This document shows, piece after piece, positions 1-64,000 of a stretch of DNA of 64,000 nt. A model generated the notes under the pieces. The model made no database searches. It had not been told where the DNA came from and saw only the letters and a program-made list of their open reading frames with translations. Where the stretch lies: positions 2,108,001-2,172,000 of the forward strand of contig NZ_CP027783.1 of assembly GCF_003795125.1 (NCBI RefSeq). Reading direction: 5' to 3'. Source of the DNA: Tetragenococcus osmophilus (GTDB lineage Bacteria; Bacillota; Bacilli; Lactobacillales; Enterococcaceae). Both the position numbers and the translations under genes were made by a program. Within the stretch, counting starts at the first letter, position 1, and every line of letters begins with the position of its first letter.

Positions 1-1
1 A

Positions 2-133
2 CGCGAAAACGAACGACTTCGCGCAGAACTCGCTTTTGTAAAAAAGCGCCGAGCTTTAGGAATGAATCTTCCCGATCGACTCAAGAACAAGACGCACGAA
101 TCATTCACGAACTCCGAAAAGAGTTCCAACTAA
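2..133 (+). CDS. IS3-family transposase OrfA, C-terminal fragment (5' part outside window)
   Basis: Reading frame 2 is open from the window edge to a TAA at 131-133 and ends in a basic, charged tail (RENERLRAELAFVKKRR), typical of the end of the small helix-turn-helix OrfA of IS3-family elements. The frame contains the heptamer A-AAA-AAG at 40-46, in phase for -1 slippage into the OrfB frame, which is open across this whole stretch. That is the classic arrangement for making the OrfAB fusion transposase. The start and the helix-turn-helix lie upstream of base 1, so activity cannot be judged. Confidence 0.8.
   Translation, partial: RENERLRAELAFVKKRRALGMNLPDRLKNKTHESFTNSEKSSN
40..46 (+). promoter_or_regulatory. 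Programmed -1 ribosomal frameshift heptamer (A AAA AAG)
   Basis: In the OrfA frame the codons read GTA AAA AAG. The heptamer A-AAA-AAG is the commonest slippery site of IS3-family elements. A -1 slip moves ribosomes into the OrfB frame, which runs without a stop from the window edge through to 972, so the fusion product is readable by inspection. Confidence 0.75.
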
Positions 134-174
134 CGATTCTTCTTGACGCAACGAAATTTCCTAAAGCGACATAC

Positions 175-972
175 ATGTACTGGCAAAAACGATTCAATCG
201 AGAGAATCCAAATGCCGAATTAGAAAAAATGATCAAAGAAATTTTCGAAGAAAATAATGGGAATTATGGCTATCGTCGAGTCCAAATCGCTTTGAGTCAA
301 CGTGGCTTAAAAGTCAACCAGAAAAAGATCCGTCGGATCATGAGTAAACTTGGACTGAAAGGTTCGAAGTTTACTCGCAAATCACGTAAGTATAATTCCT
401 ACAAGGGAACTGTCGGACAAGTGGCAAAGAATCGGATAAATCGCCATTTTTATACCTCTATCCCACATCAAAAACTTACGACGGATACGTCCGAATTTAA
501 GTATTACGTCCAGAATAAGCAAGGAAAACCTACGATCAAAAAGCTTTATCTGGATCCGTTTCTTGATATGTTTAATGGTGAGATCTTATCTTATCGCATT
601 TCGGAGCATCCGAGTGCTAAAGCAATTCTTGATGCTCAGAAAGAAGCCATTGAGCACACGTCAGACTGTCCTTATCGACGAACGTTTCACTCCGATCAAG
701 GTTGGGCTTATCAAATGGGGCAATACAGAAAACAATTGAAAGATGAGAAAATATTCCAAAGCATGTCCCGTAAGGGAAACTGTTTCGATAACTCCCCAAT
801 AGAGAATTTTTTCGGCTTATTAAAGCAGGAAATGTACCACGGAGTAGTTTACACAAGTTTTGAACATTTGAAGCAGGCCATTGTCGATTGGATTGACTAC
901 TATAATTATCGTCGAATTAAAACAAAGCTTGGTTGTAGTCCTGTACAGTACCGTGAATGGATAGCAGCATAA
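175..972 (+). CDS. IS3-family (IS150-like) transposase OrfB, DDE catalytic part
   Basis: This is the rve/DDE integrase domain of an IS3-family transposase, which cuts and joins the element's DNA ends. Counting from the first ATG, the catalytic triad is visible as D104 (TDTSEF), D174 (HSDQG) and E210 (SPIENFF), with exactly 35 residues between the last two, as expected for DD(35)E. An HTH_21-like segment (NYGYRRVQIAL) precedes it. The frame extends upstream of the ATG at 175 to the window edge, so the working protein is probably the OrfAB frameshift fusion rather than one starting here. The gene looks intact to its stop at 970-972, immediately before the 3' end of a group II intron inserted in the opposite orientation. 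Confidence 0.93.
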   Translation: MYWQKRFNRENPNAELEKMIKEIFEENNGNYGYRRVQIALSQRGLKVNQKKIRRIMSKLGLKGSKFTRKSRKYNSYKGTVGQVAKNRINRHFYTSIPHQKLTTDTSEFKYYVQNKQGKPTIKKLYLDPFLDMFNGEILSYRISEHPSAKAILDAQKEAIEHTSDCPYRRTFHSDQGWAYQMGQYRKQLKDEKIFQSMSRKGNCFDNSPIENFFGLLKQEMYHGVVYTSFEHLKQAIVDWIDYYNYRRIKTKLGCSPVQYREWIAA

Positions 973-983
973 ATCGAGTAGGT

Positions 984-1048
984 GACTAGCCATTAATTGG
1001 CTAGTCGACCTCTCACACCACCGTACGTACGGTTCCGTATACGGCGGT
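984..1048 (-). ncRNA. Group II intron domains V and VI
   Basis: Domain V occupies about 1017-1048. Its lower stem pairs ACCGCCGTA with TACGGTGGT, and its upper stem TACG/CGTA carries a four-base loop, GAAC. It starts directly after the maturase stop codon. Domain VI is the hairpin gactagcc / ggctagtc at 984-991 and 999-1006, followed on the minus strand by the 3' terminal CTACTCGAT. These two domains carry the catalytic core and the branch-point helix. Confidence 0.8.
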
Positions 1049-2347
1049 TCAATACCTTGCGTAAGCAGACTCTACCAAGGCGCTTAGTGAAACTAAGCCC
1101 CATCGGTGGAGTCTTTCGTTTGTAAGTGTCCGATGAACTTCAGACGTTTTGGACAATCGCCAATACTTCTTTCTGGAATAGCCAATCATTTTAGCGTGAT
1201 CTACGTCTAGTCCATAAGATAATAACTTCGTTATTTTCGTTTTGGGAGCTTTCCAGCGTTTGAGGATGAGCTGTCTGATGCGGTGATGTAACCATGGTTC
1301 AATTTCCTTTTGAATAAACCCTCGAATAAATCCCAACCCGAAATAGCCTATCCAGCCACGCGTGACTTGATTGATTTCCTTTATGATCGTTCGAAAATCA
1401 CCCGCACGCTTACGACTTGTTCGTCGTTTCAATTCGGCTTTGAATTTCTTCTTGGCTTCTTTGGTAGGAATAAAACGACAGATTCCATTGACTTTCATCA
1501 TCAGACAGCTCAAGAATTTTAAACGGGTCGGCGACCCTACTTGACTCTTGTCTTGGTTGACAATTAATTTAAGATCCTTTTCAATAAAGCGTGTCACACT
1601 TTTCAGAACACGTTCGCCCGCACGTTTTGATTTCACATAGATGACGAAGTCATCAGCGTAACGAACAAATTGATGGCCTCTTTTCTCAAGTTCTTTATCC
1701 AGTTCATGTAAGTAAACATTGCAGAGAAGGGGCGATAGGACCGCTCCTTGAGGTGCGCCGGTCTTTCTTTCTACGTATTCGCCAGACAGGTCAATAACAC
1801 CACTCATCAAGAACTTACGAATAACCTTGAGAATCGCTTTATCTTGAATGAATTGTTCCAAATGGTACATGAGTTTATCATGGTTCAACGTATCAAAACA
1901 TTGCTTCAAATCACAATCGACCACAACTCTATAGCCTTCCTCATAATAGGCAACGCATTGTTTCAAAGCTGTGTGCGTTCCTTTATTTAGACGGAAGCCA
2001 TGACTTTGGGGTAGGAAATGGGGGTCAATAATGGGTTCAATCACTTGTCGGATCGCTTGTTGGACCACTCGGTCTCGCGCACAAGGAATTCCTAGTTTAC
2101 GCTTATCGCCATTAGACTTGGGAATCTCTACTTGTTTGACCGGTTGCGGTTGGTACGTCCCTTGAAGTAATTTCTTCCTTAGTGGCTCATACCATTTCTC
2201 AATGTGAGCTTCCACTTCATCCACATCCATACCATCTACACCAGCTGCTCCTTTATTGCGTCTAACCATTGTAACAGCTGTGCTTAAATTTTCTTTTCTT
2301 ACGACGAGCTCCATCAAAGATGAAGACTTACGATACATTTCTTTCAT
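1049..2347 (-). CDS. ltrA: Group II intron reverse transcriptase/maturase
   Basis: This 432-residue intron-encoded protein has a reverse transcriptase domain with the YADD active-site motif at residues 230-233, the motif RKTGAPQGAVLSP just before it, and GIPCARDRVVQQA near residues 86-99. A maturase (domain X) region follows with QVTRGWIGYFG, and the C terminus is short. No HNH endonuclease domain is present, which fits class C introns. It binds its own intron RNA, assists splicing and copies it at new sites. The first ATG at 2347 or the ATG at 2338 could be the start; both have only modest upstream purine tracts. The stop abuts domain V. No frameshift is seen, so the intron may be active. 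Confidence 0.93.
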   Translation of the reverse strand: MKEMYRKSSSLMELVVRKENLSTAVTMVRRNKGAAGVDGMDVDEVEAHIEKWYEPLRKKLLQGTYQPQPVKQVEIPKSNGDKRKLGIPCARDRVVQQAIRQVIEPIIDPHFLPQSHGFRLNKGTHTALKQCVAYYEEGYRVVVDCDLKQCFDTLNHDKLMYHLEQFIQDKAILKVIRKFLMSGVIDLSGEYVERKTGAPQGAVLSPLLCNVYLHELDKELEKRGHQFVRYADDFVIYVKSKRAGERVLKSVTRFIEKDLKLIVNQDKSQVGSPTRLKFLSCLMMKVNGICRFIPTKEAKKKFKAELKRRTSRKRAGDFRTIIKEINQVTRGWIGYFGLGFIRGFIQKEIEPWLHHRIRQLILKRWKAPKTKITKLLSYGLDVDHAKMIGYSRKKYWRLSKTSEVHRTLTNERLHRWGLVSLSALVESAYARY

Positions 2348-2843
2348 TTGACCTAGAGGATGACTCTACACATCTACATACACTTTTGGTTCCACCTTAT
2401 CCCTCTGTAGATTGCCAGCCTTTACGGCTGTTTTCTGTAGTCTTCGTCTCCTCTAACCTCCAATCTATACTTTGTATGAGTATTGTTCGGTCCTTCGGTA
2501 CATTTTCCCTACTATGACCTCGGCTGACTTCTGTCTATTCGTTATTACTACGACTCCTGTCGCTAGGCAGACCTCCCCGGGTAAGGCGCGATAACCTTCC
2601 ACTCATGTCACTGCCTCATTTACTGTATGGGATTCGGGCAGTATCGGACTTTACTTTGTTTTGCAAGCTCGTCCATCCCAAACCAGCCTTCTTATGAGAT
2701 TCCTGTTCGTCAGTGCAAGTGTTTGCCTCTAGCTTCCTTCAGATTCCGCCTCACGGCGGACACCTTTGCTTTTAGCTAACAGTTCCTACTGCCAAGTCTG
2801 TAGTGGACTTTCACCACCAAGTTATCGCCCATGCCGAGCGCAC

Positions 2844-2871
2844 AAAAATAATACCGACTAGATTTCTCTAA
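2844..2871 (-). terminator. Hairpin of the IS that serves as the intron insertion site
   Basis: The arms ataccgactaga and tctaatcggtat pair with one mismatch around a four-base loop (about 2851-2878). On the minus strand a T-rich tail (TATTTTT) runs directly to the intron 5' end at 2843. In the intron-free IS this hairpin would sit between the transposase stop codon and the right terminal repeat. Confidence 0.6.
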
Positions 2872-2881
2872 TCGGTATAAG

Positions 2882-2905
2882 GTCTAACTATTGGGTCTCA
2901 CTTCA
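2882..2905 (+). repeat. Right terminal inverted repeat of the IS3-family element
   Basis: The segment gtctaactattgggtctc followed by acttca resembles the right end of IS150-group elements (a gtctaact...ttgggg...agttca pattern) and ends in CA, as IS3-family ends do. Reading from the outside it starts TGAAGTGAGACCC. The left end is outside the window, so repeat pairing and target duplication cannot be tested. Confidence 0.6.
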
Positions 2906-2963
2906 AATCCCATCTTTCATTGATCTTTTTATATAATATAAATAAGCACAAAATCATTGAAGC

Positions 2964-3156
2964 TATGTCCTGAATTTATTTTCAGGACATAGATCCAGTA
3001 GACTTATGTTCTGAAATCTTAAAACAAGCATAAAAACTATGAAAATTAGAACTTAAGAGCCATTTCAGGACATAAAACTATTCATTTCATGTCCTGAAAC
3101 GAAGCTCAGGTCATAAGTCGAGCGAAGCTATGTCCTGAACTTTTTTTCAGGACATA
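2964..3156. repeat. Array A: 28-nt palindromes, 41-bp period, family TATGTCCTGAA
   Basis: Five units start at 2964, 3005, 3047, 3088 and 3129, about 41 bases apart. A full unit is TATGTCCTGAA, a six-base loop, then TTCAGGACATA. Units 1 and 5 are perfect, unit 4 has a mismatch, unit 2 keeps only the left arm and unit 3 only the right arm. The 13-base linkers differ (gatccagtagact, aaactattcattt, agtcgagcgaagc). The array lies about 70 bases past the wecB stop codon, where no ordinary terminator is visible, and next to the IS end. The same family occurs 40 kb away at 43670-43944. Confidence 0.9.
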
Positions 3157-3225
3157 ACTTAAAAGTTCATTAGCTAAATTTTAAATATAAACCGTCTTTT
3201 TAAAAGTTGCCTATTTTTGAATAAA

Positions 3226-4341
3226 TTAGTCTTCTTCATTTTTAGAAAAATATTGTTGAATCGCCTCTAAAATATACTCGCTAGCAAAGCCATCGCCGTA
3301 CGGATTTTTAGCTTGCGCCATAGCAGCATGGGTTTGTGGATCAGTCAATAATTCTTTTGTCGCTTGATAAATGTCTTCTTCTTGCGTTCCAATTAATTTT
3401 AATGTACCCGCTTCAATTCCTTCTGGGCGTTCCGTTGTATCGCGTAAAACAAGTACAGGTACGCCTAAGGAAGGTGCCTCTTCTTGTACACCACCAGAAT
3501 CACTTAAAACTAAATAACTATTGGCAATAAAGTTATGAAAATCAACAACGCCCAAAGGTTCAACTAAACGAACATTTTCCAAATCTGACAACTTTTCTTT
3601 AGCCAATTGACGTACTTGAGGATTTTTATGCATAGGAAAAACAATAGATACATCCGAAAATTCTCGAGCAATGCGTCTCAAAGCAGAAAAAACTTGTGTC
3701 ATCGGCGCTCCTAAATTTTCGCGACGATGCATGGTAAGAACTAATTGTCTTTGGTTAGTTGACGCCAAAGAAGGTGCGGTATAGTCTGTCTTCACAGTAA
3801 ATTTCATCGCATCAATAGCTGTGTTCCCCGTTACAACAATAGATTTTTCCGGATGATTTTCTGCTAATAAGTTTTGTTTACTTTGATCAGTAGGAGCAAA
3901 AAATAAATCGGCTAAAGCATCAGTCATTTGTCTATTTGCTTCTTCAGGAAATGGCGAATATTTATTCCAAGTCCGTAATCCAGCTTCGACATGTCCGATT
4001 CTTACTTGTTGGTAAAAAGCTGCCGTAGCTGCTGCAAATGTTGTCGTAGTGTCTCCATGCACAAGAACCATGTCCGGTTTTTCTTTTTGTAAAATAGGTT
4101 GTAAATCTAACAAGACTTTTGTTGTAATATCAGTTAATGTTTGGCCTTGTGCCATAATATTTAAATCATAGTCAGCAACAATATCAAAAATTTGTAATAC
4201 TTGGTCTAACATATCTCGATGTTGAGCTGTAATAACTGTTTTAGCTACAAATCGTTCATCATTTTTTAACGCATTCACAACTGGGGCCATTTTGATTGCT
4301 TCTGGTCGCGTACCAAATATGGACATCACTTTGATTGGCAT
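3226..4341 (-). CDS. wecB: UDP-N-acetylglucosamine 2-epimerase (non-hydrolysing)
   Basis: The enzyme interconverts UDP-GlcNAc and UDP-ManNAc in the cytoplasm, supplying ManNAc for wall teichoic acid linkage units or surface polysaccharide. The family signature is clear: IFGTRPEAIKMAPV at the N terminus, VHGDTTTTFAAA, GHVEAGLRT, PEEANRQMTD, TMHRREN, and the nucleotide-binding DSGGVQEEAPSLG with RDTTERPEG. At about 371 residues it has the usual length. I chose the ATG at 4341 because GAGGTG lies six bases upstream; the longer GTG start at 4348-4350 is part of that Shine-Dalgarno. It is a single gene with no polysaccharide genes beside it in this window. Confidence 0.93.
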   Translation of the reverse strand: MPIKVMSIFGTRPEAIKMAPVVNALKNDERFVAKTVITAQHRDMLDQVLQIFDIVADYDLNIMAQGQTLTDITTKVLLDLQPILQKEKPDMVLVHGDTTTTFAAATAAFYQQVRIGHVEAGLRTWNKYSPFPEEANRQMTDALADLFFAPTDQSKQNLLAENHPEKSIVVTGNTAIDAMKFTVKTDYTAPSLASTNQRQLVLTMHRRENLGAPMTQVFSALRRIAREFSDVSIVFPMHKNPQVRQLAKEKLSDLENVRLVEPLGVVDFHNFIANSYLVLSDSGGVQEEAPSLGVPVLVLRDTTERPEGIEAGTLKLIGTQEEDIYQATKELLTDPQTHAAMAQAKNPYGDGFASEYILEAIQQYFSKNEED

Positions 4342-4390
4342 CTCTTTCACCTCAGTGTTATTCTACCAGACCAAACAAGATCAAGCCATT

Positions 4391-5377
4391 CTAAATTGTA
4401 TCCCCGTTAAAAATGGAATTTTTTACAATCGCATAATCAACTGTACGAATGGAATCTAAATCTTTGCCTCCAGCATAAGAAATAGAAGATTGTAAGTCTT
4501 GTTGCATTTCATCCAAAGTGTCTTGGAAAGGTCCTTTATGCACAACCCAGATCTTTTTGCCTTCAACGTTTTTCTTCTCGCCTTTTTGAAATTCTGAAGC
4601 TGAGCCAAAATATTCTTTATAGACTGTTCCATTTTCAACTTTAGTTTCACCAGGAGATTCTTCATGACCGGCAAATAAAGAACCGATCATAACCATCGTT
4701 GCACCAAAGCGAACGGATTTAGCAATATCTCCGTGATCGCGAATACCGCCATCAGCAATAATGGGTTTTCTAGCTGCTTTTGAACACCAATGTAAAGCAG
4801 CCAGTTGCCAACCGCCTGTACCAAATCCTGTTTTTAGTTTTGTAATACAAACTTTTCCTGGACCAATTCCGACTTTTGTCGCATCAGCGCCAGCATTTTC
4901 TAATTCTCGGACAGCCTCAGGAGTACCCACATTTCCGGCAATAACGAAAGTATTTGGCAAACTTTTTTTAATATATTGAATCATTGCGATCACTGCATTT
5001 GAATGACCATGAGCAATATCGATTGTTATATAGTCAGGTGCAAGTTTCTCTTTCGCTAATTCTTCGACAAATGCATATTCGCCTTCTTTAACACCTACAC
5101 TAATGGAAGTAATTAATCCTTTGTTCTTCATTCTTTTTATAAACGGGATTCTTGCTTGTTCATCAAAGCGGTGCATAATATAAAAGTAGCCTTTTTCTGC
5201 CAAAGATTCTGAAATAGTCTCATCGACGATCGTTTGCATATTAGCTGGCACAACAGGCATTTTAAACGTATGTTTTCCTAAAGTAACGCTCGTATCACAT
5301 TCTGAGCGGCTGTCAACGATACATTTATTAGGAATTAACTGAATGTCTTCATAATCAAATACTTGCATATCAAACAT
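4391..5377 (-). CDS. guaC: GMP reductase
   Basis: It catalyses NADPH-dependent reductive deamination of GMP to IMP, returning guanine nucleotides to the central purine pool. The IMPDH/GMPR TIM barrel is recognised by [10 protein letters not shown], the IMP-binding loop [17 protein letters not shown] with the catalytic cysteine, [15 protein letters not shown], and [15 protein letters not shown]. The 328-residue length and the lack of a CBS-domain insert separate it from IMP dehydrogenase. The ATG at 5377 follows AGAGGA by eight bases. Upstream there is a candidate promoter (TTGCAA, 17 bases, TAAGTT). Together with purB, the purK-like gene and xpt it forms a purine interconversion neighbourhood. 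Confidence 0.95.
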
Positions 5378-5476
5378 TGGGAAGATCCTCTCGCTTCGTT
5401 CGTTATTTTTTTCAAACCTCTAATAACTTAACGTAAAAATAATGGATTTGCAATTAAAGACTTTATTTTCTATAAA

Positions 5477-5521
5477 TAAAACAGTCGATCATTCGTTCAT
5501 CACGAACAATCGACTGTTTTT
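5477..5521 (-). terminator. Rho-independent terminator of the purK-purB-aldo/keto reductase unit
   Basis: The arms AAAACAGTCGAT and ATCGACTGTTTTT enclose a further small inverted repeat (gttc/gaac). On the minus strand the stem is followed by TTTTATT. It overlaps the stop codon of the aldo/keto reductase. Confidence 0.85.
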
Positions 5522-6434
5522 AAGGTAAATGATTACCAGCTGCTAAGTAAAGTTGATACCAATCTTTTCTACTTAATTGGATCTCAGAAGCTTGCGCAAT
5601 TTCTTCAATCCGTTGAGTGTTCATCGTTCCAGCAATTACTTGCATATTAGCTGGATGTCGCAAAATCCAAGCAGAAGCAAGTCCAGTAGGTGTAGTTTGA
5701 TATTTTTCAGCTAATTCATCTAGCTTTTGATTTAACTCAGGAAAACGTTTGTTAGCAATAAATACTTCTTTTACAAGACTTGCTTGATAAGGCGACCATG
5801 CTTGTACTGTCATATTTTCCAAACGGGAGAAATCCAAAACCCCTTCATCTCGTTGGCTTATCTGTTCTTTTCCTCGGTTAACATTTAATCCTTCGTCTAC
5901 CATCCCAGAGTGCATAAGACCAAATTGTAATTGGTTTGCTTCTAGTGGTTGTTCAACAACGTTTTGTAATAATTTAACTTGTAAAGGACTGTGATTGCTT
6001 ACACCAAAATGTCGAACTTTTCCTTGCGCTTTTAGTTCATCAAAAGCTGCGGCTACTTCTTCTGGGTCCATTAACGCATCTGGACGATGTAAAAGCAAAG
6101 AATCCAAATAATCTGTTCGCAGCCGCTTTAGACTACCATTCACAGCTTCAATAATATGCTCTTTTGAAAAGTCATACATTTCACCTGGAACAATTCCACA
6201 TTTTGATTGGATAAACAGATCTTCTCGTTTAATCGATGTTTTCGCTAAACTTTTAGCAAAAATTTTCTCACATTCGCCTTGGCCATAGATATCAGCGTGA
6301 TCAAAAAAAGTAATCCCATTATTAACCGCCGTTTGCAATACTTTTACTGGGTCGTCAGCTGAGTTCATTCGCATGCAACCTAAAACAATACTTGGTAACA
6401 ATGTTCCTGTTGTGCCAAACGCTACTTGTTTCAT
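5520..6434 (-). CDS. Aldo/keto reductase (YdhF/YcsN type)
   Basis: This NAD(P)H-dependent oxidoreductase of about 304 residues has the TIM-barrel aldo/keto reductase fold. The tetrad is visible as Asp and Tyr in DHADIYG, Lys in QSKCGI and His in LLLHRPD. GVSNHSP and the C-terminal AWILRHPANMQVIAGTMN cofactor-binding stretch are also present. The substrate cannot be told from sequence. AGGAGG lies six bases before the ATG at 6434, and the gap to purB is about 10 bases, so it is co-transcribed with purB. A functional link to purines is not obvious. Confidence 0.9.
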   Translation of the reverse strand: MKQVAFGTTGTLLPSIVLGCMRMNSADDPVKVLQTAVNNGITFFDHADIYGQGECEKIFAKSLAKTSIKREDLFIQSKCGIVPGEMYDFSKEHIIEAVNGSLKRLRTDYLDSLLLHRPDALMDPEEVAAAFDELKAQGKVRHFGVSNHSPLQVKLLQNVVEQPLEANQLQFGLMHSGMVDEGLNVNRGKEQISQRDEGVLDFSRLENMTVQAWSPYQASLVKEVFIANKRFPELNQKLDELAEKYQTTPTGLASAWILRHPANMQVIAGTMNTQRIEEIAQASEIQLSRKDWYQLYLAAGNHLP

Positions 6435-6444
6435 CTTCTTCCTC

Positions 6445-7743
6445 CTAGTCTTTTAATCCTACCCGTTCAAAAATATCATCTACGTGTTTTAAATGGTACC
6501 GATAATCAAAAGCATCATCGAGTTCTTCTTTAGACAAAACAGAAGTTACCTTTTGATCTTTTTCTAATAATGAACGAAAATCTGTTGGTTCATCCCAAGC
6601 TTGTGCTGTTTTAGGCTGAATTAAATCATAAGCCTCTTCTCGTGTCATTCCGTGGTCAATCAGTTTTAATAAGACCCGTTGACTGTAAATTAAACCGAAA
6701 GTAGCTCCCATATTTTTTTTCATATTTTCAGGCAAAACAGTTAAATTATCTAAAATATTAGTAAATCGGTGAAGCATATAATCAAGTAAAATAGTGGTAT
6801 CTGGAATAATGACTCGTTCGGCAGAAGAATGAGAGATATCTCGTTCATGCCACAAAGAGACATCTTCATAAGCCGTAAGCATATGACCACGCATAACTCG
6901 TGCTAAGCCAGCCATATTTTCTGAACCGATGGGATTTCTTTTATGCGGCATCGCAGAAGAACCCTTCTGTCCTTTAGCAAAATATTCCTCTACTTCACGT
7001 GTTTCCGACTTTTGCAAACCACGAATTTCAGTTCCGAATTTCTCAATACTTGTTGCAATTAAAGCCATAGATGCAATATATTCTGCGTGCAAATCCCGTG
7101 GCAAAACTTGTGTAGAAATATCTTGGGCTCGCAAGCCTAAATGCTCACATACGAATTGTTCAACAAATGGCGGAATATTGGCAAACGTTCCTACAGCACC
7201 ACTGATCTTTCCAGCTTCAACACCGCTAGCGGCGTGTTCAAAGCGTTCAATTTGACGTTTTACTTCCGCATACCATAAAGCAAGCTTTAAACCAAAAGTC
7301 GTTGGTTCCGCATGAACGCCATGAGTCCTTCCCATCATAACCGTATATTTATATTCTTTAGCTTTTTTTCCAATTGTTTCAGCAAATTTAGCTAAATCTT
7401 CTCGCAAAATCTTATTCGCCTGTTTCATTAAATAGCCGTAAGCCGTATCCACAACGTCGGTAGATGTCAATCCGTAATGAATCCATTTGCTCTCCTCGCC
7501 TAAAGTCTCAGAAACAGCACGTGTAAAACTAACCACATCATGTCTTGTTTGCGCTTCTATTTCTTGAATTCTAGAAACATCAAAAGAAGCATTGGCTTTG
7601 ATCTTTTCTACATCTTTTTGCGGAATTTCTCCTAATTCAGCCCAAGCCTCATCAGCTAAAACTTCAACCGCTAACCAAGCGTCATATCGATTTTCATCAG
7701 ACCAAATTTTTCCCATATCTTTACGTGTATAACGTGCTAGCAT
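6445..7743 (-). CDS. purB: Adenylosuccinate lyase
   Basis: It cleaves adenylosuccinate to AMP and fumarate, and SAICAR to AICAR and fumarate, acting twice in purine synthesis. The protein is about 432 residues. The fumarase/aspartase superfamily signature [15 protein letters not shown] is intact, with [12 protein letters not shown] and [14 protein letters not shown] carrying the usual catalytic His regions. I start it at the ATG at 7743 ([11 protein letters not shown]), preceded by AAGGAGA; the 12 extra upstream codons overlap this ribosome binding site. It sits 16 bases after the purK-like gene and directly before the aldo/keto reductase. Confidence 0.96.
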
Positions 7744-7759
7744 ACTTTTCTCCTTTAAA

Positions 7760-8893
7760 TTACAAATTTGTCTCAGCAATCTCTGCTAAAATTGATTCTG
7801 GCGCAGACGTTGGAATCGTTATATGTCCCATTTTCCTATTATTTACCGTTCTTTTTTTGCCATAATAATAAAAATTCCAATTGGATTTTTCCAATATTAA
7901 TCGCAAGCTCGTATTTAATGCTTCCCCTAAAATGTTGACTGTAACAGCTTGACTCAATAGTTGAATATCTCCTAAAGGCCAACCACAAATACCACGAATG
8001 TGGGCATCAAATTGACTGATATTGCAGACATCAACCGAATAATTTCCAATACTATGAGGTCGAGGTGTTAATTTAGTAACATAAATACTTCCTGCTTTAG
8101 TTAAAAGCACTTCAATAGCTAATACGCCATGCAATCCTAGAGCTTCACCCACTTGTCGTCCAATTCGTTGAACTTCTTGACTGACTTCAGTAGCTATATC
8201 TGCAGCTACAATTGTTTCAAACAAAACTCCATCACGATAAATATTTTCTACTACGGGGAAAGTGGTATATTCTAGCCCATTTCCTGCAACCAAAACGGAT
8301 AATTCTTTTTCAGAAGGAATGGAAGCTTCTAATACACAAGTTCCTTCTCTAAGTAAACTCATCGAAGGTGCCAAGTCAGACATATTATTTAAGGTATATT
8401 GTTGTGTGCTATCACGTGTGGTTTTTAACACACAAGGAAAGCCTATACTATCCACTGCATCCTGAATATCTGTAGGACTAATGATTGTTTCATACGGTGG
8501 AATAACAATATTATTTGTTTCTAAAAAGGAGTTTTCCATCAAGCGATCTTGAGTAACTGCCAATAGATCGGTACCTTGTGGAACATTGGCTAAATCAATC
8601 ACAGTGTTTAAACTTTCAACACCGATTTTACTGGTTTCATAAGTAACCGTATCACTGCGTTTAGCTAAAGCTTCTAAAGCAAGTACATCATCGCAATCTG
8701 CGACAATATGCCAATCTGCTAACTGAGCAGTAGGACAATCGCTTACAGGATCTAACACTCCCACATGAAATCCCATATTTTTCGCACTGATTGTCATCAT
8801 CTTACCTAACTGTCCACCGCCGACAATACCAATTGTTCCACCTGGCATCAAAGGTCTGACCAAGTTGATCCCTACTTTCCATAATTGTTTCAC
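7760..8893 (-). CDS. purK: PurK-like ATP-grasp protein, divergent at active-site motifs
   Basis: The overall match is to N5-carboxyaminoimidazole ribonucleotide synthase: [14 protein letters not shown] at the N terminus, ATP-grasp middle, and a C-terminal [13 protein letters not shown]...ICGWPLG region. Key motifs are altered. The glycine-rich loop normally following VLKT is replaced by RDSTQQYTL, and the metal-binding NEIAPRPHN-type motif reads TKLTPRPHS, losing its Asn-Glu. The first metal glutamate (AIEV) remains. It may therefore be a paralogue with reduced or changed activity; purE is not adjacent. The start is uncertain: GTG at 8893 has a poor ribosome binding site, while TTG at 8863 or ATG at 8848 would match normal PurK length better. 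Confidence 0.75.
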
Positions 8894-8989
8894 TTCTACT
8901 TTTAAATGATACCTTGAAAAACATATAGCCGCAAGAGCTCTTCAAATAGTTAAAAAATTTTTTTCTAAAAAATAATCATTCATAAACAA

Positions 8990-9024
8990 AGAACCAGCCG
9001 AGCAATCCATTGCCAAGCTGGTCT
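8990..9024 (-). terminator. Terminator of xpt
   Basis: The arms ACCAGC and GCTGGT enclose an inner GCAAT/ATTGC pair. On the minus strand the hairpin is followed by the T-rich TTCTTTGTTT. It lies about 40 bases past the xpt stop. Confidence 0.65.
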
Positions 9025-9063
9025 GTTAAACCACTCTTTTAGATACGAGTTTGTTATTTAAAC

Positions 9064-9648
<585 letters not shown>

Positions 9649-9664
9649 TTACTCTCCTTTTTCA

Positions 9665-9704
9665 ATTAAAAAAACACCTTTTTTGACTAAGCAAAAAAGT
9701 GTGT
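9665..9704 (-). terminator. Riboswitch expression-platform terminator before xpt
   Basis: On the minus strand the arms ACACTTTTTTGC and CAAAAAAGGTGT form a hairpin followed by seven Ts, between the aptamer and the xpt ribosome binding site. The upstream segment TTGTGTCCACTCACAC overlaps it and could contribute to the alternative fold. Confidence 0.8.
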
Positions 9705-9722
9705 GAGTGGACACAATTTTTT

Positions 9723-9786
9723 ACTTATAGTCCAATATTTACGGTATCGGGTAGAAACAGTCGACCAATTACGGCTATATATAAGT
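9723..9786 (-). promoter_or_regulatory. Purine riboswitch, guanine type, upstream of xpt
   Basis: On the minus strand the aptamer is flanked by P1 arms ACTTATA and TATAAGT. Conserved features are the J2/3 sequence GTTTCTACC, the loop sequence CCGTAAAT, and GGACTATA at the 3' side. The C in GACTAT is the specificity base that pairs with guanine; adenine-sensing members have GATTAT. Binding should stabilise P1 and allow the terminator at 9665-9704 to form. Confidence 0.92.
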
Positions 9787-9803
9787 ATAAAGTACTTACT
9801 AAT

Positions 9804-9832
9804 ATTATGCCTATATAAAAAGTAAATTACAA
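9804..9832 (-). promoter_or_regulatory. Candidate xpt promoter
   Basis: On the minus strand TTGTAA (9827-9832) and CATAAT (9804-9809) are separated by 17 bases, just upstream of the riboswitch aptamer, the expected place. Confidence 0.5.
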
Positions 9833-9900
9833 GTACTGACCGCTTATTTTCTAATAAAAATTGCAAAATTATAGTTTTATGCGTTAATATCGAATTCTTA

Positions 9901-9944
9901 AAAAAACAACGCCTTAACTTAGAATATGTTAAAGCGTTGTTTTT
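9901..9944 (-). terminator. Terminator of cstA
   Basis: AAAAACAACGC and GCGTTGTTTTT form a strong stem, extended by ttaac/gttaa. It lies 15 bases past the cstA stop and could work in both directions. Confidence 0.88.
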
Positions 9945-9958
9945 AATTATTTACAAAC

Positions 9959-11458
9959 TTATTTTCCTAACTCAGAGGCCTCATTATTTTTTCGCAGTGT
10001 TTTTATAGGCCATTGGTCATTTAATAACTGGCTATCAGGAGAAAGAGCATTTTTTTGTCTAAGCCCTGTAACCCAAAACAACCATAGAACACCTAATGAT
10101 AAAACAGCTCCTAAAATATAAGTAAGCGGCGTTAATCCCATTTGCAAGCCAATAGGCTGACTAAGGATATAAACGATACACGCGTATAACATGAAACTAC
10201 CAGGCGCAAGAGTGATTAAGTAATTTCTTTCTTTCAAAAAGAGATAACGTGTCGACACTAATAATGCAATGACAGCAGTCACTTGGTTTGCCCAATTAAA
10301 ATAACGCCAAAGGATATTAAAATCAATTTGTGTAAGGACAAATGAAATAGCAAATAGAGGTACCGCAACAAGCAAAATCTTTTTGATTTTATCTTGTTTC
10401 ATTCCGATATAATCCGCTAAGATGGTACGGCAACTTCTAAACGCTGACAAACCAGAAGAAATCGGAAGTACAATAACTCCAATGATTGCAATTGTTCCTA
10501 CAACATTGCCAAGCAATATGATAGAAACTTCGTTTACAACAGCAGAAGGTGTGCCGGCATTGATCATTCCACTTAGTGTTTGTCCATCAAATAATGTCAT
10601 CGAAGCTGCGGCCCAAATCATTGCAATGATACCTTCACCTACCATCATTCCATAAAAAGTAAAGCGTCCTTCTTTTTCGCTTTCAGTAGTACGCGAAACC
10701 ATAGGTGCTTGTGTTGCGTGAAATCCAGATAAAGCGCCACATGAAATAGTAAAGAATAACGCCGGAAAGATAGGTGTACCTTCTGGATTAAAGTTCTGCA
10801 TCGTTTGCATACTAAGGTTTGGTATAGTATATCCACTAAATAGCAAACTTACTCCTATTGCTATCGTACTAATAATTAAAATTGCCCCAAAAATTGGGAA
10901 GACTTTCCCAAGTGCCTTATCAATCGGTAATACCGTTGAAATTAAATAATAGATAAATATAAGAGCTGTAATAATCCCAACAGTCATCCAGCTTGGTGTA
11001 ATATCTGCGATTAAATTCGCTGGAGAAGAGACAAAAACCGTAGCTACAAGTAGTAAAAGTAACATTGAAAATATATTAACTACGTGTTTAACAGGTTTTC
11101 CTAAATATTTGCTGGCTAATTCAGGTAAGTGCGCCCCATTATTACGAAGTGAAATCATCCCTAGCATATAATCATGCACGCCACCCGCAAAAATACAACC
11201 TAATACAATCCATAAGTAAGCCACCGGTCCATATAAAGCTCCCATAATCGGACCAAATATCGGCCCAGTACCTGCAATATTTAATAATTCAATGATTGCG
11301 TTTTTAGATTTGGACATAGGAACATAATCATAACCATCACGTAAAGCTTTAGCAGGTGTTACTCGCTCAGGTTTAATTTGGAAATTCTTTTCTACATAGC
11401 TGCCATAAACGAAATACCCTAAAATTAACAGCCCAATACCAACGATTAACGTTATCAT
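9959..11458 (-). CDS. cstA: CstA-family (carbon starvation) transporter, probable pyruvate/peptide symporter
   Basis: This polytopic membrane protein of 499 residues has the CstA signature: KNAIIELLNIAGTGPIFGPIMGALYGP near the N terminus, FAGGVHDYMLGMISLRNNGAHLPEL, and GFHATQAPMVSRT in the middle. Many hydrophobic segments are visible. It is shorter than E. coli CstA (about 700) but fits the Gram-positive form. Family members CstA and BtsT of E. coli import pyruvate, BtsT under a LytS/LytTR-type system. The LytSR pair directly upstream makes pyruvate uptake the best inference here. AGGAGG precedes the ATG at 11458, and a cre-like site lies upstream. Confidence 0.9.
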   Translation of the reverse strand: MITLIVGIGLLILGYFVYGSYVEKNFQIKPERVTPAKALRDGYDYVPMSKSKNAIIELLNIAGTGPIFGPIMGALYGPVAYLWIVLGCIFAGGVHDYMLGMISLRNNGAHLPELASKYLGKPVKHVVNIFSMLLLLLVATVFVSSPANLIADITPSWMTVGIITALIFIYYLISTVLPIDKALGKVFPIFGAILIISTIAIGVSLLFSGYTIPNLSMQTMQNFNPEGTPIFPALFFTISCGALSGFHATQAPMVSRTTESEKEGRFTFYGMMVGEGIIAMIWAAASMTLFDGQTLSGMINAGTPSAVVNEVSIILLGNVVGTIAIIGVIVLPISSGLSAFRSCRTILADYIGMKQDKIKKILLVAVPLFAISFVLTQIDFNILWRYFNWANQVTAVIALLVSTRYLFLKERNYLITLAPGSFMLYACIVYILSQPIGLQMGLTPLTYILGAVLSLGVLWLFWVTGLRQKNALSPDSQLLNDQWPIKTLRKNNEASELGK

Positions 11459-11511
11459 TTAATAGCCTCCTTATTTATTTCTTACGTTAAGTATAACGAA
11501 TGAAAAAGGTT

Positions 11512-11525
11512 ATAAAGCGTTTTCA
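11512..11525 (-). promoter_or_regulatory. Cre-like (CcpA) site upstream of cstA
   Basis: On the minus strand TGAAAACGCTTTAT matches the cre consensus TGWAANCGNTNWCA at all but the last two positions. It lies about 30 bases upstream of a TATACT -10 candidate that has no good -35, as expected for an activator-dependent promoter. Confidence 0.5.
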
Positions 11526-11536
11526 AAGTAGAATGA

Positions 11537-11571
11537 CAAAAAAGCAGGCTCACTTACCAACCTGCTTTTTT
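11537..11571 (-). terminator. Terminator between lytR-type regulator and cstA
   Basis: The arms AAAAAAGCAGG and CCTGCTTTTTT are followed on the minus strand by more Ts. It separates the lytS-lytR transcript from cstA, so cstA needs its own promoter. Confidence 0.85.
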
Positions 11572-11604
11572 CAAATACATTTTTTATGAAAACAAAGTTT
11601 ATGA

Positions 11605-12333
11605 CTAGATTCCTACTTTTTCTCTAAAGCTTTTTAAGTAAGACCGACTCACTGGGATTTTTAAATCTCCTGTTAGAGTCAACCGATAAGTATGGTTAAA
11701 CCAAGGCTGAATTTCTTGGATCTCATCAATTTTGACAACAAAAGAACGGTGAACACGCATAAACATTTGTTTATCTAATTTCTGCTGCCAATAAGTTAAT
11801 GATGTTTGTGTTTGATAGGTTTTTGTCTTAGTATAAATTTTTGTTACGCCTTTTGAAGCTTCTATTGCTAGAATTTCCTCCATATTGACCATGATCATAC
11901 GATCTTGATCCCAAATGGGGACTTTTTTTCTAGTTAGAGACTGCGCTTCTTGTTTTTCGACTATATCTTCCTTATTGAAACGCTCTCGCACTCGACGCAC
12001 AGCTTCCTGGACTCGTTCAAGTTCAAAAGGTTTTAAAATATAGTCTTCTGCATTTTTTTCAAATGCTTCAACAGCGTATTCATCATAAGCAGTAGCGAAA
12101 ATAAACTCTGGCGGATATGCCATATTTTTTAACTTATCTGCTAAATCTAACCCAGATTCATCGGTTAATTGAATATCTAAAAAAGCAAGATCGATAGACT
12201 CAGTAAGTAAAATCTCCAAGGCTTCCTGTACAGTACTAGCTTCTGTAATAGAAGAAATTCCTTCACAGTGATGTAATAAGTATTTTAATTCATTCCGTGC
12301 TAGAGCTTCATCGTCTACTAATAAGACGTCCAT
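11605..12333 (-). CDS. LytTR-family response regulator
   Basis: The 242-residue regulator has an N-terminal receiver domain with the acidic pair DD at residues 7-8, phospho-acceptor D53 (FLDIQL) and the conserved KPFE. A C-terminal LytTR DNA-binding domain follows (ASKGVTKIYT, RVHRSFVVKI, PVSRSY). It starts immediately after the sensor kinase stop, with AAGGAGAG just upstream, so the two are translated together. Homologues include LytR/LytT, which controls lrgAB or pyruvate transporters, and BtsR of E. coli. The neighbouring cstA is the likely target; no lrgAB is seen in the window. Confidence 0.93.
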   Translation of the reverse strand: MDVLLVDDEALARNELKYLLHHCEGISSITEASTVQEALEILLTESIDLAFLDIQLTDESGLDLADKLKNMAYPPEFIFATAYDEYAVEAFEKNAEDYILKPFELERVQEAVRRVRERFNKEDIVEKQEAQSLTRKKVPIWDQDRMIMVNMEEILAIEASKGVTKIYTKTKTYQTQTSLTYWQQKLDKQMFMRVHRSFVVKIDEIQEIQPWFNHTYRLTLTGDLKIPVSRSYLKSFREKVGI

Positions 12334-14082
12334 TTAATCACTCTCCTTTTTGTTAGGGATTAGGCAAGAAATACGGGTGCCTTCTTGAGAAGTTTTAAAC
12401 GAAAGAGCAGCGGTTTGGCCAAATAAAGTTACTAAACGACGATTCAAATTTTCTAAAGCGGATCCTGTCCCTTTTTCTGACGAGACAGCTTCTTTTCCTA
12501 ATTGTTTTGTGGTGGCCTCAGGCAACCCGATGCCGTTATCTTCCACTTGAATCATCGCTTGCGCATTTTGTTTAGCTACTTTAACCCAGACGTGATTATC
12601 CTTCTTTCTTGTGCTAAAGGCATGTTTAAATGCGTTTTCAACTAAAATTTGGATAATAAATGGAGGCACAATGATATTTTCCATTCCCTCTTCTATTTCA
12701 AAATGCACCGTATAACGATCAGGAAACCGAGCTTGTTCTAATTCTTGGTAGGCTCTTACATGTTCAAGTTCTTTTTCAAGAGGAATAAGATTTCGGCGTG
12801 CCCCTTGCAAATTAGAACGGAAAAACTGACTTAATCGTAATAACAATTTGCGAGCTTGTTCGCTATCTACGCGAATTAGTGCAGATACAGTGTTAATTGC
12901 ATTAAAAAAGAAATGAGGGTTCACCTGAGCTTGTAATGATTTTATTTCAGCATCTTGTAGCAATCTTGCATTTACTTCTGCTTGTCCTAACTCAATTTGA
13001 CTAGAAAAAATATTTCCTAGCCCCTCTGCTAACTGACGTTCCACAAACGTTAACTCTTCAGCACTTGTAAAATATAGTTTCAAAGTACCAACAGTTTCTT
13101 TACTAGTTTTCAAAGGAATTACGATAGCTGATTCCAGTGGACACCCAGCAACACCACAACCAATTTCCTCCCGAGAATGAGCTTCTTTAACCTCTCCAGT
13201 ATGTAAAACATCGTGAGACAAGTCTGTAATTATACTATGGGAAGGAAGATGATGATCACTTCCTGCACCCACATGAGCTAAAATCTGTTCTTTATCTGTA
13301 ATGCTCACTGCGGCAACTTTCATAAATTTTTTAATAATGTCTGCTGCTTTTTTACAAGGGCTTTCAGCCAAGCCCTCACGGAAGTATGGCAAAGTCGCAT
13401 TCGCTAACTGTAATACATCATGAGTTTGAATAGCTCGTGCTTGCATTTCTTGCTTTTGCGCTGCATGGATAATCGATAAAAAAACTGCAACGCCCAAACT
13501 GTTAGTTAGAGTCATAGGCAAAATAATAAAGCGAACTAGTTGATAAGCATCTGTAAACGACCGGCTAAGTAAAAGGATGCATGCCATTTGAATCATTTCC
13601 ACTATCGCACCCATAACAATCCCATTTACCGGCGTAGGAAAGTTTTCCTTTTTTATAAATTTTCGACCATATAAACCAGAGACTGCTCCAATAAGTAGAG
13701 AAGAAAATATATAAACTTGAGGGTCGATGCCTCCTTGGCTAAACCGGATAATCCCAGAAATAGCTCCTACTGATACACCTACAAATGGGCCACCGATCAA
13801 CCCGGAGATACCGATTGTTAGTGTTCTTGTATTTACTAATGACGCCTCAGGAGAAAGCATGAACAAAGAAACGTTTGATTCAATTTCTCCATGTAAAATT
13901 TCAATGCCATTAAAATTGGAAATCGAAGCAAATAAACTAAAGATAAAAATAAACAAAAATTGCGTTGACCATTTGCCACGTTGAGTTAATCTTTGCTTAA
14001 AGGCTGGGATATTCAGTAATAAGTAAGCAATTAAAATAATTAATCCAACTCGTTCAAACAGTAATATAAATAATGAAACCAT
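12334..14082 (-). CDS. lytS: LytS-family sensor histidine kinase
   Basis: The protein is about 582 residues. It starts with five or six membrane segments of the 5TM-5TMR_LYT type (sensing domain, GLIGGPFVGVSVGAISG), followed by a GAF-like domain around GCGVAGCPLES. The His_kinase domain carries the phospho-acceptor histidine in QVNPHFFFNAINTV, and the HATPase domain has VENAFKHAF and DNGIGLP. It would phosphorylate the adjacent LytTR regulator. I prefer the ATG at 14082 (MVSLFILLFERVG) with AAGGAGAGGG before it; the 26 upstream codons are polar and lack a good ribosome binding site. Confidence 0.94.
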   Translation of the reverse strand: MVSLFILLFERVGLIILIAYLLLNIPAFKQRLTQRGKWSTQFLFIFIFSLFASISNFNGIEILHGEIESNVSLFMLSPEASLVNTRTLTIGISGLIGGPFVGVSVGAISGIIRFSQGGIDPQVYIFSSLLIGAVSGLYGRKFIKKENFPTPVNGIVMGAIVEMIQMACILLLSRSFTDAYQLVRFIILPMTLTNSLGVAVFLSIIHAAQKQEMQARAIQTHDVLQLANATLPYFREGLAESPCKKAADIIKKFMKVAAVSITDKEQILAHVGAGSDHHLPSHSIITDLSHDVLHTGEVKEAHSREEIGCGVAGCPLESAIVIPLKTSKETVGTLKLYFTSAEELTFVERQLAEGLGNIFSSQIELGQAEVNARLLQDAEIKSLQAQVNPHFFFNAINTVSALIRVDSEQARKLLLRLSQFFRSNLQGARRNLIPLEKELEHVRAYQELEQARFPDRYTVHFEIEEGMENIIVPPFIIQILVENAFKHAFSTRKKDNHVWVKVAKQNAQAMIQVEDNGIGLPEATTKQLGKEAVSSEKGTGSALENLNRRLVTLFGQTAALSFKTSQEGTRISCLIPNKKESD

Positions 14083-14277
14083 GGCCCTCTCCTTTGCTTT
14101 TCCACTACATCCATTATAGTCCTTCCTTGTTTTTGCGTCTATGTCTGCGCTATTTTTCATATGTAATACTAGTTGCTTTTTTGTAACTAAGCTACACTGC
14201 TATCACATAGGTTAATTTTAAACTTTCTAGAATTACTTTACTAAACATTTATAAAATTAGAAGAAATTTTTGACACT

Positions 14278-14305
14278 AAAAAAGCTAGGAAAAATCCTAG
14301 CTTTT
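14278..14305 (-). terminator. Terminator of the TIM-barrel gene
   Basis: AAAGCTAGGA and TCCTAGCTTT form a short perfect stem followed by a T run on the minus strand, just past the gene's stop. Confidence 0.85.
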
Positions 14306-14324
14306 GACTCTATTGAAATAACCG

Positions 14325-15017
14325 TTATTGTAACCTTTCGTATTTTTCAATTTCTTGTTGTCGATAAAGATCCATTTTTTTACTAAAGAGTTCACCATTA
14401 GAAGGAGGCGTATAAGTGATTGCATTCGCTCCAGCTTGAATTGTTTTTCTAATACTTTCGTCCGTTGGCCCGCCAGTAGCCATAATCGGAAGATCTGGAT
14501 ACATTTTTCGAAAATAAGCGACAACTTCCGGCGTTTTTTCTGCTGCACTAATATTGATAATCTTTACGCCAGAATCCAGCTTTTCTTGGATAAGCGAATA
14601 AGTACTTGTCACTGTGCTAACAACGGGAATGTCAACAACTTTACAAACCTCTTGGACTGTACTAGCAGACGTGGGACCATTTAAAACAACGCCAATTGAG
14701 CCTTGCGCTTCTGCAAAAAGACTCATATAAATTGCTCGAGTTCCTTGTGTTAAGCCGCCACCTACGCCCGAAAAAACAGGGATATCAGCTGCTTCGATGA
14801 TACTTTTAGTAATCGCCGGGTGAGGCGTAAATGGGTAAACAGCAATGACAGCATTCGCATTGGTATTGCGAATAATCGCAATATCTGTTGTATAAATGAT
14901 GGAGCGAATTTTTTTACCAAAGACGATAATACCGCTAGCTTCTTGAATCGCTTCAGGTACTTTCACAATATCTTTTCTTAACTCAGTGGTGATATTGGGA
15001 ATAAATTGTTCACTCAT
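14325..15017 (-). CDS. Conserved TIM-barrel-like protein of unknown function
   Basis: About 230 residues with alternating short strands and helices. A C-terminal MATGGPTDESIRKTIQAGANAITY resembles the phosphate-binding end of (beta/alpha)8 enzymes of the KDPG-aldolase, NanE or IMPDH kind. Repeated segments of the form IIYTTDIAIIR, AVIAVYPFTPHP, IPVFSGVGGG and IPVVSTVTSTYS each fit a barrel strand. I do not recognise a specific function, and no metal or Schiff-base lysine motif is obvious. The ATG at 15017 is chosen with GGAG ten bases upstream; a TTG at 15023 is the alternative. It follows the cell-wall gene by 15 bases, so it may be co-transcribed. Confidence 0.7.
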   Translation of the reverse strand: MSEQFIPNITTELRKDIVKVPEAIQEASGIIVFGKKIRSIIYTTDIAIIRNTNANAVIAVYPFTPHPAITKSIIEAADIPVFSGVGGGLTQGTRAIYMSLFAEAQGSIGVVLNGPTSASTVQEVCKVVDIPVVSTVTSTYSLIQEKLDSGVKIINISAAEKTPEVVAYFRKMYPDLPIMATGGPTDESIRKTIQAGANAITYTPPSNGELFSKKMDLYRQQEIEKYERLQ

Positions 15018-15032
15018 TGTCAATCAGCTCCT

Positions 15033-15641
15033 CTAATCATATTGGTCCAGCTGGTAGTTTTCAATTACATTTTTTACTTTATTCGAATAGTCAGGATCTG
15101 TAGCGTAACCAGCTTCTTGTAAAGCCTCTGCAGCTTGCTGATAATCTTGGGCCGTTAATACTTCTTCATATTTTTGTGGGTCCCAATCGACTCCGTTAAC
15201 AAATAACATCGTGTGATCGTCCATAGACTCTTCCCAGGAATGATAAACCCGGAAGTCTCCTTCAATCGTTACCCATTGTTGATTGACATATTCTTTTGTC
15301 TCAAGGCTTACTTTATCTTGTTCTCCCTCGGCTTTAACACCAAATAAATTATTATACTCATGAGCTAGTTGACTACTTCCCCAGTTAGACTCCAAAATTG
15401 CCTGGCCGATAATAATACTAGGAAGGATTCCATAACCTTCTTGCAATTCTTCAGCATGAGGCTGAAGTCGCTCAATAAATTCCTGTTTAGTCATATCTTC
15501 ATCTTCTTGTTGTACAAACGGATCAGTATTATCCACAGGATCAGTTAAACTCACTAAAGAAAAGACAAACCCTACTAATATCAAGAGAAATCCGCCGATT
15601 ATGGCTGGTATTTTAAGTTGTTTTTTCTTTTTTCTTGCCAT
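15033..15641 (-). CDS. Membrane-anchored glucosaminidase-domain protein (GH73 type)
   Basis: About 202 residues. A lysine-rich N terminus and one membrane segment (IPAIIGGFLLILVGFVFSLV) precede an extracellular domain with ILPSIIIGQAILESNWGSS. This is the glutamate-containing signature of mannosyl-glycoprotein endo-beta-N-acetylglucosaminidase domains (catalytic Glu in ILESNWG). DWDPQKYEEVL and YATDPDYSNKVKNVI complete the fold. It should cleave peptidoglycan glycan strands near the membrane. The start at 15641 (MARKKKKQ) has AGTAGG six bases upstream, overlapping the stop of the carboxypeptidase before it, indicating an operon of two wall hydrolases. Confidence 0.85.
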   Translation of the reverse strand: MARKKKKQLKIPAIIGGFLLILVGFVFSLVSLTDPVDNTDPFVQQEDEDMTKQEFIERLQPHAEELQEGYGILPSIIIGQAILESNWGSSQLAHEYNNLFGVKAEGEQDKVSLETKEYVNQQWVTIEGDFRVYHSWEESMDDHTMLFVNGVDWDPQKYEEVLTAQDYQQAAEALQEAGYATDPDYSNKVKNVIENYQLDQYD

Positions 15642-15648
15642 ACACAAC

Positions 15649-16440
15649 CTACTTTTCATTTAATTGATCGAGATATTCTTCCAATGTTAAATCGTATTTT
15701 TCCATATACTTCGCATTTTCTTTGCCTACATAACGAAAATGCCATGGCTCATAGCTAATTTGTGTGATTTCATCTTTCCCCTTTGGATAACGGAGGATAA
15801 AACCGTAATCACTTGCATGCTCAGCTAACCATTTTGCACTATCTTCATTTCCAAATTCTTCTTCTAACACATTTTGTGGAGAAGATTGCTGCCAATTTTC
15901 ATCAACAATATCCAAAGCAAGGCCTGTATGGTGTTCGCTATGTCCGGGTTCAGTAGATGTTTCTTTCGTCTTTTTAGTAGCTTGATCTTCGTCCATCCCT
16001 TGATTTTCATACTGAGTAACACGACGATCAAAAATTTGTGTTTGTTCATCGACTGATCGGTAAGCAGAAATAATCACTAAAGGATATCCCGCCTTTTGAG
16101 CATCCTCACTAAGCTCTTGATAGGCTTCAATGATACGTTTATCTAATTGCATATTTGTATTAGGAATGTAAGATAGCTGTTCAGAAGAAATATCTTCTTC
16201 CAATGGTTGCTCAGGTCCTACTAAAGCAAGAGACCAATCTTTAGTTGAGACATCAGGCAGTTCGTCTTTTGCTTGTTGCTGCTTTTTTGTTTGAGTACTC
16301 TCGGTACTTGCTCTTGTTTCTTCAGCTACATAATTTTGGCTGTTAAGATCTTCTACTTCTTGAGTTACAAAGCGATTAATCCCATAGATAATAAAAATAG
16401 CAGCAATGCCTAGCACAATAAATCTCACATAGCGCTTCAA
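15649..16440 (-). CDS. D-alanyl-D-alanine carboxypeptidase, VanY/M15B family
   Basis: About 263 residues with an N-terminal membrane anchor (FIVLGIAAIFIIYGI), a Thr/Gln-rich linker and a zinc M15B peptidase domain. Zinc and catalytic motifs are visible: SAYRSVDEQ, EPGHSEHHTGLALDI (His and Asp ligands), and EPWHFRYVG (His ligand). It trims the terminal D-Ala of peptidoglycan stem peptides. The GTG at 16450-16452 lies inside a perfect AGGAGGTGA, so the likely start is the TTG at 16440 about seven bases after it. It is not part of a vancomycin resistance cluster; no vanH/A/X genes are near. The next gene is a glucosaminidase. Confidence 0.88.
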   Translation of the reverse strand: MKRYVRFIVLGIAAIFIIYGINRFVTQEVEDLNSQNYVAEETRASTESTQTKKQQQAKDELPDVSTKDWSLALVGPEQPLEEDISSEQLSYIPNTNMQLDKRIIEAYQELSEDAQKAGYPLVIISAYRSVDEQTQIFDRRVTQYENQGMDEDQATKKTKETSTEPGHSEHHTGLALDIVDENWQQSSPQNVLEEEFGNEDSAKWLAEHASDYGFILRYPKGKDEITQISYEPWHFRYVGKENAKYMEKYDLTLEEYLDQLNEK

Positions 16441-16459
16441 AAAATTGGTCACCTCCTTT

Positions 16460-16972
16460 TTATGAATTATACGTTTCTTCTAATTTATTATTGACCCAAT
16501 CCAATAAAGCAACTTGTTCATTATTAATTTGTTGTTGGACATAAGCAGGTAAACGAAAGTTTAGAATATCGTCATAACCCCACTCTTTATAATCAATTGT
16601 CACTCGTAGATCAAGGTATTTGCCTACCTCGTTTTCTTCCTGTGTATCAAGAATTTCTACTGTGCCAATACCACTATTTAACCATTTTCTAGCAATTTTT
16701 GTTTTCATACGACGAAATTCTGCTACGGCAATCGTTCGTTTTTCTGGATAAATAATCGTTTGTCGCAATACCTTTTGTAATAACATCCATTCATAATCAC
16801 TAAAAAGATTTTTTATCTTTTGCATCTCTTCAGCGGATAAAGTGCTAAAACCTTTTTTCCAATCCTGCCATCTAGCGGATGAGACGCCTAAGCGATCTTG
16901 ATAAAATGCTTCTTCAGTACCAAAATTTTCAATAATTGTACTCATAATTAAATTAATATAGATATCATTCAT
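16460..16972 (-). CDS. Conserved hypothetical protein
   Basis: About 170 residues, starting at the ATG at 16972 (MNDIYINLIMSTII) with GGAGG nine bases upstream. The upstream 24 codons in frame are unlikely to be used. The N-terminal part (FYQDRLGVSSARWQDWKKG) looks like a small helix-turn-helix-like or DNA-mimic helical region, followed by a C-terminal alpha/beta part (GTVEILDTQ...LDLRVTIDYKEWGYDD). No signal peptide or membrane segment is seen. I do not recognise the family. It precedes the carboxypeptidase by 19 bases and is divergent from the Gfo/Idh oxidoreductase. Confidence 0.7.
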   Translation of the reverse strand: MNDIYINLIMSTIIENFGTEEAFYQDRLGVSSARWQDWKKGFSTLSAEEMQKIKNLFSDYEWMLLQKVLRQTIIYPEKRTIAVAEFRRMKTKIARKWLNSGIGTVEILDTQEENEVGKYLDLRVTIDYKEWGYDDILNFRLPAYVQQQINNEQVALLDWVNNKLEETYNS

Positions 16973-17111
16973 TGTCCATTCCTCCATTTCTATTTTACTG
17001 AAAACATTGAAAAAATAAAAACTTTTCCTCTCAACTTTAGTCATTCTTACGATCTATCTGTTATACTAAGGCAAAGACGAGAAATATCGCAAATAAGGAG
17101 AGAGATATAAC

Positions 17112-18065
17112 ATGCAAAATTATTATCATTGGGGAATTATAGGAACAGGAGATATTGCCCATCAATTTACTCGTAACTTTGAAAGCCCCCAAAGTAGTAT
17201 TTTAGGCGTAGCTGCCCGAAATTTTGAAAAAACAAAAGCTTTTGCAGAAGAATATGGCATCCCTTCTGCTTATGAAACGATAGAAGAATTATTAGATAAT
17301 CCGGAAATCGATATGGTTTATATCGCCGTACCTAATAATATACATCATTACTATATCACAAAGTCCTTAGAAAAAGGAAAACACGTATTGTGTGAAAAAG
17401 CTATCACAATGACAAGCGAAGAACTACGCGAAGAAACAGCTTTAGCTAAAGAAAATAATTTAATATTGCAAGAAGCAATGACTATTTTCAATATGCCATT
17501 ATATCAAAAATTAAAAGAAATCGCAGATTCAGGTCAATTAGGGCAATTAAAAATGATTCAAGCGCCATTTGGTAGTTATAAAGAACCTGATCCAACAAAT
17601 CGTTTCTTTAACCCTGATTTAGCAGGTGGCGCTTTGTTAGATATCGGGACTTACGCCGTTTCATTTGCACGCTTTTTCTTATCTAGTACCCCTACCGTTT
17701 TATTTAGTGAAATGGTGCCTTTTGAAACAGGAGTTGACGAAGAATCTGTAACGATTTTAAAAAATGATGATAATGAATTAACCTCTGTTAACTTATCTTT
17801 CCAAGCAAAAATGCCTAAAAAAGGTATTGTCGCTTACGAAAAAGGCTACATTACAATCAGCGAATACCCAAGAGCAGATCAAGCTGAGATCACTTACCGA
17901 ACAGGTGAAACTCAAACCGTCGAAGCTGGTAAAGCAGAAGACGCCCTCAACTATGAAATACAAACTATGATAGACACTATTGAAGGAAATGAAAATACGA
18001 CGCTTCCACTAACCACTGATGTCATTCAAATCCTAGATGAAATGCATAGTTTTTGGAACGCCTAA
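17112..18065 (+). CDS. Gfo/Idh/MocA-family NAD(P)-dependent oxidoreductase
   Basis: 317 residues. The N-terminal Rossmann fold has GIIGTGDIAHQF, followed by VAARNFEKTKAFAEEYG and a catalytic-region lysine in CEKAITM, a variant of the usual EKP. The C-terminal half has GGALLDIGTYAVSFARF, typical of the substrate-binding GFO_IDH_MocA_C domain. It probably oxidises a sugar, polyol or dihydrodiol; the substrate is not predictable. The start has AAGGAGAGAG upstream, and a strong terminator follows, so it is monocistronic. Confidence 0.92.
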   Translation: MQNYYHWGIIGTGDIAHQFTRNFESPQSSILGVAARNFEKTKAFAEEYGIPSAYETIEELLDNPEIDMVYIAVPNNIHHYYITKSLEKGKHVLCEKAITMTSEELREETALAKENNLILQEAMTIFNMPLYQKLKEIADSGQLGQLKMIQAPFGSYKEPDPTNRFFNPDLAGGALLDIGTYAVSFARFFLSSTPTVLFSEMVPFETGVDEESVTILKNDDNELTSVNLSFQAKMPKKGIVAYEKGYITISEYPRADQAEITYRTGETQTVEAGKAEDALNYEIQTMIDTIEGNENTTLPLTTDVIQILDEMHSFWNA

Positions 18066-18070
18066 TGAAC

Positions 18071-18100
18071 AAAAGCTCCAAGAAAATTCTTGGAGCTTCT
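18071..18100 (+). terminator. Terminator of the Gfo/Idh oxidoreductase
   Basis: AAGCTCCAAGA and TCTTGGAGCTT form an 11-bp stem directly after the stop codon, followed by a T-rich tract. Confidence 0.85.
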
Positions 18101-18206
18101 CATGTTTCAACTCTTATTTACTTTTTGGCTAGATATCTGTTGCCTGAGACTAGAAAAGCTAACCAAAATTGAGTAAAATAGATTTGTAAGGAGGAGTACC
18201 ATTACT

Positions 18207-18809
18207 ATGCATATCGGTCGATTTAGGCTCGGGATGAGAACATTCAAAACTGCTTTATCCGTTGTGATATGTGTTTTGCTTTTTCATGTACTTGGTCGAG
18301 ATAATCCGTTGATCGCAACAATCACCGCTATTGTTTCTTTGCGGCAAGATATGACATCAACTGTTAGTATAGGAAAAGAACGTATTTTAGGCAATACAGT
18401 GGGCAGTCTTGCTGCTATGATTTATCTTGTGGTGCAACATTTTTTACCACAAACATTGCTATTACAGTTAACCTTGTTACCTACATTAGTTGCTTTAGTG
18501 GTTATTTTTCAAGACGGAATTGACAACAATTCTGGTATCATTACCGGTATTGCTACTTTTATCTTGATCACTTTAAGTACTCCTCAAGGTGAATCAGTTA
18601 TTGTAGCGCTCGATCGGATTGTTGATACCTTTATTGGTGTTGGCGTTGCTATCTTTTTAAATACTGTTTTAAAACCACCAAAAATGGAAGAACAAAGAGA
18701 AATCGAAAACGACTTGACCAAGTTAAAAGAGCAAGAGCAAGGCTTACAAGATAGTCTAGATGAAGTGCATCAGAAAATCAAAGATAAAGAAAAAGACGAG
18801 AAGAAATGA
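18207..18809 (+). CDS. Aromatic acid exporter family (ArAE/FUSC-like) membrane protein
   Basis: 200 residues. The N terminus (RFRLGMRTFKTALSVVICVLLFHVLGR) and NPLIATITAIVSLRQDMTSTV with GNTVGSLAAMIYLV match ArAE_1-type proteins. About four to five membrane segments are followed by a charged coiled-coil tail (about residues 158-200) rich in Glu, Lys and Gln. The family is thought to export aromatic or other organic acids, but function here is inferred only from family. It is preceded by AAGGAGGAG and is followed by a terminator shared with the convergent nagA. Confidence 0.85.
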   Translation: MHIGRFRLGMRTFKTALSVVICVLLFHVLGRDNPLIATITAIVSLRQDMTSTVSIGKERILGNTVGSLAAMIYLVVQHFLPQTLLLQLTLLPTLVALVVIFQDGIDNNSGIITGIATFILITLSTPQGESVIVALDRIVDTFIGVGVAIFLNTVLKPPKMEEQREIENDLTKLKEQEQGLQDSLDEVHQKIKDKEKDEKK

Positions 18810-18837
18810 TAAACTTCCTTTCTCCTCGTCTTTTTTT
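18791..18837. terminator. Terminator between the ArAE gene and nagA
   Basis: AAAGACGAG and CTCGTCTTT, extended by aagaaa/tttctc pairing, form a stem followed by seven Ts on the plus strand. It overlaps the last codons of the ArAE gene and may serve both convergent genes. Confidence 0.8.
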
Positions 18838-18843
18838 GAAAAT

Positions 18844-19992
18844 TTATGCATGATATTTTTCTTGACCGTCTAGATACGTAGCATCTAAGGTCATATCCGG
18901 GTTTAAAACAATGAAATCCGCTGCGCGATCTTTTTTAATTTTTCCACAAACATCATCAATATTTGAACTAATAGCAGGAACTAAACTTCCCATCGTAATT
19001 GCTTGTTGGGGGGTAGCAATATTCCAGTCCACCACATTTTTTACGCCTTCTTTTAATTGTAGGATACTTCCAGCTAAGTTTCCCTCTTTCATTCGAGCTG
19101 TCCCATCTTTAACTACTACAGGAAATTCGCCTAAAATATAATCCCCTTCCGGCATACCTCCGGCCATCATACAATCCGTAATTAAAGATACACGTTCATA
19201 GCCAACATTTTGAACTACAAGTTCTGCTGCTTTTGGATGAACATGGAAACCATCACAAATTAATTCCGCATAGATATTAGGTAACGTTAATAAAGCACCT
19301 ACCATACCTGGTTCACGATGATTTAAACCACTCATGCCATTATAAGCATGAACAAAGACATCAGCGCCTGCTTCAACTGCTGCGGTTGCCTGTTGTAAAG
19401 TCGCACTACTATGACCTAAAGATACAACAACATCTTCTGTGCTGACTTGTTTAACAAAAGATTCTACGCCATTTCTTTCTGGAGCCAATGCGATCTTTTT
19501 AATAATATTGCCAGAAGCCTTTTGCCATTCATGGAAAACATCAATATCGGGATCGCTAAAATAAGAAGGGTTTTGTGCACCTTTGTGTTCTTCAGTAAAA
19601 AAAGGACCTTCAAAATAAATCCCTTGAATCTTAGCTCCGGTAACTTGATCTTTTACCTCACCCAACATTTTAGCTACATCAGTTAAATGCTGCGTAGTTG
19701 AAGTAAGAGTTGTGGGTAAAAACGAAGTGACACCACAAGCAAGTAGTCCTTCTGAAATTTCGTGCATCCCCTTGGCGTCATTGTCCATAACATCATGATT
19801 TTTAAAGCCGTGAATATGGGTATCAACTAATCCAGGAGCGATCCACTTACCACTCTGATCAATTATAGTAACTTCCTCTTCTGGAAGTTCATGATAAAAG
19901 TCACCAAATTTTCCATCTTTAATTTCTAAATAGCCTTCATTTTCAACGTGAGATTCTAAGAAAAACTTATCTGCCGCTACAAATTTTCTCAT
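18844..19992 (-). CDS. nagA: N-acetylglucosamine-6-phosphate deacetylase
   Basis: It removes the acetyl group from GlcNAc-6-phosphate, feeding glucosamine-6-phosphate to glycolysis or wall synthesis. About 382 residues of amidohydrolase fold: APGLVDTHIHGFKNHDVMD (metal site), GIYFEGPFF (Glu ligand), SLGHSSATLQQ, HAYNGMSGLNHREPG (His ligands), ELICDGFHVHP, and LITDCMMAGGMPEG with the catalytic Asp. The first ATG at 19998 overlaps the ribosome binding site AGGGAGA, so the ATG at 19992 is preferred. nagB is not adjacent. A NagR-like operator lies upstream. Confidence 0.95.
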   Translation of the reverse strand: MRKFVAADKFFLESHVENEGYLEIKDGKFGDFYHELPEEEVTIIDQSGKWIAPGLVDTHIHGFKNHDVMDNDAKGMHEISEGLLACGVTSFLPTTLTSTTQHLTDVAKMLGEVKDQVTGAKIQGIYFEGPFFTEEHKGAQNPSYFSDPDIDVFHEWQKASGNIIKKIALAPERNGVESFVKQVSTEDVVVSLGHSSATLQQATAAVEAGADVFVHAYNGMSGLNHREPGMVGALLTLPNIYAELICDGFHVHPKAAELVVQNVGYERVSLITDCMMAGGMPEGDYILGEFPVVVKDGTARMKEGNLAGSILQLKEGVKNVVDWNIATPQQAITMGSLVPAISSNIDDVCGKIKKDRAADFIVLNPDMTLDATYLDGQEKYHA

Positions 19993-20059
19993 CTTCATTC
20001 TCCCTTTGCTTCCAATTTACTACATTTAACCTACTCCATTTTTTTAAGAAAGTCAAGAA

Positions 20060-20073
20060 AGGTCTAAACCACT
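20060..20073 (-). promoter_or_regulatory. Putative NagR/YvoA (GntR-family) operator of nagA
   Basis: On the minus strand AGTGGTTTAGACCT closely matches the palindromic dre-type consensus TGGTNTANACCA recognised by NagR/YvoA repressors. It lies directly upstream of a candidate -35 (TTGACT) about 70 bases before nagA. The match is by eye. Confidence 0.6.
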
Positions 20074-20226
20074 TTTGGCTCAGAAAATTATTCTTGCATC
20101 CCATAAAAATTAATAGTATAGTCTAGCAAAAGGACTTCAATAAAGTTTATTTGTTTTGTTCTTTTAAAATCAAGGTAAGAATCTTATAGAAGATCTTTTC
20201 ATACCAATTAGATAGGAGCCGAGGTC

Positions 20227-20409
20227 ATGGCAGAAAACACAACAGTCACATTTACTTGGGAGAATACCGCATTATCTGGTTATATCGAAAAAGAATATGA
20301 AAACTCATATCTAGTTAATATTAATAACCCCACCAAAGAAATCGCCGATAGTTATAACGGACGCATGGTGGTTAGTAAAAAAGCATGTAAAATAGAAGAT
20401 AATAATTAA
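20227..20409 (+). CDS. Small DUF2187-like protein
   Basis: This 60-residue protein, MAENTTVTFTWENTALSGYI at its start, resembles the DUF2187 family of short beta-rich (KOW-like) proteins common in enterococci. The pattern is VTFTWEN, a small barrel-like middle with YENSYLVNI, and GRMVVSKKACKIE. Function is unknown. The ATG has TAGGAGCCGAGG upstream. The gene is convergent with the aminotransferase and shares its terminator. Confidence 0.8.
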   Translation: MAENTTVTFTWENTALSGYIEKEYENSYLVNINNPTKEIADSYNGRMVVSKKACKIEDNN

Positions 20410-20413
20410 GCAT

Positions 20414-20454
20414 AAAAACCCTGCTTTCACACATAAGTTGAAAGCAGGGTTTTT
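20414..20454. terminator. Bidirectional terminator
   Basis: AAAAACCCTGCTTTC and GAAAGCAGGGTTTTT form a 15-bp perfect stem between two convergent genes. Confidence 0.93.
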
Positions 20455-20455
20455 A

Positions 20456-21673
20456 TTATTTTTGTCGATAAGTAGCTAAAAATTCACTCATCTTAGCTGT
20501 CGTTTGTTTTAAGACATCTAAGTTGGGTAAGTAGACAACTCGAAAATGATCTGGACTTTGCCAATTAAAGCCGCCTCCATGAACTAATAAAACGTGATAT
20601 TCATGAAGAAAGTCCAAGACAAACTGCTCATCATCAACAATATTAAACCGCTTTGTATCGATTTTTGGAAACATATAAAAAGCTGCTTTAGGTTTTACTG
20701 CCGAAAGTCCATCAATATTATTAATGGCATTGTAAATATATTCTCGCTGTTCATAAATACGTCCTCCTGGCAACAAAAGATCATCCACACTTTGATAACC
20801 ACCTAAAGCGGTCTGAATCACTTGTTGCGATAACACATTAGAACACAATCGCATAGACGAAAGCATATTTAGCCCTTCGATATAATCTTTAATATGGGAT
20901 TTATCCCCACTTATAACCATCCAGCCGACACGAAAACCAGCTACACGATGAGACTTTGATAAACCACTAAAAGTTACAACCGGACGATCGGGAGCTAAAG
21001 GCGCAATTGGAATATGAGTGTACCCATCCATTATCAAACGATCATATATTTCATCTGAAAAAATAATCAAATCAAACTCTCGGGCAATTTCAACAACTCC
21101 TTCCAAAATTTCTTTTGGATAAACTGCTCCGGTAGGATTATTAGGATTGATCATAACAATGGCCTTGGTTTTGCTAGTCACCTTAGAACGAATATCGGCT
21201 AAATCAGGGTTCCATTCACTAGCTTCATCACAAACATAATGGACTGGCTTACCCCCTGCTAGAGATATAGCAGCTGTCCATAGTGGGTAATCTGGCATAG
21301 GAACAAGGATTTCATCTCCATTATCACAAAGTCCTTGCATTGACATTGTTATCAATTCACTAACACCGTTACCTGTATAAATATCATTTATCGAAACCTC
21401 AGGAAAATCTTGCAGTTGATAATATTGCTCAATGGCTTTTCTGGCCGAAAAGATCCCTTTAGAATCAGAATATCCTTCCGAACTTCTTACATTCATAATC
21501 AAATCACGAACGACTTCATTAGGGGCTTCAAACCCAAAAGTTGCAGGATTACCAGTATTTAACTTCAAAATACTGATTCCTTCATCTTGCATGCGATCTG
21601 CTTCTTCCACAACAGGGCCACGTACATCATAGCTGACCCCTTCAAGTTTTCCAGATTTTTCAAAATCTCTCAT
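20456..21673 (-). CDS. PLP-dependent aminotransferase (AlaT/AlaA type)
   Basis: About 405 residues, class I/II aminotransferase fold. MINPNNPTGAVYP, IIFSDEIYDRL and the PLP-binding lysine in TFSGLSKSHRVAGFRVGW are all intact, as is the C-terminal FRVVYLPN arginine. The N terminus RDFEKSGKLEGVSYDVRGPV matches the alanine/pyruvate aminotransferase subgroup that transfers between glutamate and pyruvate; the exact substrate is an inference. I start it at ATG 21673 with AGAGGAAA upstream, since the extra 29 codons lack a ribosome binding site. Confidence 0.9.
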   Translation of the reverse strand: MRDFEKSGKLEGVSYDVRGPVVEEADRMQDEGISILKLNTGNPATFGFEAPNEVVRDLIMNVRSSEGYSDSKGIFSARKAIEQYYQLQDFPEVSINDIYTGNGVSELITMSMQGLCDNGDEILVPMPDYPLWTAAISLAGGKPVHYVCDEASEWNPDLADIRSKVTSKTKAIVMINPNNPTGAVYPKEILEGVVEIAREFDLIIFSDEIYDRLIMDGYTHIPIAPLAPDRPVVTFSGLSKSHRVAGFRVGWMVISGDKSHIKDYIEGLNMLSSMRLCSNVLSQQVIQTALGGYQSVDDLLLPGGRIYEQREYIYNAINNIDGLSAVKPKAAFYMFPKIDTKRFNIVDDEQFVLDFLHEYHVLLVHGGGFNWQSPDHFRVVYLPNLDVLKQTTAKMSEFLATYRQK

Positions 21674-21813
21674 AATTTTTCCTCTTTCCAAAAATCTTTC
21701 ATTTATATCAAAAGATAGAATAAGATTACAAAAATATATTATAGCAAAATTTTTTTCCAAACAATCGAATGTTAATTTTTTTTAATGTTTTAACTTCTAA
21801 TTAAATATTATGT

Positions 21814-21851
21814 AAAAAAACCAGTCAGAAATTAACTTTCCAACTGGCTTT
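21814..21851 (-). terminator. Terminator after tRNA-Leu
   Basis: On the minus strand GCCAGTTGGAAA and TTTCTGACTGG pair and are followed by seven Ts, just downstream of the tRNA. Confidence 0.85.
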
Positions 21852-21860
21852 ATATGTTGC

Positions 21861-21945
21861 TGCGGATGGTGGGACTTGAACCCACACGAGCGATATGCTC
21901 ACAAGATCCTTAATCTTGCTTGTCTACCAATTCCAACACATCCGC
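21861..21945 (-). tRNA. tRNA-Leu (anticodon AAG)
   Basis: On the minus strand an 85-nt tRNA folds with acceptor arms GCGGATG/CATCCGC, a D arm containing TTGGTAGAC, anticodon stem CAAGA/TCTTG with loop TTAAGGA (anticodon AAG), a variable arm GAGCATATCGCTC typical of class II tRNAs, and a T arm with GGGTTCAAGTCCC. The 3' CCA is not encoded (AGCA follows). Confidence 0.95.
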
Positions 21946-22008
21946 AAACTCACAGCAATTATTATAACAATGTTTAATACTTTGTCAATAAAAATTCAAG
22001 AACATAGT

Positions 22009-22548
22009 TTATTGTCCTTGTCTCCATTTCTTCTCTCTAGGAGAAGTAACATCTGTATCAAACAACACATAGTCTTCTGCTGGTTTCTTTAAGGCATTCA
22101 TAACCTCTTTTTTATTATTTCTTTCTTTAGAAAGTGCAGAAGCTGGGACATGTTCAGAGGCAAAGTAAGAGCTCTTCTTATCTTTTTGCTTTACTGATTG
22201 AAAGTTCTGCTTGAATGAAGGCTTCTTAAAAGCAGAGTTTTTTGCTTTTTTCTCTTTTTTAAAACCGTAATTAGGCAAATGCTTCTTGTGTTCTTTTAAC
22301 TCGTTTTGCTCTTGAATAGTTAAACCTGCTTTTTCTTGAATGTCTTTTTTAGAAGGACGCAACCTTGCACCTTTTTTATTTGTTTGCGACGCTTTAGTTA
22401 AAGGAATATTTTTTTCTTCTGTTAAAATCCAATTTTCGTCATTTGAAAAGGGCGTGTGATACTTTTTTGATTGAATCTTTACGCCAGTATCATCTGAATA
22501 AGCTGGAAACCGAACATGCTTACGCTGAATTTGGTTAATATCTCTCAT
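22009..22548 (-). CDS. Lysine-rich hypothetical protein
   Basis: About 179 residues from the ATG at 22548 (MRDINQIQRKHVRFPAYSDD), with AAGGGATGA upstream; the ATG at 22557 has no spacing. The protein is very basic and low in complexity (many Lys, Gln, Ser), with predicted disorder and a short helix LTIQEQNELKEHKKHLPNYG. No membrane segment or catalytic motif is visible. It could be a nucleic-acid-binding or divisome-associated linker protein, but I do not recognise it. It lies between tRNA-Leu and an aldo/keto reductase. Confidence 0.65.
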   Translation of the reverse strand: MRDINQIQRKHVRFPAYSDDTGVKIQSKKYHTPFSNDENWILTEEKNIPLTKASQTNKKGARLRPSKKDIQEKAGLTIQEQNELKEHKKHLPNYGFKKEKKAKNSAFKKPSFKQNFQSVKQKDKKSSYFASEHVPASALSKERNNKKEVMNALKKPAEDYVLFDTDVTSPREKKWRQGQ

Positions 22549-22721
22549 AATCTTCATCCCTTGTCTACTTTTTTTAATAATACCATAAAAAAAGGGGCTA
22601 TAACAGCACATTCTCCCCTGACTCATATTTCTTGTAGGCAGTTTTTCAACTTGCTTTATAGCAATAAGTTAAAAGCTTTCCCAAAACCAAATAAGCTATG
22701 AAATAAATAAAATCAAGACAA

Positions 22722-22811
22722 AAATATCCGAACTATAGAAATTGTTTTTGCAATGACTCATCGTAACTTCACATCGATTAGCAAACCTCAATAAATATAG
22801 TTCGGATATTT
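22722..22811. repeat. 16-bp perfect inverted repeat with 58-nt spacer
   Basis: AAATATCCGAACTATA (22722-22737) and TATAGTTCGGATATTT (22796-22811) are perfect complements. On the minus strand, downstream of the aldo/keto reductase stop at 22849, the second arm runs into TTTTTG, so it could act as a large-loop terminator. The loop contains no obvious gene. Confidence 0.75.
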
Positions 22812-22848
22812 CATTATTCAAGAAATTTATGACCCACAATTGTTTTCC

Positions 22849-23775
22849 TTAAGAAAAGATGCGGTCAATCAATTGTGCTTCATCTTTTGTTAACGTCACG
22901 TCAAGTGTTTTCAGGTTACTATCTACTTGCTCTTTTCTTTTAGCTCCCGGAATCACTGCGTCGATAACATCAATTTGCAAGTAAAAGGCAAGAACAACAT
23001 TTGCTACAGAAGTATCTTTAGCTGTAGCGATTTTTTCTAACTGTTCTACCTTTTTAACATTTTCTTGGAACTTATCCCCTTGGAAATCTTCTTGTTCTCC
23101 ACGCAAATCTCCTTCTGGGAAAGTTTCATTTCCATTGTACTTGCCGGTTAATAAACCTGATTGAAATGGGAAGTACGGAACAAATGAAATATTATTCTCA
23201 CGTAAATAAGGGAATAATTCATTTTCTGAATCACGATGTAACAAATTATAATAACCTTCAAATACGTCCACATCGCCATTTTTATTAGCTTCTTTAAGTT
23301 GATCTAAAGAAAAATTAGATACACCAATAGAGCGAATAAGTCCTTGGTCTTTTAATTCCTTTAAAGCTTGTACAGCTTCATCTTTAGGCGTATTATCATC
23401 TGGAAAATGAATATAAAACAAATCAATGTAGTCCGTTTGTAGACGTTTAAGAGATTCATGCACAGTTTGTTTCAAAAACTCAGGAGAATTGTCAAGTTCA
23501 TCGCCATTTTGTGCACCTTTAGAAGCAATAACTAATTGTTCACGATTGCCTAATTCTTTAACAACTTCTCCAATTAATTCTTCGGATCTACCTAATCCAT
23601 AAACATAAGCTGTGTCTATAAAATCGATCCCTGAATCAATTACGTATTTTAGTAATTGTTTATTTTGGTCCTCATCTAAATTAGGATATAGGTTATGTCC
23701 ACCAATGGCATTTGCACCAAAACCAATTGGATTAATATTTAAACCAGATTTTCCAAGTTCTACTTTTGTTGACAT
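22849..23775 (-). CDS. Aldo/keto reductase (IolS/YakC-like)
   Basis: 308 residues. The tetrad is visible as Asp and Tyr in DTAYVYGLG, Lys in IASKGAQ and His in [20 protein letters not shown] and [16 protein letters not shown] match the family's substrate and cofactor regions. The substrate is unknown. A strong AGGAGG precedes the ATG at 23775. The gene stands alone between terminator-like structures. Confidence 0.9.
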
Positions 23776-23873
23776 CTTCCATTCCTCCTTGTTTCTATCT
23801 TAACCTCTATTTTAAAGCATTAGTTAAATGTAACGCAAAAATTTGATTTAATAGAAACAATTCCTTCTTTTTT

Positions 23874-25685
23874 TTATTTGCTTTCTATTAGTAAATAGCT
23901 ATTTTCTTTTAAAGTACGATTTGTAAACTGTTGGCGTACCTGTTCTATAATAGGCGACTCTTCAGCAAGAAAAGTTAAATCTTCAACTGTACTTGGATAG
24001 TTACTTGGATTACTTAAAAAAGCAATATAACTATCTTCAGAATAACGTAAGATCCCAAATAAATGCTCTGTATAAAAAAAGCATAGTTTCCCATCTGTTA
24101 ATAATGGATTATTTTTACGATAAGCCACCCATTTTTTACAATTCTCATATATCGTTTGATTAATATCTGACCATGGGAAAAATTTGCGGTTTTCCGGGTC
24201 TTTTCCTCCAGTAAGGCCTGCTTCATCTCCATAATAGATACACGGGACCCCAGGAAAGATAAATAATAATCCGAAAGCTAAATCCAATTTCTTCAAATGA
24301 TTCCCTACTTCTGAAAAAATGCGTTCAGTATCATGAGTACCGATATTATTTAAATTATTTAAAAACACTTCTCTGGGATAATTCTCATAAAGCCTCATCA
24401 AAAAATTTGAGATAGTTTCAGGCGTTTCCTTTTCATTTAAAAGCTCAATAACACTATTACGCAAAGGATAATTCATTACTCCTTGTAAATGCTCACCTAA
24501 GATATATTCTCTTCTTTTATGATAAGAGACCTTATTCGAAGCATCTTCCCAGACTTCTCCTAATAAAACTTTTTCTGAAAAGCTTTCTATGTTCTCACGA
24601 ATTCCTTTTATAAATTCATCCGATAGTTCGTCAGCTACATCTAAACGCCAACCATCCACTCCTAGCCCTGTCCACTTTGTTAAAACACTTTCTTTTTTTC
24701 CGTAAATAAATTCTTGATATCCTTGGTCTTCTTTATTTACTTCAGGCAAGTCTTTAATCCCCCACCATGAAGCATATTCATCTGGATAATTATAAAAAGT
24801 AAACCAGGAATAGTACGGGCTATGACGGTCATTATAAGCACCTGTTTTTTGGTCATACATCTTTTCGGCATCGAAATAACGACTATTTTTTCCCACATGA
24901 CTAAAAACGCCATCTAAAATTAAATGCATATCATTTTCATGAAGCGTCCTAAGCAATGTTTCAAATTCTTCTTGCGTCCCTAATACAGGATCTACAGAAA
25001 AATAATCAGCTGTATCATAACGGTGATTACTATTTGCTTCAAAAATAGGATTTAAATAAATTCCATTTACCCCTAGTTCCTTTAAATAAGGGATCTTTTG
25101 TAAAATTCCGCTAAAATTTCCTCCAAAAAAATCCCAACGTAAAATTTCACCGTCCGTTCCCTTAACATATAAAGGATCATCTTTTTCTGTTGCATAAATA
25201 TAGGAGTTTTTCTTAGGAGAATTAATCATACGATTAGGATTACCATTGGCGAAACGATCTGGAAAAATTTGATAGAAAATTCCTTCTCGATACCAATCCG
25301 GAGCTTGTTCTTCTTTTTTGTAACAAGTGACTTGATAATCCCATGCATCCTCAGCAGAAGAAAATTTTTGTCCTTCTCCTCCCTTTTCTGTCGGACCGTA
25401 AAACTCTGTTATGGTTTTTTCATCTTCTTTTGTCTGTATTTCAAAATGATAAAAGTATAAGCCAGCCCCTTGATTAAAGAAAAACTCACAGCTAAATTGA
25501 GTTTCATTCATTTTTGTCATAGTTATCGTGTTTTCTTTTTGTAAATCCTTATGAATGACCAAATTTACTTTAAAGATTTCTTCAGCATGAACTTCAATTG
25601 TAAAAGTACCAATTTCATTTTGCTTTACGGCACCAAAGGGATGTTTGCATGTACTTTTCCAGGGGTTAAATCGAATGACTGCCAT
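23874..25685 (-). CDS. GH13-family alpha-amylase/neopullulanase-like enzyme of the glycogen operon
   Basis: About 603 residues. An N-terminal beta-sandwich (residues 1 to about 115, FNPWKSTCKHPFGAV) precedes the GH13 barrel with DGVFSHVG, nucleophile Asp in DGWRLDVADE, acid Glu in LLGEVWED, and transition-state Asp in NNIGTHDTER. These match neopullulanase or cyclomaltodextrinase-type enzymes that cut alpha-1,4 and often alpha-1,6 bonds. No signal peptide is seen, so it acts inside the cell, probably debranching or degrading glycogen with GlgP. The start at ATG 25685 (MAVIRFNPW) has AGAGGGAA upstream and overlaps the last 20 bases of glgP, suggesting translational coupling. Confidence 0.9.
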   Translation of the reverse strand: MAVIRFNPWKSTCKHPFGAVKQNEIGTFTIEVHAEEIFKVNLVIHKDLQKENTITMTKMNETQFSCEFFFNQGAGLYFYHFEIQTKEDEKTITEFYGPTEKGGEGQKFSSAEDAWDYQVTCYKKEEQAPDWYREGIFYQIFPDRFANGNPNRMINSPKKNSYIYATEKDDPLYVKGTDGEILRWDFFGGNFSGILQKIPYLKELGVNGIYLNPIFEANSNHRYDTADYFSVDPVLGTQEEFETLLRTLHENDMHLILDGVFSHVGKNSRYFDAEKMYDQKTGAYNDRHSPYYSWFTFYNYPDEYASWWGIKDLPEVNKEDQGYQEFIYGKKESVLTKWTGLGVDGWRLDVADELSDEFIKGIRENIESFSEKVLLGEVWEDASNKVSYHKRREYILGEHLQGVMNYPLRNSVIELLNEKETPETISNFLMRLYENYPREVFLNNLNNIGTHDTERIFSEVGNHLKKLDLAFGLLFIFPGVPCIYYGDEAGLTGGKDPENRKFFPWSDINQTIYENCKKWVAYRKNNPLLTDGKLCFFYTEHLFGILRYSEDSYIAFLSNPSNYPSTVEDLTFLAEESPIIEQVRQQFTNRTLKENSYLLIESK

Positions 25686-28101
25686 TAGTTGTTCCCTCTT
25701 TTTCTGTGTGTGCAAATATTGGTTCGATTTGCCAAATGTCTTCTGCATAAGCTTTAACTGTCTCATCTGCTGAAAAAGCCCCAGCATTTGCAATATTTGC
25801 TAAACTTTTTTTCTGCCACAACGCCCAATTCTTATAATCAAGATCAATACGTTCTTGCGCTTGTACGTAATCACGAAAATCTCGTAATAGGAAATATTCA
25901 TCATTAAATTTCAGCAAGGAATCATAAATTTCGCGTCCTTCAAATTCCACATTAGGAATCGTCCCATCAATGAAGGCATCTAAAATACGCTGTAATTCTT
26001 TATCTTCTTCATAAATTTTTTGTGAAGAATAATCTTGATTTTCATAATAATTATAAACTTCTTTTTCTGTTAAACCAAAGATATAAATATTTTCATTTCC
26101 AACAGCATCTTTAATTTCAACATTAGCGCCATCCAAAGTAGCAACAGTTATTGCTCCATTTAACATTAATTTCATGTTACTTGTGCCAGAAGCTTCTTTT
26201 GAGGCTAAAGAAATTTGTTCACTCACATCTGCTGCGGGGATGATTTTTTCAGCTAAAGAAACATTATAATTAGGTAAAAAGATCACTTTAATTTTACCTT
26301 GTAATGTACTATCCGTATTAATCATATGAGCTGTTTCATTAATAACCTTGATAATTGACTTAGCGTAACTATAACTAGGAGCAGCTTTAGCCCCAAAAAT
26401 AAATACTCTAGGTGTTAAGTCTATCTCTGGATGGTCCTTTATTTGAAAATAAAGTCTTAAAATATGCAATAAATTCATTAATTGCCGTTTATATGCATGA
26501 AGCCGTTTAATTTGTACATCGAAAATAGCATCCGTTGCAACTTCAATACCCGTAGTTTCCCAAATATAATCGGCTAATTCAGCTTTTTTAACTAACTTTG
26601 CTTGTCGTAATTGTTTTAAAACCTCTTCATTGTCTTGAAAGTTTAGCAACAATTTCAAGTTTTTAGGATTCTTACGCCAAGAAGTACCGATCCATTTATC
26701 CATAACTTTTGATAAAGGCTCGTTAGCTAATTGCATCCAGCGGCGTTCAGTAATGCCATTTGTTTTATTATTAAATCGTTCCGGATAAATAGTATAAAAA
26801 TCATGTAAGACAACAGCTTTTAATAAATCAGAATGGATTTTAGCTACACCATTCGTGCTATGACTACCGATAATGGCTAAATGCGCCATGTATACTTGGT
26901 CATTTTGTAATAACCGTGTACGTTGAATTAAATCCTCTGGATGAATCCCCTGCATAGATAAAACATAGCGCCGGTCGATCTCCTCGATTATTTGATAAAT
27001 TCTTGGAACGACTTGCTTCATAAGATGAATAGGCCATTTTTCTAGCGCTTCAGCCATGATAGTATGATTAGTATAACTCAATGCTTTAACTGTTATATCC
27101 CAAGCAAATTCCCAATTTAGCCCATTTTCATCCATTAAAACGCGCATTAATTCGGGTACACACATTGCAGGATGAGTATCGTTAATATGAATCGCGATTT
27201 TTTCACTAAAAGAATGCCATGGCAAATTAAGCTTCTTATAATAACGAATAATACTTTGAATTCCGGCTGAAACAAAGAAATACTCCTGAGCCAAACGAAC
27301 CAAACGACCTCTTTCTTGAGAATCATCCGGATATAAAACCGCCGTTAAGTCTTCAATTGTACGTCTTTGAGTAAGATTTTGATATTTCGCCTCTTCTGAA
27401 GCAGGAATTTCAACACTCCATAAACGCATTGTATTAACAATCCCATTTTGATACCCAATCATTCCTGTATCATAAGGAACAGCACGTACAGTTGTTTGAT
27501 TTTCCCCCACTGGTTGTAATTTTCCATTAGCCAAGCGTTTCATATACACATTACCAAACAAATGAACATCGCAAGCTTTACCTTCTCGACGAATTTCCCA
27601 AACATTACCTCTTTTTAGCCATTCATCAGGTAGCTCTACTTGATAGCCGTCCATAAATCGTTGTTTAAATAAACCATAATCATAACGTATTCCATTACCA
27701 TTTCCAGGTAGTCCACAAGAAGCGATTGAATCCATGAAACAAGAAGCTAGCCGTCCTAGGCCCCCATTTCCTAAAGCCATATCCTTTTCTACAGCAGCTA
27801 ACTCTTCGATATCAATCCCGGTATCTGCTAAAGTTTGTCGCACTTCTTCCAAAATTCCAAGATTTAATAAATTACTTTTCAATAATTTACCTGGCAAAAA
27901 TTCAATTGAAAAATAATAGACTTGTTTTTGTTCTTCAGTTAAATAATTTTTCCATGTCTTTTGCCATTTTTCATTGGAAACAGCCTTGACCAATTCACCT
28001 AAGCTGTAAAATAATTCAACAGGTCCTGCGTCTTCTAGTTCTAATGCATAATTGTCTCTTAAACGACGACGTAATTCTTGTTTGATCTCTTCTTTTGTCA
28101 A
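25666..28101 (-). CDS. glgP: Glycogen phosphorylase
   Basis: 811 residues. It releases glucose-1-phosphate from glycogen ends using phosphate and PLP. The family signature is intact: YFSIEFLPGKLL, LGNGGLGRLASCFMDS, and the PLP lysine in EASGTSNMKLMLNGA. TNHTIMAEALEKWP and NDTHPAMCVPELMR are also present. The predicted start codon is TTG at 28101, nine bases after AGGAGG. A terminator-like hairpin (28132-28176) separates it from glgA, so read-through may set the ratio of degradation to synthesis. Confidence 0.96.
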   Translation of the reverse strand: MTKEEIKQELRRRLRDNYALELEDAGPVELFYSLGELVKAVSNEKWQKTWKNYLTEEQKQVYYFSIEFLPGKLLKSNLLNLGILEEVRQTLADTGIDIEELAAVEKDMALGNGGLGRLASCFMDSIASCGLPGNGNGIRYDYGLFKQRFMDGYQVELPDEWLKRGNVWEIRREGKACDVHLFGNVYMKRLANGKLQPVGENQTTVRAVPYDTGMIGYQNGIVNTMRLWSVEIPASEEAKYQNLTQRRTIEDLTAVLYPDDSQERGRLVRLAQEYFFVSAGIQSIIRYYKKLNLPWHSFSEKIAIHINDTHPAMCVPELMRVLMDENGLNWEFAWDITVKALSYTNHTIMAEALEKWPIHLMKQVVPRIYQIIEEIDRRYVLSMQGIHPEDLIQRTRLLQNDQVYMAHLAIIGSHSTNGVAKIHSDLLKAVVLHDFYTIYPERFNNKTNGITERRWMQLANEPLSKVMDKWIGTSWRKNPKNLKLLLNFQDNEEVLKQLRQAKLVKKAELADYIWETTGIEVATDAIFDVQIKRLHAYKRQLMNLLHILRLYFQIKDHPEIDLTPRVFIFGAKAAPSYSYAKSIIKVINETAHMINTDSTLQGKIKVIFLPNYNVSLAEKIIPAADVSEQISLASKEASGTSNMKLMLNGAITVATLDGANVEIKDAVGNENIYIFGLTEKEVYNYYENQDYSSQKIYEEDKELQRILDAFIDGTIPNVEFEGREIYDSLLKFNDEYFLLRDFRDYVQAQERIDLDYKNWALWQKKSLANIANAGAFSADETVKAYAEDIWQIEPIFAHTEKEGTTNGSHSI

Positions 28102-28131
28102 AAAATCTCGCCTCCTTATTTACCTCTAAGT

Positions 28132-28176
28132 TAAAAAAGCAAGCTGGAAAAGAGGATCTTTATTTCAGCTTGCTTT
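28132..28176 (-). terminator. Intra-operon terminator between glgA and glgP
   Basis: On the minus strand GCAAGCTG and CAGCTTGC pair (extended by inner A/T pairs) and are followed by six Ts. Only about 33 bases remain before the glgP start codon, too few for a full promoter downstream, so it is probably a partial terminator or attenuator. Confidence 0.8.
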
Positions 28177-28184
28177 ATAATTGT

Positions 28185-29624
28185 TTACTCCACATTAGCT
28201 AATTGTTGGTATAAATCGAGATATTGACGGCTACTATTGGTCCAACTAAAATCTTGCTTCATTGCCGCTTGTGCCATTTCTTGCCATGTCCTAGGTGAAA
28301 AATGGTATAAATCTACAGCTTTTTTTATACATTCCATAAACCGGAAAGAAGAAAACTCCTGGAAGCCAAATCCTGTGCCCTTTCCTTCTATAGGATCATA
28401 AGGAATAACAGTATCTTTTAACCCACCTACTTCATGTACTAATGGTAAAGTTCCATAACGCATAGCAATCATTTGTGATAAACCACAGGGTTCAAAAGAT
28501 GAAGGCATAAGGAAAAGATCAGCACTGGCATAAATTTTTTGAGCTAATCCAATATCAAAATCAATCACTACTGCACTCTTTTGCGGATATCTTTGAGCGA
28601 TCTCAGTAAATCCACGTTCGAAGTCAGGATCACCAGTACCTAACAAGACAAACTGGACGTCCATTTGTAATAAATTTTCAAATTCATCAATTAAAAGATG
28701 AAACCCTTTCTGATAGGTCAGCCGGCTAACTACTCCTATTAAAGGTACAGCTGAATTTTGTTCTAAGCCTACTGTCTTTTGTAGAGCTAGCTTATTTTCT
28801 TGCTTTCCACTTAAGTCCTTCATAGAATAATGAGTCGTTAAAACTGGATCAGTCTCTGGATCATTAGCTTTATAATCAATACCATTTAAAATTCCACTTA
28901 ATTTCCCTGCTTCCATACGTAAAATAACTTCTAAGCCACAACCAAATTCGGTACTTTGAATTTCTTGAGCATAAGAAGGGCTTACTGTCGTTATACGATC
29001 AGCATATAAAATTCCTGCTTTCATAAAATTAACAGCGTCACCTAAACGTAGTGTCCCGTCATCATAGCGCTCTGTTCCCATACCAAATAAGTCTGGCAAA
29101 ATCTCTCTACCATATTGGCCTTGGAACTGAATGTTATGAATAGTAAGTACTGTTTGTATACCTTGATAGGCTTGCACCCAATGATATTTTTCTTTTAACA
29201 AACAAGGAATCATTGCCGTATGATAATCATTAACATGCAAAATATCAGGGATAAAGTTTATTTTTTCCATTAATTCAATGATAGCCATTTGAAAAAATGC
29301 AAAACGTTCTCCATCATCATAGTAACCATACAGATTTTCTCGATCAAAGTAGTAAAGATTGTCTATAAAGTAGTAAGTAACCTTGTCTTCAATAAGTCGT
29401 TTTATACCACAATATTGTTGACGCCATCCTACATTAACTACAAAATTGGATACATTCTCTAATTGTTTTTTCTTTTCTTCAGACATTTTCGTAAAATATG
29501 GTAAAACAACGACCGTTTCTACACCTTCATTGGCAAGTACATTAGGTAAAGTACCCGCCACATCTCCTAATCCCCCTGTTTTAAAAAAGGGAGCACACTC
29601 TGCTGCAGCAAACAGAAGCTTCAT
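28185..29624 (-). CDS. glgA: Glycogen synthase (ADP-glucose)
   Basis: 479 residues, GT5 family. It transfers glucose from ADP-glucose to glycogen. The nucleotide-sugar motif KTGGL is at residues 15-19, and the C-terminal domain has GVVSRLTYQKGFHLL and the E-x7-E-like FEPCGLSQMIAMRYG. VLTIHNIQFQGQYG and YADRITTVSPSYAQEI are typical of GlgA. The ATG at 29624 follows GGAGGT, which lies inside the last codons of glgD, so the two genes are tightly linked. Confidence 0.96.
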   Translation of the reverse strand: MKLLFAAAECAPFFKTGGLGDVAGTLPNVLANEGVETVVVLPYFTKMSEEKKKQLENVSNFVVNVGWRQQYCGIKRLIEDKVTYYFIDNLYYFDRENLYGYYDDGERFAFFQMAIIELMEKINFIPDILHVNDYHTAMIPCLLKEKYHWVQAYQGIQTVLTIHNIQFQGQYGREILPDLFGMGTERYDDGTLRLGDAVNFMKAGILYADRITTVSPSYAQEIQSTEFGCGLEVILRMEAGKLSGILNGIDYKANDPETDPVLTTHYSMKDLSGKQENKLALQKTVGLEQNSAVPLIGVVSRLTYQKGFHLLIDEFENLLQMDVQFVLLGTGDPDFERGFTEIAQRYPQKSAVVIDFDIGLAQKIYASADLFLMPSSFEPCGLSQMIAMRYGTLPLVHEVGGLKDTVIPYDPIEGKGTGFGFQEFSSFRFMECIKKAVDLYHFSPRTWQEMAQAAMKQDFSWTNSSRQYLDLYQQLANVE

Positions 29625-29627
29625 CTT

Positions 29628-30767
29628 CTAACCTCCAATAATATCTTGTGTCACATGCGTACCCTTTTCAACGACAACCGGGTTTTCGGGTGTTCCTTCA
29701 ATTCGTACCTCTTCATCTACAACAACGTTTTTATCCAAGATAGCACAGCGTACAGTAGCGCTTGGCTTAACAACATTACTAGGAAATAAAAGGGAGTCAA
29801 ATACTTCGGCCCCTTCTTCGATAGTAATACCACGACCAAGTAAAGAACGTTCTACGCGCCCTTTAATCATACATCCTGTAGCAAACTGACTATTATTTAC
29901 AATAGAAGTTTCTGAATAGTAAGTAGGTACCTCGTTTTTCATTTTTGTATAAACCTTTTGGCTCGAATATAAAAGAGAATTAAACTTTGGCGTATCAAGC
30001 ATGTCCATATTAGCGCGATAGTAAGAAAGAGTATCAAAAATATTATTTAGATAGCCAGTGTATTCATAAGCATTTGTTTCTGAGCTGATGTGTTCCCGTA
30101 AGAAGCTCTCGACATTGCCTAAGACTCCCGCAGCTTGTTTTTGCTGTAAGATGTCAATCAAGAGGTCGGTTTTAATAATGTAAATGTCCGCGCATAAATT
30201 AACTTCTTCTTGATCTGTTACATCTTTAGCAAAAGTTTTCTCCTTAATGGTATGATCGTTGTCTAAAGTTAGTAAAATATCTTGACCATTTGTTTTTTCA
30301 GCACTAATTTTTTTATAAACCACTGTCATATCACAATTTCTAACTTGATGAATATGAAGAAGTGTTTTTAAATCGATGTTACATAGAATCTTACTTCCCA
30401 TATAAACAACGTATTCTGATTTTGATTTTCGTAAATAATCGATCACTACGTCATAATAACTACTATTATTATCTTCTTTACGTATAAAATCTTGGTAAGT
30501 GTGGATAAAGAAACGATTTTGTATGCCATCTAAGTTCCATTCTTTACCGCCACCCACGTGATCAAAAACTGACTGAGTTTCTCCTTCATTAAAGACCATG
30601 AAAAGCGATTTTATATTCGCATTTGCGATATTTGATAAATTAAAATCAATTAAACGATATTTACTGTCAAAAGGCAAAGTAGCTAATGGTCGGCGTTTGA
30701 TCAATGGCATTAGTTCATTGTATCGGTGCAAGTTCCCCACAAGAGCGCACGTTTTATTAGTCCTCAT
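29628..30767 (-). CDS. glgD: Glucose-1-phosphate adenylyltransferase subunit GlgD
   Basis: 379 residues, related to GlgC but regulatory in Firmicutes, where GlgC and GlgD together form ADP-glucose pyrophosphorylase. The nucleotidyltransferase start lacks the full GGxGTRL loop ([21 protein letters not shown]), as expected for GlgD. The C-terminal left-handed beta-helix has [22 protein letters not shown]. Its ATG overlaps the glgC end by 11 bases, with GGAG nine bases upstream. Confidence 0.95.
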
Positions 30768-31899
30768 CTAAGGTCACTCCCATCACTTCATTGTAGCCTA
30801 GTACTTCGATCTCTTCTGTACCATCAATTTCAGCATTATCTCCAATGATAGCATTCTCGCCTATGATCGCCCGTTTTACTACAACGTTTTTTCCAATAGT
30901 AGCTCCGGACATAATTACACTATCAGAAACATTGGCGCCATCTTTAACTTGTACATCATCGGATAAAACACTGTGTTTTACATCTCCTGCAATATAACAG
31001 CCATCAGAAATTAGTGAATGTTTAGCCGAACCCATTTCGGTAATAAAGTGTGGTGGAGAAATATGATTCTTAGAATAAACACGCCATCCTTTGTCGCGAA
31101 TATCTAATTCCATCTCTGGATCTAAAAATTCCATGTTTGCTTCCCATAAGGATTCAATAGTTCCAACATCTTTCCAATAACCTTCAAATCGATAAGCAAT
31201 GACATTTTCCCCGCTATCAAGATATGCTGGAATAACATGTTTACCAAAATCACTCATTGAACTATCTTTAGAATAACTGGTACGTAAAATGCTACGTAAA
31301 CGGCCCCAGTTAAATATATAGATTCCCATAGAAGCTAAGTTACTTTTAGGGTTTTTCGGTTTTTCTTCAAATTCAATAATACGGTCATTATCGTCTGTAT
31401 TCATAATGCCAAACCTAGAGGCCTCTTTATAAGGAACCTCAATAACTGCTACAGAAAGAGAAGCTTGATTTTCCTTATGTTTTTCAAGCATCGCTTCATA
31501 GTCCATCTTATAAATGTGATCGCCAGATAGAATTAATACATATTGAGGATCTAACTGATCTATATAATCCATATTTTGATAAATCGCATGTGCGGTTCCT
31601 TCAAACCACTTACTTCCTTCTGAACTGGAATACGGCTGTAAAATCGTAGCGCCTGAATCAATACCATCTAACCCCCAGCTAGCCCCATTTCCAATGTGTG
31701 CATTTAGCTCCAGTGGTTGATACTGCGTGACGACACCTACATTTTTAATTCCAGAATTGGCACAATTACTCAAAGTAAAATCAATGATTCGATAACGCCC
31801 ACCAAAAGGGACTGCCGGCTTAGCCATATTTTTAGTTAATTTTCCCAAACGTGTTCCTTGTCCGCCTGCAAGGATCATCGCTACTGTTTCTGTTTTCAT
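30757..31899 (-). CDS. glgC: Glucose-1-phosphate adenylyltransferase GlgC
   Basis: 380 residues. It makes ADP-glucose from ATP and glucose-1-phosphate, the committed step in glycogen synthesis. The catalytic [20 protein letters not shown] loop, [24 protein letters not shown] and [10 protein letters not shown] are all present, with a beta-helix at the C terminus. The nearest strong ribosome binding site (GAGAGGGGG) is more than 20 bases upstream of the ATG, with the small hairpin GGTG-TTTT-CACC between them; see findings. It follows glgB and overlaps glgD. Confidence 0.96.
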
Positions 31900-31951
31900 A
31901 GTTGTGGTGAAAACACCGTTCCCCCTCTCATTTGTTCCTATTTACCAACGC

Positions 31952-33838
31952 CTAATCCGTTTGAATTTTCTCTGGTTTTATAATTAACGCACCTAAAGCT
32001 GGTAAAATCGTCTGAATTTGTTGGTCAAAACCTTTGAAAGGTTGACTAACGCTTTGACAAACAAGATTATCTTTCGTCCACGTCCCCCCAAACTCAATTT
32101 TTTCGGTATTTAAAACTTCTTTATAACTTCCTGGAAAAGGCACACCTATTGCAAAATTTTTCCTTTCTACAGGGACTAGATTCAAAGCAATAATGAGAAA
32201 GTCTTGCGTGTTTTTTGAACGACGCATAAAGGTCAATACGCTTTCTTCTGTATTATCTGCATCAATCAATTCGATCGTCTCACTAGTATCTTCTAATTCC
32301 CATAAGCTAGCTTCCTTTTCATACAAATTGTTCAAAACAGCGGTAAAATGTTGCATCTTATGGTTCATTTCATCTTCTAGATCGACCCACTCTAATCCTT
32401 CATTATATCTCCATTCAAGAAACTGTCCCCATTCACTTCCCATAAAAAGAATCTTTTTTCCAGGATGTGTCATCATAAAAGTATACATATTACGTAAGTG
32501 AGCGAATTGATTATAACGATCTCCCCACATTTTGTGCATTAAACTTTTTTTCCCATGAACGACTTCATCATGTGAAAAAGGAAGAATGTAGTGTTCATTC
32601 ATCATATACATAAAGGAAAAGGTCAATAAGTGAAAATTATCCTTACGAAACACTGGATCCATCTCGTAAAAACGTAATACGTCATTCATCCACCCCATGT
32701 TCCATTTGTAATCAAAACCTAAGGCACCACTTTCAATCATGCCAGTAATCTGTGTTTCAGAACTACTTTCTTCTGCCATCATGGTCGCTTGTGGAAACGC
32801 AAGCTTAATAACCGCATTTAATTTTTGCAGGAAATAATACCCTTCATAATTACGATTTCCGCCTTCATGGTTAGGCTGCCAAGGCCCTTCATCATAATCC
32901 AGGTATAACATACTGGAAACTGCATCTACACGCATACCATCAAGGTGATAAACATCAAGCCAAAATAAAGCGCTAGAAATAAGGAAACTTTGAACTTGAG
33001 GTTTTCCAAGGTCAAAACAAAGCGTTCCCCAACGAATATTATGGGCTCTATCTGGATCTTCATATTCAAAAGTCGGTGTCCCATCATAATAGGGTAAAGT
33101 ATCTTCATTCATACAAAAATGTGCTGGAACCCAATCAACAAACACTCCGATATTATTTTGGTGACAAAGGTCTACAAAATCACGAAACTCTTCTGGTGTA
33201 CCATAATAAGAAGATAGAGCAAAAAAACCAGTTAACTGATACCCCCAAGAAGCCCCCAGTGGATGTTCCATTAAGGGAAGAAATTCGATATGTGTATATC
33301 CCATTTCTTTTACATAAGGAATAAGCTCTTCTTTTAATTCCTTAAAGGAATAAGGTTGTCCATTTTCATGGTGCTTCCAAGAGCTAGCATGTACTTCATA
33401 AATATTTAAGGGTTCTTTCAAAGTTTCTACTTTCTTCTGACGCTTACGCCAAGAATGATCATTCCATTTCTTTTCCGGAATTGTATAGATTTCTGCCGCT
33501 GTTCCTGGTCTTTTTTCAAAGCGGATAGCAAAAGGATCAAGTTTCATAATTTTACGACCATCACTTTGTTCGACCAAAAATTTATACAATTGTCCCTCTA
33601 CTGGCAAAGAAGAGACAAGCTCCCATACGCCCGACTTTTCTCTTTTTTCCATCGGTAACGATTCATCCCATTGATTAAAATCCCCGACTAAAAAAACTTG
33701 TCGAGCGTGTGGCGCCCATACGCGGAAGACGTATCCGCTTTCATTTTTTTGTACACCTAAAAAATGCTGCGCATAGAAATTTTCCCCTGTCAAAAAACGC
33801 TGTTCAGCTGCTAAAACTTCTTTACTTGTTTCGATCAT
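31952..33838 (-). CDS. glgB: 1,4-alpha-glucan branching enzyme
   Basis: 628 residues, first gene of the glycogen operon. It cuts alpha-1,4 chains and rejoins them by alpha-1,6 bonds. An N-terminal CBM48 domain ([21 protein letters not shown]) precedes the GH13 barrel with DWVPAHF, nucleophile Asp in [16 protein letters not shown], acid Glu in MMAEESSS and the Asp in [28 protein letters not shown] is the usual C-terminal signature. The ATG at 33838 follows AGGGGGT. A candidate promoter is at 33928-33954, far inside a long AT-rich leader region. Confidence 0.97.
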
Positions 33839-33927
33839 AATCGACCCCCTTGGGAAAAATAACGAAAATATTCACTCAAAATCAGCCTAACAAATAACGA
33901 ATTACTAGTAATATTATCTCTAACCTT

Positions 33928-33954
33928 ATTATATCATAACCATATGTTTTTCAA
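33928..33954 (-). promoter_or_regulatory. Candidate promoter of the glg operon
   Basis: On the minus strand TTGAAA (33949-33954) and TATAAT (33928-33933) are separated by 15 bases, slightly short, about 90 bases before the glgB start. The -10 is perfect. Confidence 0.45.
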
Positions 33955-34332
33955 ATGAATTTTTTTAATATTCTAAAAAATAACAAAAAATAAAACAACT
34001 ACTGATAATAGTAGTAAAAATTGTGATTTTCGAAATAATTTTCAAAACAACAATAAAAATAAACCCCTTTAATTAGATACTATTCACCTTTTTTTCATAA
34101 AAAACGAAAGTAAAAAGCTATAATATTTTTCAAAATAAAAACTTTCATACAAAAAAATAACGCATTTTTCTCAACGGGAGAAAAAAGAATTGAATAAACC
34201 TTAGAGAAAAACGTTTATAAAAAGTTTCTGTCTTTTAATTAACAGGTATTTCCCTACTTAAGCATAGGGACAATACAAATGAATTCGAAATTATATGTGC
34301 CAAAAATATTGGATTTTTTATTTATTCAGTAA

Positions 34333-34372
34333 AAAATACCTTAAAATGTGAAAATCACACTTTAAGGTATTT
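34333..34372 (-). terminator. Terminator of ppaC
   Basis: AAATACCTTAAA and TTTAAGGTATTT, extended by tgtga/tcaca, form a long stem followed by Ts on the minus strand. Confidence 0.92.
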
Positions 34373-34380
34373 AAACTTTT

Positions 34381-35307
34381 TTATTGAAAGCTTTCAGTTA
34401 GAGGAGGCACAACTTGTTTTTTACGAGAAACAACGCCGCTTAAGAAAGCTCTATGATTATTTAAGGTAACATTAAACGCATCTTCAACCATTTGTGTCGG
34501 TTCTCCAATAACAAGTAATTCTGAATCACTATCTAAGATATTAGTTACTAGCAAAACAAATAAGTCATAACTGTTTTGACTATTTGCTTTTGCCATTGCT
34601 TCTTCAAGTTCGTCTTGTCGTTGGAATACTTCTTGTAAATCCACTGTATTCACTTGAGCAATACGCACATTTTTATCTCCCATAGGGAAACTTTTTGCAT
34701 CCATATCTAACAAGTCATCCGCTGATTTATTTCCAAGATTTGTTCCTGCTTTAAGCATTTCTAAACCATAAGTATTAACATCAACACCAGCAATTTCTGC
34801 TAGTTCTTTGGCAGCATCAATATCTTCTTGTGTGCAGGTTGGTGACTTAAACAACAATGTATCAGAGATAATAGCAGACAGCATGATACCAGCAACTGCT
34901 TTAGTTGGAGTCACATTTGCTTCTTTGTAAAGCTTTAAAATAATCGTGCTAGTACAACCAACTGGCTCAGCGCGATAATACAACGGATCTGCAGTTTCAA
35001 AATTAGCTACGCGATGATGATCAACCACTGATAAAATATTTGTTTGTGCTATGTCTTCTACACTTTGTTGAAATTCATTATGATCAACAAGCATAACATT
35101 AGACGTTTCCTCCGTAGCTTTAGTGATTACTCGCGGTGCTTTAAGGTTAAAGTAATCCAATGCATATTGTGTTTCTTCACCGGCCTCACCTAGAGCGACA
35201 GCTTCGGTGTCTTGCCCTTTTTGTTGTTGCAACTCAGAAAAAGCGATCGCCGCTCCGATCGCATCTGTATCCGGGTTTTGATGACCAAAAACTAAATTCT
35301 TTGCCAT
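34381..35307 (-). CDS. ppaC: Manganese-dependent inorganic pyrophosphatase (DHH family)
   Basis: About 309 residues, family II pyrophosphatase, which hydrolyses PPi to drive biosynthesis. Metal motifs are visible: FGHQNPDTDAIGAAIA, LVDHNEFQQS and SVVDHHRVANF, and the DHHA2 domain at the C terminus ends with SGVVSRKKQVVPPL. The ATG at 35307 is chosen because GGAGTGA precedes it; a GTG three codons earlier lies in that site. Monocistronic. Confidence 0.96.
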   Translation of the reverse strand: MAKNLVFGHQNPDTDAIGAAIAFSELQQQKGQDTEAVALGEAGEETQYALDYFNLKAPRVITKATEETSNVMLVDHNEFQQSVEDIAQTNILSVVDHHRVANFETADPLYYRAEPVGCTSTIILKLYKEANVTPTKAVAGIMLSAIISDTLLFKSPTCTQEDIDAAKELAEIAGVDVNTYGLEMLKAGTNLGNKSADDLLDMDAKSFPMGDKNVRIAQVNTVDLQEVFQRQDELEEAMAKANSQNSYDLFVLLVTNILDSDSELLVIGEPTQMVEDAFNVTLNNHRAFLSGVVSRKKQVVPPLTESFQ

Positions 35308-35414
35308 AACTTTCACTCCAATCTTTCATTCAATAATCATGATAGCAAAATCTTTAAAAAAATGCCATCGTATTTCAAAGATGAGAGTAAAACCTTTAGA
35401 ACTTGATAAATAAT

Positions 35415-35456
35415 AAAAAAAGAAGCTAAGAAAAAACTTACGTCTTAGCTTCTTTT
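35415..35456 (-). terminator. Terminator of pflA
   Basis: AAAAGAAGCTAAGA and TCTTAGCTTCTTTT form a perfect stem, followed on the minus strand by a T run, just past the pflA stop. Confidence 0.92.
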
Positions 35457-35460
35457 AAAG

Positions 35461-36228
35461 TTAGCGTGTTTGATAACCAGTATATTGATCAACTTGTAAT
35501 ATCTTTTTCGCATTTTCAACTCGATCTTGTCCAGGAGGTTCAATTCCTTCTAGTGGATATTTTATATTTAATTCATCCCATTTATAACGACCCATTGTAT
35601 GATAAGGAAGAATTTCAACTTTATCAACATTACTTAAAGAACGTATAAATTGATTCAAACGATCTAAGAATTCATCGTAATCACTACGAAATGGCACTAA
35701 AACATGACGGATCCAAACTGGTTTACCAATTTCAGATAAATATTGCGCCATCTCTAAAATATTTTCATTGCCATGTTTAGTTAATTTTTTATGTTGTATT
35801 GTATCAATATGTTTAATATCAAATAATAGTAAATCCGTGTAATTCATTAACTCTTCAAATTTACTAAAAAAAGGTTCTTTTCTTGTAAACGGATTGCCAC
35901 AAGTATCAAGTGTTGTATGAATACCTTGAGCCTTTGCTTTTTTAAATAGATCAAGCAAAAAATCCATTTGCAATAGGGGCTCGCCCCCGCTAACTGTAAT
36001 ACCGCCTTTTTCGCCCCAATAAGGCCGATACTTTACTGCTTCTTCTAAAATATCATCAGCAGTACGCATCTTAGCCTTTTTGCTTTTGATGTTCCAAGTA
36101 TCAGGGTTATGGCAAAATTCACAGCGCATCCGACACCCTTGGGCAAAAACAATAAAACGAACACCAGGGCCATCCACCGTGCCAAAATTTTCTGTAGAAT
36201 GAATACGACCCATAACTGGATCCGTCAT
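35461..36228 (-). CDS. pflA: Pyruvate formate-lyase activating enzyme
   Basis: 255 residues, radical SAM protein that installs the glycyl radical on PflB under anaerobic conditions. The iron-sulphur cluster motif CRMRCEFCHNPD holds the C-x3-C-x2-C triad, and ITVSGGEPLLQ is the SAM-binding GGEP motif. The ATG at 36228 is preceded by GAGAGGG; MGRIHS five codons in is an alternative. It lies 156 bases downstream of pflB, same strand. Confidence 0.96.
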   Translation of the reverse strand: MTDPVMGRIHSTENFGTVDGPGVRFIVFAQGCRMRCEFCHNPDTWNIKSKKAKMRTADDILEEAVKYRPYWGEKGGITVSGGEPLLQMDFLLDLFKKAKAQGIHTTLDTCGNPFTRKEPFFSKFEELMNYTDLLLFDIKHIDTIQHKKLTKHGNENILEMAQYLSEIGKPVWIRHVLVPFRSDYDEFLDRLNQFIRSLSNVDKVEILPYHTMGRYKWDELNIKYPLEGIEPPGQDRVENAKKILQVDQYTGYQTR

Positions 36229-36342
36229 AAAAATCCCTCTCTCATTTTAAAAAACAAAACATCAACCAAATAAAGTTATGAATTGCTATAGTTTATAACA
36301 TTGGTAATTTATCTTAGCATGATTAGCTTTAAAACCATTATG

Positions 36343-36380
36343 TAAAATGAGGGTAACAAGAGCCTTGCCACCCTCAAAAA
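36343..36380 (-). terminator. Weak terminator after pflB
   Basis: TGAGGGT and ACCCTCA pair around a 15-base loop, followed on the minus strand by ATTTTA. It may only partly stop transcription before pflA. Confidence 0.5.
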
Positions 36381-36384
36381 ATTC

Positions 36385-38667
36385 TTACATTCTATCGTGT
36401 GCCGTTCTGGAGATAACGTCATTTTGTTGTTCGCGTGTCAAATCACGGAATTTAACAGCATATCCAGAAACTCGGATTGTTAAGTTAGGGTATTTTTCTG
36501 GGTTTTCTTGAGCATCAAGTAACAAGTCATTAGAGAACACGTTAACGTTGATATGGTAAGCACCTTTGTCAAAATAACCATCTAATACGTTTCTCAAGTT
36601 GCCAATCCGCGTATCTTCGTCTTTACCTAGGCCAGTTGGATTAATTGTTTGTGTATTTGAAATACCATCCATAGCATTTTCATAATTCAAACGAGCTGTC
36701 GAGTTCAACGAAGCCAATAGTCCATTCTTCTCACCTAGATATTTCCCATCTTGATAGCTTGGGTTAGCACCAGGCGCTAATGGTTTACCCGCGCGACGTC
36801 CATCAGGTGTGTTACCTGTAGCTTTTCCGTAGACAACATTTGACGTGATTGTCAATAATGATGTCGTTGGAGCTGAGTCACGGTAGGTATGTTGACGTTT
36901 AATTTGAGTAATAAAGTATTCAACAATCCAATTAGCCATGTCATCGGCCTCTTTATTATCATTACCATAAGTTGGAAATTCATTTTGTGGCGCATAATCA
37001 ACAGCTAGACCATCTTCATCACGAATAACTTGAACATTCCCGTATTTAATAGCCATGACGCTATCAGCAGCATGAGAAATTCCTGCAATTCCTGTAGCAA
37101 AGGTACGTTTCAAATCAGTATCCATCAAAGCTAATTGGGCTGCTTCATAAGAATACTTATCATGCATATAGTGAATAACATTTAATGTATTAACATAAAG
37201 CTCAGCTAACCAAGCTAACATGTCTTTATATTTTTCAATAAAATCATCATAGTCTATGGAATCGCCAGTGATTGGACGATACTTAGGTCCAACTTGCTTT
37301 TTCGTTTTTTCGTCAATACCACCATTAATTGCATAAAGAACTGCTTTACACAAATTAGCACGGGCGCCAAAGAATTGCATATCTTTGCCTGTAACTGTAG
37401 CAGATACACAACAAGCGATTGCTACGTCATCTGATCCCCAATTTTCACGAAGTAAATCATCATTTTCAAATTGGATAGAAGAACTTTCTTTAGCCATTTT
37501 AGCTGCGAAAGTGCGGAATCCTTCAGGCAAATGAGAAGAATATAATACGGTCATATTTGGTTCAGGCGCAGGCCCCATATTTGTTAAAGTATGCAATAAA
37601 CGGAAGTCATTTTTTGTAACTAATGAACGTCCATCAATGCCCATTCCTGCAAGTGATAAAGTAGCCCAAATTGGAAATCCTGAGAATAATTCATTATATT
37701 CAGGTGTACGAGCAAATTTAACCATACGTAATTTTAAAACAAGTTGATCAATTAATTCTTGAGCTTGAGCTTCGCTAATTAAGCCTTTATCCAAATCACG
37801 TTGGATATAAATATCTAAGAAAGCCGAAACTCGACCAAATGACATCGCTGCGCCATTTTGTGACTTGATAGCCCCCAAATAACCAAAATATAGCCATTGG
37901 ATAGCTTCTTGAGCGGTTTCTGCTGGGTGTGAAATATCAAATCCATAAGAAGCAGCCATTGTTTTCAAATCATTTAGTGCCCGCAATTGTTCAGTTACTT
38001 CTTCTCTTAAACGAATGACATCATCTGTCATTGTTCGATTGCCAGTGTTGGCTAAGTCATCTTGCTTGTGTTCAATTAAATAGTCAATTCCATATAAAGC
38101 AATCCGACGATAGTCACCAATAATACGCCCTCGTCCATAAGCATCAGGCAAGCCTGTAATAATCTTGTTAGAGCGTGCACGACGCATTTCAGGAGTATAG
38201 GCATCAAAAACGCCTTGGTTATGTGTTTTACTCCAGTCGGTAAAAATCTTATTCATATCTTCATCAACTTCATAACCATTTGACTGTAATGCGTTATTAG
38301 CCATTTTAATTCCACCAAATGGTTGGAAAGCTTGTTTCAATGGTACGTCTGTTTGCAAACCGACAATTTTTTCTTCTTCTTTATTTAAATAACCTGGTCC
38401 ATGAGAGGTAACAGTCGATGGAATATTGCTATCCATATCATAAACACCGTTTTGCTCATGCTCTACTTCAAATAATTCTTGTAGTTTCGCCCATAACTTA
38501 TCAGTACTTTCAGCAATAGGTTCTAAAAACTGGTCATTTCCACGATATTCCGTATAATTTTCTTGAATGAAATCACGTGTATTTACCTCGTGTCGCCAAG
38601 TTTCACCTTTAAACCCTTCCCAAGCAGTCGTATTTACGTTTTCTGTATTATTTGTGACAGATGCCAT
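36385..38667 (-). CDS. pflB: Formate acetyltransferase (pyruvate formate-lyase)
   Basis: 760 residues. It converts pyruvate and CoA to acetyl-CoA and formate in anaerobic mixed-acid fermentation. The adjacent catalytic cysteines are seen in [11 protein letters not shown] and the radical glycine is about G735 in RVSGYAV near the C terminus. Length and sequence match Gram-positive PflB closely. The ATG at 38667 follows AGGAGG. The promoter region carries a near-consensus cre site overlapping the -35. pflA is just downstream. Confidence 0.97.
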
Positions 38668-38719
38668 TTGATGCTCCTCCTTATTTTCTGTTCCTTAATG
38701 CAACAGCCTTACTGTGAAC

Positions 38720-38747
38720 AGTATAACACATAGACGTGTTTTTGCAA
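38720..38747 (-). promoter_or_regulatory. pflB promoter
   Basis: On the minus strand TTGCAA (38742-38747) and TATACT (38720-38725) are spaced by 16 bases, about 50 bases upstream of the pflB start codon. Confidence 0.65.
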
Positions 38748-38757
38748 GCATTTACAT
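38742..38757 (-). promoter_or_regulatory. Cre-like (CcpA) site at the pflB promoter
   Basis: On the minus strand ATGTAAATGCTTGCAA matches WTGNAANCGNWNNCAW with a single mismatch (T for the central C). It overlaps the -35, which would suit CcpA repression on glucose. Confidence 0.55.
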
Positions 38758-38949
38758 GTTATTTTGTTAACAATTGAAAATAATGAAAATCTATTATCGT
38801 TTATAAAAAGCTAAAACAAAGGGAGTTATGTTGTGAACCTTCAATCATTTTTTATTTTTTAAACAAAATAAATTTTGCACAAGTCGCTTATCTGTATTGG
38901 TACAGAAAAAGAAAACTATAATAGAAAATAATACAGATTGTAGCTTTAC

Positions 38950-38998
38950 AAAAAATCCCAAGAACAAATAACACTGTCGTCATTTATTCTTGGGATAA
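38950..38998 (-). terminator. Terminator of parE-parC
   Basis: AATCCCAAGAA and TTCTTGGGAT, extended by AAT/ATT, form a stem followed on the minus strand by six Ts, just past the parC stop. Confidence 0.88.
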
Positions 38999-39003
38999 TT
39001 AGT

Positions 39004-41460
39004 TCACTGTTCTTTATCAACTTGCTCGTTAAATTGTTCTTTAACATCGATGACTTTCCCGCCTTGTTTTTCGTCAAGGGCAAAGGAGCCATTGGAAGAA
39101 CGATCGCTAATTGGGTAATGATCACTTTGTACCTCTACTTGTTCCCCTTTTTCATTGGTGAGGACAAGCGTTTTTTCTTGTCCGTCCCCCATATAAACAA
39201 TGCGATGAGGATTTTTCTTAAGTTCTCTTAAAACCGTAACGCCTCGTTTTGCTCGAGTTAATTGGTTTAATTCTTGAGCAAGCATGCGTTTTATCGCACC
39301 ACGTTGCGTTACAATAACTACTGGGTTATCTCCATTACTATAAACTAATAAACCATTTGTCACAGTATCTTCTGCTTTGAGATTTATAGCTTTAACACCA
39401 CTTGCTTTGCTTCCTACAACGGGAACTTCAGCTAACGAATAACGAAGAGCCATTCCTTTATAAGTTGCTAAAAAGACATCTAGCTCTTCCTGATCATCTA
39501 TTAAATACGCACTCACTAATTCATCTGTTTCATTTTTAAACTTCATTGCAGTAGCAGCACGACTTCTATACGTACGCCAAGGACCAAATTCCTCCATACG
39601 CGTTTGTTTGATCATTCCATTTTTTGTTATAAATACGAAATTTTTCGCTGAGTTCAATTCACTATAACTATACACTTTTAAAATAAATTCATCAGCTGAG
39701 AAATTTAGAAGGTTTTGTGAAAGATGTTCCCCAGTATCTTTCCATTTCAAATCGGGTAATTCAAAGACAGGACGATAAATCATATTGCCTTTATTTGTCA
39801 CTAATAACAAATTATCCAATGTATTTAATTGTTGGCAAAAGACAAGTCTGTCACTTTCTTTCATCCCTATTTCTTCTGGTTTAGAAGCGCTGAAGGAACG
39901 TAAGCTACTACGTTTAACATAGCCTTCTTTAGTGATAGCTGCGATCACATCTTCTGAAGGAACTAGAACTTCTGTTTCAATCTTAATTTCTTCTATTTGT
40001 TCTTCAATTTCTGTTAAACGCGGCTTATTGAATTTCTTTTTAACCTGACGCAACTCATTTTTAATAACTTTCATTAATTCGTTGTCATCACTCAAGATTT
40101 TTTGTAATTCAGCAATATAAGAAGCTAATTTTTCCGCTTCATTTTCCAACTCTGTAATGTCCGTATTTGTTAAACGATATAGTTGCAAATTTACAATAGC
40201 TTCCGCTTGTGCTTGCGTAAATTGATGTTTTATAACTAAATTATTTTTAGCGTCTTTTTTATCTTTACTAGAACGAATTGTAGCAATGACTTCATCAAGA
40301 ATCGACAGTGCTTTCATCAAACCATCAACGATATGCTGTCGTTTTTGTGCCTTATTTAATTCAAATTGACTACGTTTCAAAACAACATCTCGTCGGTGCT
40401 CAATGTAGCTTGCTAAAATGTGTTTTAAATTCACTTGCTGAGGACGCATATGATCGATAGCTACCATATTAAAACTGTAATTTACTTGTAAATCTGTATT
40501 TTTTAATAAATAATTCAATACACCTTGTACATTTGCGTCTTTTTTTAATTCGATTACCATACGTAGGCCGGTTCTATCAGTTTCATCACGAACTTCTGCG
40601 ATACCTTCAATTTTTTTAGCTAAACGAATTTCATCGATTTTCTTTACTAAAGAAGCTTTATTGACTTCATATGGGATTTCAGTAATCACAATTTGTTGTC
40701 TTCCACCGCGTAATGTTTCCGTTTCTGTCTTAGCGCGTAAGATAACTTTCCCTTTTCCAGTTTCGTAAGCCTTTTTTATTTCTTCTTTTCCTTGTAAAAT
40801 ACCACCGGTTGGAAAGTCAGGTCCTGGAATATATTCCATTAATTTATCTAAAGAAGCATTAGGGTGATCTATAAGATAAACTGTACCATCAATCACTTCT
40901 GCTAAATTATGCGTCGGAACTTCAGTCGCATAACCTGCGGATATCCCTGTAGAACCATTTACCAATAAATTAGGAAATTTTGCTGGTAAAACGGCAGGTT
41001 CTTTTTCAGTATCGTCAAAGTTTAAAACCATATCTACTGTGTCTTTTTCAATATCAGCTAACATTTGATCACTTAATTCAGACAAGCGTGCTTCTGTATA
41101 ACGCATAGCAGCGGGCGGATCCCCGTCCATACTACCGTTATTTCCGTGCATTTCCACCAGAATTTCTCGTAATTTCCAGTTCTGGCTCATTCTCACCATA
41201 GCTTCATAAATACTACTGTCTCCATGAGGGTGGTAATTTCCCATAACATTTCCGACCGATTTTGCTGATTTACGAAAGCTTTTATCATGTGTATTACCGT
41301 CATTATTCATCGAAAATAAAATTCGACGTTGTACCGGTTTTAACCCATCACGAACATCTGGTAAAGCGCGCTCTTGGATAATATATTTCGAATAACGACC
41401 AAAACGGTCTCCCATTACTTCTTCTAATGTTAACTCTTGAATTTGTTTATTTTGTTCCAA
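39004..41460 (-). CDS. parC: DNA topoisomerase IV subunit A
   Basis: 818 residues. It is the DNA-cutting subunit that decatenates daughter chromosomes. The catalytic tyrosine is Y121 in AAMRYTEARL, and the quinolone-region residues S82 and E86 (HGDSSIYEAMVR) are the wild-type pair, equivalent to S80/E84 of S. aureus. Beta-pinwheel repeats fill the C-terminal half. The likely start codon is TTG at 41460, five bases after GAAGGTGA, which itself overlaps the parE stop. It is co-transcribed with parE. Confidence 0.96.
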   Translation of the reverse strand: MEQNKQIQELTLEEVMGDRFGRYSKYIIQERALPDVRDGLKPVQRRILFSMNNDGNTHDKSFRKSAKSVGNVMGNYHPHGDSSIYEAMVRMSQNWKLREILVEMHGNNGSMDGDPPAAMRYTEARLSELSDQMLADIEKDTVDMVLNFDDTEKEPAVLPAKFPNLLVNGSTGISAGYATEVPTHNLAEVIDGTVYLIDHPNASLDKLMEYIPGPDFPTGGILQGKEEIKKAYETGKGKVILRAKTETETLRGGRQQIVITEIPYEVNKASLVKKIDEIRLAKKIEGIAEVRDETDRTGLRMVIELKKDANVQGVLNYLLKNTDLQVNYSFNMVAIDHMRPQQVNLKHILASYIEHRRDVVLKRSQFELNKAQKRQHIVDGLMKALSILDEVIATIRSSKDKKDAKNNLVIKHQFTQAQAEAIVNLQLYRLTNTDITELENEAEKLASYIAELQKILSDDNELMKVIKNELRQVKKKFNKPRLTEIEEQIEEIKIETEVLVPSEDVIAAITKEGYVKRSSLRSFSASKPEEIGMKESDRLVFCQQLNTLDNLLLVTNKGNMIYRPVFELPDLKWKDTGEHLSQNLLNFSADEFILKVYSYSELNSAKNFVFITKNGMIKQTRMEEFGPWRTYRSRAATAMKFKNETDELVSAYLIDDQEELDVFLATYKGMALRYSLAEVPVVGSKASGVKAINLKAEDTVTNGLLVYSNGDNPVVIVTQRGAIKRMLAQELNQLTRAKRGVTVLRELKKNPHRIVYMGDGQEKTLVLTNEKGEQVEVQSDHYPISDRSSNGSFALDEKQGGKVIDVKEQFNEQVDKEQ

Positions 41461-41471
41461 AAACTCACCTT

Positions 41472-43490
41472 CTATTTATCAAATAAATTCGTTTCCTCAA
41501 ATGAAGATTCATAAGTTGATGTTTTCTTGTCATCAGGTTCGGCTGTCTCCAAGATACTCCCATCTTCTTCTAAGCTAAACTGGACATGGGATTCAATCCA
41601 TTTTCTTCTAGGAGCTACTTTATCTCCCATTAGCGTTGTCACACGACGTTCAGCTTGAGCAGCATCATCGATCCGAACACGGACTAAGGTCCTATTTTCT
41701 GGGTCCATTGTTGTTTCCCACAATTGTTCTGCGTTCATTTCACCTAAACCTTTATAACGTTGTAGCTGGTAACCTTTTCCAACATTTTGTGTGATAGAAT
41801 CTAATTCTTCATCCGTCCAAGCGTATTGGTTTATTTGTTTTTTTCCACTACCTTTGGTTACCTTATAAAAAGGAGGTAACGCAATATAAACCCTGCCAGC
41901 TTCAACTAATGGTTTCATATAGCGATAGAAAAAGGTTAGTAACAATACTTGAATATGAGCACCATCAGTATCAGCGTCTGTCATAATGATAATTTTGTCA
42001 TAATTACAGTCCTCTAATGTAAATTCAGGACCTACACCAGCACCAATTGTGTATATCATCGTGTTAATTTCTTCATTTTTCAAAATATCTTGCATATTGG
42101 CTTTTTCCGTATTAATGACTTTACCTCTTAGAGGCAAGATCGCTTGAAATTTACGATCACGACCTTGTTTTGCTGAACCACCTGCTGAATCACCTTCAAC
42201 CAAATATAGTTCGTTTTTTTGCGGATTTTTCGATTGTGCTGGCGTTAATTTTCCAGATAATAAAGACTCGCCTTTTTTCCGCTTTTTGCCATTTCGACTC
42301 TCCTCACGCGCTTTTCGCGCAGCTTCACGAGCCTGACGAGCTTTATTTGCTTTACGAATAAGCATTTGGCTCATTTCACTATTTTCTTGCAAGTAAAAAA
42401 CTAACTGTTCGCTTATCACTTTATCAACAGCAGTTCTAGCTGCAGGACTACCCAATTTTTCTTTTGTTTGTCCTTCAAATTGCAATAAACTTTCAGGAAT
42501 ACGTACCGACAAAATGGCCGCTAGTCCTTCGCGAAAATCGCTTCCTTCTAGATTTTTATCCCTATCTTTTAATAAGCCAACTTTACGCGCATATTCATTA
42601 AATGACTTGGTTAAAGAAGTTTTCATTCCTGCTTCGTGAGTACCGCCATCTTTGGTACGTACATTATTAACAAATGAAAGAATATTTTCTGAATAACCAT
42701 CATTATATTGAAAAGCAAACTCGACTTCGATACCATCTTTTTCCCCAGTAAAATACGCAACGGGTGTTAAAGTATCTTTTTCTTCATTTAAATACTCAAC
42801 AAATTCCTTAATTCCTTCTTCATAAAGAAAAGCATCTTCTACTTTTTCTTCTCCACGTAAATCAGTCAAAGTAATTTTAACGCCTTTTAATAAGAAAGCT
42901 GATTCACGCAAACGTTCGGCTAACATATCGTAAGAAATTTTCGCAGCAGAAAAAATAGTAGGATCTGGTAAAAAGTGCACCGTAGTACTATTGGTTTCTT
43001 TTGTTTTTCCAATTTTTTCTAAAGTACCTACTGGCTTACCGCCATCTTTAAACGTTTCTTTGTATTTTACGCCATCACGGACAATTGTTACCTCCAGCCA
43101 ACTGGACAACGCATTAACCACGCTAGCACCTACACCATGTAAACCTCCGGAAGTTTTATATCCACCAGCTTGGCCAAATTTTCCGCCTGCGTGTAATACG
43201 GTAAAAATAACTTCAACGGTTGGAATTCCAGAAGTATGCATCCCAACTGGCATTCCGCGTCCGTAGTCTGTCACTTGAATACTATTATCTTTATCAATTG
43301 TTACATCAATGGTTTTTCCATAACCAGAAAGCGCCTCATCTACTGCATTATCCACGATTTCATACACCAAATGATGTAATCCGCGCTGATCCGTGGAGCC
43401 AATATACATTCCTGGCCTTTTTCTTACTGCTTCTAATCCTTCTAATACCTGAATGGAAGCATCATTATATTCGTTGGTTTGTTTTGCCAA
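41472..43490 (-). CDS. parE: DNA topoisomerase IV subunit B
   Basis: About 672 residues, the ATPase subunit. GHKL motifs are visible: EIVDNAVDEAL, DYGRGMP, GGLHGVGASVVNALS, then the Toprim motif LVEGDSAGGSAKQGRDR and IIMTDADTDGAHIQ. I start it at the TTG at 43490 (read MAKQTNEYNDASIQVLEGLE) because GAGGAG lies eight bases upstream; the ATG at 43508 is upstream of that site. This start matches other ParE proteins. Candidate promoter TTGCAG/TATAGT at 43557-43584. Confidence 0.95.
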   Translation of the reverse strand: MAKQTNEYNDASIQVLEGLEAVRKRPGMYIGSTDQRGLHHLVYEIVDNAVDEALSGYGKTIDVTIDKDNSIQVTDYGRGMPVGMHTSGIPTVEVIFTVLHAGGKFGQAGGYKTSGGLHGVGASVVNALSSWLEVTIVRDGVKYKETFKDGGKPVGTLEKIGKTKETNSTTVHFLPDPTIFSAAKISYDMLAERLRESAFLLKGVKITLTDLRGEEKVEDAFLYEEGIKEFVEYLNEEKDTLTPVAYFTGEKDGIEVEFAFQYNDGYSENILSFVNNVRTKDGGTHEAGMKTSLTKSFNEYARKVGLLKDRDKNLEGSDFREGLAAILSVRIPESLLQFEGQTKEKLGSPAARTAVDKVISEQLVFYLQENSEMSQMLIRKANKARQAREAARKAREESRNGKKRKKGESLLSGKLTPAQSKNPQKNELYLVEGDSAGGSAKQGRDRKFQAILPLRGKVINTEKANMQDILKNEEINTMIYTIGAGVGPEFTLEDCNYDKIIIMTDADTDGAHIQVLLLTFFYRYMKPLVEAGRVYIALPPFYKVTKGSGKKQINQYAWTDEELDSITQNVGKGYQLQRYKGLGEMNAEQLWETTMDPENRTLVRVRIDDAAQAERRVTTLMGDKVAPRRKWIESHVQFSLEEDGSILETAEPDDKKTSTYESSFEETNLFDK

Positions 43491-43556
43491 AGTCAACGCT
43501 CCTCGCATTTATATTTTCTTTTGCCAGTATTTTAAACTAGCAATGTACTTGAACAC

Positions 43557-43584
43557 ACTATATCATACGCTAAAAAGACTGCAA
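43557..43584 (-). promoter_or_regulatory. Candidate parE promoter
   Basis: On the minus strand TTGCAG (43579-43584) and TATAGT (43557-43562) have 16-base spacing, about 65 bases before the TTG start of parE. Confidence 0.55.
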
Positions 43585-43588
43585 AAAA

Positions 43589-43620
43589 AAGAAGAAAAAC
43601 CTCCAAATGAAGTTTTTCTT
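43589..43620 (-). terminator. Terminator-like hairpin upstream of parE
   Basis: On the minus strand AAGAAAAACTTC and GAGGTTTTTCTT pair imperfectly and run into a T tract. It could end transcripts coming through palindrome array B from the CoA-binding protein gene. Confidence 0.6.
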
Positions 43621-43669
43621 TAGAAATAACTAATTTTTGAAGCAGCGTAGGCAGGTTTAAGCTAACACT

Positions 43670-43944
43670 TATGTTCTGAGTTGAATTTCAGAACATGGAT
43701 CATTAAAACTTATGTCCTGAACTTATACTCAGAACATAAGTCAACACATCCTATGTCCTGAAATCATATTCAGGACATAAATCAATGATAGTTATGTACT
43801 GAAATCGCACTCAGGACATAACTCAGGCTTTTTCCAAGCTAAATTTATACTTTCAGAACATAAGTTGGCAAAAGTTATGTCCTGAATCTCTTTTCAGGAC
43901 ATAGCTCACCTTAACCTATGTCCTGTAATTGCTTTCAGGACATA
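43670..43944. repeat. Array B: seven 28-nt palindromes, 41-bp period, family TATGTCCTGAA
   Basis: Units start at 43670, 43711, 43752, 43793, about 43834 (degenerate), 43876 and 43917, so the period is 41 or 42. The consensus unit is TATGTCCTGAA, six bases, TTCAGGACATA, often extended by one to three pairs outside. Linkers are 13 bases and mostly unrelated to each other, as are the loops. Unit 1 has TTCTGA opposite TCAGAA, a compensated change in both arms. The array ends 30 bases past the stop of the CoA-binding protein gene. Same family as array A. Confidence 0.92.
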
Positions 43945-43973
43945 GATCGTCTCATTTTTATCAAATTCCCAAA

Positions 43974-44408
43974 TTAACTTTGTTGTTGATCCAATTTCCC
44001 TAACTCAATTTTGATGCAACGGTCCATTATGATGTCATGACGTCCAGCATCTTGTAATTTTTTTGCTGCTTCTTCGTTTTCAATTCCCAACTGAGCCCAA
44101 AAAACTTTGGCATCAGTTTCTAAGAAATCATCAGCAACGTCAGGTAAAAATTCACTACGACGAAAGATATCTACAATATCAATGGAAACCGGAACATCTT
44201 GTAAACGTGCATAAACTTTTTCGCCTAAGATTTCTTGTCCGGCTAGTTTGGGGTTTACTGGAAAAATATTGTACCCGTGTTTTTGAACCACTTTACTTAC
44301 TTGATAACTTGTTCGTTCCGTATTATTACTTAACCCAACTACAGCGATATTTTTGGCTGTTTTTAAGTAATGTTGGATTGTTTGTTCATCTGGATTTTGA
44401 AAAGCCAT
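43974..44408 (-). CDS. CoA-binding domain protein (YccU type)
   Basis: 144 residues with a Rossmann-like CoA-binding fold: IAVVGLSNNTERTSYQVSKVV at the N terminus, YNIFPVNPKLAGQEILGEKV in the middle and a conserved VDIVDIFRRSE. Members are small and of unclear function, possibly binding CoA or a nucleotide. The ATG at 44408 follows AAAGGAG. It is divergent from plsY and followed by palindrome array B. Confidence 0.88.
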   Translation of the reverse strand: MAFQNPDEQTIQHYLKTAKNIAVVGLSNNTERTSYQVSKVVQKHGYNIFPVNPKLAGQEILGEKVYARLQDVPVSIDIVDIFRRSEFLPDVADDFLETDAKVFWAQLGIENEEAAKKLQDAGRHDIIMDRCIKIELGKLDQQQS

Positions 44409-44521
44409 TATTATCTACTCCTTTAAAATTACGATATTATTACTATAAGAACTTTCATTTAAGTTGTTGCTTTTGTATTTTCATGCTAAAATATTGCTAG
44501 TCTAACAAAAGGTTGGTTCTT

Positions 44522-45157
44522 ATGAAAATCATTCTATTATTAATCATTGCATATTTACTAGGTTCTATTCCTTCTGGTCTTTGGATCGGAAAAATCTTTT
44601 ATAAAAAAGATATTCGACAATATGGCAGTGGTAACTCTGGTACGACCAATACTTTTCGCATACTAGGAGTTAAAGCTGGTTTTGCCGTCTTTCTCGCGGA
44701 TTTATTAAAAGGAACATTGGCTACTTCATTGGCTTATCTCCCCTATGTAGATATAAACCCGCTCTGGCTAGGGTTATGTGCCATTTTAGGCCACGTCTTT
44801 CCATTATTTGCTAGATTTAAAGGTGGAAAAGCAGTAGCAACAAGTGCTGGTATGCTTTTAGGTTACTATCCGCTTTTCTTTTTCTTTTCGCTAGCCATTT
44901 TTTTAATTTTATTATTTATCACAAGTATGGTAAGTCTATCTAGCATGATTGCCGCAGTTATCATCACTATATCCACTTTTATTTTGCCCAGTATTTTTCC
45001 GATGCTTTTGCCAGAACAAGATGGGCTATTATCCTGTATTGCAATTATTGTTACGGCGTTTATCTTTTATTTACATAGACAAAATATTCAACGCATTAGA
45101 CAAGGCAACGAAAGCCGCATCTCGTTTGGGTTAAATAAAAAGTCAAAGAAAAAATAG
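44522..45157 (+). CDS. plsY: Glycerol-3-phosphate acyltransferase (acyl-phosphate dependent)
   Basis: About 211 residues, integral membrane enzyme that acylates glycerol-3-phosphate using acyl-phosphate, the first step of phospholipid synthesis. Conserved motifs are GSIPSGLWIG, YGSGNSGTTNTFRILG and HVFPLFARFKGGKAVATSAG, with five or more membrane segments. I choose the ATG at 44522 with AAGG nine bases upstream; the TTG at 44513 lies close to that site. It is divergent from the CoA-binding gene. Confidence 0.95.
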   Translation: MKIILLLIIAYLLGSIPSGLWIGKIFYKKDIRQYGSGNSGTTNTFRILGVKAGFAVFLADLLKGTLATSLAYLPYVDINPLWLGLCAILGHVFPLFARFKGGKAVATSAGMLLGYYPLFFFFSLAIFLILLFITSMVSLSSMIAAVIITISTFILPSIFPMLLPEQDGLLSCIAIIVTAFIFYLHRQNIQRIRQGNESRISFGLNKKSKKK

Positions 45158-45213
45158 CAAAGCTAGGACACAGTAGAGTTTACCATTGCGGAAAACTTTG
45201 TGTCCTAGCTTTT
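45158..45213. terminator. Bidirectional terminator between plsY and galM-like gene
   Basis: AAGCTAGGACACA and TGTGTCCTAGCTT form a perfect 13-bp stem with T tracts on the plus side, between convergent genes. Confidence 0.92.
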
Positions 45214-46089
45214 TTATTTAACCACAATGGCATACTTAGTGTGAAACGTATCATACGCTGCTAGTTTCTGTATCCCTAGCTTTTCAGTTAATTTACCAGA
45301 AGTATCAAAAGCATCCGCAAGACCAGCCCAAGGTTCAATGCAGACAAAGGGCGATTTTTGGGGATAAGTCGACCAGAAACCGACATAGGGGAAATTTTTA
45401 AACGATACAGACACCAAATGAGGCGATTTATCACTACGAATCGTAAATGAATTTAAGCCCTTTGTTTCATAAATAAGCGCATCGTTTTTAAATAATTCAT
45501 GATTTAAAGCAATTGTTGTATTTGTTTGTCCCAAAGTCCTTTGATCTAAATCAATGAGTCCGTCTTTCAATGACAGGTTGATCCTTGATTTCATTGGCGA
45601 AGGATCGAGATAGTAATCTGTAAAGTCGAGCCCATCATCTATAGGTACATTAAATGCTGGATGCCCGCCAATAGAAAAATACATTGCTTCAGAAGCTAGA
45701 TTTTTTACTTGATAATCTACTGTCAAACCATCTCCACCCAAAGCATAGCCAATAATCAATTCAAAATCAAAAGGATACATTTCTTTTGTCTTTGTATTGC
45801 TTTGTAAACGGAAACTTACTGCGTCAGCCTTTTGCTCAAGCAGTTCAAAGTCCATGTCTCGAGCAAAACCGTGTTGGGGCAATTGGTAAGTACGCCCATT
45901 ATAGGTATAGGTTCCATTTTTTAGGGCACCAACAATAGGAAATAATACTGGCGCATGTCTTTTCCAATAAGCTGGGTCCGCTTGCCAAATATATTCAATG
46001 TCATTGTCTTTACGTTTTAAGCTGGCCAATTCTGCCCCTTTTTCATTGAGCACTGCTTTTAGATGATCCGTCTCAATTGTGACTGCCAT
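45214..46089 (-). CDS. Aldose 1-epimerase family protein (LacX/YphB-like)
   Basis: 291 residues of galactose mutarotase fold. Features are LKAVLNEKGAELASLKRKDN, PVLFPIVGAL, QHGFARDMDFEL (catalytic His), SIGGHPAFNVP (second His) and CIEPWAGLADAF with the catalytic Glu. It interconverts alpha and beta anomers of an aldose; the sugar is not predictable. GAGGGG precedes the ATG. It is convergent with plsY and follows codY on the same strand. Confidence 0.88.
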   Translation of the reverse strand: MAVTIETDHLKAVLNEKGAELASLKRKDNDIEYIWQADPAYWKRHAPVLFPIVGALKNGTYTYNGRTYQLPQHGFARDMDFELLEQKADAVSFRLQSNTKTKEMYPFDFELIIGYALGGDGLTVDYQVKNLASEAMYFSIGGHPAFNVPIDDGLDFTDYYLDPSPMKSRINLSLKDGLIDLDQRTLGQTNTTIALNHELFKNDALIYETKGLNSFTIRSDKSPHLVSVSFKNFPYVGFWSTYPQKSPFVCIEPWAGLADAFDTSGKLTEKLGIQKLAAYDTFHTKYAIVVK

Positions 46090-46113
46090 CGTTTACCCCT
46101 CTTTTCTTCTACC

Positions 46114-46899
46114 TCAAGCTTTATCTAATTCATCTTTAAAACGATGATTTAAAACCTTCAGATAAGTCCCTTTCATCCCTAATGAACGGGACTCGATAAT
46201 ACCTGCTGATTCCAATTTGCGCAAGGCATTTACAATGACTGAACGAGTAATTCCAATCTCATCAGCGATATTAGAAGCCGTCAAACGTCCTTCATCGCCA
46301 TCGAGTGCATCAAAAATAGCTTGAACAGCTTTTAATTCGCTATAAGAAAGTGTACCAACTGCCATTTGAACAGCTGTCGTACTACGAACATCTTCTTCAA
46401 TACTACGGGATTTTTGATACAAAATTTGCATCCCAACAACCGTTGCACTATATTCAGCTAATACTAAATCATTTTCATCAAAGGGCTGTTCTATACGGGA
46501 TAAGATTATGGTGCCCAAACGTTCTCCTGCCCCAAAGATTGGAACAATTGTCGTTAAACCATTAGGATAGACGTCACGTAATTCCACAGGAAAAGCTGTC
46601 ATATCATTTTCAATAGTAATATTTGCTTCAGTTTTTTTCAACTGATCTACCCAATCTGTATAACTTTTAGGAAATTGCTTTTGCAAAAACATATTCTTTA
46701 CTCGTTCGTTATTTACATCCAATATTTCGGCAAATCCCAAAACACTTCCATTTGCACTAATGATATAAGTATTACTATTTAAAATATCCCCTAGTACTTC
46801 GGCCATTTCACCATAAGGTAAGTCAGAATCTATATTAAATGTATTATTTTGCTGCAATAATTCGTTGATCTTTCTTGTTTGTTCTAACAGTGTACTCAT
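46114..46899 (-). CDS. codY: GTP-sensing transcriptional pleiotropic repressor CodY
   Basis: 261 residues. It senses branched-chain amino acids (and GTP in some species) and represses nutrient-limitation genes. The N-terminal GAF domain (LLEQTRKINELLQQ to about residue 155) is joined to a winged helix with LTASNIADEIGITRSVIVNALRKLESAGIIESRSLG. Length and sequence are typical. AAAGGAG precedes the ATG. It lies 44 bases after hslU in the conserved xerC-hslV-hslU-codY order. Confidence 0.97.
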   Translation of the reverse strand: MSTLLEQTRKINELLQQNNTFNIDSDLPYGEMAEVLGDILNSNTYIISANGSVLGFAEILDVNNERVKNMFLQKQFPKSYTDWVDQLKKTEANITIENDMTAFPVELRDVYPNGLTTIVPIFGAGERLGTIILSRIEQPFDENDLVLAEYSATVVGMQILYQKSRSIEEDVRSTTAVQMAVGTLSYSELKAVQAIFDALDGDEGRLTASNIADEIGITRSVIVNALRKLESAGIIESRSLGMKGTYLKVLNHRFKDELDKA

Positions 46900-46943
46900 G
46901 ATCTTCTCCTTTAAATGTTTTCAGCTATTCCCATCAAACTTTC

Positions 46944-48350
46944 TTACAGAATGTAACGACTCAAATCCTTGTTTTTAGCAATATCAGACAATTTATCTTC
47001 AACATAAGCTTCAGTAATTTGAATTTCTCCCATTTGCATATCAGAAGCTTCGAATAAAAGATCTTCCAACAGTTTTTCTAAAATTGTATGCAAACGTCTA
47101 GCACCAATGTTATCAGTGTCTCGATTGACTTCAAAAGCAATATTAGCAATCTTTTCAATAGCTTCTTTAGTAAAGGTTACACTCACATTTTCGGTATCTA
47201 ATAAAGCAACATATTGTTTAACGAGTGCGTTATTAGGTTCTTTTAGAATTTTCATGAAGTCTTCAGCAGTTAGGTCATTTAGTTCAACCCGGATAGGGAA
47301 CCGTCCTTGTAATTCAGGAATAAGATCACTCGGCTTAGATACATGAAAAGCACCTGAGGCAATAAATAAAATATGATCTGTTTGTAATGCACCGTATTTT
47401 GTATTTACTTGCGAGCCTTCTACAATTGGTAAAATATCCCGTTGCACGCCTTCGCGTGAAACATCACCAGATTGTTCTGATTTTGCCGTCACCTTATCAA
47501 TTTCATCAATAAAGATAATACCGCTAGATTCAGCTAAATGGATAGCTTCACTATGAATATCAGCATCGTTAACTAACTTCGCTGATTCTTCTTGTATTAG
47601 AATTTCTCTAGCATCTTTAACATCTAAGGTACGGTCCACTTTTTTATTAGGGCTCAATTGAGAGAAAGCTTCGCTCAAATCGATTCCCATTTGTTCCAAA
47701 CCGTTATTCATCATTGGATTTTGGTTTTTTTCTTCTTCTACTTGAATTGTTACTTCCCGATTATCCAAGAGACCTTTTTGTAATTGTTCAAAAATCGCTT
47801 GACGATTACTCCGGATTTCTTCTGTCAGTTCTTCTTCTGGTTCTTCAGATTCTTGTGTTTGTTGTCCTTGAGCAAACATATTCATCATTTGTTCATAAGG
47901 ATTTTGACTTTTTCGTTTTTCCTTTTTGATGCCAGGTGCTAAAGCTTTTGCTAAACGCCGATTGGCCTTTTTCTCAGCTTGACTATATACATCGCTATAG
48001 CGAGCTTTTTTGACAATTTGGATCGCATTTTCCACCAAATCACGGATCATAGATTCCACGTCACGACCTACATAGCCAACTTCAGTAAATTTAGTTGCTT
48101 CAACTTTTACAAAAGGCGCCGAAATTGTTTTTGCCAAACGTCGTGCAATCTCTGTCTTTCCTACACCAGTAGGCCCAATCATCAAAATATTTTTAGGAGT
48201 AACATCTTGTTGCATCTGTTCGTCCAATTGTAAGCGTCGATAGCGATTGCGCAATGCTACCGCTACTGATTTTTTCGCTTGGTCTTGTCCAATAATATAA
48301 CTATCTAATTCATTTACAATTTCTTTTGGTGTTTTTTCTCGGTTAGCCAT
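46944..48350 (-). CDS. hslU: ATP-dependent protease ATPase subunit HslU (ClpY)
   Basis: About 468 residues. It unfolds substrates for the HslV peptidase. Walker [16 protein letters not shown], Walker [11 protein letters not shown], and sensor/arginine region [10 protein letters not shown] are intact, with an I-domain between. The start is taken as the ATG at 48350 ([16 protein letters not shown]), matching the family; the stop of hslV lies four bases upstream. The GGAGG about 12 bases away is inside the hslV end. Confidence 0.96.
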
Positions 48351-48354
48351 AAAA

Positions 48355-48900
48355 TTAACATTCCTCCACATTGATATCATGGTTTGTAAAGATGCAAATA
48401 TCAGCTGCAATGTTTAAAGCATTTTCCGCAATTTCTTTAGCAGATAGCTTATCACTAGCATATTTGCGCATTGCTCTAGCTGAAGCTAAGGCAAAGTTTC
48501 CACCTGAACCAATCGCTAAAATGCCGTCATCAGGCGTGATTACTTCTCCTGTTCCTGAAACTAAAAGCATTTCTTCTTTGTTCATAACAATTAGCATCGC
48601 TTCTAATTTTTGCATTGAACGTTGCGTACGCCATTCTTGCGCTAGCTCAACAGCAGCACGTTGCAAGTTCCCATGAAATTCATTTAGTTTTTCTTCAAAT
48701 TTTTCTTCTAAAGTAAAGGCATCAGCCACACTTCCGGCAAAGCCGACAACGACTTCTCCATTATAGATACGACGAACTTTTTGAGCTGTGCCTTTCATGA
48801 CAACTTGTTCGCCCATAGTTACTTGGCCATCACCAGCCATAGCAAGTTTACCATCTTTTTCGACAGCACAAATAGTTGTTGAATGAAATTGTGATTCCAT
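48355..48900 (-). CDS. hslV: ATP-dependent protease peptidase subunit HslV (ClpQ)
   Basis: 181 residues, N-terminal nucleophile hydrolase. The nucleophile is expected at the TT of [23 protein letters not shown], residue 8 after removal of a short leader. [17 protein letters not shown] and [17 protein letters not shown] are the usual core motifs. AGGAGG precedes the ATG. It is directly linked to hslU and xerC. Confidence 0.96.
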
Positions 48901-48930
48901 ATTCCTTGTTCCTCCTCATTTAAACCAAGT

Positions 48931-49827
48931 TTAAGCTCTTGGATGAAATTGTCGATAATTTTTTTGTAAATTTTCTTTGGTTACATGGGTATAAATTTGG
49001 GTTGTTGATAAATTAGTATGCCCTAATAACTCTTGTACCGTCCGTAGATCTGCCCCATTATTTAATAAATGAGTAGCAAATGTATGACGTAGCATATGCG
49101 GATGAATTTGTGAGTTTAAGCTGCTCTTTTTTATCACTTGATTTAGCGCATACTCAATACCCGTTGAAGTGATACCATCACCTAAACGGTTAACAAAGAC
49201 AAAGTTATGCTCTTTATGATATTTTTCCAGCAAAAAAGAACGCCCTTCAGATAAATACACTTCTAAAGCTTCTTGTGCATATGCTCCAAACGGCACATAA
49301 CGATCTTTATTTCCTTTCCCATGAATAAATAATACGCTGTTTTCCCAATCGATTTGTTCAAGAGTTAATTGCGCACATTCACTAACACGTAACCCTGAAC
49401 CATATAAAACTTCTAATAACGCACGATCTCTTTGCTGTAGTGGTTTTGTTCCTTGTACGTTATCAAACAACGTTTCTATTTCTTTTTCGTAAAAGAAACG
49501 CGGAAGTTTGATATTCTTTTTTTTCAAATGAATATAAGAAAAAGGATTCTCTTCTATCACTTCTTGTTTTAACAAATAGTGATAGAAAGAACGCAAACTG
49601 GCAATTTTGCGACTGACAGTATTCCGGCTAAAATTTTTTTCACTTAATTCACCTAAATAAACACGCACATCGCGATGATCTATTTGTAAGTAATTCTCAT
49701 CCCCAGAGTTTTTTAAAAAGACAAGAAAATTTGTTATATCTTCTTCATATGCTTCTTTTGTTTTTTCAGAATATCCACGTTCTACCAGGAGATAGCGATA
49801 ATATTCATTAAGCCAATCTTTTGTCAT
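48931..49827 (-). CDS. xerC: Tyrosine recombinase XerC
   Basis: 298 residues. It resolves chromosome dimers at dif with its partner XerD. The catalytic set is complete: R147 (SGLRVSE), K171/K174 region (HGKGNKDR), H244, R247 (HMLRHTF), H270 (LGHTNL) and Y279 (QIYTH). An N-terminal SAM-like core-binding domain covers residues 1-100. Family position in the xerC-hslV-hslU-codY cluster supports XerC rather than a phage integrase. AGAGGAAG precedes the ATG. Confidence 0.95.
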   Translation of the reverse strand: MTKDWLNEYYRYLLVERGYSEKTKEAYEEDITNFLVFLKNSGDENYLQIDHRDVRVYLGELSEKNFSRNTVSRKIASLRSFYHYLLKQEVIEENPFSYIHLKKKNIKLPRFFYEKEIETLFDNVQGTKPLQQRDRALLEVLYGSGLRVSECAQLTLEQIDWENSVLFIHGKGNKDRYVPFGAYAQEALEVYLSEGRSFLLEKYHKEHNFVFVNRLGDGITSTGIEYALNQVIKKSSLNSQIHPHMLRHTFATHLLNNGADLRTVQELLGHTNLSTTQIYTHVTKENLQKNYRQFHPRA

Positions 49828-49858
49828 TTTGCACTTCCTCTGTTCTCTATTCCTCTAA

Positions 49859-49887
49859 AATGTAGCATAGTAATATTAAAAATACAA
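49859..49887 (-). promoter_or_regulatory. Candidate promoter of xerC-hslVU-codY
   Basis: On the minus strand TTGTAT (49882-49887) and TACATT (49859-49864) are 17 bases apart, about 30 bases before the xerC start. Confidence 0.4.
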
Positions 49888-50184
49888 ATGAATTGTCAGA
49901 ATTTAACCAATATTTCAAAGTATGTTCACAATTGAAAAAATAATGAAAACAACGCTAAGTAAAAGTATCTAAACTCTTTGTGAAAAATAAATAAACTCAA
50001 TTTTTTAGGTAGATAAAATAATTCACTAACCTATCTTTTTATGAGTTTACCTTATTCTTATATTCAATAAATGTTGTTTTTTGTCAACCAATAAAATAAA
50101 GACAAATCCCAACTTTTCTATTATATCATAACAAAAGTAATGATGCGAGTTAGAGAGCTTTGATAGTCAACGGATAAATTTGAG

Positions 50185-50230
50185 AAGAAAAATTTCCATA
50201 AATGTTATTTAACATCATGGAAATTTCTCT
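50185..50230 (-). terminator. Terminator of topA
   Basis: AGAAAAATTTCCAT and ATGGAAATTTCTCT pair almost perfectly, and on the minus strand the stem ends in ATTTTTCTTC. Confidence 0.85.
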
Positions 50231-52309
50231 TTATTTTTGTATGTCTTCTTGATAATCGCAATTTGAGCAAACCACTTGTTTGCCACCTTTTTTCTTCTTC
50301 TCTACTAGATAGTGATCACATTTAGGACAATCACGTCCGATGGGTTTATTATTAGAGATAAAGTCACAATCTGGATAACGGTCGCAACCATAAAAAATAC
50401 GGTTTTTCTTTGACTTTCTTTCAATGACTTGCCCTTTTTCACATTTAGGACAAGTTACGCCAATCTCTTTAACAATTGGTTTAGTATTGCGGCATTCAGG
50501 AAAATTACTACAAGCATAAAATTTTCCGTATCTACCTAATTTAATAACCATAGGGTGACCACAAACGTCACAATCAAATCCAGCAGGTTCGTCTTTGATT
50601 TGGATTTTTTCCATTTTTTCTTCCGCTGTTTCCAGCTCTTTTTCAAAAGGTAGGTAGAAACGATCGATAAGTTTTACCCACTCTTCTTTACCTTCTTCAA
50701 TATGGTCCAAATCTTCTTCCATACCAGCAGTAAAAGAAACATCTACAATTTCTGGGAAGAAATCTTCGATAAGATTATTAACGATTTCTCCTAGTTCCGT
50801 TGGTTCAAAACGTTTTTGCTCCAGCTTAACATAGTAACGTTTCTGAATCGTTTGCAAGGTAGGCGCGTAAGTCGATGGCCGTCCTACGCCATTTTCTTCT
50901 AATGTACGTATTAAAGTAGCTTCATTAAAGCGAGCAGGAGGTTGTGTAAAGTGCTGGTTAGGCGTGATATCTTCTGATTGTACAACATCACCTGAAGCTA
51001 ATTCTGGTAAGACATTTTCTTTATCTTTTTTCCCATCATCGCGTCCTTCAACATACACTTCCATAAAACCTTTAAATTTAACCTTAGAGCCATTAGCAAC
51101 GAAAATTACACCATTTTGTTCCAAAGTAGCTTTTACTGTATCTAGGATTGCCGGCTTCATTTGACTAGCGACAAAACGTGACCAAATTAAACGATACAAT
51201 TTCAATTGATCTTTATCTAGATATTTTTCAATAGCCTCTGGGGTACGCAACGCACTTGTAGGTCGTATAGCTTCGTGAGCATCTTGCGCGCTTTGCGCGT
51301 TTTTTATTTTTTTATTGCTGTGAGCAGCATAATTTTTCCCATAAGTTTCTTCAATAAAATCAGTAACTTCTTGTTTGGCACTATCTGCGATACGTTTAGA
51401 ATCTGTACGCATATAAGTAATTAACCCTGTCGTACCACCTTTTCCTAAAGAAATTCCTTCATATAGTTGTTGCGCAACCATCATTGTTTTTCCCGTACGA
51501 AAATTTAATTTGCGGGCTGCTTCTTGTTGCATACTACTTGTAGTAAACGGTGCTGCTGGGTTTCTTTTACGTTCTTTTTGCTCAACTTTAGTTACATCAT
51601 AGTCTTTTTTTGTCAGACGGGCAGTAACTTCTTTGACCGTTTCTTCATTGGGTAACTTTTTCTTTTTCCCATCAACGCCCCAGAAATTCGCTTTAAATTT
51701 CTTACGTCCTTTTTTAAAGTTGCCATCAATACTCCAATATTCTTCTGGAGTAAAGTTTTGAATTTCTTTTTCTCGATCTATGATCATCTTAAGTGCAACA
51801 GATTGCACACGGCCAGCACTTAGTCCTTTTTTTACTTTGCGCCAAAGGATAGGGCTAATAGAATAACCAACTAAACGATCCAATACACGCCGCGCTTGTT
51901 GTGCGTTCACTAAATCAAGGTTAATTGAGCGTGGTTCTTTAAATGCTTCTTTAACAGCATCTTTAGTAATTTCATTAAAAACAACACGATTTTTATCGTG
52001 TGGGTCTAATCCTAAAATATAAGCTAGATGCCAAGCGATCGCTTCTCCTTCTCTATCCGGGTCACTAGCAAGGTAAACTTTTTCTGCTTTTTTTGCATGT
52101 TTTTTTAAGTCTTTAATAACGTCCCCTTTACCACGGATCGTAATGTAATAGGGTTCGTAATTATTTTCCACATCGATACCCATTTTACTTTTTGGTAGGT
52201 CACGGATGTGTCCAACACTGGCTACAACCTTGTAGTTGCGCCCGAGATATTTTTCGATCGTCTTAGCTTTAGCTGGTGATTCCACAATCACCAAATATTT
52301 ATAAGCCAT
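50231..52309 (-). CDS. topA: DNA topoisomerase I
   Basis: 692 residues, type IA enzyme relaxing negative supercoils. An N-terminal Toprim domain ([32 protein letters not shown]) is followed by the catalytic tyrosine about Y299 in [12 protein letters not shown]. The C-terminal region has three zinc-ribbon modules: CDVCGHPM...CSNFPEC, CPKCEKG...CDRYPDC and CPKCDHY...CSNC. Length is normal. AAAGGGG precedes the ATG. Palindrome array C separates it from dprA. Confidence 0.97.
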
Positions 52310-52472
52310 TAAAAGGCCCCTTTCTTAAATGGTTTCTTACTATTTAAATAGCCATTTAATTTTCGAATAACAAATCGTAGCCTATCATAGCCATTTGGGA
52401 ATGGTTTGTCAAGCAAGGAACTATAAATGAAATAGAAAATGACCTCTATATGTCTTAAAAATACCAAATTAG

Positions 52473-52664
52473 CTTTCCTATCATAGCACTATTGGAGGGA
52501 CATTGTTCGATGTGCCACCAATCTGTAAATTATTGGTGGCAACTTCTCTAATGTGCCACCAATCTGTAAACTATTGGTGGTAACTTTTCTGATGTGCCCC
52601 CAATTTGTAAATTATTGGTGGCAACTTCAGTGATGTGCCCCCAATAGTTATAGTTATTGATAGC
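52473..52664. repeat. Array C: 41-bp tandem units, palindrome family GCCACCAAT
   Basis: Units start at 52473 (left arm lost, right arm ATTGGAGGG), 52514, 52555, 52596 and 52637, exactly 41 bases apart. A full unit is GCCACCAAT, nine bases (ctgtaaatt or close), ATTGGTGGC, then a 14-base linker aact....tgatgt that is itself conserved. Units 4 and 5 have GCCCCCAAT. The array lies 17 bases past the dprA stop and upstream of topA; no other terminator of dprA is visible. Confidence 0.92.
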
Positions 52665-52680
52665 AAAAATAATTACTCAA

Positions 52681-53559
52681 TTAAAAATTAGGTAGTTCTT
52701 CTAAAATATCTTGCACCGAGATAACACATTTTGCCCCATCTTGAATAAGGCGATGACAACCATCTGATTGCCCTGTCAAAATTTCTCCTGGGATAGCAAA
52801 TACCTCTTTCCCGTAATCTAACGCTAATTGAGCAGTGATCAAAGAACCGCTGCGTTCTTTAGCCTCAAGTACACAGGTCGCCTTACTTAGCCCGGCAATA
52901 ATCCGATTACGCATAGGAAAATGATGTTTTTTGATCGGTGTTTTTTGTGGATATTCACTCAAAACTAAATGGTTCTTTTTCATTTCACCAAATAAAGGCA
53001 AAACTTCTCGAGGATAACAAATATCCAAACCACAGCCTACTACGCCGATAGTCAAACCACCTGAGCGGATCGTCATCTCGTGACTCATACGATCTACACC
53101 TTTGGCTAAACCACTGACAATAACAAAAGGTCGTTGCACGATCGTAGGAAGTAATTTTTGGATCACTTGCGCTGAATATTGCGTAGCCTGTCGCGTGCCT
53201 ACAAATGCCAAGCGCGGGTAATCTAATAAGGAAAGATTACCAGCATAAAAAATCACTAAAGGTGGATAAGGCAGTTCCAATAGTTCTTGCGGATAATCTG
53301 GCGATAACCAAGTAACATATTGTTGGTTTTGGAGATTTTCTTGCAACCAATCGTCATTAATCGCCTGAAAACTAGCGCGAAACAAGTTTTTATACTGTCG
53401 AATTTGTGCAATTTGAATCACATCGTCAGCAAAAAAAGTTTCGGCTTGAAATTTCTCATAAAATTTTACAATCTTCCATTTACCAATCAAATCAATTCCC
53501 TTACAATAAGTCAACTTCAGTATCGTTTTTTCAATTGTTGATAATTCTTCGTAGTTCAA
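52681..53559 (-). CDS. dprA: DNA-processing protein DprA (Smf)
   Basis: About 292 residues. It binds incoming single-stranded DNA and loads RecA in transformation. The Rossmann-like core has LAFVGTRQATQYS, VSGLAKGVDRMSHE, GVVGCGLDICYPRE, FPMRNRIIAGLSKATCVLEA and SGSLITAQLALDYGKEVFAIPG. An N-terminal SAM-like part precedes it. The TTG at 53559 is the likely start, six bases after GAGGGGG; that site and the start sit in a strong hairpin (53558-53617). The last gene of the rbgA-rnhB-dprA cluster. Confidence 0.92.
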   Translation of the reverse strand: MNYEELSTIEKTILKLTYCKGIDLIGKWKIVKFYEKFQAETFFADDVIQIAQIRQYKNLFRASFQAINDDWLQENLQNQQYVTWLSPDYPQELLELPYPPLVIFYAGNLSLLDYPRLAFVGTRQATQYSAQVIQKLLPTIVQRPFVIVSGLAKGVDRMSHEMTIRSGGLTIGVVGCGLDICYPREVLPLFGEMKKNHLVLSEYPQKTPIKKHHFPMRNRIIAGLSKATCVLEAKERSGSLITAQLALDYGKEVFAIPGEILTGQSDGCHRLIQDGAKCVISVQDILEELPNF

Positions 53560-53617
53560 AGAAATCCCCCTCTTTTTTGTATTCACTGTTAAATACGCAA
53601 AAAAGGAGGATTTCTTT
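53558..53617 (-). promoter_or_regulatory. Hairpin occluding the dprA ribosome binding site
   Basis: AAAGAAATCC (53558-53567) pairs with GGATTTCTTT (53608-53617), and TTTTTTG (53573-53579) with CAAAAAA (53598-53604), plus inner TATT/AATA. On the minus-strand mRNA the 3' arm holds the GAGGGGG site and touches the TTG start of dprA. On the plus strand it would look like a terminator, but there is no plus-strand gene upstream. Confidence 0.75.
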
Positions 53618-53620
53618 TTT

Positions 53621-54388
53621 TTATAAGTATTTTTTTATCGGAGCATAGGATTTTCGATGAATCGAAGTGATACCATATTCGCTCAATCCCGTCAAATGTG
53701 CTTTAGTCCCATAACCAGCATTTTTATCAAAAGCGTAATAAGGATAGTGTTTATGATATTCAGTCATCAATTGGTCTCGATAAACTTTAGCAATGATACT
53801 AGCAGCAGCGATAGATATACTTCTAGCATCTCCTTTTATGATTTTTTCTTGAGGGAGCTGAGTTTCTAAAGACATTGCATCAATCAATAGATAGTCTGGT
53901 GTTACAAATAAATTTTCAACAGCTTTTTTCATAGCTATCTTACTTGCTTGATAAATATTTACTTTATCAATTGTTTCTGCTGACACTTCCCCAATGCCTA
54001 TCGCCACGGCTTGTTGCTGGATTTTTTCGGCTAATTCTAAACGCTTTTTTCCACTCAATTGTTTAGAATCATTCAAGCCAAGAAGTTCATTGTCTTCTGG
54101 TAAAATAACTGCCGCTGCTACCACAGGTCCGGCTAACGGTCCACGACCTACTTCATCAATTCCTGCTAAGTAATGGTAACCATTTTTATAGCAAGAACGT
54201 TCGAAGGTTTGCATATTATAAAACTGTTCTTTTAAAAACTGCTCTTTTGCTAAACGTTTTTCTAACTGTTTTAAAAGTTGTTGCACGCCTTTGCGCTCAT
54301 CAAAACGTAATTGTTGAACATAAGGATCCGTAAGTGAACTTACTTCAACTAAATGATTTTTTATAGCAGAAATAGCTTCTCTTTCCAT
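53621..54388 (-). CDS. rnhB: Ribonuclease HII
   Basis: 255 residues. It cuts the RNA strand of RNA-DNA hybrids and removes single ribonucleotides from DNA. The catalytic residues are in LAGIDEVGRGPLAGPVV (Asp, Glu), LLIDAMS (Asp) and the conserved SIIAKVYRD. An N-terminal extension of about 70 residues is normal in this group. The start codon directly follows the rbgA stop, with GAGGAG inside the rbgA end. Confidence 0.95.
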   Translation of the reverse strand: MEREAISAIKNHLVEVSSLTDPYVQQLRFDERKGVQQLLKQLEKRLAKEQFLKEQFYNMQTFERSCYKNGYHYLAGIDEVGRGPLAGPVVAAAVILPEDNELLGLNDSKQLSGKKRLELAEKIQQQAVAIGIGEVSAETIDKVNIYQASKIAMKKAVENLFVTPDYLLIDAMSLETQLPQEKIIKGDARSISIAAASIIAKVYRDQLMTEYHKHYPYYAFDKNAGYGTKAHLTGLSEYGITSIHRKSYAPIKKYL

Positions 54389-55237
54389 CTACTTACTCGT
54401 CTCCTCATAGCGATCTAAGGTAAATCTACCTAACTTACCTTCTCTTATATCATGAATAACACGCTGGCTTCCTTTATCATAATCTTCCTGAAAGCCTTGT
54501 TTTTGCGTGATTAACATTAACAGCTCAGGTATAGAAAGCTGCAAGTCTTCTTGGCTTAATTGATAGCGCGTAGCAAGTTGTTCTGGATAAAATTGCATAA
54601 AAAAATCTAGGCCATAAATTGCTATATCATCTTGTTGAAGTAGCTGCTCTTTAATTGCTCCTGTCAAAGCCAGCTTTTTTCCTGTTTCTTGATCTTCAAA
54701 TTTTGGCCATAAAATCCCAGGTGTATCTAATAACTCTAAATCTTTTTTATAACGAATCCACTGTTGTCCTTTAGTGACACCAGGTAAATTTCCAGTCTTA
54801 GCTAATTTTTTACCAGCAAGCCGATTTAATAAAGTCGATTTTCCCACATTGGGTATACCAATGACCATGGCGCGGATAGCACGCGGTTTCAATCCTTTTT
54901 CTTGTTCTTTTTTTAATTTTTCAGCTAGGACTTCTTTAGCCTTGGGCAGAATCGATTTTCCTCCTTTATTATCTTGAGAATTAATCGCTAACGCACCAAA
55001 ACCTTGCTGTTTAAAATAGTTTTCCCATTTTTTTGTTTGTGCTGGATCGGCTAGATCTGCTTTATTAATCAATACTAATCGTGGTTTTTGCTGTAAAATC
55101 TGATCTAACATCGGATTTCTAGAAGAAATGGGTAATCTTCCATCAACTAATTCCAAAACAATATCCACATGTTGCAATTTTTCTGCTACTTGACGTTTGG
55201 CCTTTGCCATATGGCCAGGAAACCATTGAATGGTCAT
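54389..55237 (-). CDS. rbgA: Ribosome biogenesis GTPase RbgA (YlqF)
   Basis: 282 residues, circularly permuted GTPase needed for late 50S subunit assembly. G4 (NKADLAD) comes before G1 (GIPNVGKSTLLNRLAG) and G3 (DTPGILWP), the hallmark of the family. WFPGHMAKAKRQV is the usual N terminus, and a C-terminal ANTAR-like domain follows. AAGGAGAG precedes the ATG. First gene of the rbgA-rnhB-dprA operon. Confidence 0.96.
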   Translation of the reverse strand: MTIQWFPGHMAKAKRQVAEKLQHVDIVLELVDGRLPISSRNPMLDQILQQKPRLVLINKADLADPAQTKKWENYFKQQGFGALAINSQDNKGGKSILPKAKEVLAEKLKKEQEKGLKPRAIRAMVIGIPNVGKSTLLNRLAGKKLAKTGNLPGVTKGQQWIRYKKDLELLDTPGILWPKFEDQETGKKLALTGAIKEQLLQQDDIAIYGLDFFMQFYPEQLATRYQLSQEDLQLSIPELLMLITQKQGFQEDYDKGSQRVIHDIREGKLGRFTLDRYEETSK

Positions 55238-55307
55238 ATGAATCTACTCTCCTTGTTATAACAATCCTTCGTGCGACAAATAGCCTTCTTGTTTAGAAAC
55301 ACTGTTT

Positions 55308-55336
55308 ATCATAAACGTTTTGACTTAAGCTTTCAA
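55308..55336 (-). promoter_or_regulatory. Candidate promoter of rbgA-rnhB-dprA
   Basis: On the minus strand TTGAAA (55331-55336) and TATGAT (55308-55313) have 17-base spacing, about 70 bases before rbgA and after the lepB terminator. Confidence 0.6.
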
Positions 55337-55360
55337 TTCTTATGCAAAATTTTTTCTCTT

Positions 55361-55405
55361 AAAAAGTCTTGCAAAGATGAACGACTCAACTTTACAAGAC
55401 TTCTT
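55361..55405 (-). terminator. Terminator of lepB
   Basis: AAGTCTTGCAAAG and CTTTACAAGACTT pair with one mismatch, followed by a T run on the minus strand. Confidence 0.85.
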
Positions 55406-55406
55406 A

Positions 55407-55952
55407 CTAAATAAACTTCATATGTGGTAAAGGATAATAAACAAAACGGATAGTTCCAAGAATTTCATCTTCTGAAATAGCTCCAAAAGAACGACTATCT
55501 TTGGAAAAACGACGATTATCACCAATGACAAAGTAACTATCTTTACCTAATTTTTCCACGCCCATTAGTTCTTCAAAATCAAAGTCATAAGTATAAGGAA
55601 CTGACTCATCATCCTCATGAAGGTTCTCTTCTAAAAAAGGTTCTTCCATTTTTTTGCCATCAATATATAATTGGTCATTTTCATAACTTACTGACTCTCC
55701 AGGAAGCCCAATAACTCGTTTAACATACGTACTGCCGTCAGGAAGATTAAAAACCACGACATCAAAACGTTTTACGCTTGATAAACGTTCCATTATCGCC
55801 ATATCTCCTTGAGCCATTGTATCTTCCATCGAACTTCCTTGAACTGGTATTGGAATTAATAAAAAACCCCGGAGTAAAAGAGCTAGTACGCCTGTAACAA
55901 ATGAATATTTTATTATTAACCAAAACCATTCCAAAAAGCGTTCTCTGTTCAT
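55407..55952 (-). CDS. lepB: Signal peptidase I
   Basis: 181 residues, membrane-anchored serine protease that cleaves signal peptides of exported proteins. One N-terminal membrane segment (about residues 14-34) is followed by the catalytic S41 in GSSMEDT and K78 in YVKRVIGLPGE. Box D and E motifs DGKKMEEPF and VIGDNRRFSKDSRSFG are present. The ribosome binding site is weak. It lies 25 bases after ctpA on the same strand, so it is likely in the same transcript. Confidence 0.94.
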   Translation of the reverse strand: MNRERFLEWFWLIIKYSFVTGVLALLLRGFLLIPIPVQGSSMEDTMAQGDMAIMERLSSVKRFDVVVFNLPDGSTYVKRVIGLPGESVSYENDQLYIDGKKMEEPFLEENLHEDDESVPYTYDFDFEELMGVEKLGKDSYFVIGDNRRFSKDSRSFGAISEDEILGTIRFVYYPLPHMKFI

Positions 55953-55977
55953 TTCGTCATCGGTCCCGTCTAATTCC

Positions 55978-57390
55978 TCATTTTGTTAGTTTTTCAACTG
56001 CTTTTTTATATACTGGATCCGTTTCTTGAATTTTTTGAACGATTTCTTGTTCAATTGCTGAACTTGTCTCTTTATTGACGCTACCACTTTGTTCGAGATC
56101 ATTTTTTTCCTGAAAATCTAGTACGGCTTGTTCAGTTTCTTCGCTAAATTCTTCCCCTTTTGTTTCATATCCTAAAGCTTGTAAGAATTCATTCAAGTTC
56201 TTAGTATCATCGGAACTGTCACCTTTTTCTAGATCCTCATCTTTAGACAGTGGTGGCAAATAAGCATAATCAGGTAAATCTGCTTCAATCGTTGGTTCAA
56301 CACCCTTTTCGTTGATCCATTCGCCTTTAGGTGTGAGCCATTTTTGTATGGTCATTTTCACTTCACTATTATCAGAAAAATCATTAACGCTTTGTACAGT
56401 CCCTTTTCCAAAAGTGTTCGTGCCAACAATTGGAATATCAGCTGATTCTTTTAAAGCAGCTGCAAAAATTTCCGAAGCAGAAGCACTTTGTTTATCCACT
56501 AATACTGTAGTAGGTTCATTTACCTTGAAGCCACCGTCCAACCGCTCAGAGGCTTTACTTTCACTAGTAATTTCGTCATCTGTCCCAAATTGGACAATCT
56601 TTTTCCCATCTTCTAAAAACATACTAGCCATCTCTTCTACTTGATCTAGATACCCTCCAGGGTTTTGTCGCATATCAATAACAAAAGATTCTGCACCTTG
56701 CTTACGTAAACTTTTAATCGCATCACGTAATTCTTGCGCTGTATTTTCATTAAAGCTAGCTATTTCGATACTTCCAATATCTTGGTGATCTTCATCAAGT
56801 TCATAATTTAAGGATTCAAGGGGGATCGTATCACGTTTGATCTCTACTTCGAAATTATCCTCTTGGCGTTCAACTTCTAATTTCACAGTAGTCCCTTTTT
56901 CTCCACGAATAGTTTGTACTACCGTATCTAGCTCTTTTCCTTCCGTTTCTTTTCCGTCAACTTTTAATATTTTATCTTTTGCTCGTAAACCTGCTTTATC
57001 GGCTGGGCTATCCTTTACAGGTGCTTCAGAAACTTCGGGTAGGTTATCTACAATCGTTAGCGTAGCACCGATCCCTTCAAAATCTCCTGATAATGAATCA
57101 TTAAATTTTTCAGCTTCTTGTTCTCCCAAATAAGAAGTATACGGATCATCTAGTGCATCCGTCATTCCTTCTAGAGCTCCTTCAATCAGTTCATTGTCAT
57201 CCACATCTTCATAATAATTTCTTTGAATATCATTGTATAAAGCTTGCACTTTATACAAATCGTTTCGTGACAAAGAAGAAGCTTGAAAACTATGGCTTGT
57301 TGTAAGCCAATAAACTAAACCTCCAGAAATAAGTGCAACTACTATTAAAGAAATGATATATTTGGCAAAAGATATTTTTTTATTTTTCAT
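55978..57390 (-). CDS. ctpA: S41 C-terminal processing protease (CtpA)
   Basis: About 470 residues. A signal-anchor segment (IISLIVVALISGGLVYWL) is followed by a PDZ domain (about residues 90-180), the S41 protease core with SASASEIFAAALKES (Ser) and GTNTFGKGTVQ (Lys), and a C-terminal peptidoglycan-binding domain 1 near residues 390-450. It degrades or trims exported proteins at the cell surface. The ATG at 57390 follows GAGGTG by four bases; the upstream ATG at 57408 is unlikely. Confidence 0.94.
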   Translation of the reverse strand: MKNKKISFAKYIISLIVVALISGGLVYWLTTSHSFQASSLSRNDLYKVQALYNDIQRNYYEDVDDNELIEGALEGMTDALDDPYTSYLGEQEAEKFNDSLSGDFEGIGATLTIVDNLPEVSEAPVKDSPADKAGLRAKDKILKVDGKETEGKELDTVVQTIRGEKGTTVKLEVERQEDNFEVEIKRDTIPLESLNYELDEDHQDIGSIEIASFNENTAQELRDAIKSLRKQGAESFVIDMRQNPGGYLDQVEEMASMFLEDGKKIVQFGTDDEITSESKASERLDGGFKVNEPTTVLVDKQSASASEIFAAALKESADIPIVGTNTFGKGTVQSVNDFSDNSEVKMTIQKWLTPKGEWINEKGVEPTIEADLPDYAYLPPLSKDEDLEKGDSSDDTKNLNEFLQALGYETKGEEFSEETEQAVLDFQEKNDLEQSGSVNKETSSAIEQEIVQKIQETDPVYKKAVEKLTK

Positions 57391-57420
57391 GTAGCACCTC
57401 GACTTCACACTTAACCGCTT

Positions 57421-57642
57421 TTATCGATTATTTTCCAAATATTTCTGCCAAATTCGATCAAAAATATCCATATTATCTAAGTAATTAACATTCATCTCTA
57501 GATAATCAGATATTTCTTCATAGTTCTCACTTTGTTTAGGAAATTGAATGTCTTTTGAAGCTTGATTGGCAAATACTTGTTCTTCATCAGAAGAATTAGG
57601 CCCGCGCAAGGTCATTAAATAATGATAAAAACTACGCTTCAT
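57421..57642 (-). CDS. YozE-family SAM-like protein
   Basis: 73 residues. [12 protein letters not shown] at the N terminus and [24 protein letters not shown] match the YozE_SAM_like domain of Firmicutes, function unknown. Its ATG overlaps the msrA stop as ATGA, so it is translated with msrA. The order msrA-yozE-type is found in Bacillus and enterococci. Confidence 0.9.
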
Positions 57643-58154
57643 TTATCCCAATTCTCCTTTATAAAAGCAGCTCTCTTGGCATGATTTCTAGCGAAATTCT
57701 CAGGATTTTTCTTATAAAAGTCTTGGTGATACATTTCCGCTGGATAAAAAGTTTGAGCTGGTTCAATTTCAGTCACAATCGGCTGACTAAACCGCCCACT
57801 ATCTTGTAATTCTTGACGACTTTTTTCAGCGATTTCTTTTTGTTCTTCATTTAAATAATAAATCACCGGGCGATAGTTATCTCCGCGATCTTGAAATTGG
57901 CCAAAAGCATCCGTGGGATCTGTCTGTTGCCAATAAATTTCGACCAAGTCTTTATAAGAAATAATCTCTGGATCAAAAATAATTTCCACAGCTTCTGTAT
58001 GTCCTGTCGCTTGGGTAACCACTTGTTCATAAGTTGGGTTTTCTGTATGTCCACCTGTATAACCAGATACTACAGAATAAATTCCAGCTTGTTCGTCAAA
58101 TGGGTGGACCATGCACCAAAAGCAGCCACCAGCAAAAATTGCTCGTTGTTTCAT
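57639..58154 (-). CDS. msrA: Peptide methionine sulfoxide reductase MsrA
   Basis: 171 residues. It reduces methionine-S-sulfoxide in proteins. The catalytic cysteine is C11 in [32 protein letters not shown] and RYEQFQ-like [17 protein letters not shown] complete the signature. No fused MsrB is present and no msrB lies next to it. It overlaps the yozE-like gene by four bases and follows ypmS. Confidence 0.96.
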
Positions 58155-58164
58155 ACAATCACTC

Positions 58165-58809
58165 CTATTTTTCTTTGTCTTGAGGTAAGTATAAACTTAC
58201 TTGGATATCATCATCAACTAAATTGATTTTTTCAGCTTTTACAAATAAACCATTCTCCATGCGGAATTGGTCGAGTCGCACTAACACTTGTTCTTCATCT
58301 GGATCAAATTCAATCCACTTAGGGAATTTAAAACTTTTTTCAATCATTTTCATTACTTGTTTAACAGGAAGATCTAATGTTCCTACTGACAAGCTATCTG
58401 CTTGTAATTGTACATTTCCATTATCAGTGACATAAGGATCAAAATACAAATAAAAAGTAATTGGAGCTCCTAATATTTCAAACTCTCCGGTTAATAATGC
58501 TTGATTTTCCAATTGAAAATGATACTCTACGTCAGAATCTTCCTGATAATTCTGCAAGTAAAAATCCATTAAGGAGTTAATTTGTTCTTTATCACTATTA
58601 ATAGATAAAACCGGCTCTCCTTCTCTTTGTACAAGAGGTTGGGTATCATATTGAATAGCCTCTCTTTGTTGAGTAGCACGGAAAAAGAAAAAGGCGGATA
58701 AACCCAAAATAAGTCCTAATAGAACAAGAAAGGCAACTTTCCATTTATTTGTTGCTGGCTTTTCTTCATTTGTTTTGTCTTTTTTATGTTTATGTTTTTG
58801 CTCTTTCAC
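58165..58809 (-). CDS. YpmS-family membrane protein
   Basis: About 214 residues. A lysine-rich cytoplasmic tail, one membrane segment ([21 protein letters not shown]) and an extracellular beta-rich domain, ending VSLYLPQDK, match YpmS (DUF2140). Function unknown; probably linked to the YpmR lipase. The start is the GTG at 58809, overlapping the ypmR stop as GTGA, with GAGGAG eight bases upstream. Confidence 0.88.
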
Positions 58810-59699
58810 GACGCGTTCTCCTCTGTTAGCCAAGTACTTCTGGTGTCATCAATTTTTTTCATAACTTCCTGTGTAACTAATTGATAACCGATCGTATTAG
58901 GATGAAAATTATCTTCTTCATAAAGTGCTTTATTTTTCACCTTATCTAAGTCATTTTCTTCTTGAGTTGAAGACGTGGTTTCTTCTTCTGTATTTATCGC
59001 TGCTTCATCCTCAGTGCCTTGCGAAATAACTTCGTTAATAGGAACAAAATAGGCGTTATCGTCTTTTTCGACAATTTCTTGCGTTCCTTCGTCCCAGTTT
59101 TCTATGATTGTTTGCATATCTTCAATTTCTGGAAAATTGACATAAAATGGATTATAAACGCCTACCACATAGATTCCTGCATTTTCATTTAGATTACGTA
59201 TTTCTTGAATCATTTCAGAAAGATTTTCCTGATATTTTTGTAATGGTTTTTCAAAAGAATCTACAGATAAGCCAAATATATTCTTTTTTATAACCTTCAT
59301 AATGTCATTACCGCCTAATGTTAAGGTAATGATATCAGAAGAAGCAATGTCATTTTGGGTCTGGTCGTCTTCTTTTATACGCTGCAAAATTTGATCACTA
59401 CGTTCTCCAGCAACACCATAATTATCTACTTCAACACTATTCACAGGATAATCATCTTGCAAGTCATCCGCTACTAAAGATACGAAGCCACCATTTTGTG
59501 TCGCATCTCCTACGCCTTCTGTCAGTGAATCACCGACAGCGGTATAATGAAGTCTTTTTTTATTTTCATCATTTGCAACACTTGCAGTAGCTGATAATTG
59601 CGGTTGCGCTTTAGGCATAGCTAAATGAAGGATAAAAAAAGTTATAAAAGCAATACCAACCACACTAAAAAATGGAATAAAAAACTTTTTATGCTTCAT
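58806..59699 (-). CDS. SGNH/GDSL lipase-esterase (YpmR type)
   Basis: 297 residues with an N-terminal signal anchor (FFIPFFSVVGIAFITFFILHL). SGNH blocks are intact: Ser in VGDSLTEGVGD, Gly in YGVAGERSDQ, Asn in LGGNDIM and Asp/His in DNFHPNTIG. It is an extracellular hydrolase of unknown substrate, perhaps an acetylated wall or lipid group. It is coupled to ypmS by an overlap of four bases. Confidence 0.9.
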   Translation of the reverse strand: MKHKKFFIPFFSVVGIAFITFFILHLAMPKAQPQLSATASVANDENKKRLHYTAVGDSLTEGVGDATQNGGFVSLVADDLQDDYPVNSVEVDNYGVAGERSDQILQRIKEDDQTQNDIASSDIITLTLGGNDIMKVIKKNIFGLSVDSFEKPLQKYQENLSEMIQEIRNLNENAGIYVVGVYNPFYVNFPEIEDMQTIIENWDEGTQEIVEKDDNAYFVPINEVISQGTEDEAAINTEEETTSSTQEENDLDKVKNKALYEEDNFHPNTIGYQLVTQEVMKKIDDTRSTWLTEENAS

Positions 59700-59823
59700 A
59701 AAAGCATCCTCTTTCTACGCTTTTTTAACTTTGATTTAATAAAATTTATATACAATCAGTTTATCAAAAATAAAGAAAGATTCGTACTGAAATCTCTTTT
59801 TATTCATCAAAATTTAAAGAATC

Positions 59824-59853
59824 AAAAAAGAGCCATAAACAGGCTCTTTTTTA
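59824..59853. terminator. Terminator of the degV gene
   Basis: AAAAAAGAGCC and GGCTCTTTTTT form a perfect 11-bp stem with T tracts on both strands. Confidence 0.92.
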
Positions 59854-59863
59854 AATTCTTTTA

Positions 59864-60712
59864 TCAAGCTTGGTCTGCATAATACATAATCGCAAAAGCA
59901 TCTTTACCTGTATGCGTTGCAATAATCGGAGTCGTATGCAGTAAATAAATTTCTAATTGAGGGAATAATTCTTGCAGTTCATTTTTGTATTTTTCACACT
60001 GCTCTTTCCCTCCAGCATAAGAAATACCAATTTTTTTCACTGTCGAATTATTTTTCAATTCATTTTTTAATCGCTCAAACCATTTATTAAATGTTTTAGC
60101 TCCGCGACCCTTTACAATAGGAAATAAATCACCATTTTTAAACTCCATAATGACACGTATACTCAATATACTAGATAAAAGACCTTTAGCACGACTAATA
60201 CGCCCACCTTTAACTAGGTTTTCAAGAGTAGATACGCCGATATATAATTTGGTGTTTTTTAACATCTGTTGGATTTCAGGAAGGATCTCTTCTGAAGTTT
60301 TTTCTTCTTGTGCTAACTCAGCAGCCCTTAACACCGCAAAAGCTAAGGATTGATCTGTGGTTTCAGTATCAACAACAGTTACTTTACTTTTCGTGATGTT
60401 ACTTGCTTGTTTGGCTGCATCAACCGTCCCGCTTAAGGTTTCAGACATATGGATTGATAAAATTTCGCTACCATCTTCACCTAATTCATCATATAAATTA
60501 ACAAACTCACCGATAGGCGGTTGACTCGTTTTAGGCAAATTTTTGGCTTTTGCCATCATTTCCATGAATTGTTCACCAGAAAGATTTTCATCATCTGTAT
60601 AAACTGTTCCATCAATCATCACAGAAAGAGGGACCACATGGATATTATATTGATCCCTTAAGCTGGGCTTCATCGTTGCTGATGAGTCCGTTACTATTTT
60701 AGTTTTTACCAT
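59864..60712 (-). CDS. DegV-family fatty acid-binding protein
   Basis: 282 residues. KIVTDSSATMKPSLRDQY at the N terminus, PKTSQPPIGEFVNLYDELG, and IHMSETLSGTVDAAKQA match DegV/FakB proteins, which hold a fatty acid for phosphorylation by FakA. Which fatty acid, or whether a FakA partner is used, cannot be told here. AAAGAG precedes the ATG. Monocistronic. Confidence 0.92.
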   Translation of the reverse strand: MVKTKIVTDSSATMKPSLRDQYNIHVVPLSVMIDGTVYTDDENLSGEQFMEMMAKAKNLPKTSQPPIGEFVNLYDELGEDGSEILSIHMSETLSGTVDAAKQASNITKSKVTVVDTETTDQSLAFAVLRAAELAQEEKTSEEILPEIQQMLKNTKLYIGVSTLENLVKGGRISRAKGLLSSILSIRVIMEFKNGDLFPIVKGRGAKTFNKWFERLKNELKNNSTVKKIGISYAGGKEQCEKYKNELQELFPQLEIYLLHTTPIIATHTGKDAFAIMYYADQA

Positions 60713-60831
60713 AATTTTCTGTTCACTCTTTCTTTCAGCAGTGTCGCCCTTTTACAAGCGGTCAAAGCCAGATCATTTCATTGTTTATTATAACAGAATG
60801 AACAGGAATTTTCATCAAAAATAAATTGTTA

Positions 60832-61899
60832 TTATAAAGCTTCAACAGCTTGAATCGCAGCAAATATTTGCTCCTCTGTGACTTCTGGGTCTATCATACG
60901 AAAAGTATCATCTGCAGCAGCTGCTTGTCTGACAACAGGGGCTAGCCCTTCTTTTGAAATATCCGTAACGTTCATTTGAGCTAATTTTGTTGGCAAGCCA
61001 ATCATCTCATAAAAAGGATAAACCTCTGTTATTTTATCGAAATCGTTTGTATAAGCCAACTGAACTAAGATACCATAAGCAACTTTTTTACCATGTAAGG
61101 CATCATGTGTATTTTCTAAATAAGAAAGACCATCATGTACAGCGTGAGCCCCGGCAGAACGACCGTAACTTACCGCAAATCCACCCGTTTCTCCAGCAAG
61201 AGCAATAATCGTATCTGTCACTCGGGTAAAAGCTGGAGAAATTTCTTGCTGTTGTAATGAATGAATGGCATTTTGTGAATCTGATAATAAAATAGCTGCG
61301 ATTTCCTTAGCACAAGCTATGCCTAAACGAGTATACGCAGATATTTGTGCTTTATCTAATGTATCTGTAATCCCTGTAATTTCGTACCATTTCGCTAGCG
61401 TATCACCAATACCTGCTACAAAATAATCGACAGGTGTAACTAGTAAAAAGTTCCAATCAACCAAAGTCAAATAAGGAGCACGGTTTTGAAACCCCATGCA
61501 ACGAAATGTACGGTTAGGATAATAAACAGCGGTAATAGGTGTAAATGGAGCACAATTTGAAATTAATGTAGGAATTAAAATAACATCACAATTTAAGTTT
61601 TCAGCCGTTAACTTGGCTGTATCCATAACACGTCCACCGCCAATTCCCACAATGGCATCAGCCTTACCAATTTGTTCAGCAAGCGTTTGAGCATTTTCAT
61701 AACTTGCACTTCCATCATAACGATAGACAGGAAAATCTAATTCTTTTTGATAAAAGTCATTAAATACTTGATAGGAAGTCTCTCCAGTAACCACAGAAAC
61801 TTGGTTAAATTGTGCTAAATAATCTGGTAAATCTTCTAGTACGTCCGTTCCACTCACATAGCGATTTCCTCCTGGACGTACTTCATCATTAATATTCAT
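60832..61899 (-). CDS. Iron-containing alcohol dehydrogenase family (GldA-like)
   Basis: 355 residues. The NAD-binding GIGGGRVMDTAK and the metal site are recognisable: Asp in GIGDTLAKW, His in AGAHAVHDGL, and His in ENTHDALHGKKVAYG. The sequence is nearest to glycerol dehydrogenase-like members, but the substrate is uncertain. AGGAGG precedes the ATG. A CodY-box-like sequence lies about 85 bases upstream. Confidence 0.85.
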   Translation of the reverse strand: MNINDEVRPGGNRYVSGTDVLEDLPDYLAQFNQVSVVTGETSYQVFNDFYQKELDFPVYRYDGSASYENAQTLAEQIGKADAIVGIGGGRVMDTAKLTAENLNCDVILIPTLISNCAPFTPITAVYYPNRTFRCMGFQNRAPYLTLVDWNFLLVTPVDYFVAGIGDTLAKWYEITGITDTLDKAQISAYTRLGIACAKEIAAILLSDSQNAIHSLQQQEISPAFTRVTDTIIALAGETGGFAVSYGRSAGAHAVHDGLSYLENTHDALHGKKVAYGILVQLAYTNDFDKITEVYPFYEMIGLPTKLAQMNVTDISKEGLAPVVRQAAAADDTFRMIDPEVTEEQIFAAIQAVEAL

Positions 61900-61983
61900 G
61901 GCAAACCTCCTAAGTAATTGAAATTGGACTTAGTTTACAATGGATTTTTTCACGCGTCAACGTTGAAAACGCATTATATTTAT

Positions 61984-61998
61984 AATTTTCAAAATATT
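61984..61998. promoter_or_regulatory. CodY-box-like sequence
   Basis: AATTTTCAAAATATT matches the CodY consensus AATTTTCWGAAAATT except at two positions. It lies between the iron-type dehydrogenase and trhA, which are divergent. In AT-rich DNA such matches occur by chance, so confidence is low. Confidence 0.35.
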
Positions 61999-62057
61999 CA
62001 CTAAGTTTATACAGGAATAAAAAATCATTAAACGTCCATTATGTTTAAGAAATATTC

Positions 62058-62086
62058 TTGAATATAAAAGGGTTTACGTGTATAGT
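62058..62086 (+). promoter_or_regulatory. Candidate trhA promoter
   Basis: TTGAAT (62058-62063) and TATAGT (62081-62086) are separated by 17 bases, about 48 bases before the GTG start. Confidence 0.55.
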
Positions 62087-62133
62087 CGAATTAAGAGCAA
62101 ACGAACAACTGTTTCTGGGAATGGAGGAATCTA

Positions 62134-62787
62134 GTGGAAAATAGTAAATTTACGCACAGATATTTAATAACAAACGAAGTTTTTAATGCGATCACTCACG
62201 GCATTGGTTTTGGTTTAAGTATTGCAGGTCTTGTCATTTTGCTATTAAACGGAACACAACTTGGCTCTTCTCTCCATGTTGTATCCTATAGTATTTATGG
62301 TTCAATGTTAATTTTGCTTTTCCTAATTTCTACTTTATTTCACAGTTTGATATTTACTAAAGCAAAAAAAGTTTTCCAAGTTTTTGATCATGCTTCCATA
62401 TTTTTACTGATTGCTGGTAGTTATACTCCTTTTTGTTTATTAAGTATTGGCGGCGTTTTTGGATGGATATTATGTGGCATCATTTGGCTGTTAGCCATTA
62501 GCGGAATTGTCTATAAGTCATGTACCTTGCAAAAAAAAGAAACTGTCTCTAAACTTTCCACCTTTATTTATGTTTTAATGGGTTGGGGTTGTGTGATTGC
62601 TTTTCGCCCATTAATTGACTCATTAGGAACCTGGGGCTCCCTGCTTTTAGCTGGCGGAGGTTTAGCCTATACTATCGGCGCCATTTTTTATAGTTTTAAA
62701 AATGTACGCTTTATGCATGTTGTATGGCACCTATTTGTTATGTTGGGTGCAGCGTGTATGTATTTTTCGGTTCTGTTCTTCACTTAA
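62134..62787 (+). CDS. trhA: Hemolysin III family membrane protein (TrhA/YqfA)
   Basis: 217 residues, PAQR-fold protein with seven membrane segments. Conserved metal-site residues are visible in LFHSLIF, VFDHASIFLLI and HVVWHLFVM. Members affect membrane energetics or fatty acid composition; the name hemolysin is historical. The start is GTG at 62134 after GGAGGA. Followed by a terminator. Confidence 0.92.
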   Translation: MENSKFTHRYLITNEVFNAITHGIGFGLSIAGLVILLLNGTQLGSSLHVVSYSIYGSMLILLFLISTLFHSLIFTKAKKVFQVFDHASIFLLIAGSYTPFCLLSIGGVFGWILCGIIWLLAISGIVYKSCTLQKKETVSKLSTFIYVLMGWGCVIAFRPLIDSLGTWGSLLLAGGGLAYTIGAIFYSFKNVRFMHVVWHLFVMLGAACMYFSVLFFT

Positions 62788-62800
62788 CATTGTAAATGAT

Positions 62801-62845
62801 GGCCTTAAATATTAGTTTATATCCTGATATTTGAGGCTTTTTTTA
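62801..62845 (+). terminator. Terminator of trhA
   Basis: GCCTTAAATATTAG and CTGATATTTGAGGC pair imperfectly and run into seven Ts. Confidence 0.88.
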
Positions 62846-62868
62846 TTAAAAATTCGAAGGAGGTTTTC

Positions 62869-63324
62869 ATGGAAAAACAAGATAAGATTCAAAAGTATTG
62901 GCAAAAGTTTGTCCAAGAAAAGAAAATCCATACAACAAAATATACAGCTTGGTCCTTTGGATATAGTAAACAGATAGCTGACGAATTAGCTAAATTAGTA
63001 GCCAAAGGAGATAAAACTGCGACAACTTCCGCTTTTGACCTCTACGAAGAAAATGAAGAAAAACCAAGAGTTGGGGAATATAATATTATCTTAGACGGTG
63101 ATCAACAACCGGTTTGTATTACAAAAACCAAAGTTGTAGAAGTGATCCCCTTTTACCTTGTGTCTGCAGAACATGCTTACCACGAAGGAGAAGGCGATCG
63201 TAGTCTTAAATATTGGCGTGAGATTCACGAAGAATTTTTTAGAAGAGAGTATGCAAAAACAGACAAAAAATTCACTACGGATCTTCCTTGTCTTTGCGAA
63301 GTGTTTGAGGTCGTTTATATTTGA
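62869..63324 (+). CDS. ASCH domain protein
   Basis: 151 residues. The ASCH fold, related to PUA RNA-binding domains, is recognised by WSFGYSKQIADELAKLV, GDKTATTSAFDLYE, GEYNIILDGDQQPVCITKTKVVEVIPF and the final CEVFEVVY. Members act on RNA or modified nucleosides. GAAGGAGG precedes the ATG. Its stop codon lies within the first, degenerate unit of palindrome array D. Confidence 0.9.
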   Translation: MEKQDKIQKYWQKFVQEKKIHTTKYTAWSFGYSKQIADELAKLVAKGDKTATTSAFDLYEENEEKPRVGEYNIILDGDQQPVCITKTKVVEVIPFYLVSAEHAYHEGEGDRSLKYWREIHEEFFRREYAKTDKKFTTDLPCLCEVFEVVYI

Positions 63325-63586
63325 GCTTTCCTTTTTGCTTTTGAATAAAAAAATACAAATACTTTATTCAATATTTAAAAATTGGGTAAAGAATTTTCTT
63401 TCTTCTATTCAATAAGGCATTATCATAGCTGAAACTTCTCAAAAAAGGGCATTATTGAATAACCGACGACCATTCTTTTACTCGTTTTGTTAAAATTGAA
63501 CAATACTTTTTAGTACGATTCTTCAATATTTAAAAATTGAGTAAGGAGATCCGTACTCTTTACTCAATTTCGCCTTATTATTTTCT
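63322..63586. repeat. Array D: 28-nt palindromes, 41-bp period, family TTTACTCAAT
   Basis: Units start at 63322 (only right arm), 63363, 63404, 63436, 63477, 63518 and 63559; steps are 41 except one of 32, as if nine bases were lost. The best unit is TTTATTCAAT, atttaaaa, ATTGGGTAAA (63363-63390). The consensus is TTTACTCAAT, eight bases, ATTGAGTAAA. Several units keep just one good arm. The array fills the space between the convergent ASCH and folA stop codons and overlaps both. Confidence 0.82.
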
Positions 63587-64000
63587 TCCGTAAATTTCAA
63601 ATTGATGTTTATAACGGTTCCTTTCATCCACTATGCCTTCAGTTTTTTCTATCAGTTTCCATTGTGACCAATCTACCTCTGGCATATAAGTATCTCCTGC
63701 AAATGACTCATCAATAAAAGTACGATACAAATAATCAAAATGTGGCAGAAGCTCGCGAAAGATCTCTGTTCCGCCACCGACAAAGACGGGAGTAGATTGT
63801 TGGTTAGCTAGTTCAACAACTTCCTCTGTCGAGTGTAAAATTTTAACATTTTCAGCTGTATAAGACGGGTCTTTTGTTAAAATAATGGTCTCACGGTTAG
63901 GTAAAGGACGAGAACCCATCCCTTCAAAAGTTTTTCTTCCCATCACTAATGTATTTCCAATTGTACTATCTTTAAAAAACTTTAAATCCTCGGGCAAATA
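63578..64000 (-). CDS. folA: Dihydrofolate reductase, N terminus cut by the window edge
   Basis: About 140 C-terminal residues of an approximately 160-residue enzyme that reduces dihydrofolate to tetrahydrofolate. LPEDLKFFKDST, LVMGRKTFEGMG, ETIILTKDP, PVFVGGGTEIFRELLP and the final NRYKHQFEIYGRK are typical. The frame is open through base 64000 (a TAT codon before LPED), so the apparent start at 63997 is not real; the missing part should hold the usual substrate-binding Trp and Leu residues. Its stop lies inside palindrome array D. Confidence 0.95.
   Translation of the reverse strand, partial: YLPEDLKFFKDSTIGNTLVMGRKTFEGMGSRPLPNRETIILTKDPSYTAENVKILHSTEEVVELANQQSTPVFVGGGTEIFRELLPHFDYLYRTFIDESFAGDTYMPEVDWSQWKLIEKTEGIVDERNRYKHQFEIYGRK

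Follow-up and report, generated by a model that had tools for sequence, protein, structure and literature searches.

Palindrome arrays of constant 41–42 bp spacing form dispersed, MITE-like elements in Tetragenococcus

Results

Four arrays lie in the window

Tetragenococcus osmophilus is a salt-loving lactic acid bacterium. We examined a 64,000-nucleotide stretch of its genome (NZ_CP027783.1, positions 2,108,001 to 2,172,000), here called the window, in which an original prediction from the sequence alone had placed four intergenic palindrome arrays with a common 41-bp period. All four exist with this period above chance, as judged by counts of palindrome-centre pairs and by a scan that is blind to sequence. 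The arrays and their neighboring features are as follows.

2851-2878, minus strand: terminator-like hairpin 3' of array A, on the strand of gene 3226-4350 (consensus match only)
2963-3157, no strand: array A, family A with YTATGTCCTGA half-sites and a degenerate stretch at about 3004-3075 (half-site scan and sequence)
43592-43620, minus strand: terminator-like hairpin between a gyrase-B-type gene and array B (consensus match only)
43669-43945, no strand: array B, family A, with an odd one-armed unit at about 43822-43863 (period-41 scan and half-sites)
52426-52490, plus strand: possible C-element leader, with a weak, degenerate likeness by eye to the C-element leaders of genomes G004 and G007
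52491-52665, no strand: array C, family C with TGCCNCCAAT half-sites (half-site and period scans)
63339-63569, no strand: array D, family D with TTATTCAATA half-sites, interrupted and flanked by ASCH and DHFR genes that converge on it

The gene upstream of array A (3226-4350) belongs to the UDP-GlcNAc 2-epimerase family. Same-orientation half-sites of array A start at 2963, 3004, 3087 and 3128 (steps of 41, 83 and 41), with the 83-bp step covering the degenerate stretch. Those of array B start at 43669, 43710, 43751, 43792, 43875 and 43916 (steps of 41, 41, 41, 83 and 41), and those of array C at 52513, 52554, 52595 and 52636, every step being 41. In array D, several neighbors are 41 bp apart in both orientations, but the array is interrupted and more degenerate than had been claimed. 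The palindromes, described earlier as 27-29 nt long, measure 30 bp in family A (11+8+11), 29 in family C (10+9+10) and about 26 in family D, with weaker extensions. Among the window's four arrays, Tandem Repeats Finder detected only B and C; it misses A and D because their loops and spacers vary while the arms stay. Rfam covariance models gave five matches in the window at the gathering score, none of them on an array.

The period is specific and recurs across the genus

Applied to 864 kb of this Tetragenococcus genome, the sequence-blind scan found 17 arrays, 13 with a period of 41 and four with a period of 42. None were found at the remaining 32 periods between 28 and 61 or in shuffled sequence. 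The scan is strict, such that array D and some other arrays escape it. There were 45 pairs of palindrome centers exactly 41.0 bp apart, whereas the mean per lag was 2.7; the absence of an excess at 41 bp, which would have spoken against the original prediction, was thus not what the 864 kb revealed. Same-orientation distances equaled 41 in 202 of 266 cases for family A, 212 of 246 for family C and 33 of 67 for family D, while 35 of 36 in family E equaled 42. The same scan returned no arrays in 382 kb (20 stretches) from other genera of Enterococcaceae.

There are at least four families (A, C, D and E), with family H in one relative and a family G also named. Family C is present in eight of nine Tetragenococcus genomes and family A in two of 105 genomes of the family Enterococcaceae. 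Searching contigs of bacterial and archaeal species with the family A pattern yielded 16 stretches, nine in T. muriaticus and seven that were lone palindromes in unrelated bacteria; viral contigs yielded none. The family C pattern matched at least 120 stretches of viral contigs, probably by chance, and all 80 of those listed were single sites rather than arrays. Plasmids held no match to array B, a C array or a C element, and phages none to a C array. Within the sets searched, no genus other than Tetragenococcus yielded arrays.

The family sequences had been called unrelated. Comparison did not support this description, as half-site letters are common to the families at equal distance from the dyad beyond what permuted columns produce (10.95 versus 2.21 ± 2.65, fraction 0.001), albeit with two of 729 shift combinations outscoring the true register. 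Between pairs of families, zero shift was the best of nine in seven of ten, and another shift won in the other three. This weak common register makes descent from a common sequence likely.

Lengths are held while sequences drift

Each unit consists of two inverted half-sites, with orientation alternating about every 20.5 bp. Spacing within family A is exact: when half-sites were allowed at most two mismatches and neighbors lay within 40 bp, loops were 8 bp in 122 of 128 cases and spacers 11 bp in all 106. Looser settings (at most three mismatches, no neighbor limit) gave 130 of 139 and 116 of 127, respectively. Loop and spacer sequences vary despite these fixed lengths. Adjacent A units differed by 556 substitutions but only 14 length changes, compared with 38.2 expected at the ratio observed in flanks; none of the 14 fell inside a spacer, and spacer lengths were equal in 77 of 77 pairs. 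The proposed common constraint on spacing is borne out by this retention of the period in units of divergent sequence. The spacing also fits the suggestion that palindrome centers lie on one face of the DNA. Distances other than 41 had a helical-phase resultant of 0.45-0.49 (n = 88), which is no independent test of phase because many of them are near multiples of 41.

Variable parts of 8 and 11 bp, often common to units, led us to reject a CRISPR array, and no cas domain occurred among the flanking proteins scanned.

Arrays follow genes, and their arms evolve independently

After correcting one choice of open reading frame, each of the 31 classifiable arrays adjoined the 3' end of one or more genes, as originally proposed, and arrays avoid divergent gene pairs. 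The accompanying claim that mostly no normal terminator is visible held for arrays C (none on the relevant strand) and D (none on either strand), but not for A and B, where the transcribed strand carries a terminator-like hairpin further downstream. A stretch resembling the hairpin at 43592-43620 is also found in related species lacking array B at that site.

Position at gene 3' ends would suit arrays that act as RNA, that is, hairpin chains that, from within 3' untranslated regions, block exonucleases, terminate transcription in both directions or stabilize messages. Predicted folding is likewise strong for stretches of B (z -8.6), A (-6.8) and C (-4.5), although a stretch of D (-1.1) folds no better than shuffles, and A and B have their separate terminator-like hairpins. 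Among 49 A units read in the direction of transcription, G.U cells outnumber A.C cells 29 to 15, an RNA-like excess that arises at position 1 (18 to 5) and shrinks to 11 to 10 without it. An 11-bp spacer in 106 of 106 cases is not something that RNA hairpins need. Moreover, compensatory change between arms was absent from all four families: complementary cells numbered 961 of 1111 versus 960.0 under permutation in family A, 985 of 1250 versus 1002.5 in C, 343 of 490 versus 344.2 in D, and 215 of 288 versus 215.6 in E. The half-sites are instead conserved independently, and in family A a single position profile is common to both arms, with positions 4 and 9 invariant. Overall, we regard an RNA role as unlikely.

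At position 5 of family C the arms were anticorrelated (25 versus 44.5 of 125), which may reflect shared ancestry of units.

In six orthologous pairs of arrays from this genome and T. muriaticus, changes affected 30 of 816 arm positions, 96 of 666 in loops and spacers and 145 of 1489 in flanks; excluding array B, the counts were 16 of 684, 42 of 563 and 98 of 1229. Hence, arms at orthologous loci change three to four times more slowly than loops and spacers. Both the ortholog and the covariation test select units that resemble the consensus and so lean somewhat toward conservation, but the ortholog comparison gave the same picture when arms were defined from the other species instead. Fixed loop and spacer lengths, a lack of arm covariation and slow arm change together favor double-stranded DNA bound by a protein over hairpins, including hairpins at the RNA level.

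Arrays are dispersed in the manner of insertions

The arrays are interspersed, non-coding, MITE-like elements with the character of insertions: copies are dispersed, and relatives have empty sites, as expected of MITEs. Array B is absent from its site in five genomes (G001, G002, G003, G004 and G007), and the site carries family A here and in T. muriaticus but family H in G008. Array C is absent from its site in G001, G004, G005 and G008, and also in G002 and G003 from match coordinates alone. In other species, C arrays occupy matching loci in three cases, one judged by a single flank, and an E array does so in one. In C elements a leader and a tail accompany the array, like a MITE carrying a minisatellite, and in G004, G007 and G001 they end, by eye, in short AAGTG(T)AAAATT-like repeats. 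No terminal inverted repeats were defined for families A, D and E, and the flanks of the array C site are too diverged to assess target duplication. Ten leader-bearing loci in G004 contain arrays, and no IS was seen in the less than 600 bp covered at each. We infer that the elements moved by transposition.

Such features raise the prospect of a minisatellite, neutral or selfish, within a MITE, whose period would be set by copying (slippage or unequal exchange) with no bound protein. Homogenization of some arrays (L021, L068 and L073), variation in unit number between orthologs, the leader, tail and short end repeats of C elements, and a known parallel in BrickBuilt of Porphyromonas speak for this account. 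It sits poorly with a period retained though loops and spacers have diverged between units, with arms that change three to four times more slowly at orthologous loci, and with several families of identical period. We consider it unlikely.

Relation to known repeats

A literature search returned no account of the Tetragenococcus arrays among the matches listed; its coverage is partial and no proof of absence. The impression that the element is unprecedented was nevertheless too strong, as a closely similar architecture is found in BrickBuilt (PMC4596501), in BIMEs (PMC2817692) and in the F centromere with its 43-bp repeats (PMC6238139). BrickBuilt of Porphyromonas gingivalis, a MITE with a minisatellite present in 19 copies in one strain, is likewise intergenic and dispersed, with a leader, tandem units, a tail, small inverted-repeat ends and a variable number of units (PMC4596501). 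Its unit is a 23-nt direct repeat, whereas that of Tetragenococcus is a 41-42 bp dyad, which occurs as several diverged families on one spacing, in several species, with constrained arms.

BIME/REP sequences, described in PMC2817692 as bound by gyrase, IHF and Pol I, consist of regular, alternating, mostly extragenic palindromes, and the arrays share this layout. This even spacing at gene ends could point to REP/BIME elements that a RAYT (Y1) transposase mobilizes in the form of single-stranded hairpins, and Y1 matches do occur in seven of nine genomes of the genus (one in G000). Yet G007, with 24 C palindromes, has no Y1 match, no GTAG-type tag was seen by eye at the palindromes of the half-site scan, the unit is a 41-bp dyad, and the arms are independent, without covariation. 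The case of G007 led us to reject REP/RAYT as the general mover, and we consider this origin very improbable.

The F plasmid centromere parS(F)/sopC has tandem units of about 43 bp with an inverted repeat, resembling the 41-42 bp units here, although it lies at one plasmid locus (PMC6238139) and the arrays occupy many chromosomal loci in several families. No ParB-type protein was present among 20 proteins beside A arrays and nine in the window.

Enterococcus faecalis, of a related genus, carries the Efa-1 and EFAR repeats. Efa-1 comprises intergenic stem-loop repeats in a 163-position family, and differs in being described as a pair of adjacent stem-loops (PMC2267715); no 41-bp array occurred in the 382 kb of related genera, which may lack E. 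faecalis. Leptospira interrogans has satellites that are dispersed, tandem and non-coding, with family codes 37, 46 and 69 that presumably give unit length, and the portion of PMC6749651 at hand makes no mention of dyad half-site organization.

Discussion

The explanation we favor, with moderate confidence, is that the arrays are MITE-like elements built around a lattice of half-sites that a protein would bind in double-stranded DNA. Half-sites alternating every ~20.5 bp would be separated by two helical turns and units of 41-42 bp by four, placing all half-sites on approximately one face of the DNA. A cooperative dimeric protein would occupy both dyads, one at the 8-9 bp loop and the other at the 11-bp spacer. 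Loop and spacer lengths would be held while their sequences drift because both dyads would be occupied. A single ancestral half-site probably gave rise, by divergence, to families A, C, D, E and H. Binding, cooperativity and use of one face are suggested by the geometry and conservation of the arrays. Among 20 proteins encoded beside A arrays, a Pfam scan found no recurrent candidate partner; single occurrences were a MerR-type regulator and an IS110-type transposase.

Our best guess as to function, by analogy with BIMEs or sopC, is that the lattice may organize the nucleoid or supercoiling. From GC skew and DnaA boxes, the replication origin was placed near 0.934 Mb, replacing an origin at coordinate 0 that had been used in a placement test (P 0.047). 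A arrays are weakly enriched toward the terminus of replication.

More tentatively, the arrays could represent a genus-wide class of elements selected for geometry. A dedicated architectural protein, or its paralogs, would polymerize every two turns, and its base preferences would drift with the elements, leaving families A, C, D, E, G and H with different letters and almost the same spacing (41 or 42 bp). If so, the excess of A arrays near the terminus would fit a role in organizing the chromosome. The arrays are a natural case in which site spacing is kept while letters change, making selection on geometry separable from selection on sequence. Should the protein be found, a Gram-positive group used in food would have a chromosomal system whose logic parallels that of plasmid centromeres and BIMEs, and one could test how DNA-binding specificity drifts together with repeat families.

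Arrays with a fixed period

The original prediction held that the window carries four intergenic arrays with a 41-bp period. The window covers positions 2108001-2172000; its contig is 2.33 Mb long and the genome 2.38 Mb. Half-site scans located all four:

Array A, 2963-3157
Array B, 43669-43945
Array C, 52491-52665
Array D, 63339-63569

The period was likewise borne out, by a letter-independent count of distances between palindrome centres and by a sequence-blind period scan. These unbiased tests covered 864 kb, made up of the window and 40 further 20-kb stretches. Regardless of their letters, palindrome centres lay 41.0 bp apart in 45 pairs and 20.5 bp apart in 65, where the mean lag had 2.7. 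The period scan, which sought any 9-mer recurring with its inverse at a period from 28 to 61, returned 13 arrays at 41, four at 42 and none at the remaining 32 values; it is strict, such that array D and several other known arrays escape detection. No arrays were returned from the same 864 kb after a single block-wise shuffle, or from 20 stretches (382 kb) of 20 genomes representing 15 other genera of the same family. Six further Tetragenococcus genomes, sampled as 13 stretches totalling 260 kb, yielded two arrays, both at 42.

Families and their distribution

Half-sites, which face each other across a loop within a palindrome and are separated by a spacer between palindromes, define the following families:

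Family A, half-site YTATGTCCTGA, present in the window genome
Family C, half-site TGCCNCCAAT, present in the window genome
Family D, half-site TTATTCAATA, present in the window genome
Family E, half-site TAATGTTCATTC, present in the window genome
Family G, half-site CTTAGGTCAG, 42-bp period, one occurrence (sampled stretch L082 11039-11253, genome G002)
Family H, half-site KAATGTCCTAT, sampled stretch L113 7533-7780 (genome G008)

A candidate further family with AACTCTAG half-sites spaced ~40-41 bp apart was seen once (L034, about 680-810).

Family A was present in 2 of 105 genomes of the taxonomic family. Its pattern matched 16 stretches in contigs of 84,980 species, a set that may omit the window genome's own records; nine were from T. 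muriaticus and seven were lone palindromes in unrelated bacteria. Of the nine genus genomes, eight carried family C and only G006 did not. An extended version of the C pattern was found in 3 of 198 genomes of the order, these being the three Tetragenococcus included in the draw.

Spacing is held while sequence drifts

Half-site starts alternate at intervals of 19 and 22 bp in families A and C, 19 and 23 bp in E, and 16 and 25 bp in D, whose motif is anchored differently. Allowing at most two mismatches and neighbours within 40 bp, family A loops measured 8 bp in 122/128 cases and spacers 11 bp in 106/106; with at most three mismatches and no distance limit, the counts were 130/139 and 116/127. 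We compared adjacent A units, excluding neighbours more than 60 bp apart. The mean difference between two such units was 38% of positions in the inner loop and 41% in the inner spacer; taken over the 100 loop pairs and the 77 spacer pairs, there were 556 substitutions and 14 changes in length. All 14 fell in loops, and spacer length was equal in 77/77 pairs. In flanking sequence, five short alignments contained 102 substitutions and 7 gap events, a ratio that gives an expectation of 38 length changes. Far fewer length changes than expected, amid many substitutions, imply that the spacing is kept as the letters change. Inspection by eye also showed, in many A arrays and frequently towards the centre, an irregular unit with a partly conserved T-rich stretch in place of one arm.

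The families themselves share a weak register. Aligning the four column profiles (A, C, D, E) solely by distance from the loop dyad gave a score of 10.95. Permuting columns lowered it to 2.21 ± 2.65 (fraction 0.001) and permuting bases to -0.04 ± 2.79 (fraction 0.0015); zero shift ranked 3 of 729. With family H included, whose profile rests on 8 half-sites, zero shift outscored the eight other shifts in 7 of 10 family pairs. A and H half-sites match closely. At the array B locus, the window genome and T. muriaticus carry family A and G008 carries family H, which keeps the 11-8-11-11 plan of array B despite its other letters. Descent of the families from one ancestral half-site is probable, but not proven.

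Double-stranded sites or RNA hairpins

The arrays might act as RNA hairpins rather than as double-stranded DNA sites. Stretches of arrays A, B and C are predicted to fold well, and among 49 transcription-oriented A units (13 arrays) G.U exceeded A.C by 29 to 15, with position 1 as the source; the array D stretch, however, does not fold well on paper. If paired arms were important, a change in one should be matched in the other. We found no arm covariation in the four families (101 A, 125 C, 49 D and 24 E deduplicated units), which counts against RNA hairpins and favours double-stranded DNA. Complementary arm cells, observed versus permuted, numbered 961 vs 960.0 (A), 985 vs 1002.5 (C), 343 vs 344.2 (D) and 215 vs 215.6 (E). 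A separate count over 99 A units found 22 pairing-preserving double changes (21.5 expected), 48 wobble cells on each strand and 47 other one-sided mismatches. At family C half-site position 5, arms were complementary less often than when permuted (25 vs 44.5 of 125).

Selection, mobility and age

Six orthologous array pairs were compared between the window genome and T. muriaticus. Changed sites numbered 30/816 in arms, 96/666 in loops and spacers, and 145/1489 in flanks. The T. muriaticus copy of array B looks homogenised; with that array left out, the counts were 16/684, 42/563 and 98/1229 (arms versus loops and spacers, Fisher p 2e-5). Picking arms by consensus likeness somewhat inflates their conservation; with arms defined from the other species, the counts were 32/812, 106/700 and 133/1459, or 18/680, 52/597 and 86/1199 without array B. 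The pairs at 2227013 and 2234398 have flanks about 99% identical and thus carry little information. The 8.4 kb surrounding array B is 89% identical between the two genomes. Set against that figure, the two near-identical A-array flanks (G000:C1 about 2224500-2236500 vs G005:C10) look as if this region had been shared recently with T. muriaticus.

Orthologous sites in G001, G002, G003, G004 and G007 showed no array B. At the array C locus, no array was seen in G001, G004, G005 (T. muriaticus DSM 15685) and G008, and match coordinates alone point to the same for G002 and G003; G007 carries a C element there. G004 has an empty site where the window genome has an A array (L044), and G002 has one at the place of a D array (L038). 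Comparing other window-genome arrays with other species' loci gave a flank match in 8/19, two L012 sites included. The window genome and G001 share two C array loci with both flanks matched and a co-located E array; one C locus, with a single flank matched, is probably common to the window genome and G004. The C elements of G004 have a common leader, a less well shared tail and short, apparently inverted ends, the same plan as BrickBuilt, a Porphyromonas gingivalis MITE with a minisatellite. Comparison of array B with plasmids, and of C sequences with plasmids and phages, gave no match.

Placement among genes and on the chromosome

Two of 33 listed arrays lay at a stretch edge; the other 31 comprised 20 tandem, 10 convergent and one, array B, scored as divergent because the script favoured an overlapping ORF. 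The gene at 43974-44408, which has Pfam support and lies on the opposite strand to that ORF, places array B between tandem genes. Background gaps of at least 60 bp were divergent in 88/426 cases, so that the chance of 0/31 is ~0.0008, or ~0.007 for at most 1/31 if uncorrected. Arrays A and B have terminator-like hairpins downstream on the transcribed strand.

Other features were observed alongside:

973-2760, group II intron carrying a 432-aa reverse transcriptase, less than ~100 bp from array A's terminator-like hairpin
9708-9804, purine riboswitch (Rfam RF00167)
L007 5499 and L014 18299, inverted pair AAAAGGAGG/CCTCCTTTT with 149-bp spacing

Class C group II introns often sit near terminators.

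The sign of the GC skew switches near 0.934 Mb, in stretch L029, which has five DnaA-box matches. Of the 22 known A-array positions, drawn partly from sampled stretches, 7 lie no more than 150 kb from the point opposite (2.8 expected, p about 0.02). This excess near the replication terminus is weak and only a lead.

Taken together, the elements are most likely a lattice of putative protein half-sites on one DNA face, borne by MITE-like repeats. The nearest precedents are BrickBuilt, BIMEs (arrays of REP palindromes) and the F centromere (43-bp sopC repeats). What is unusual is the exact spacing common to diverged families.
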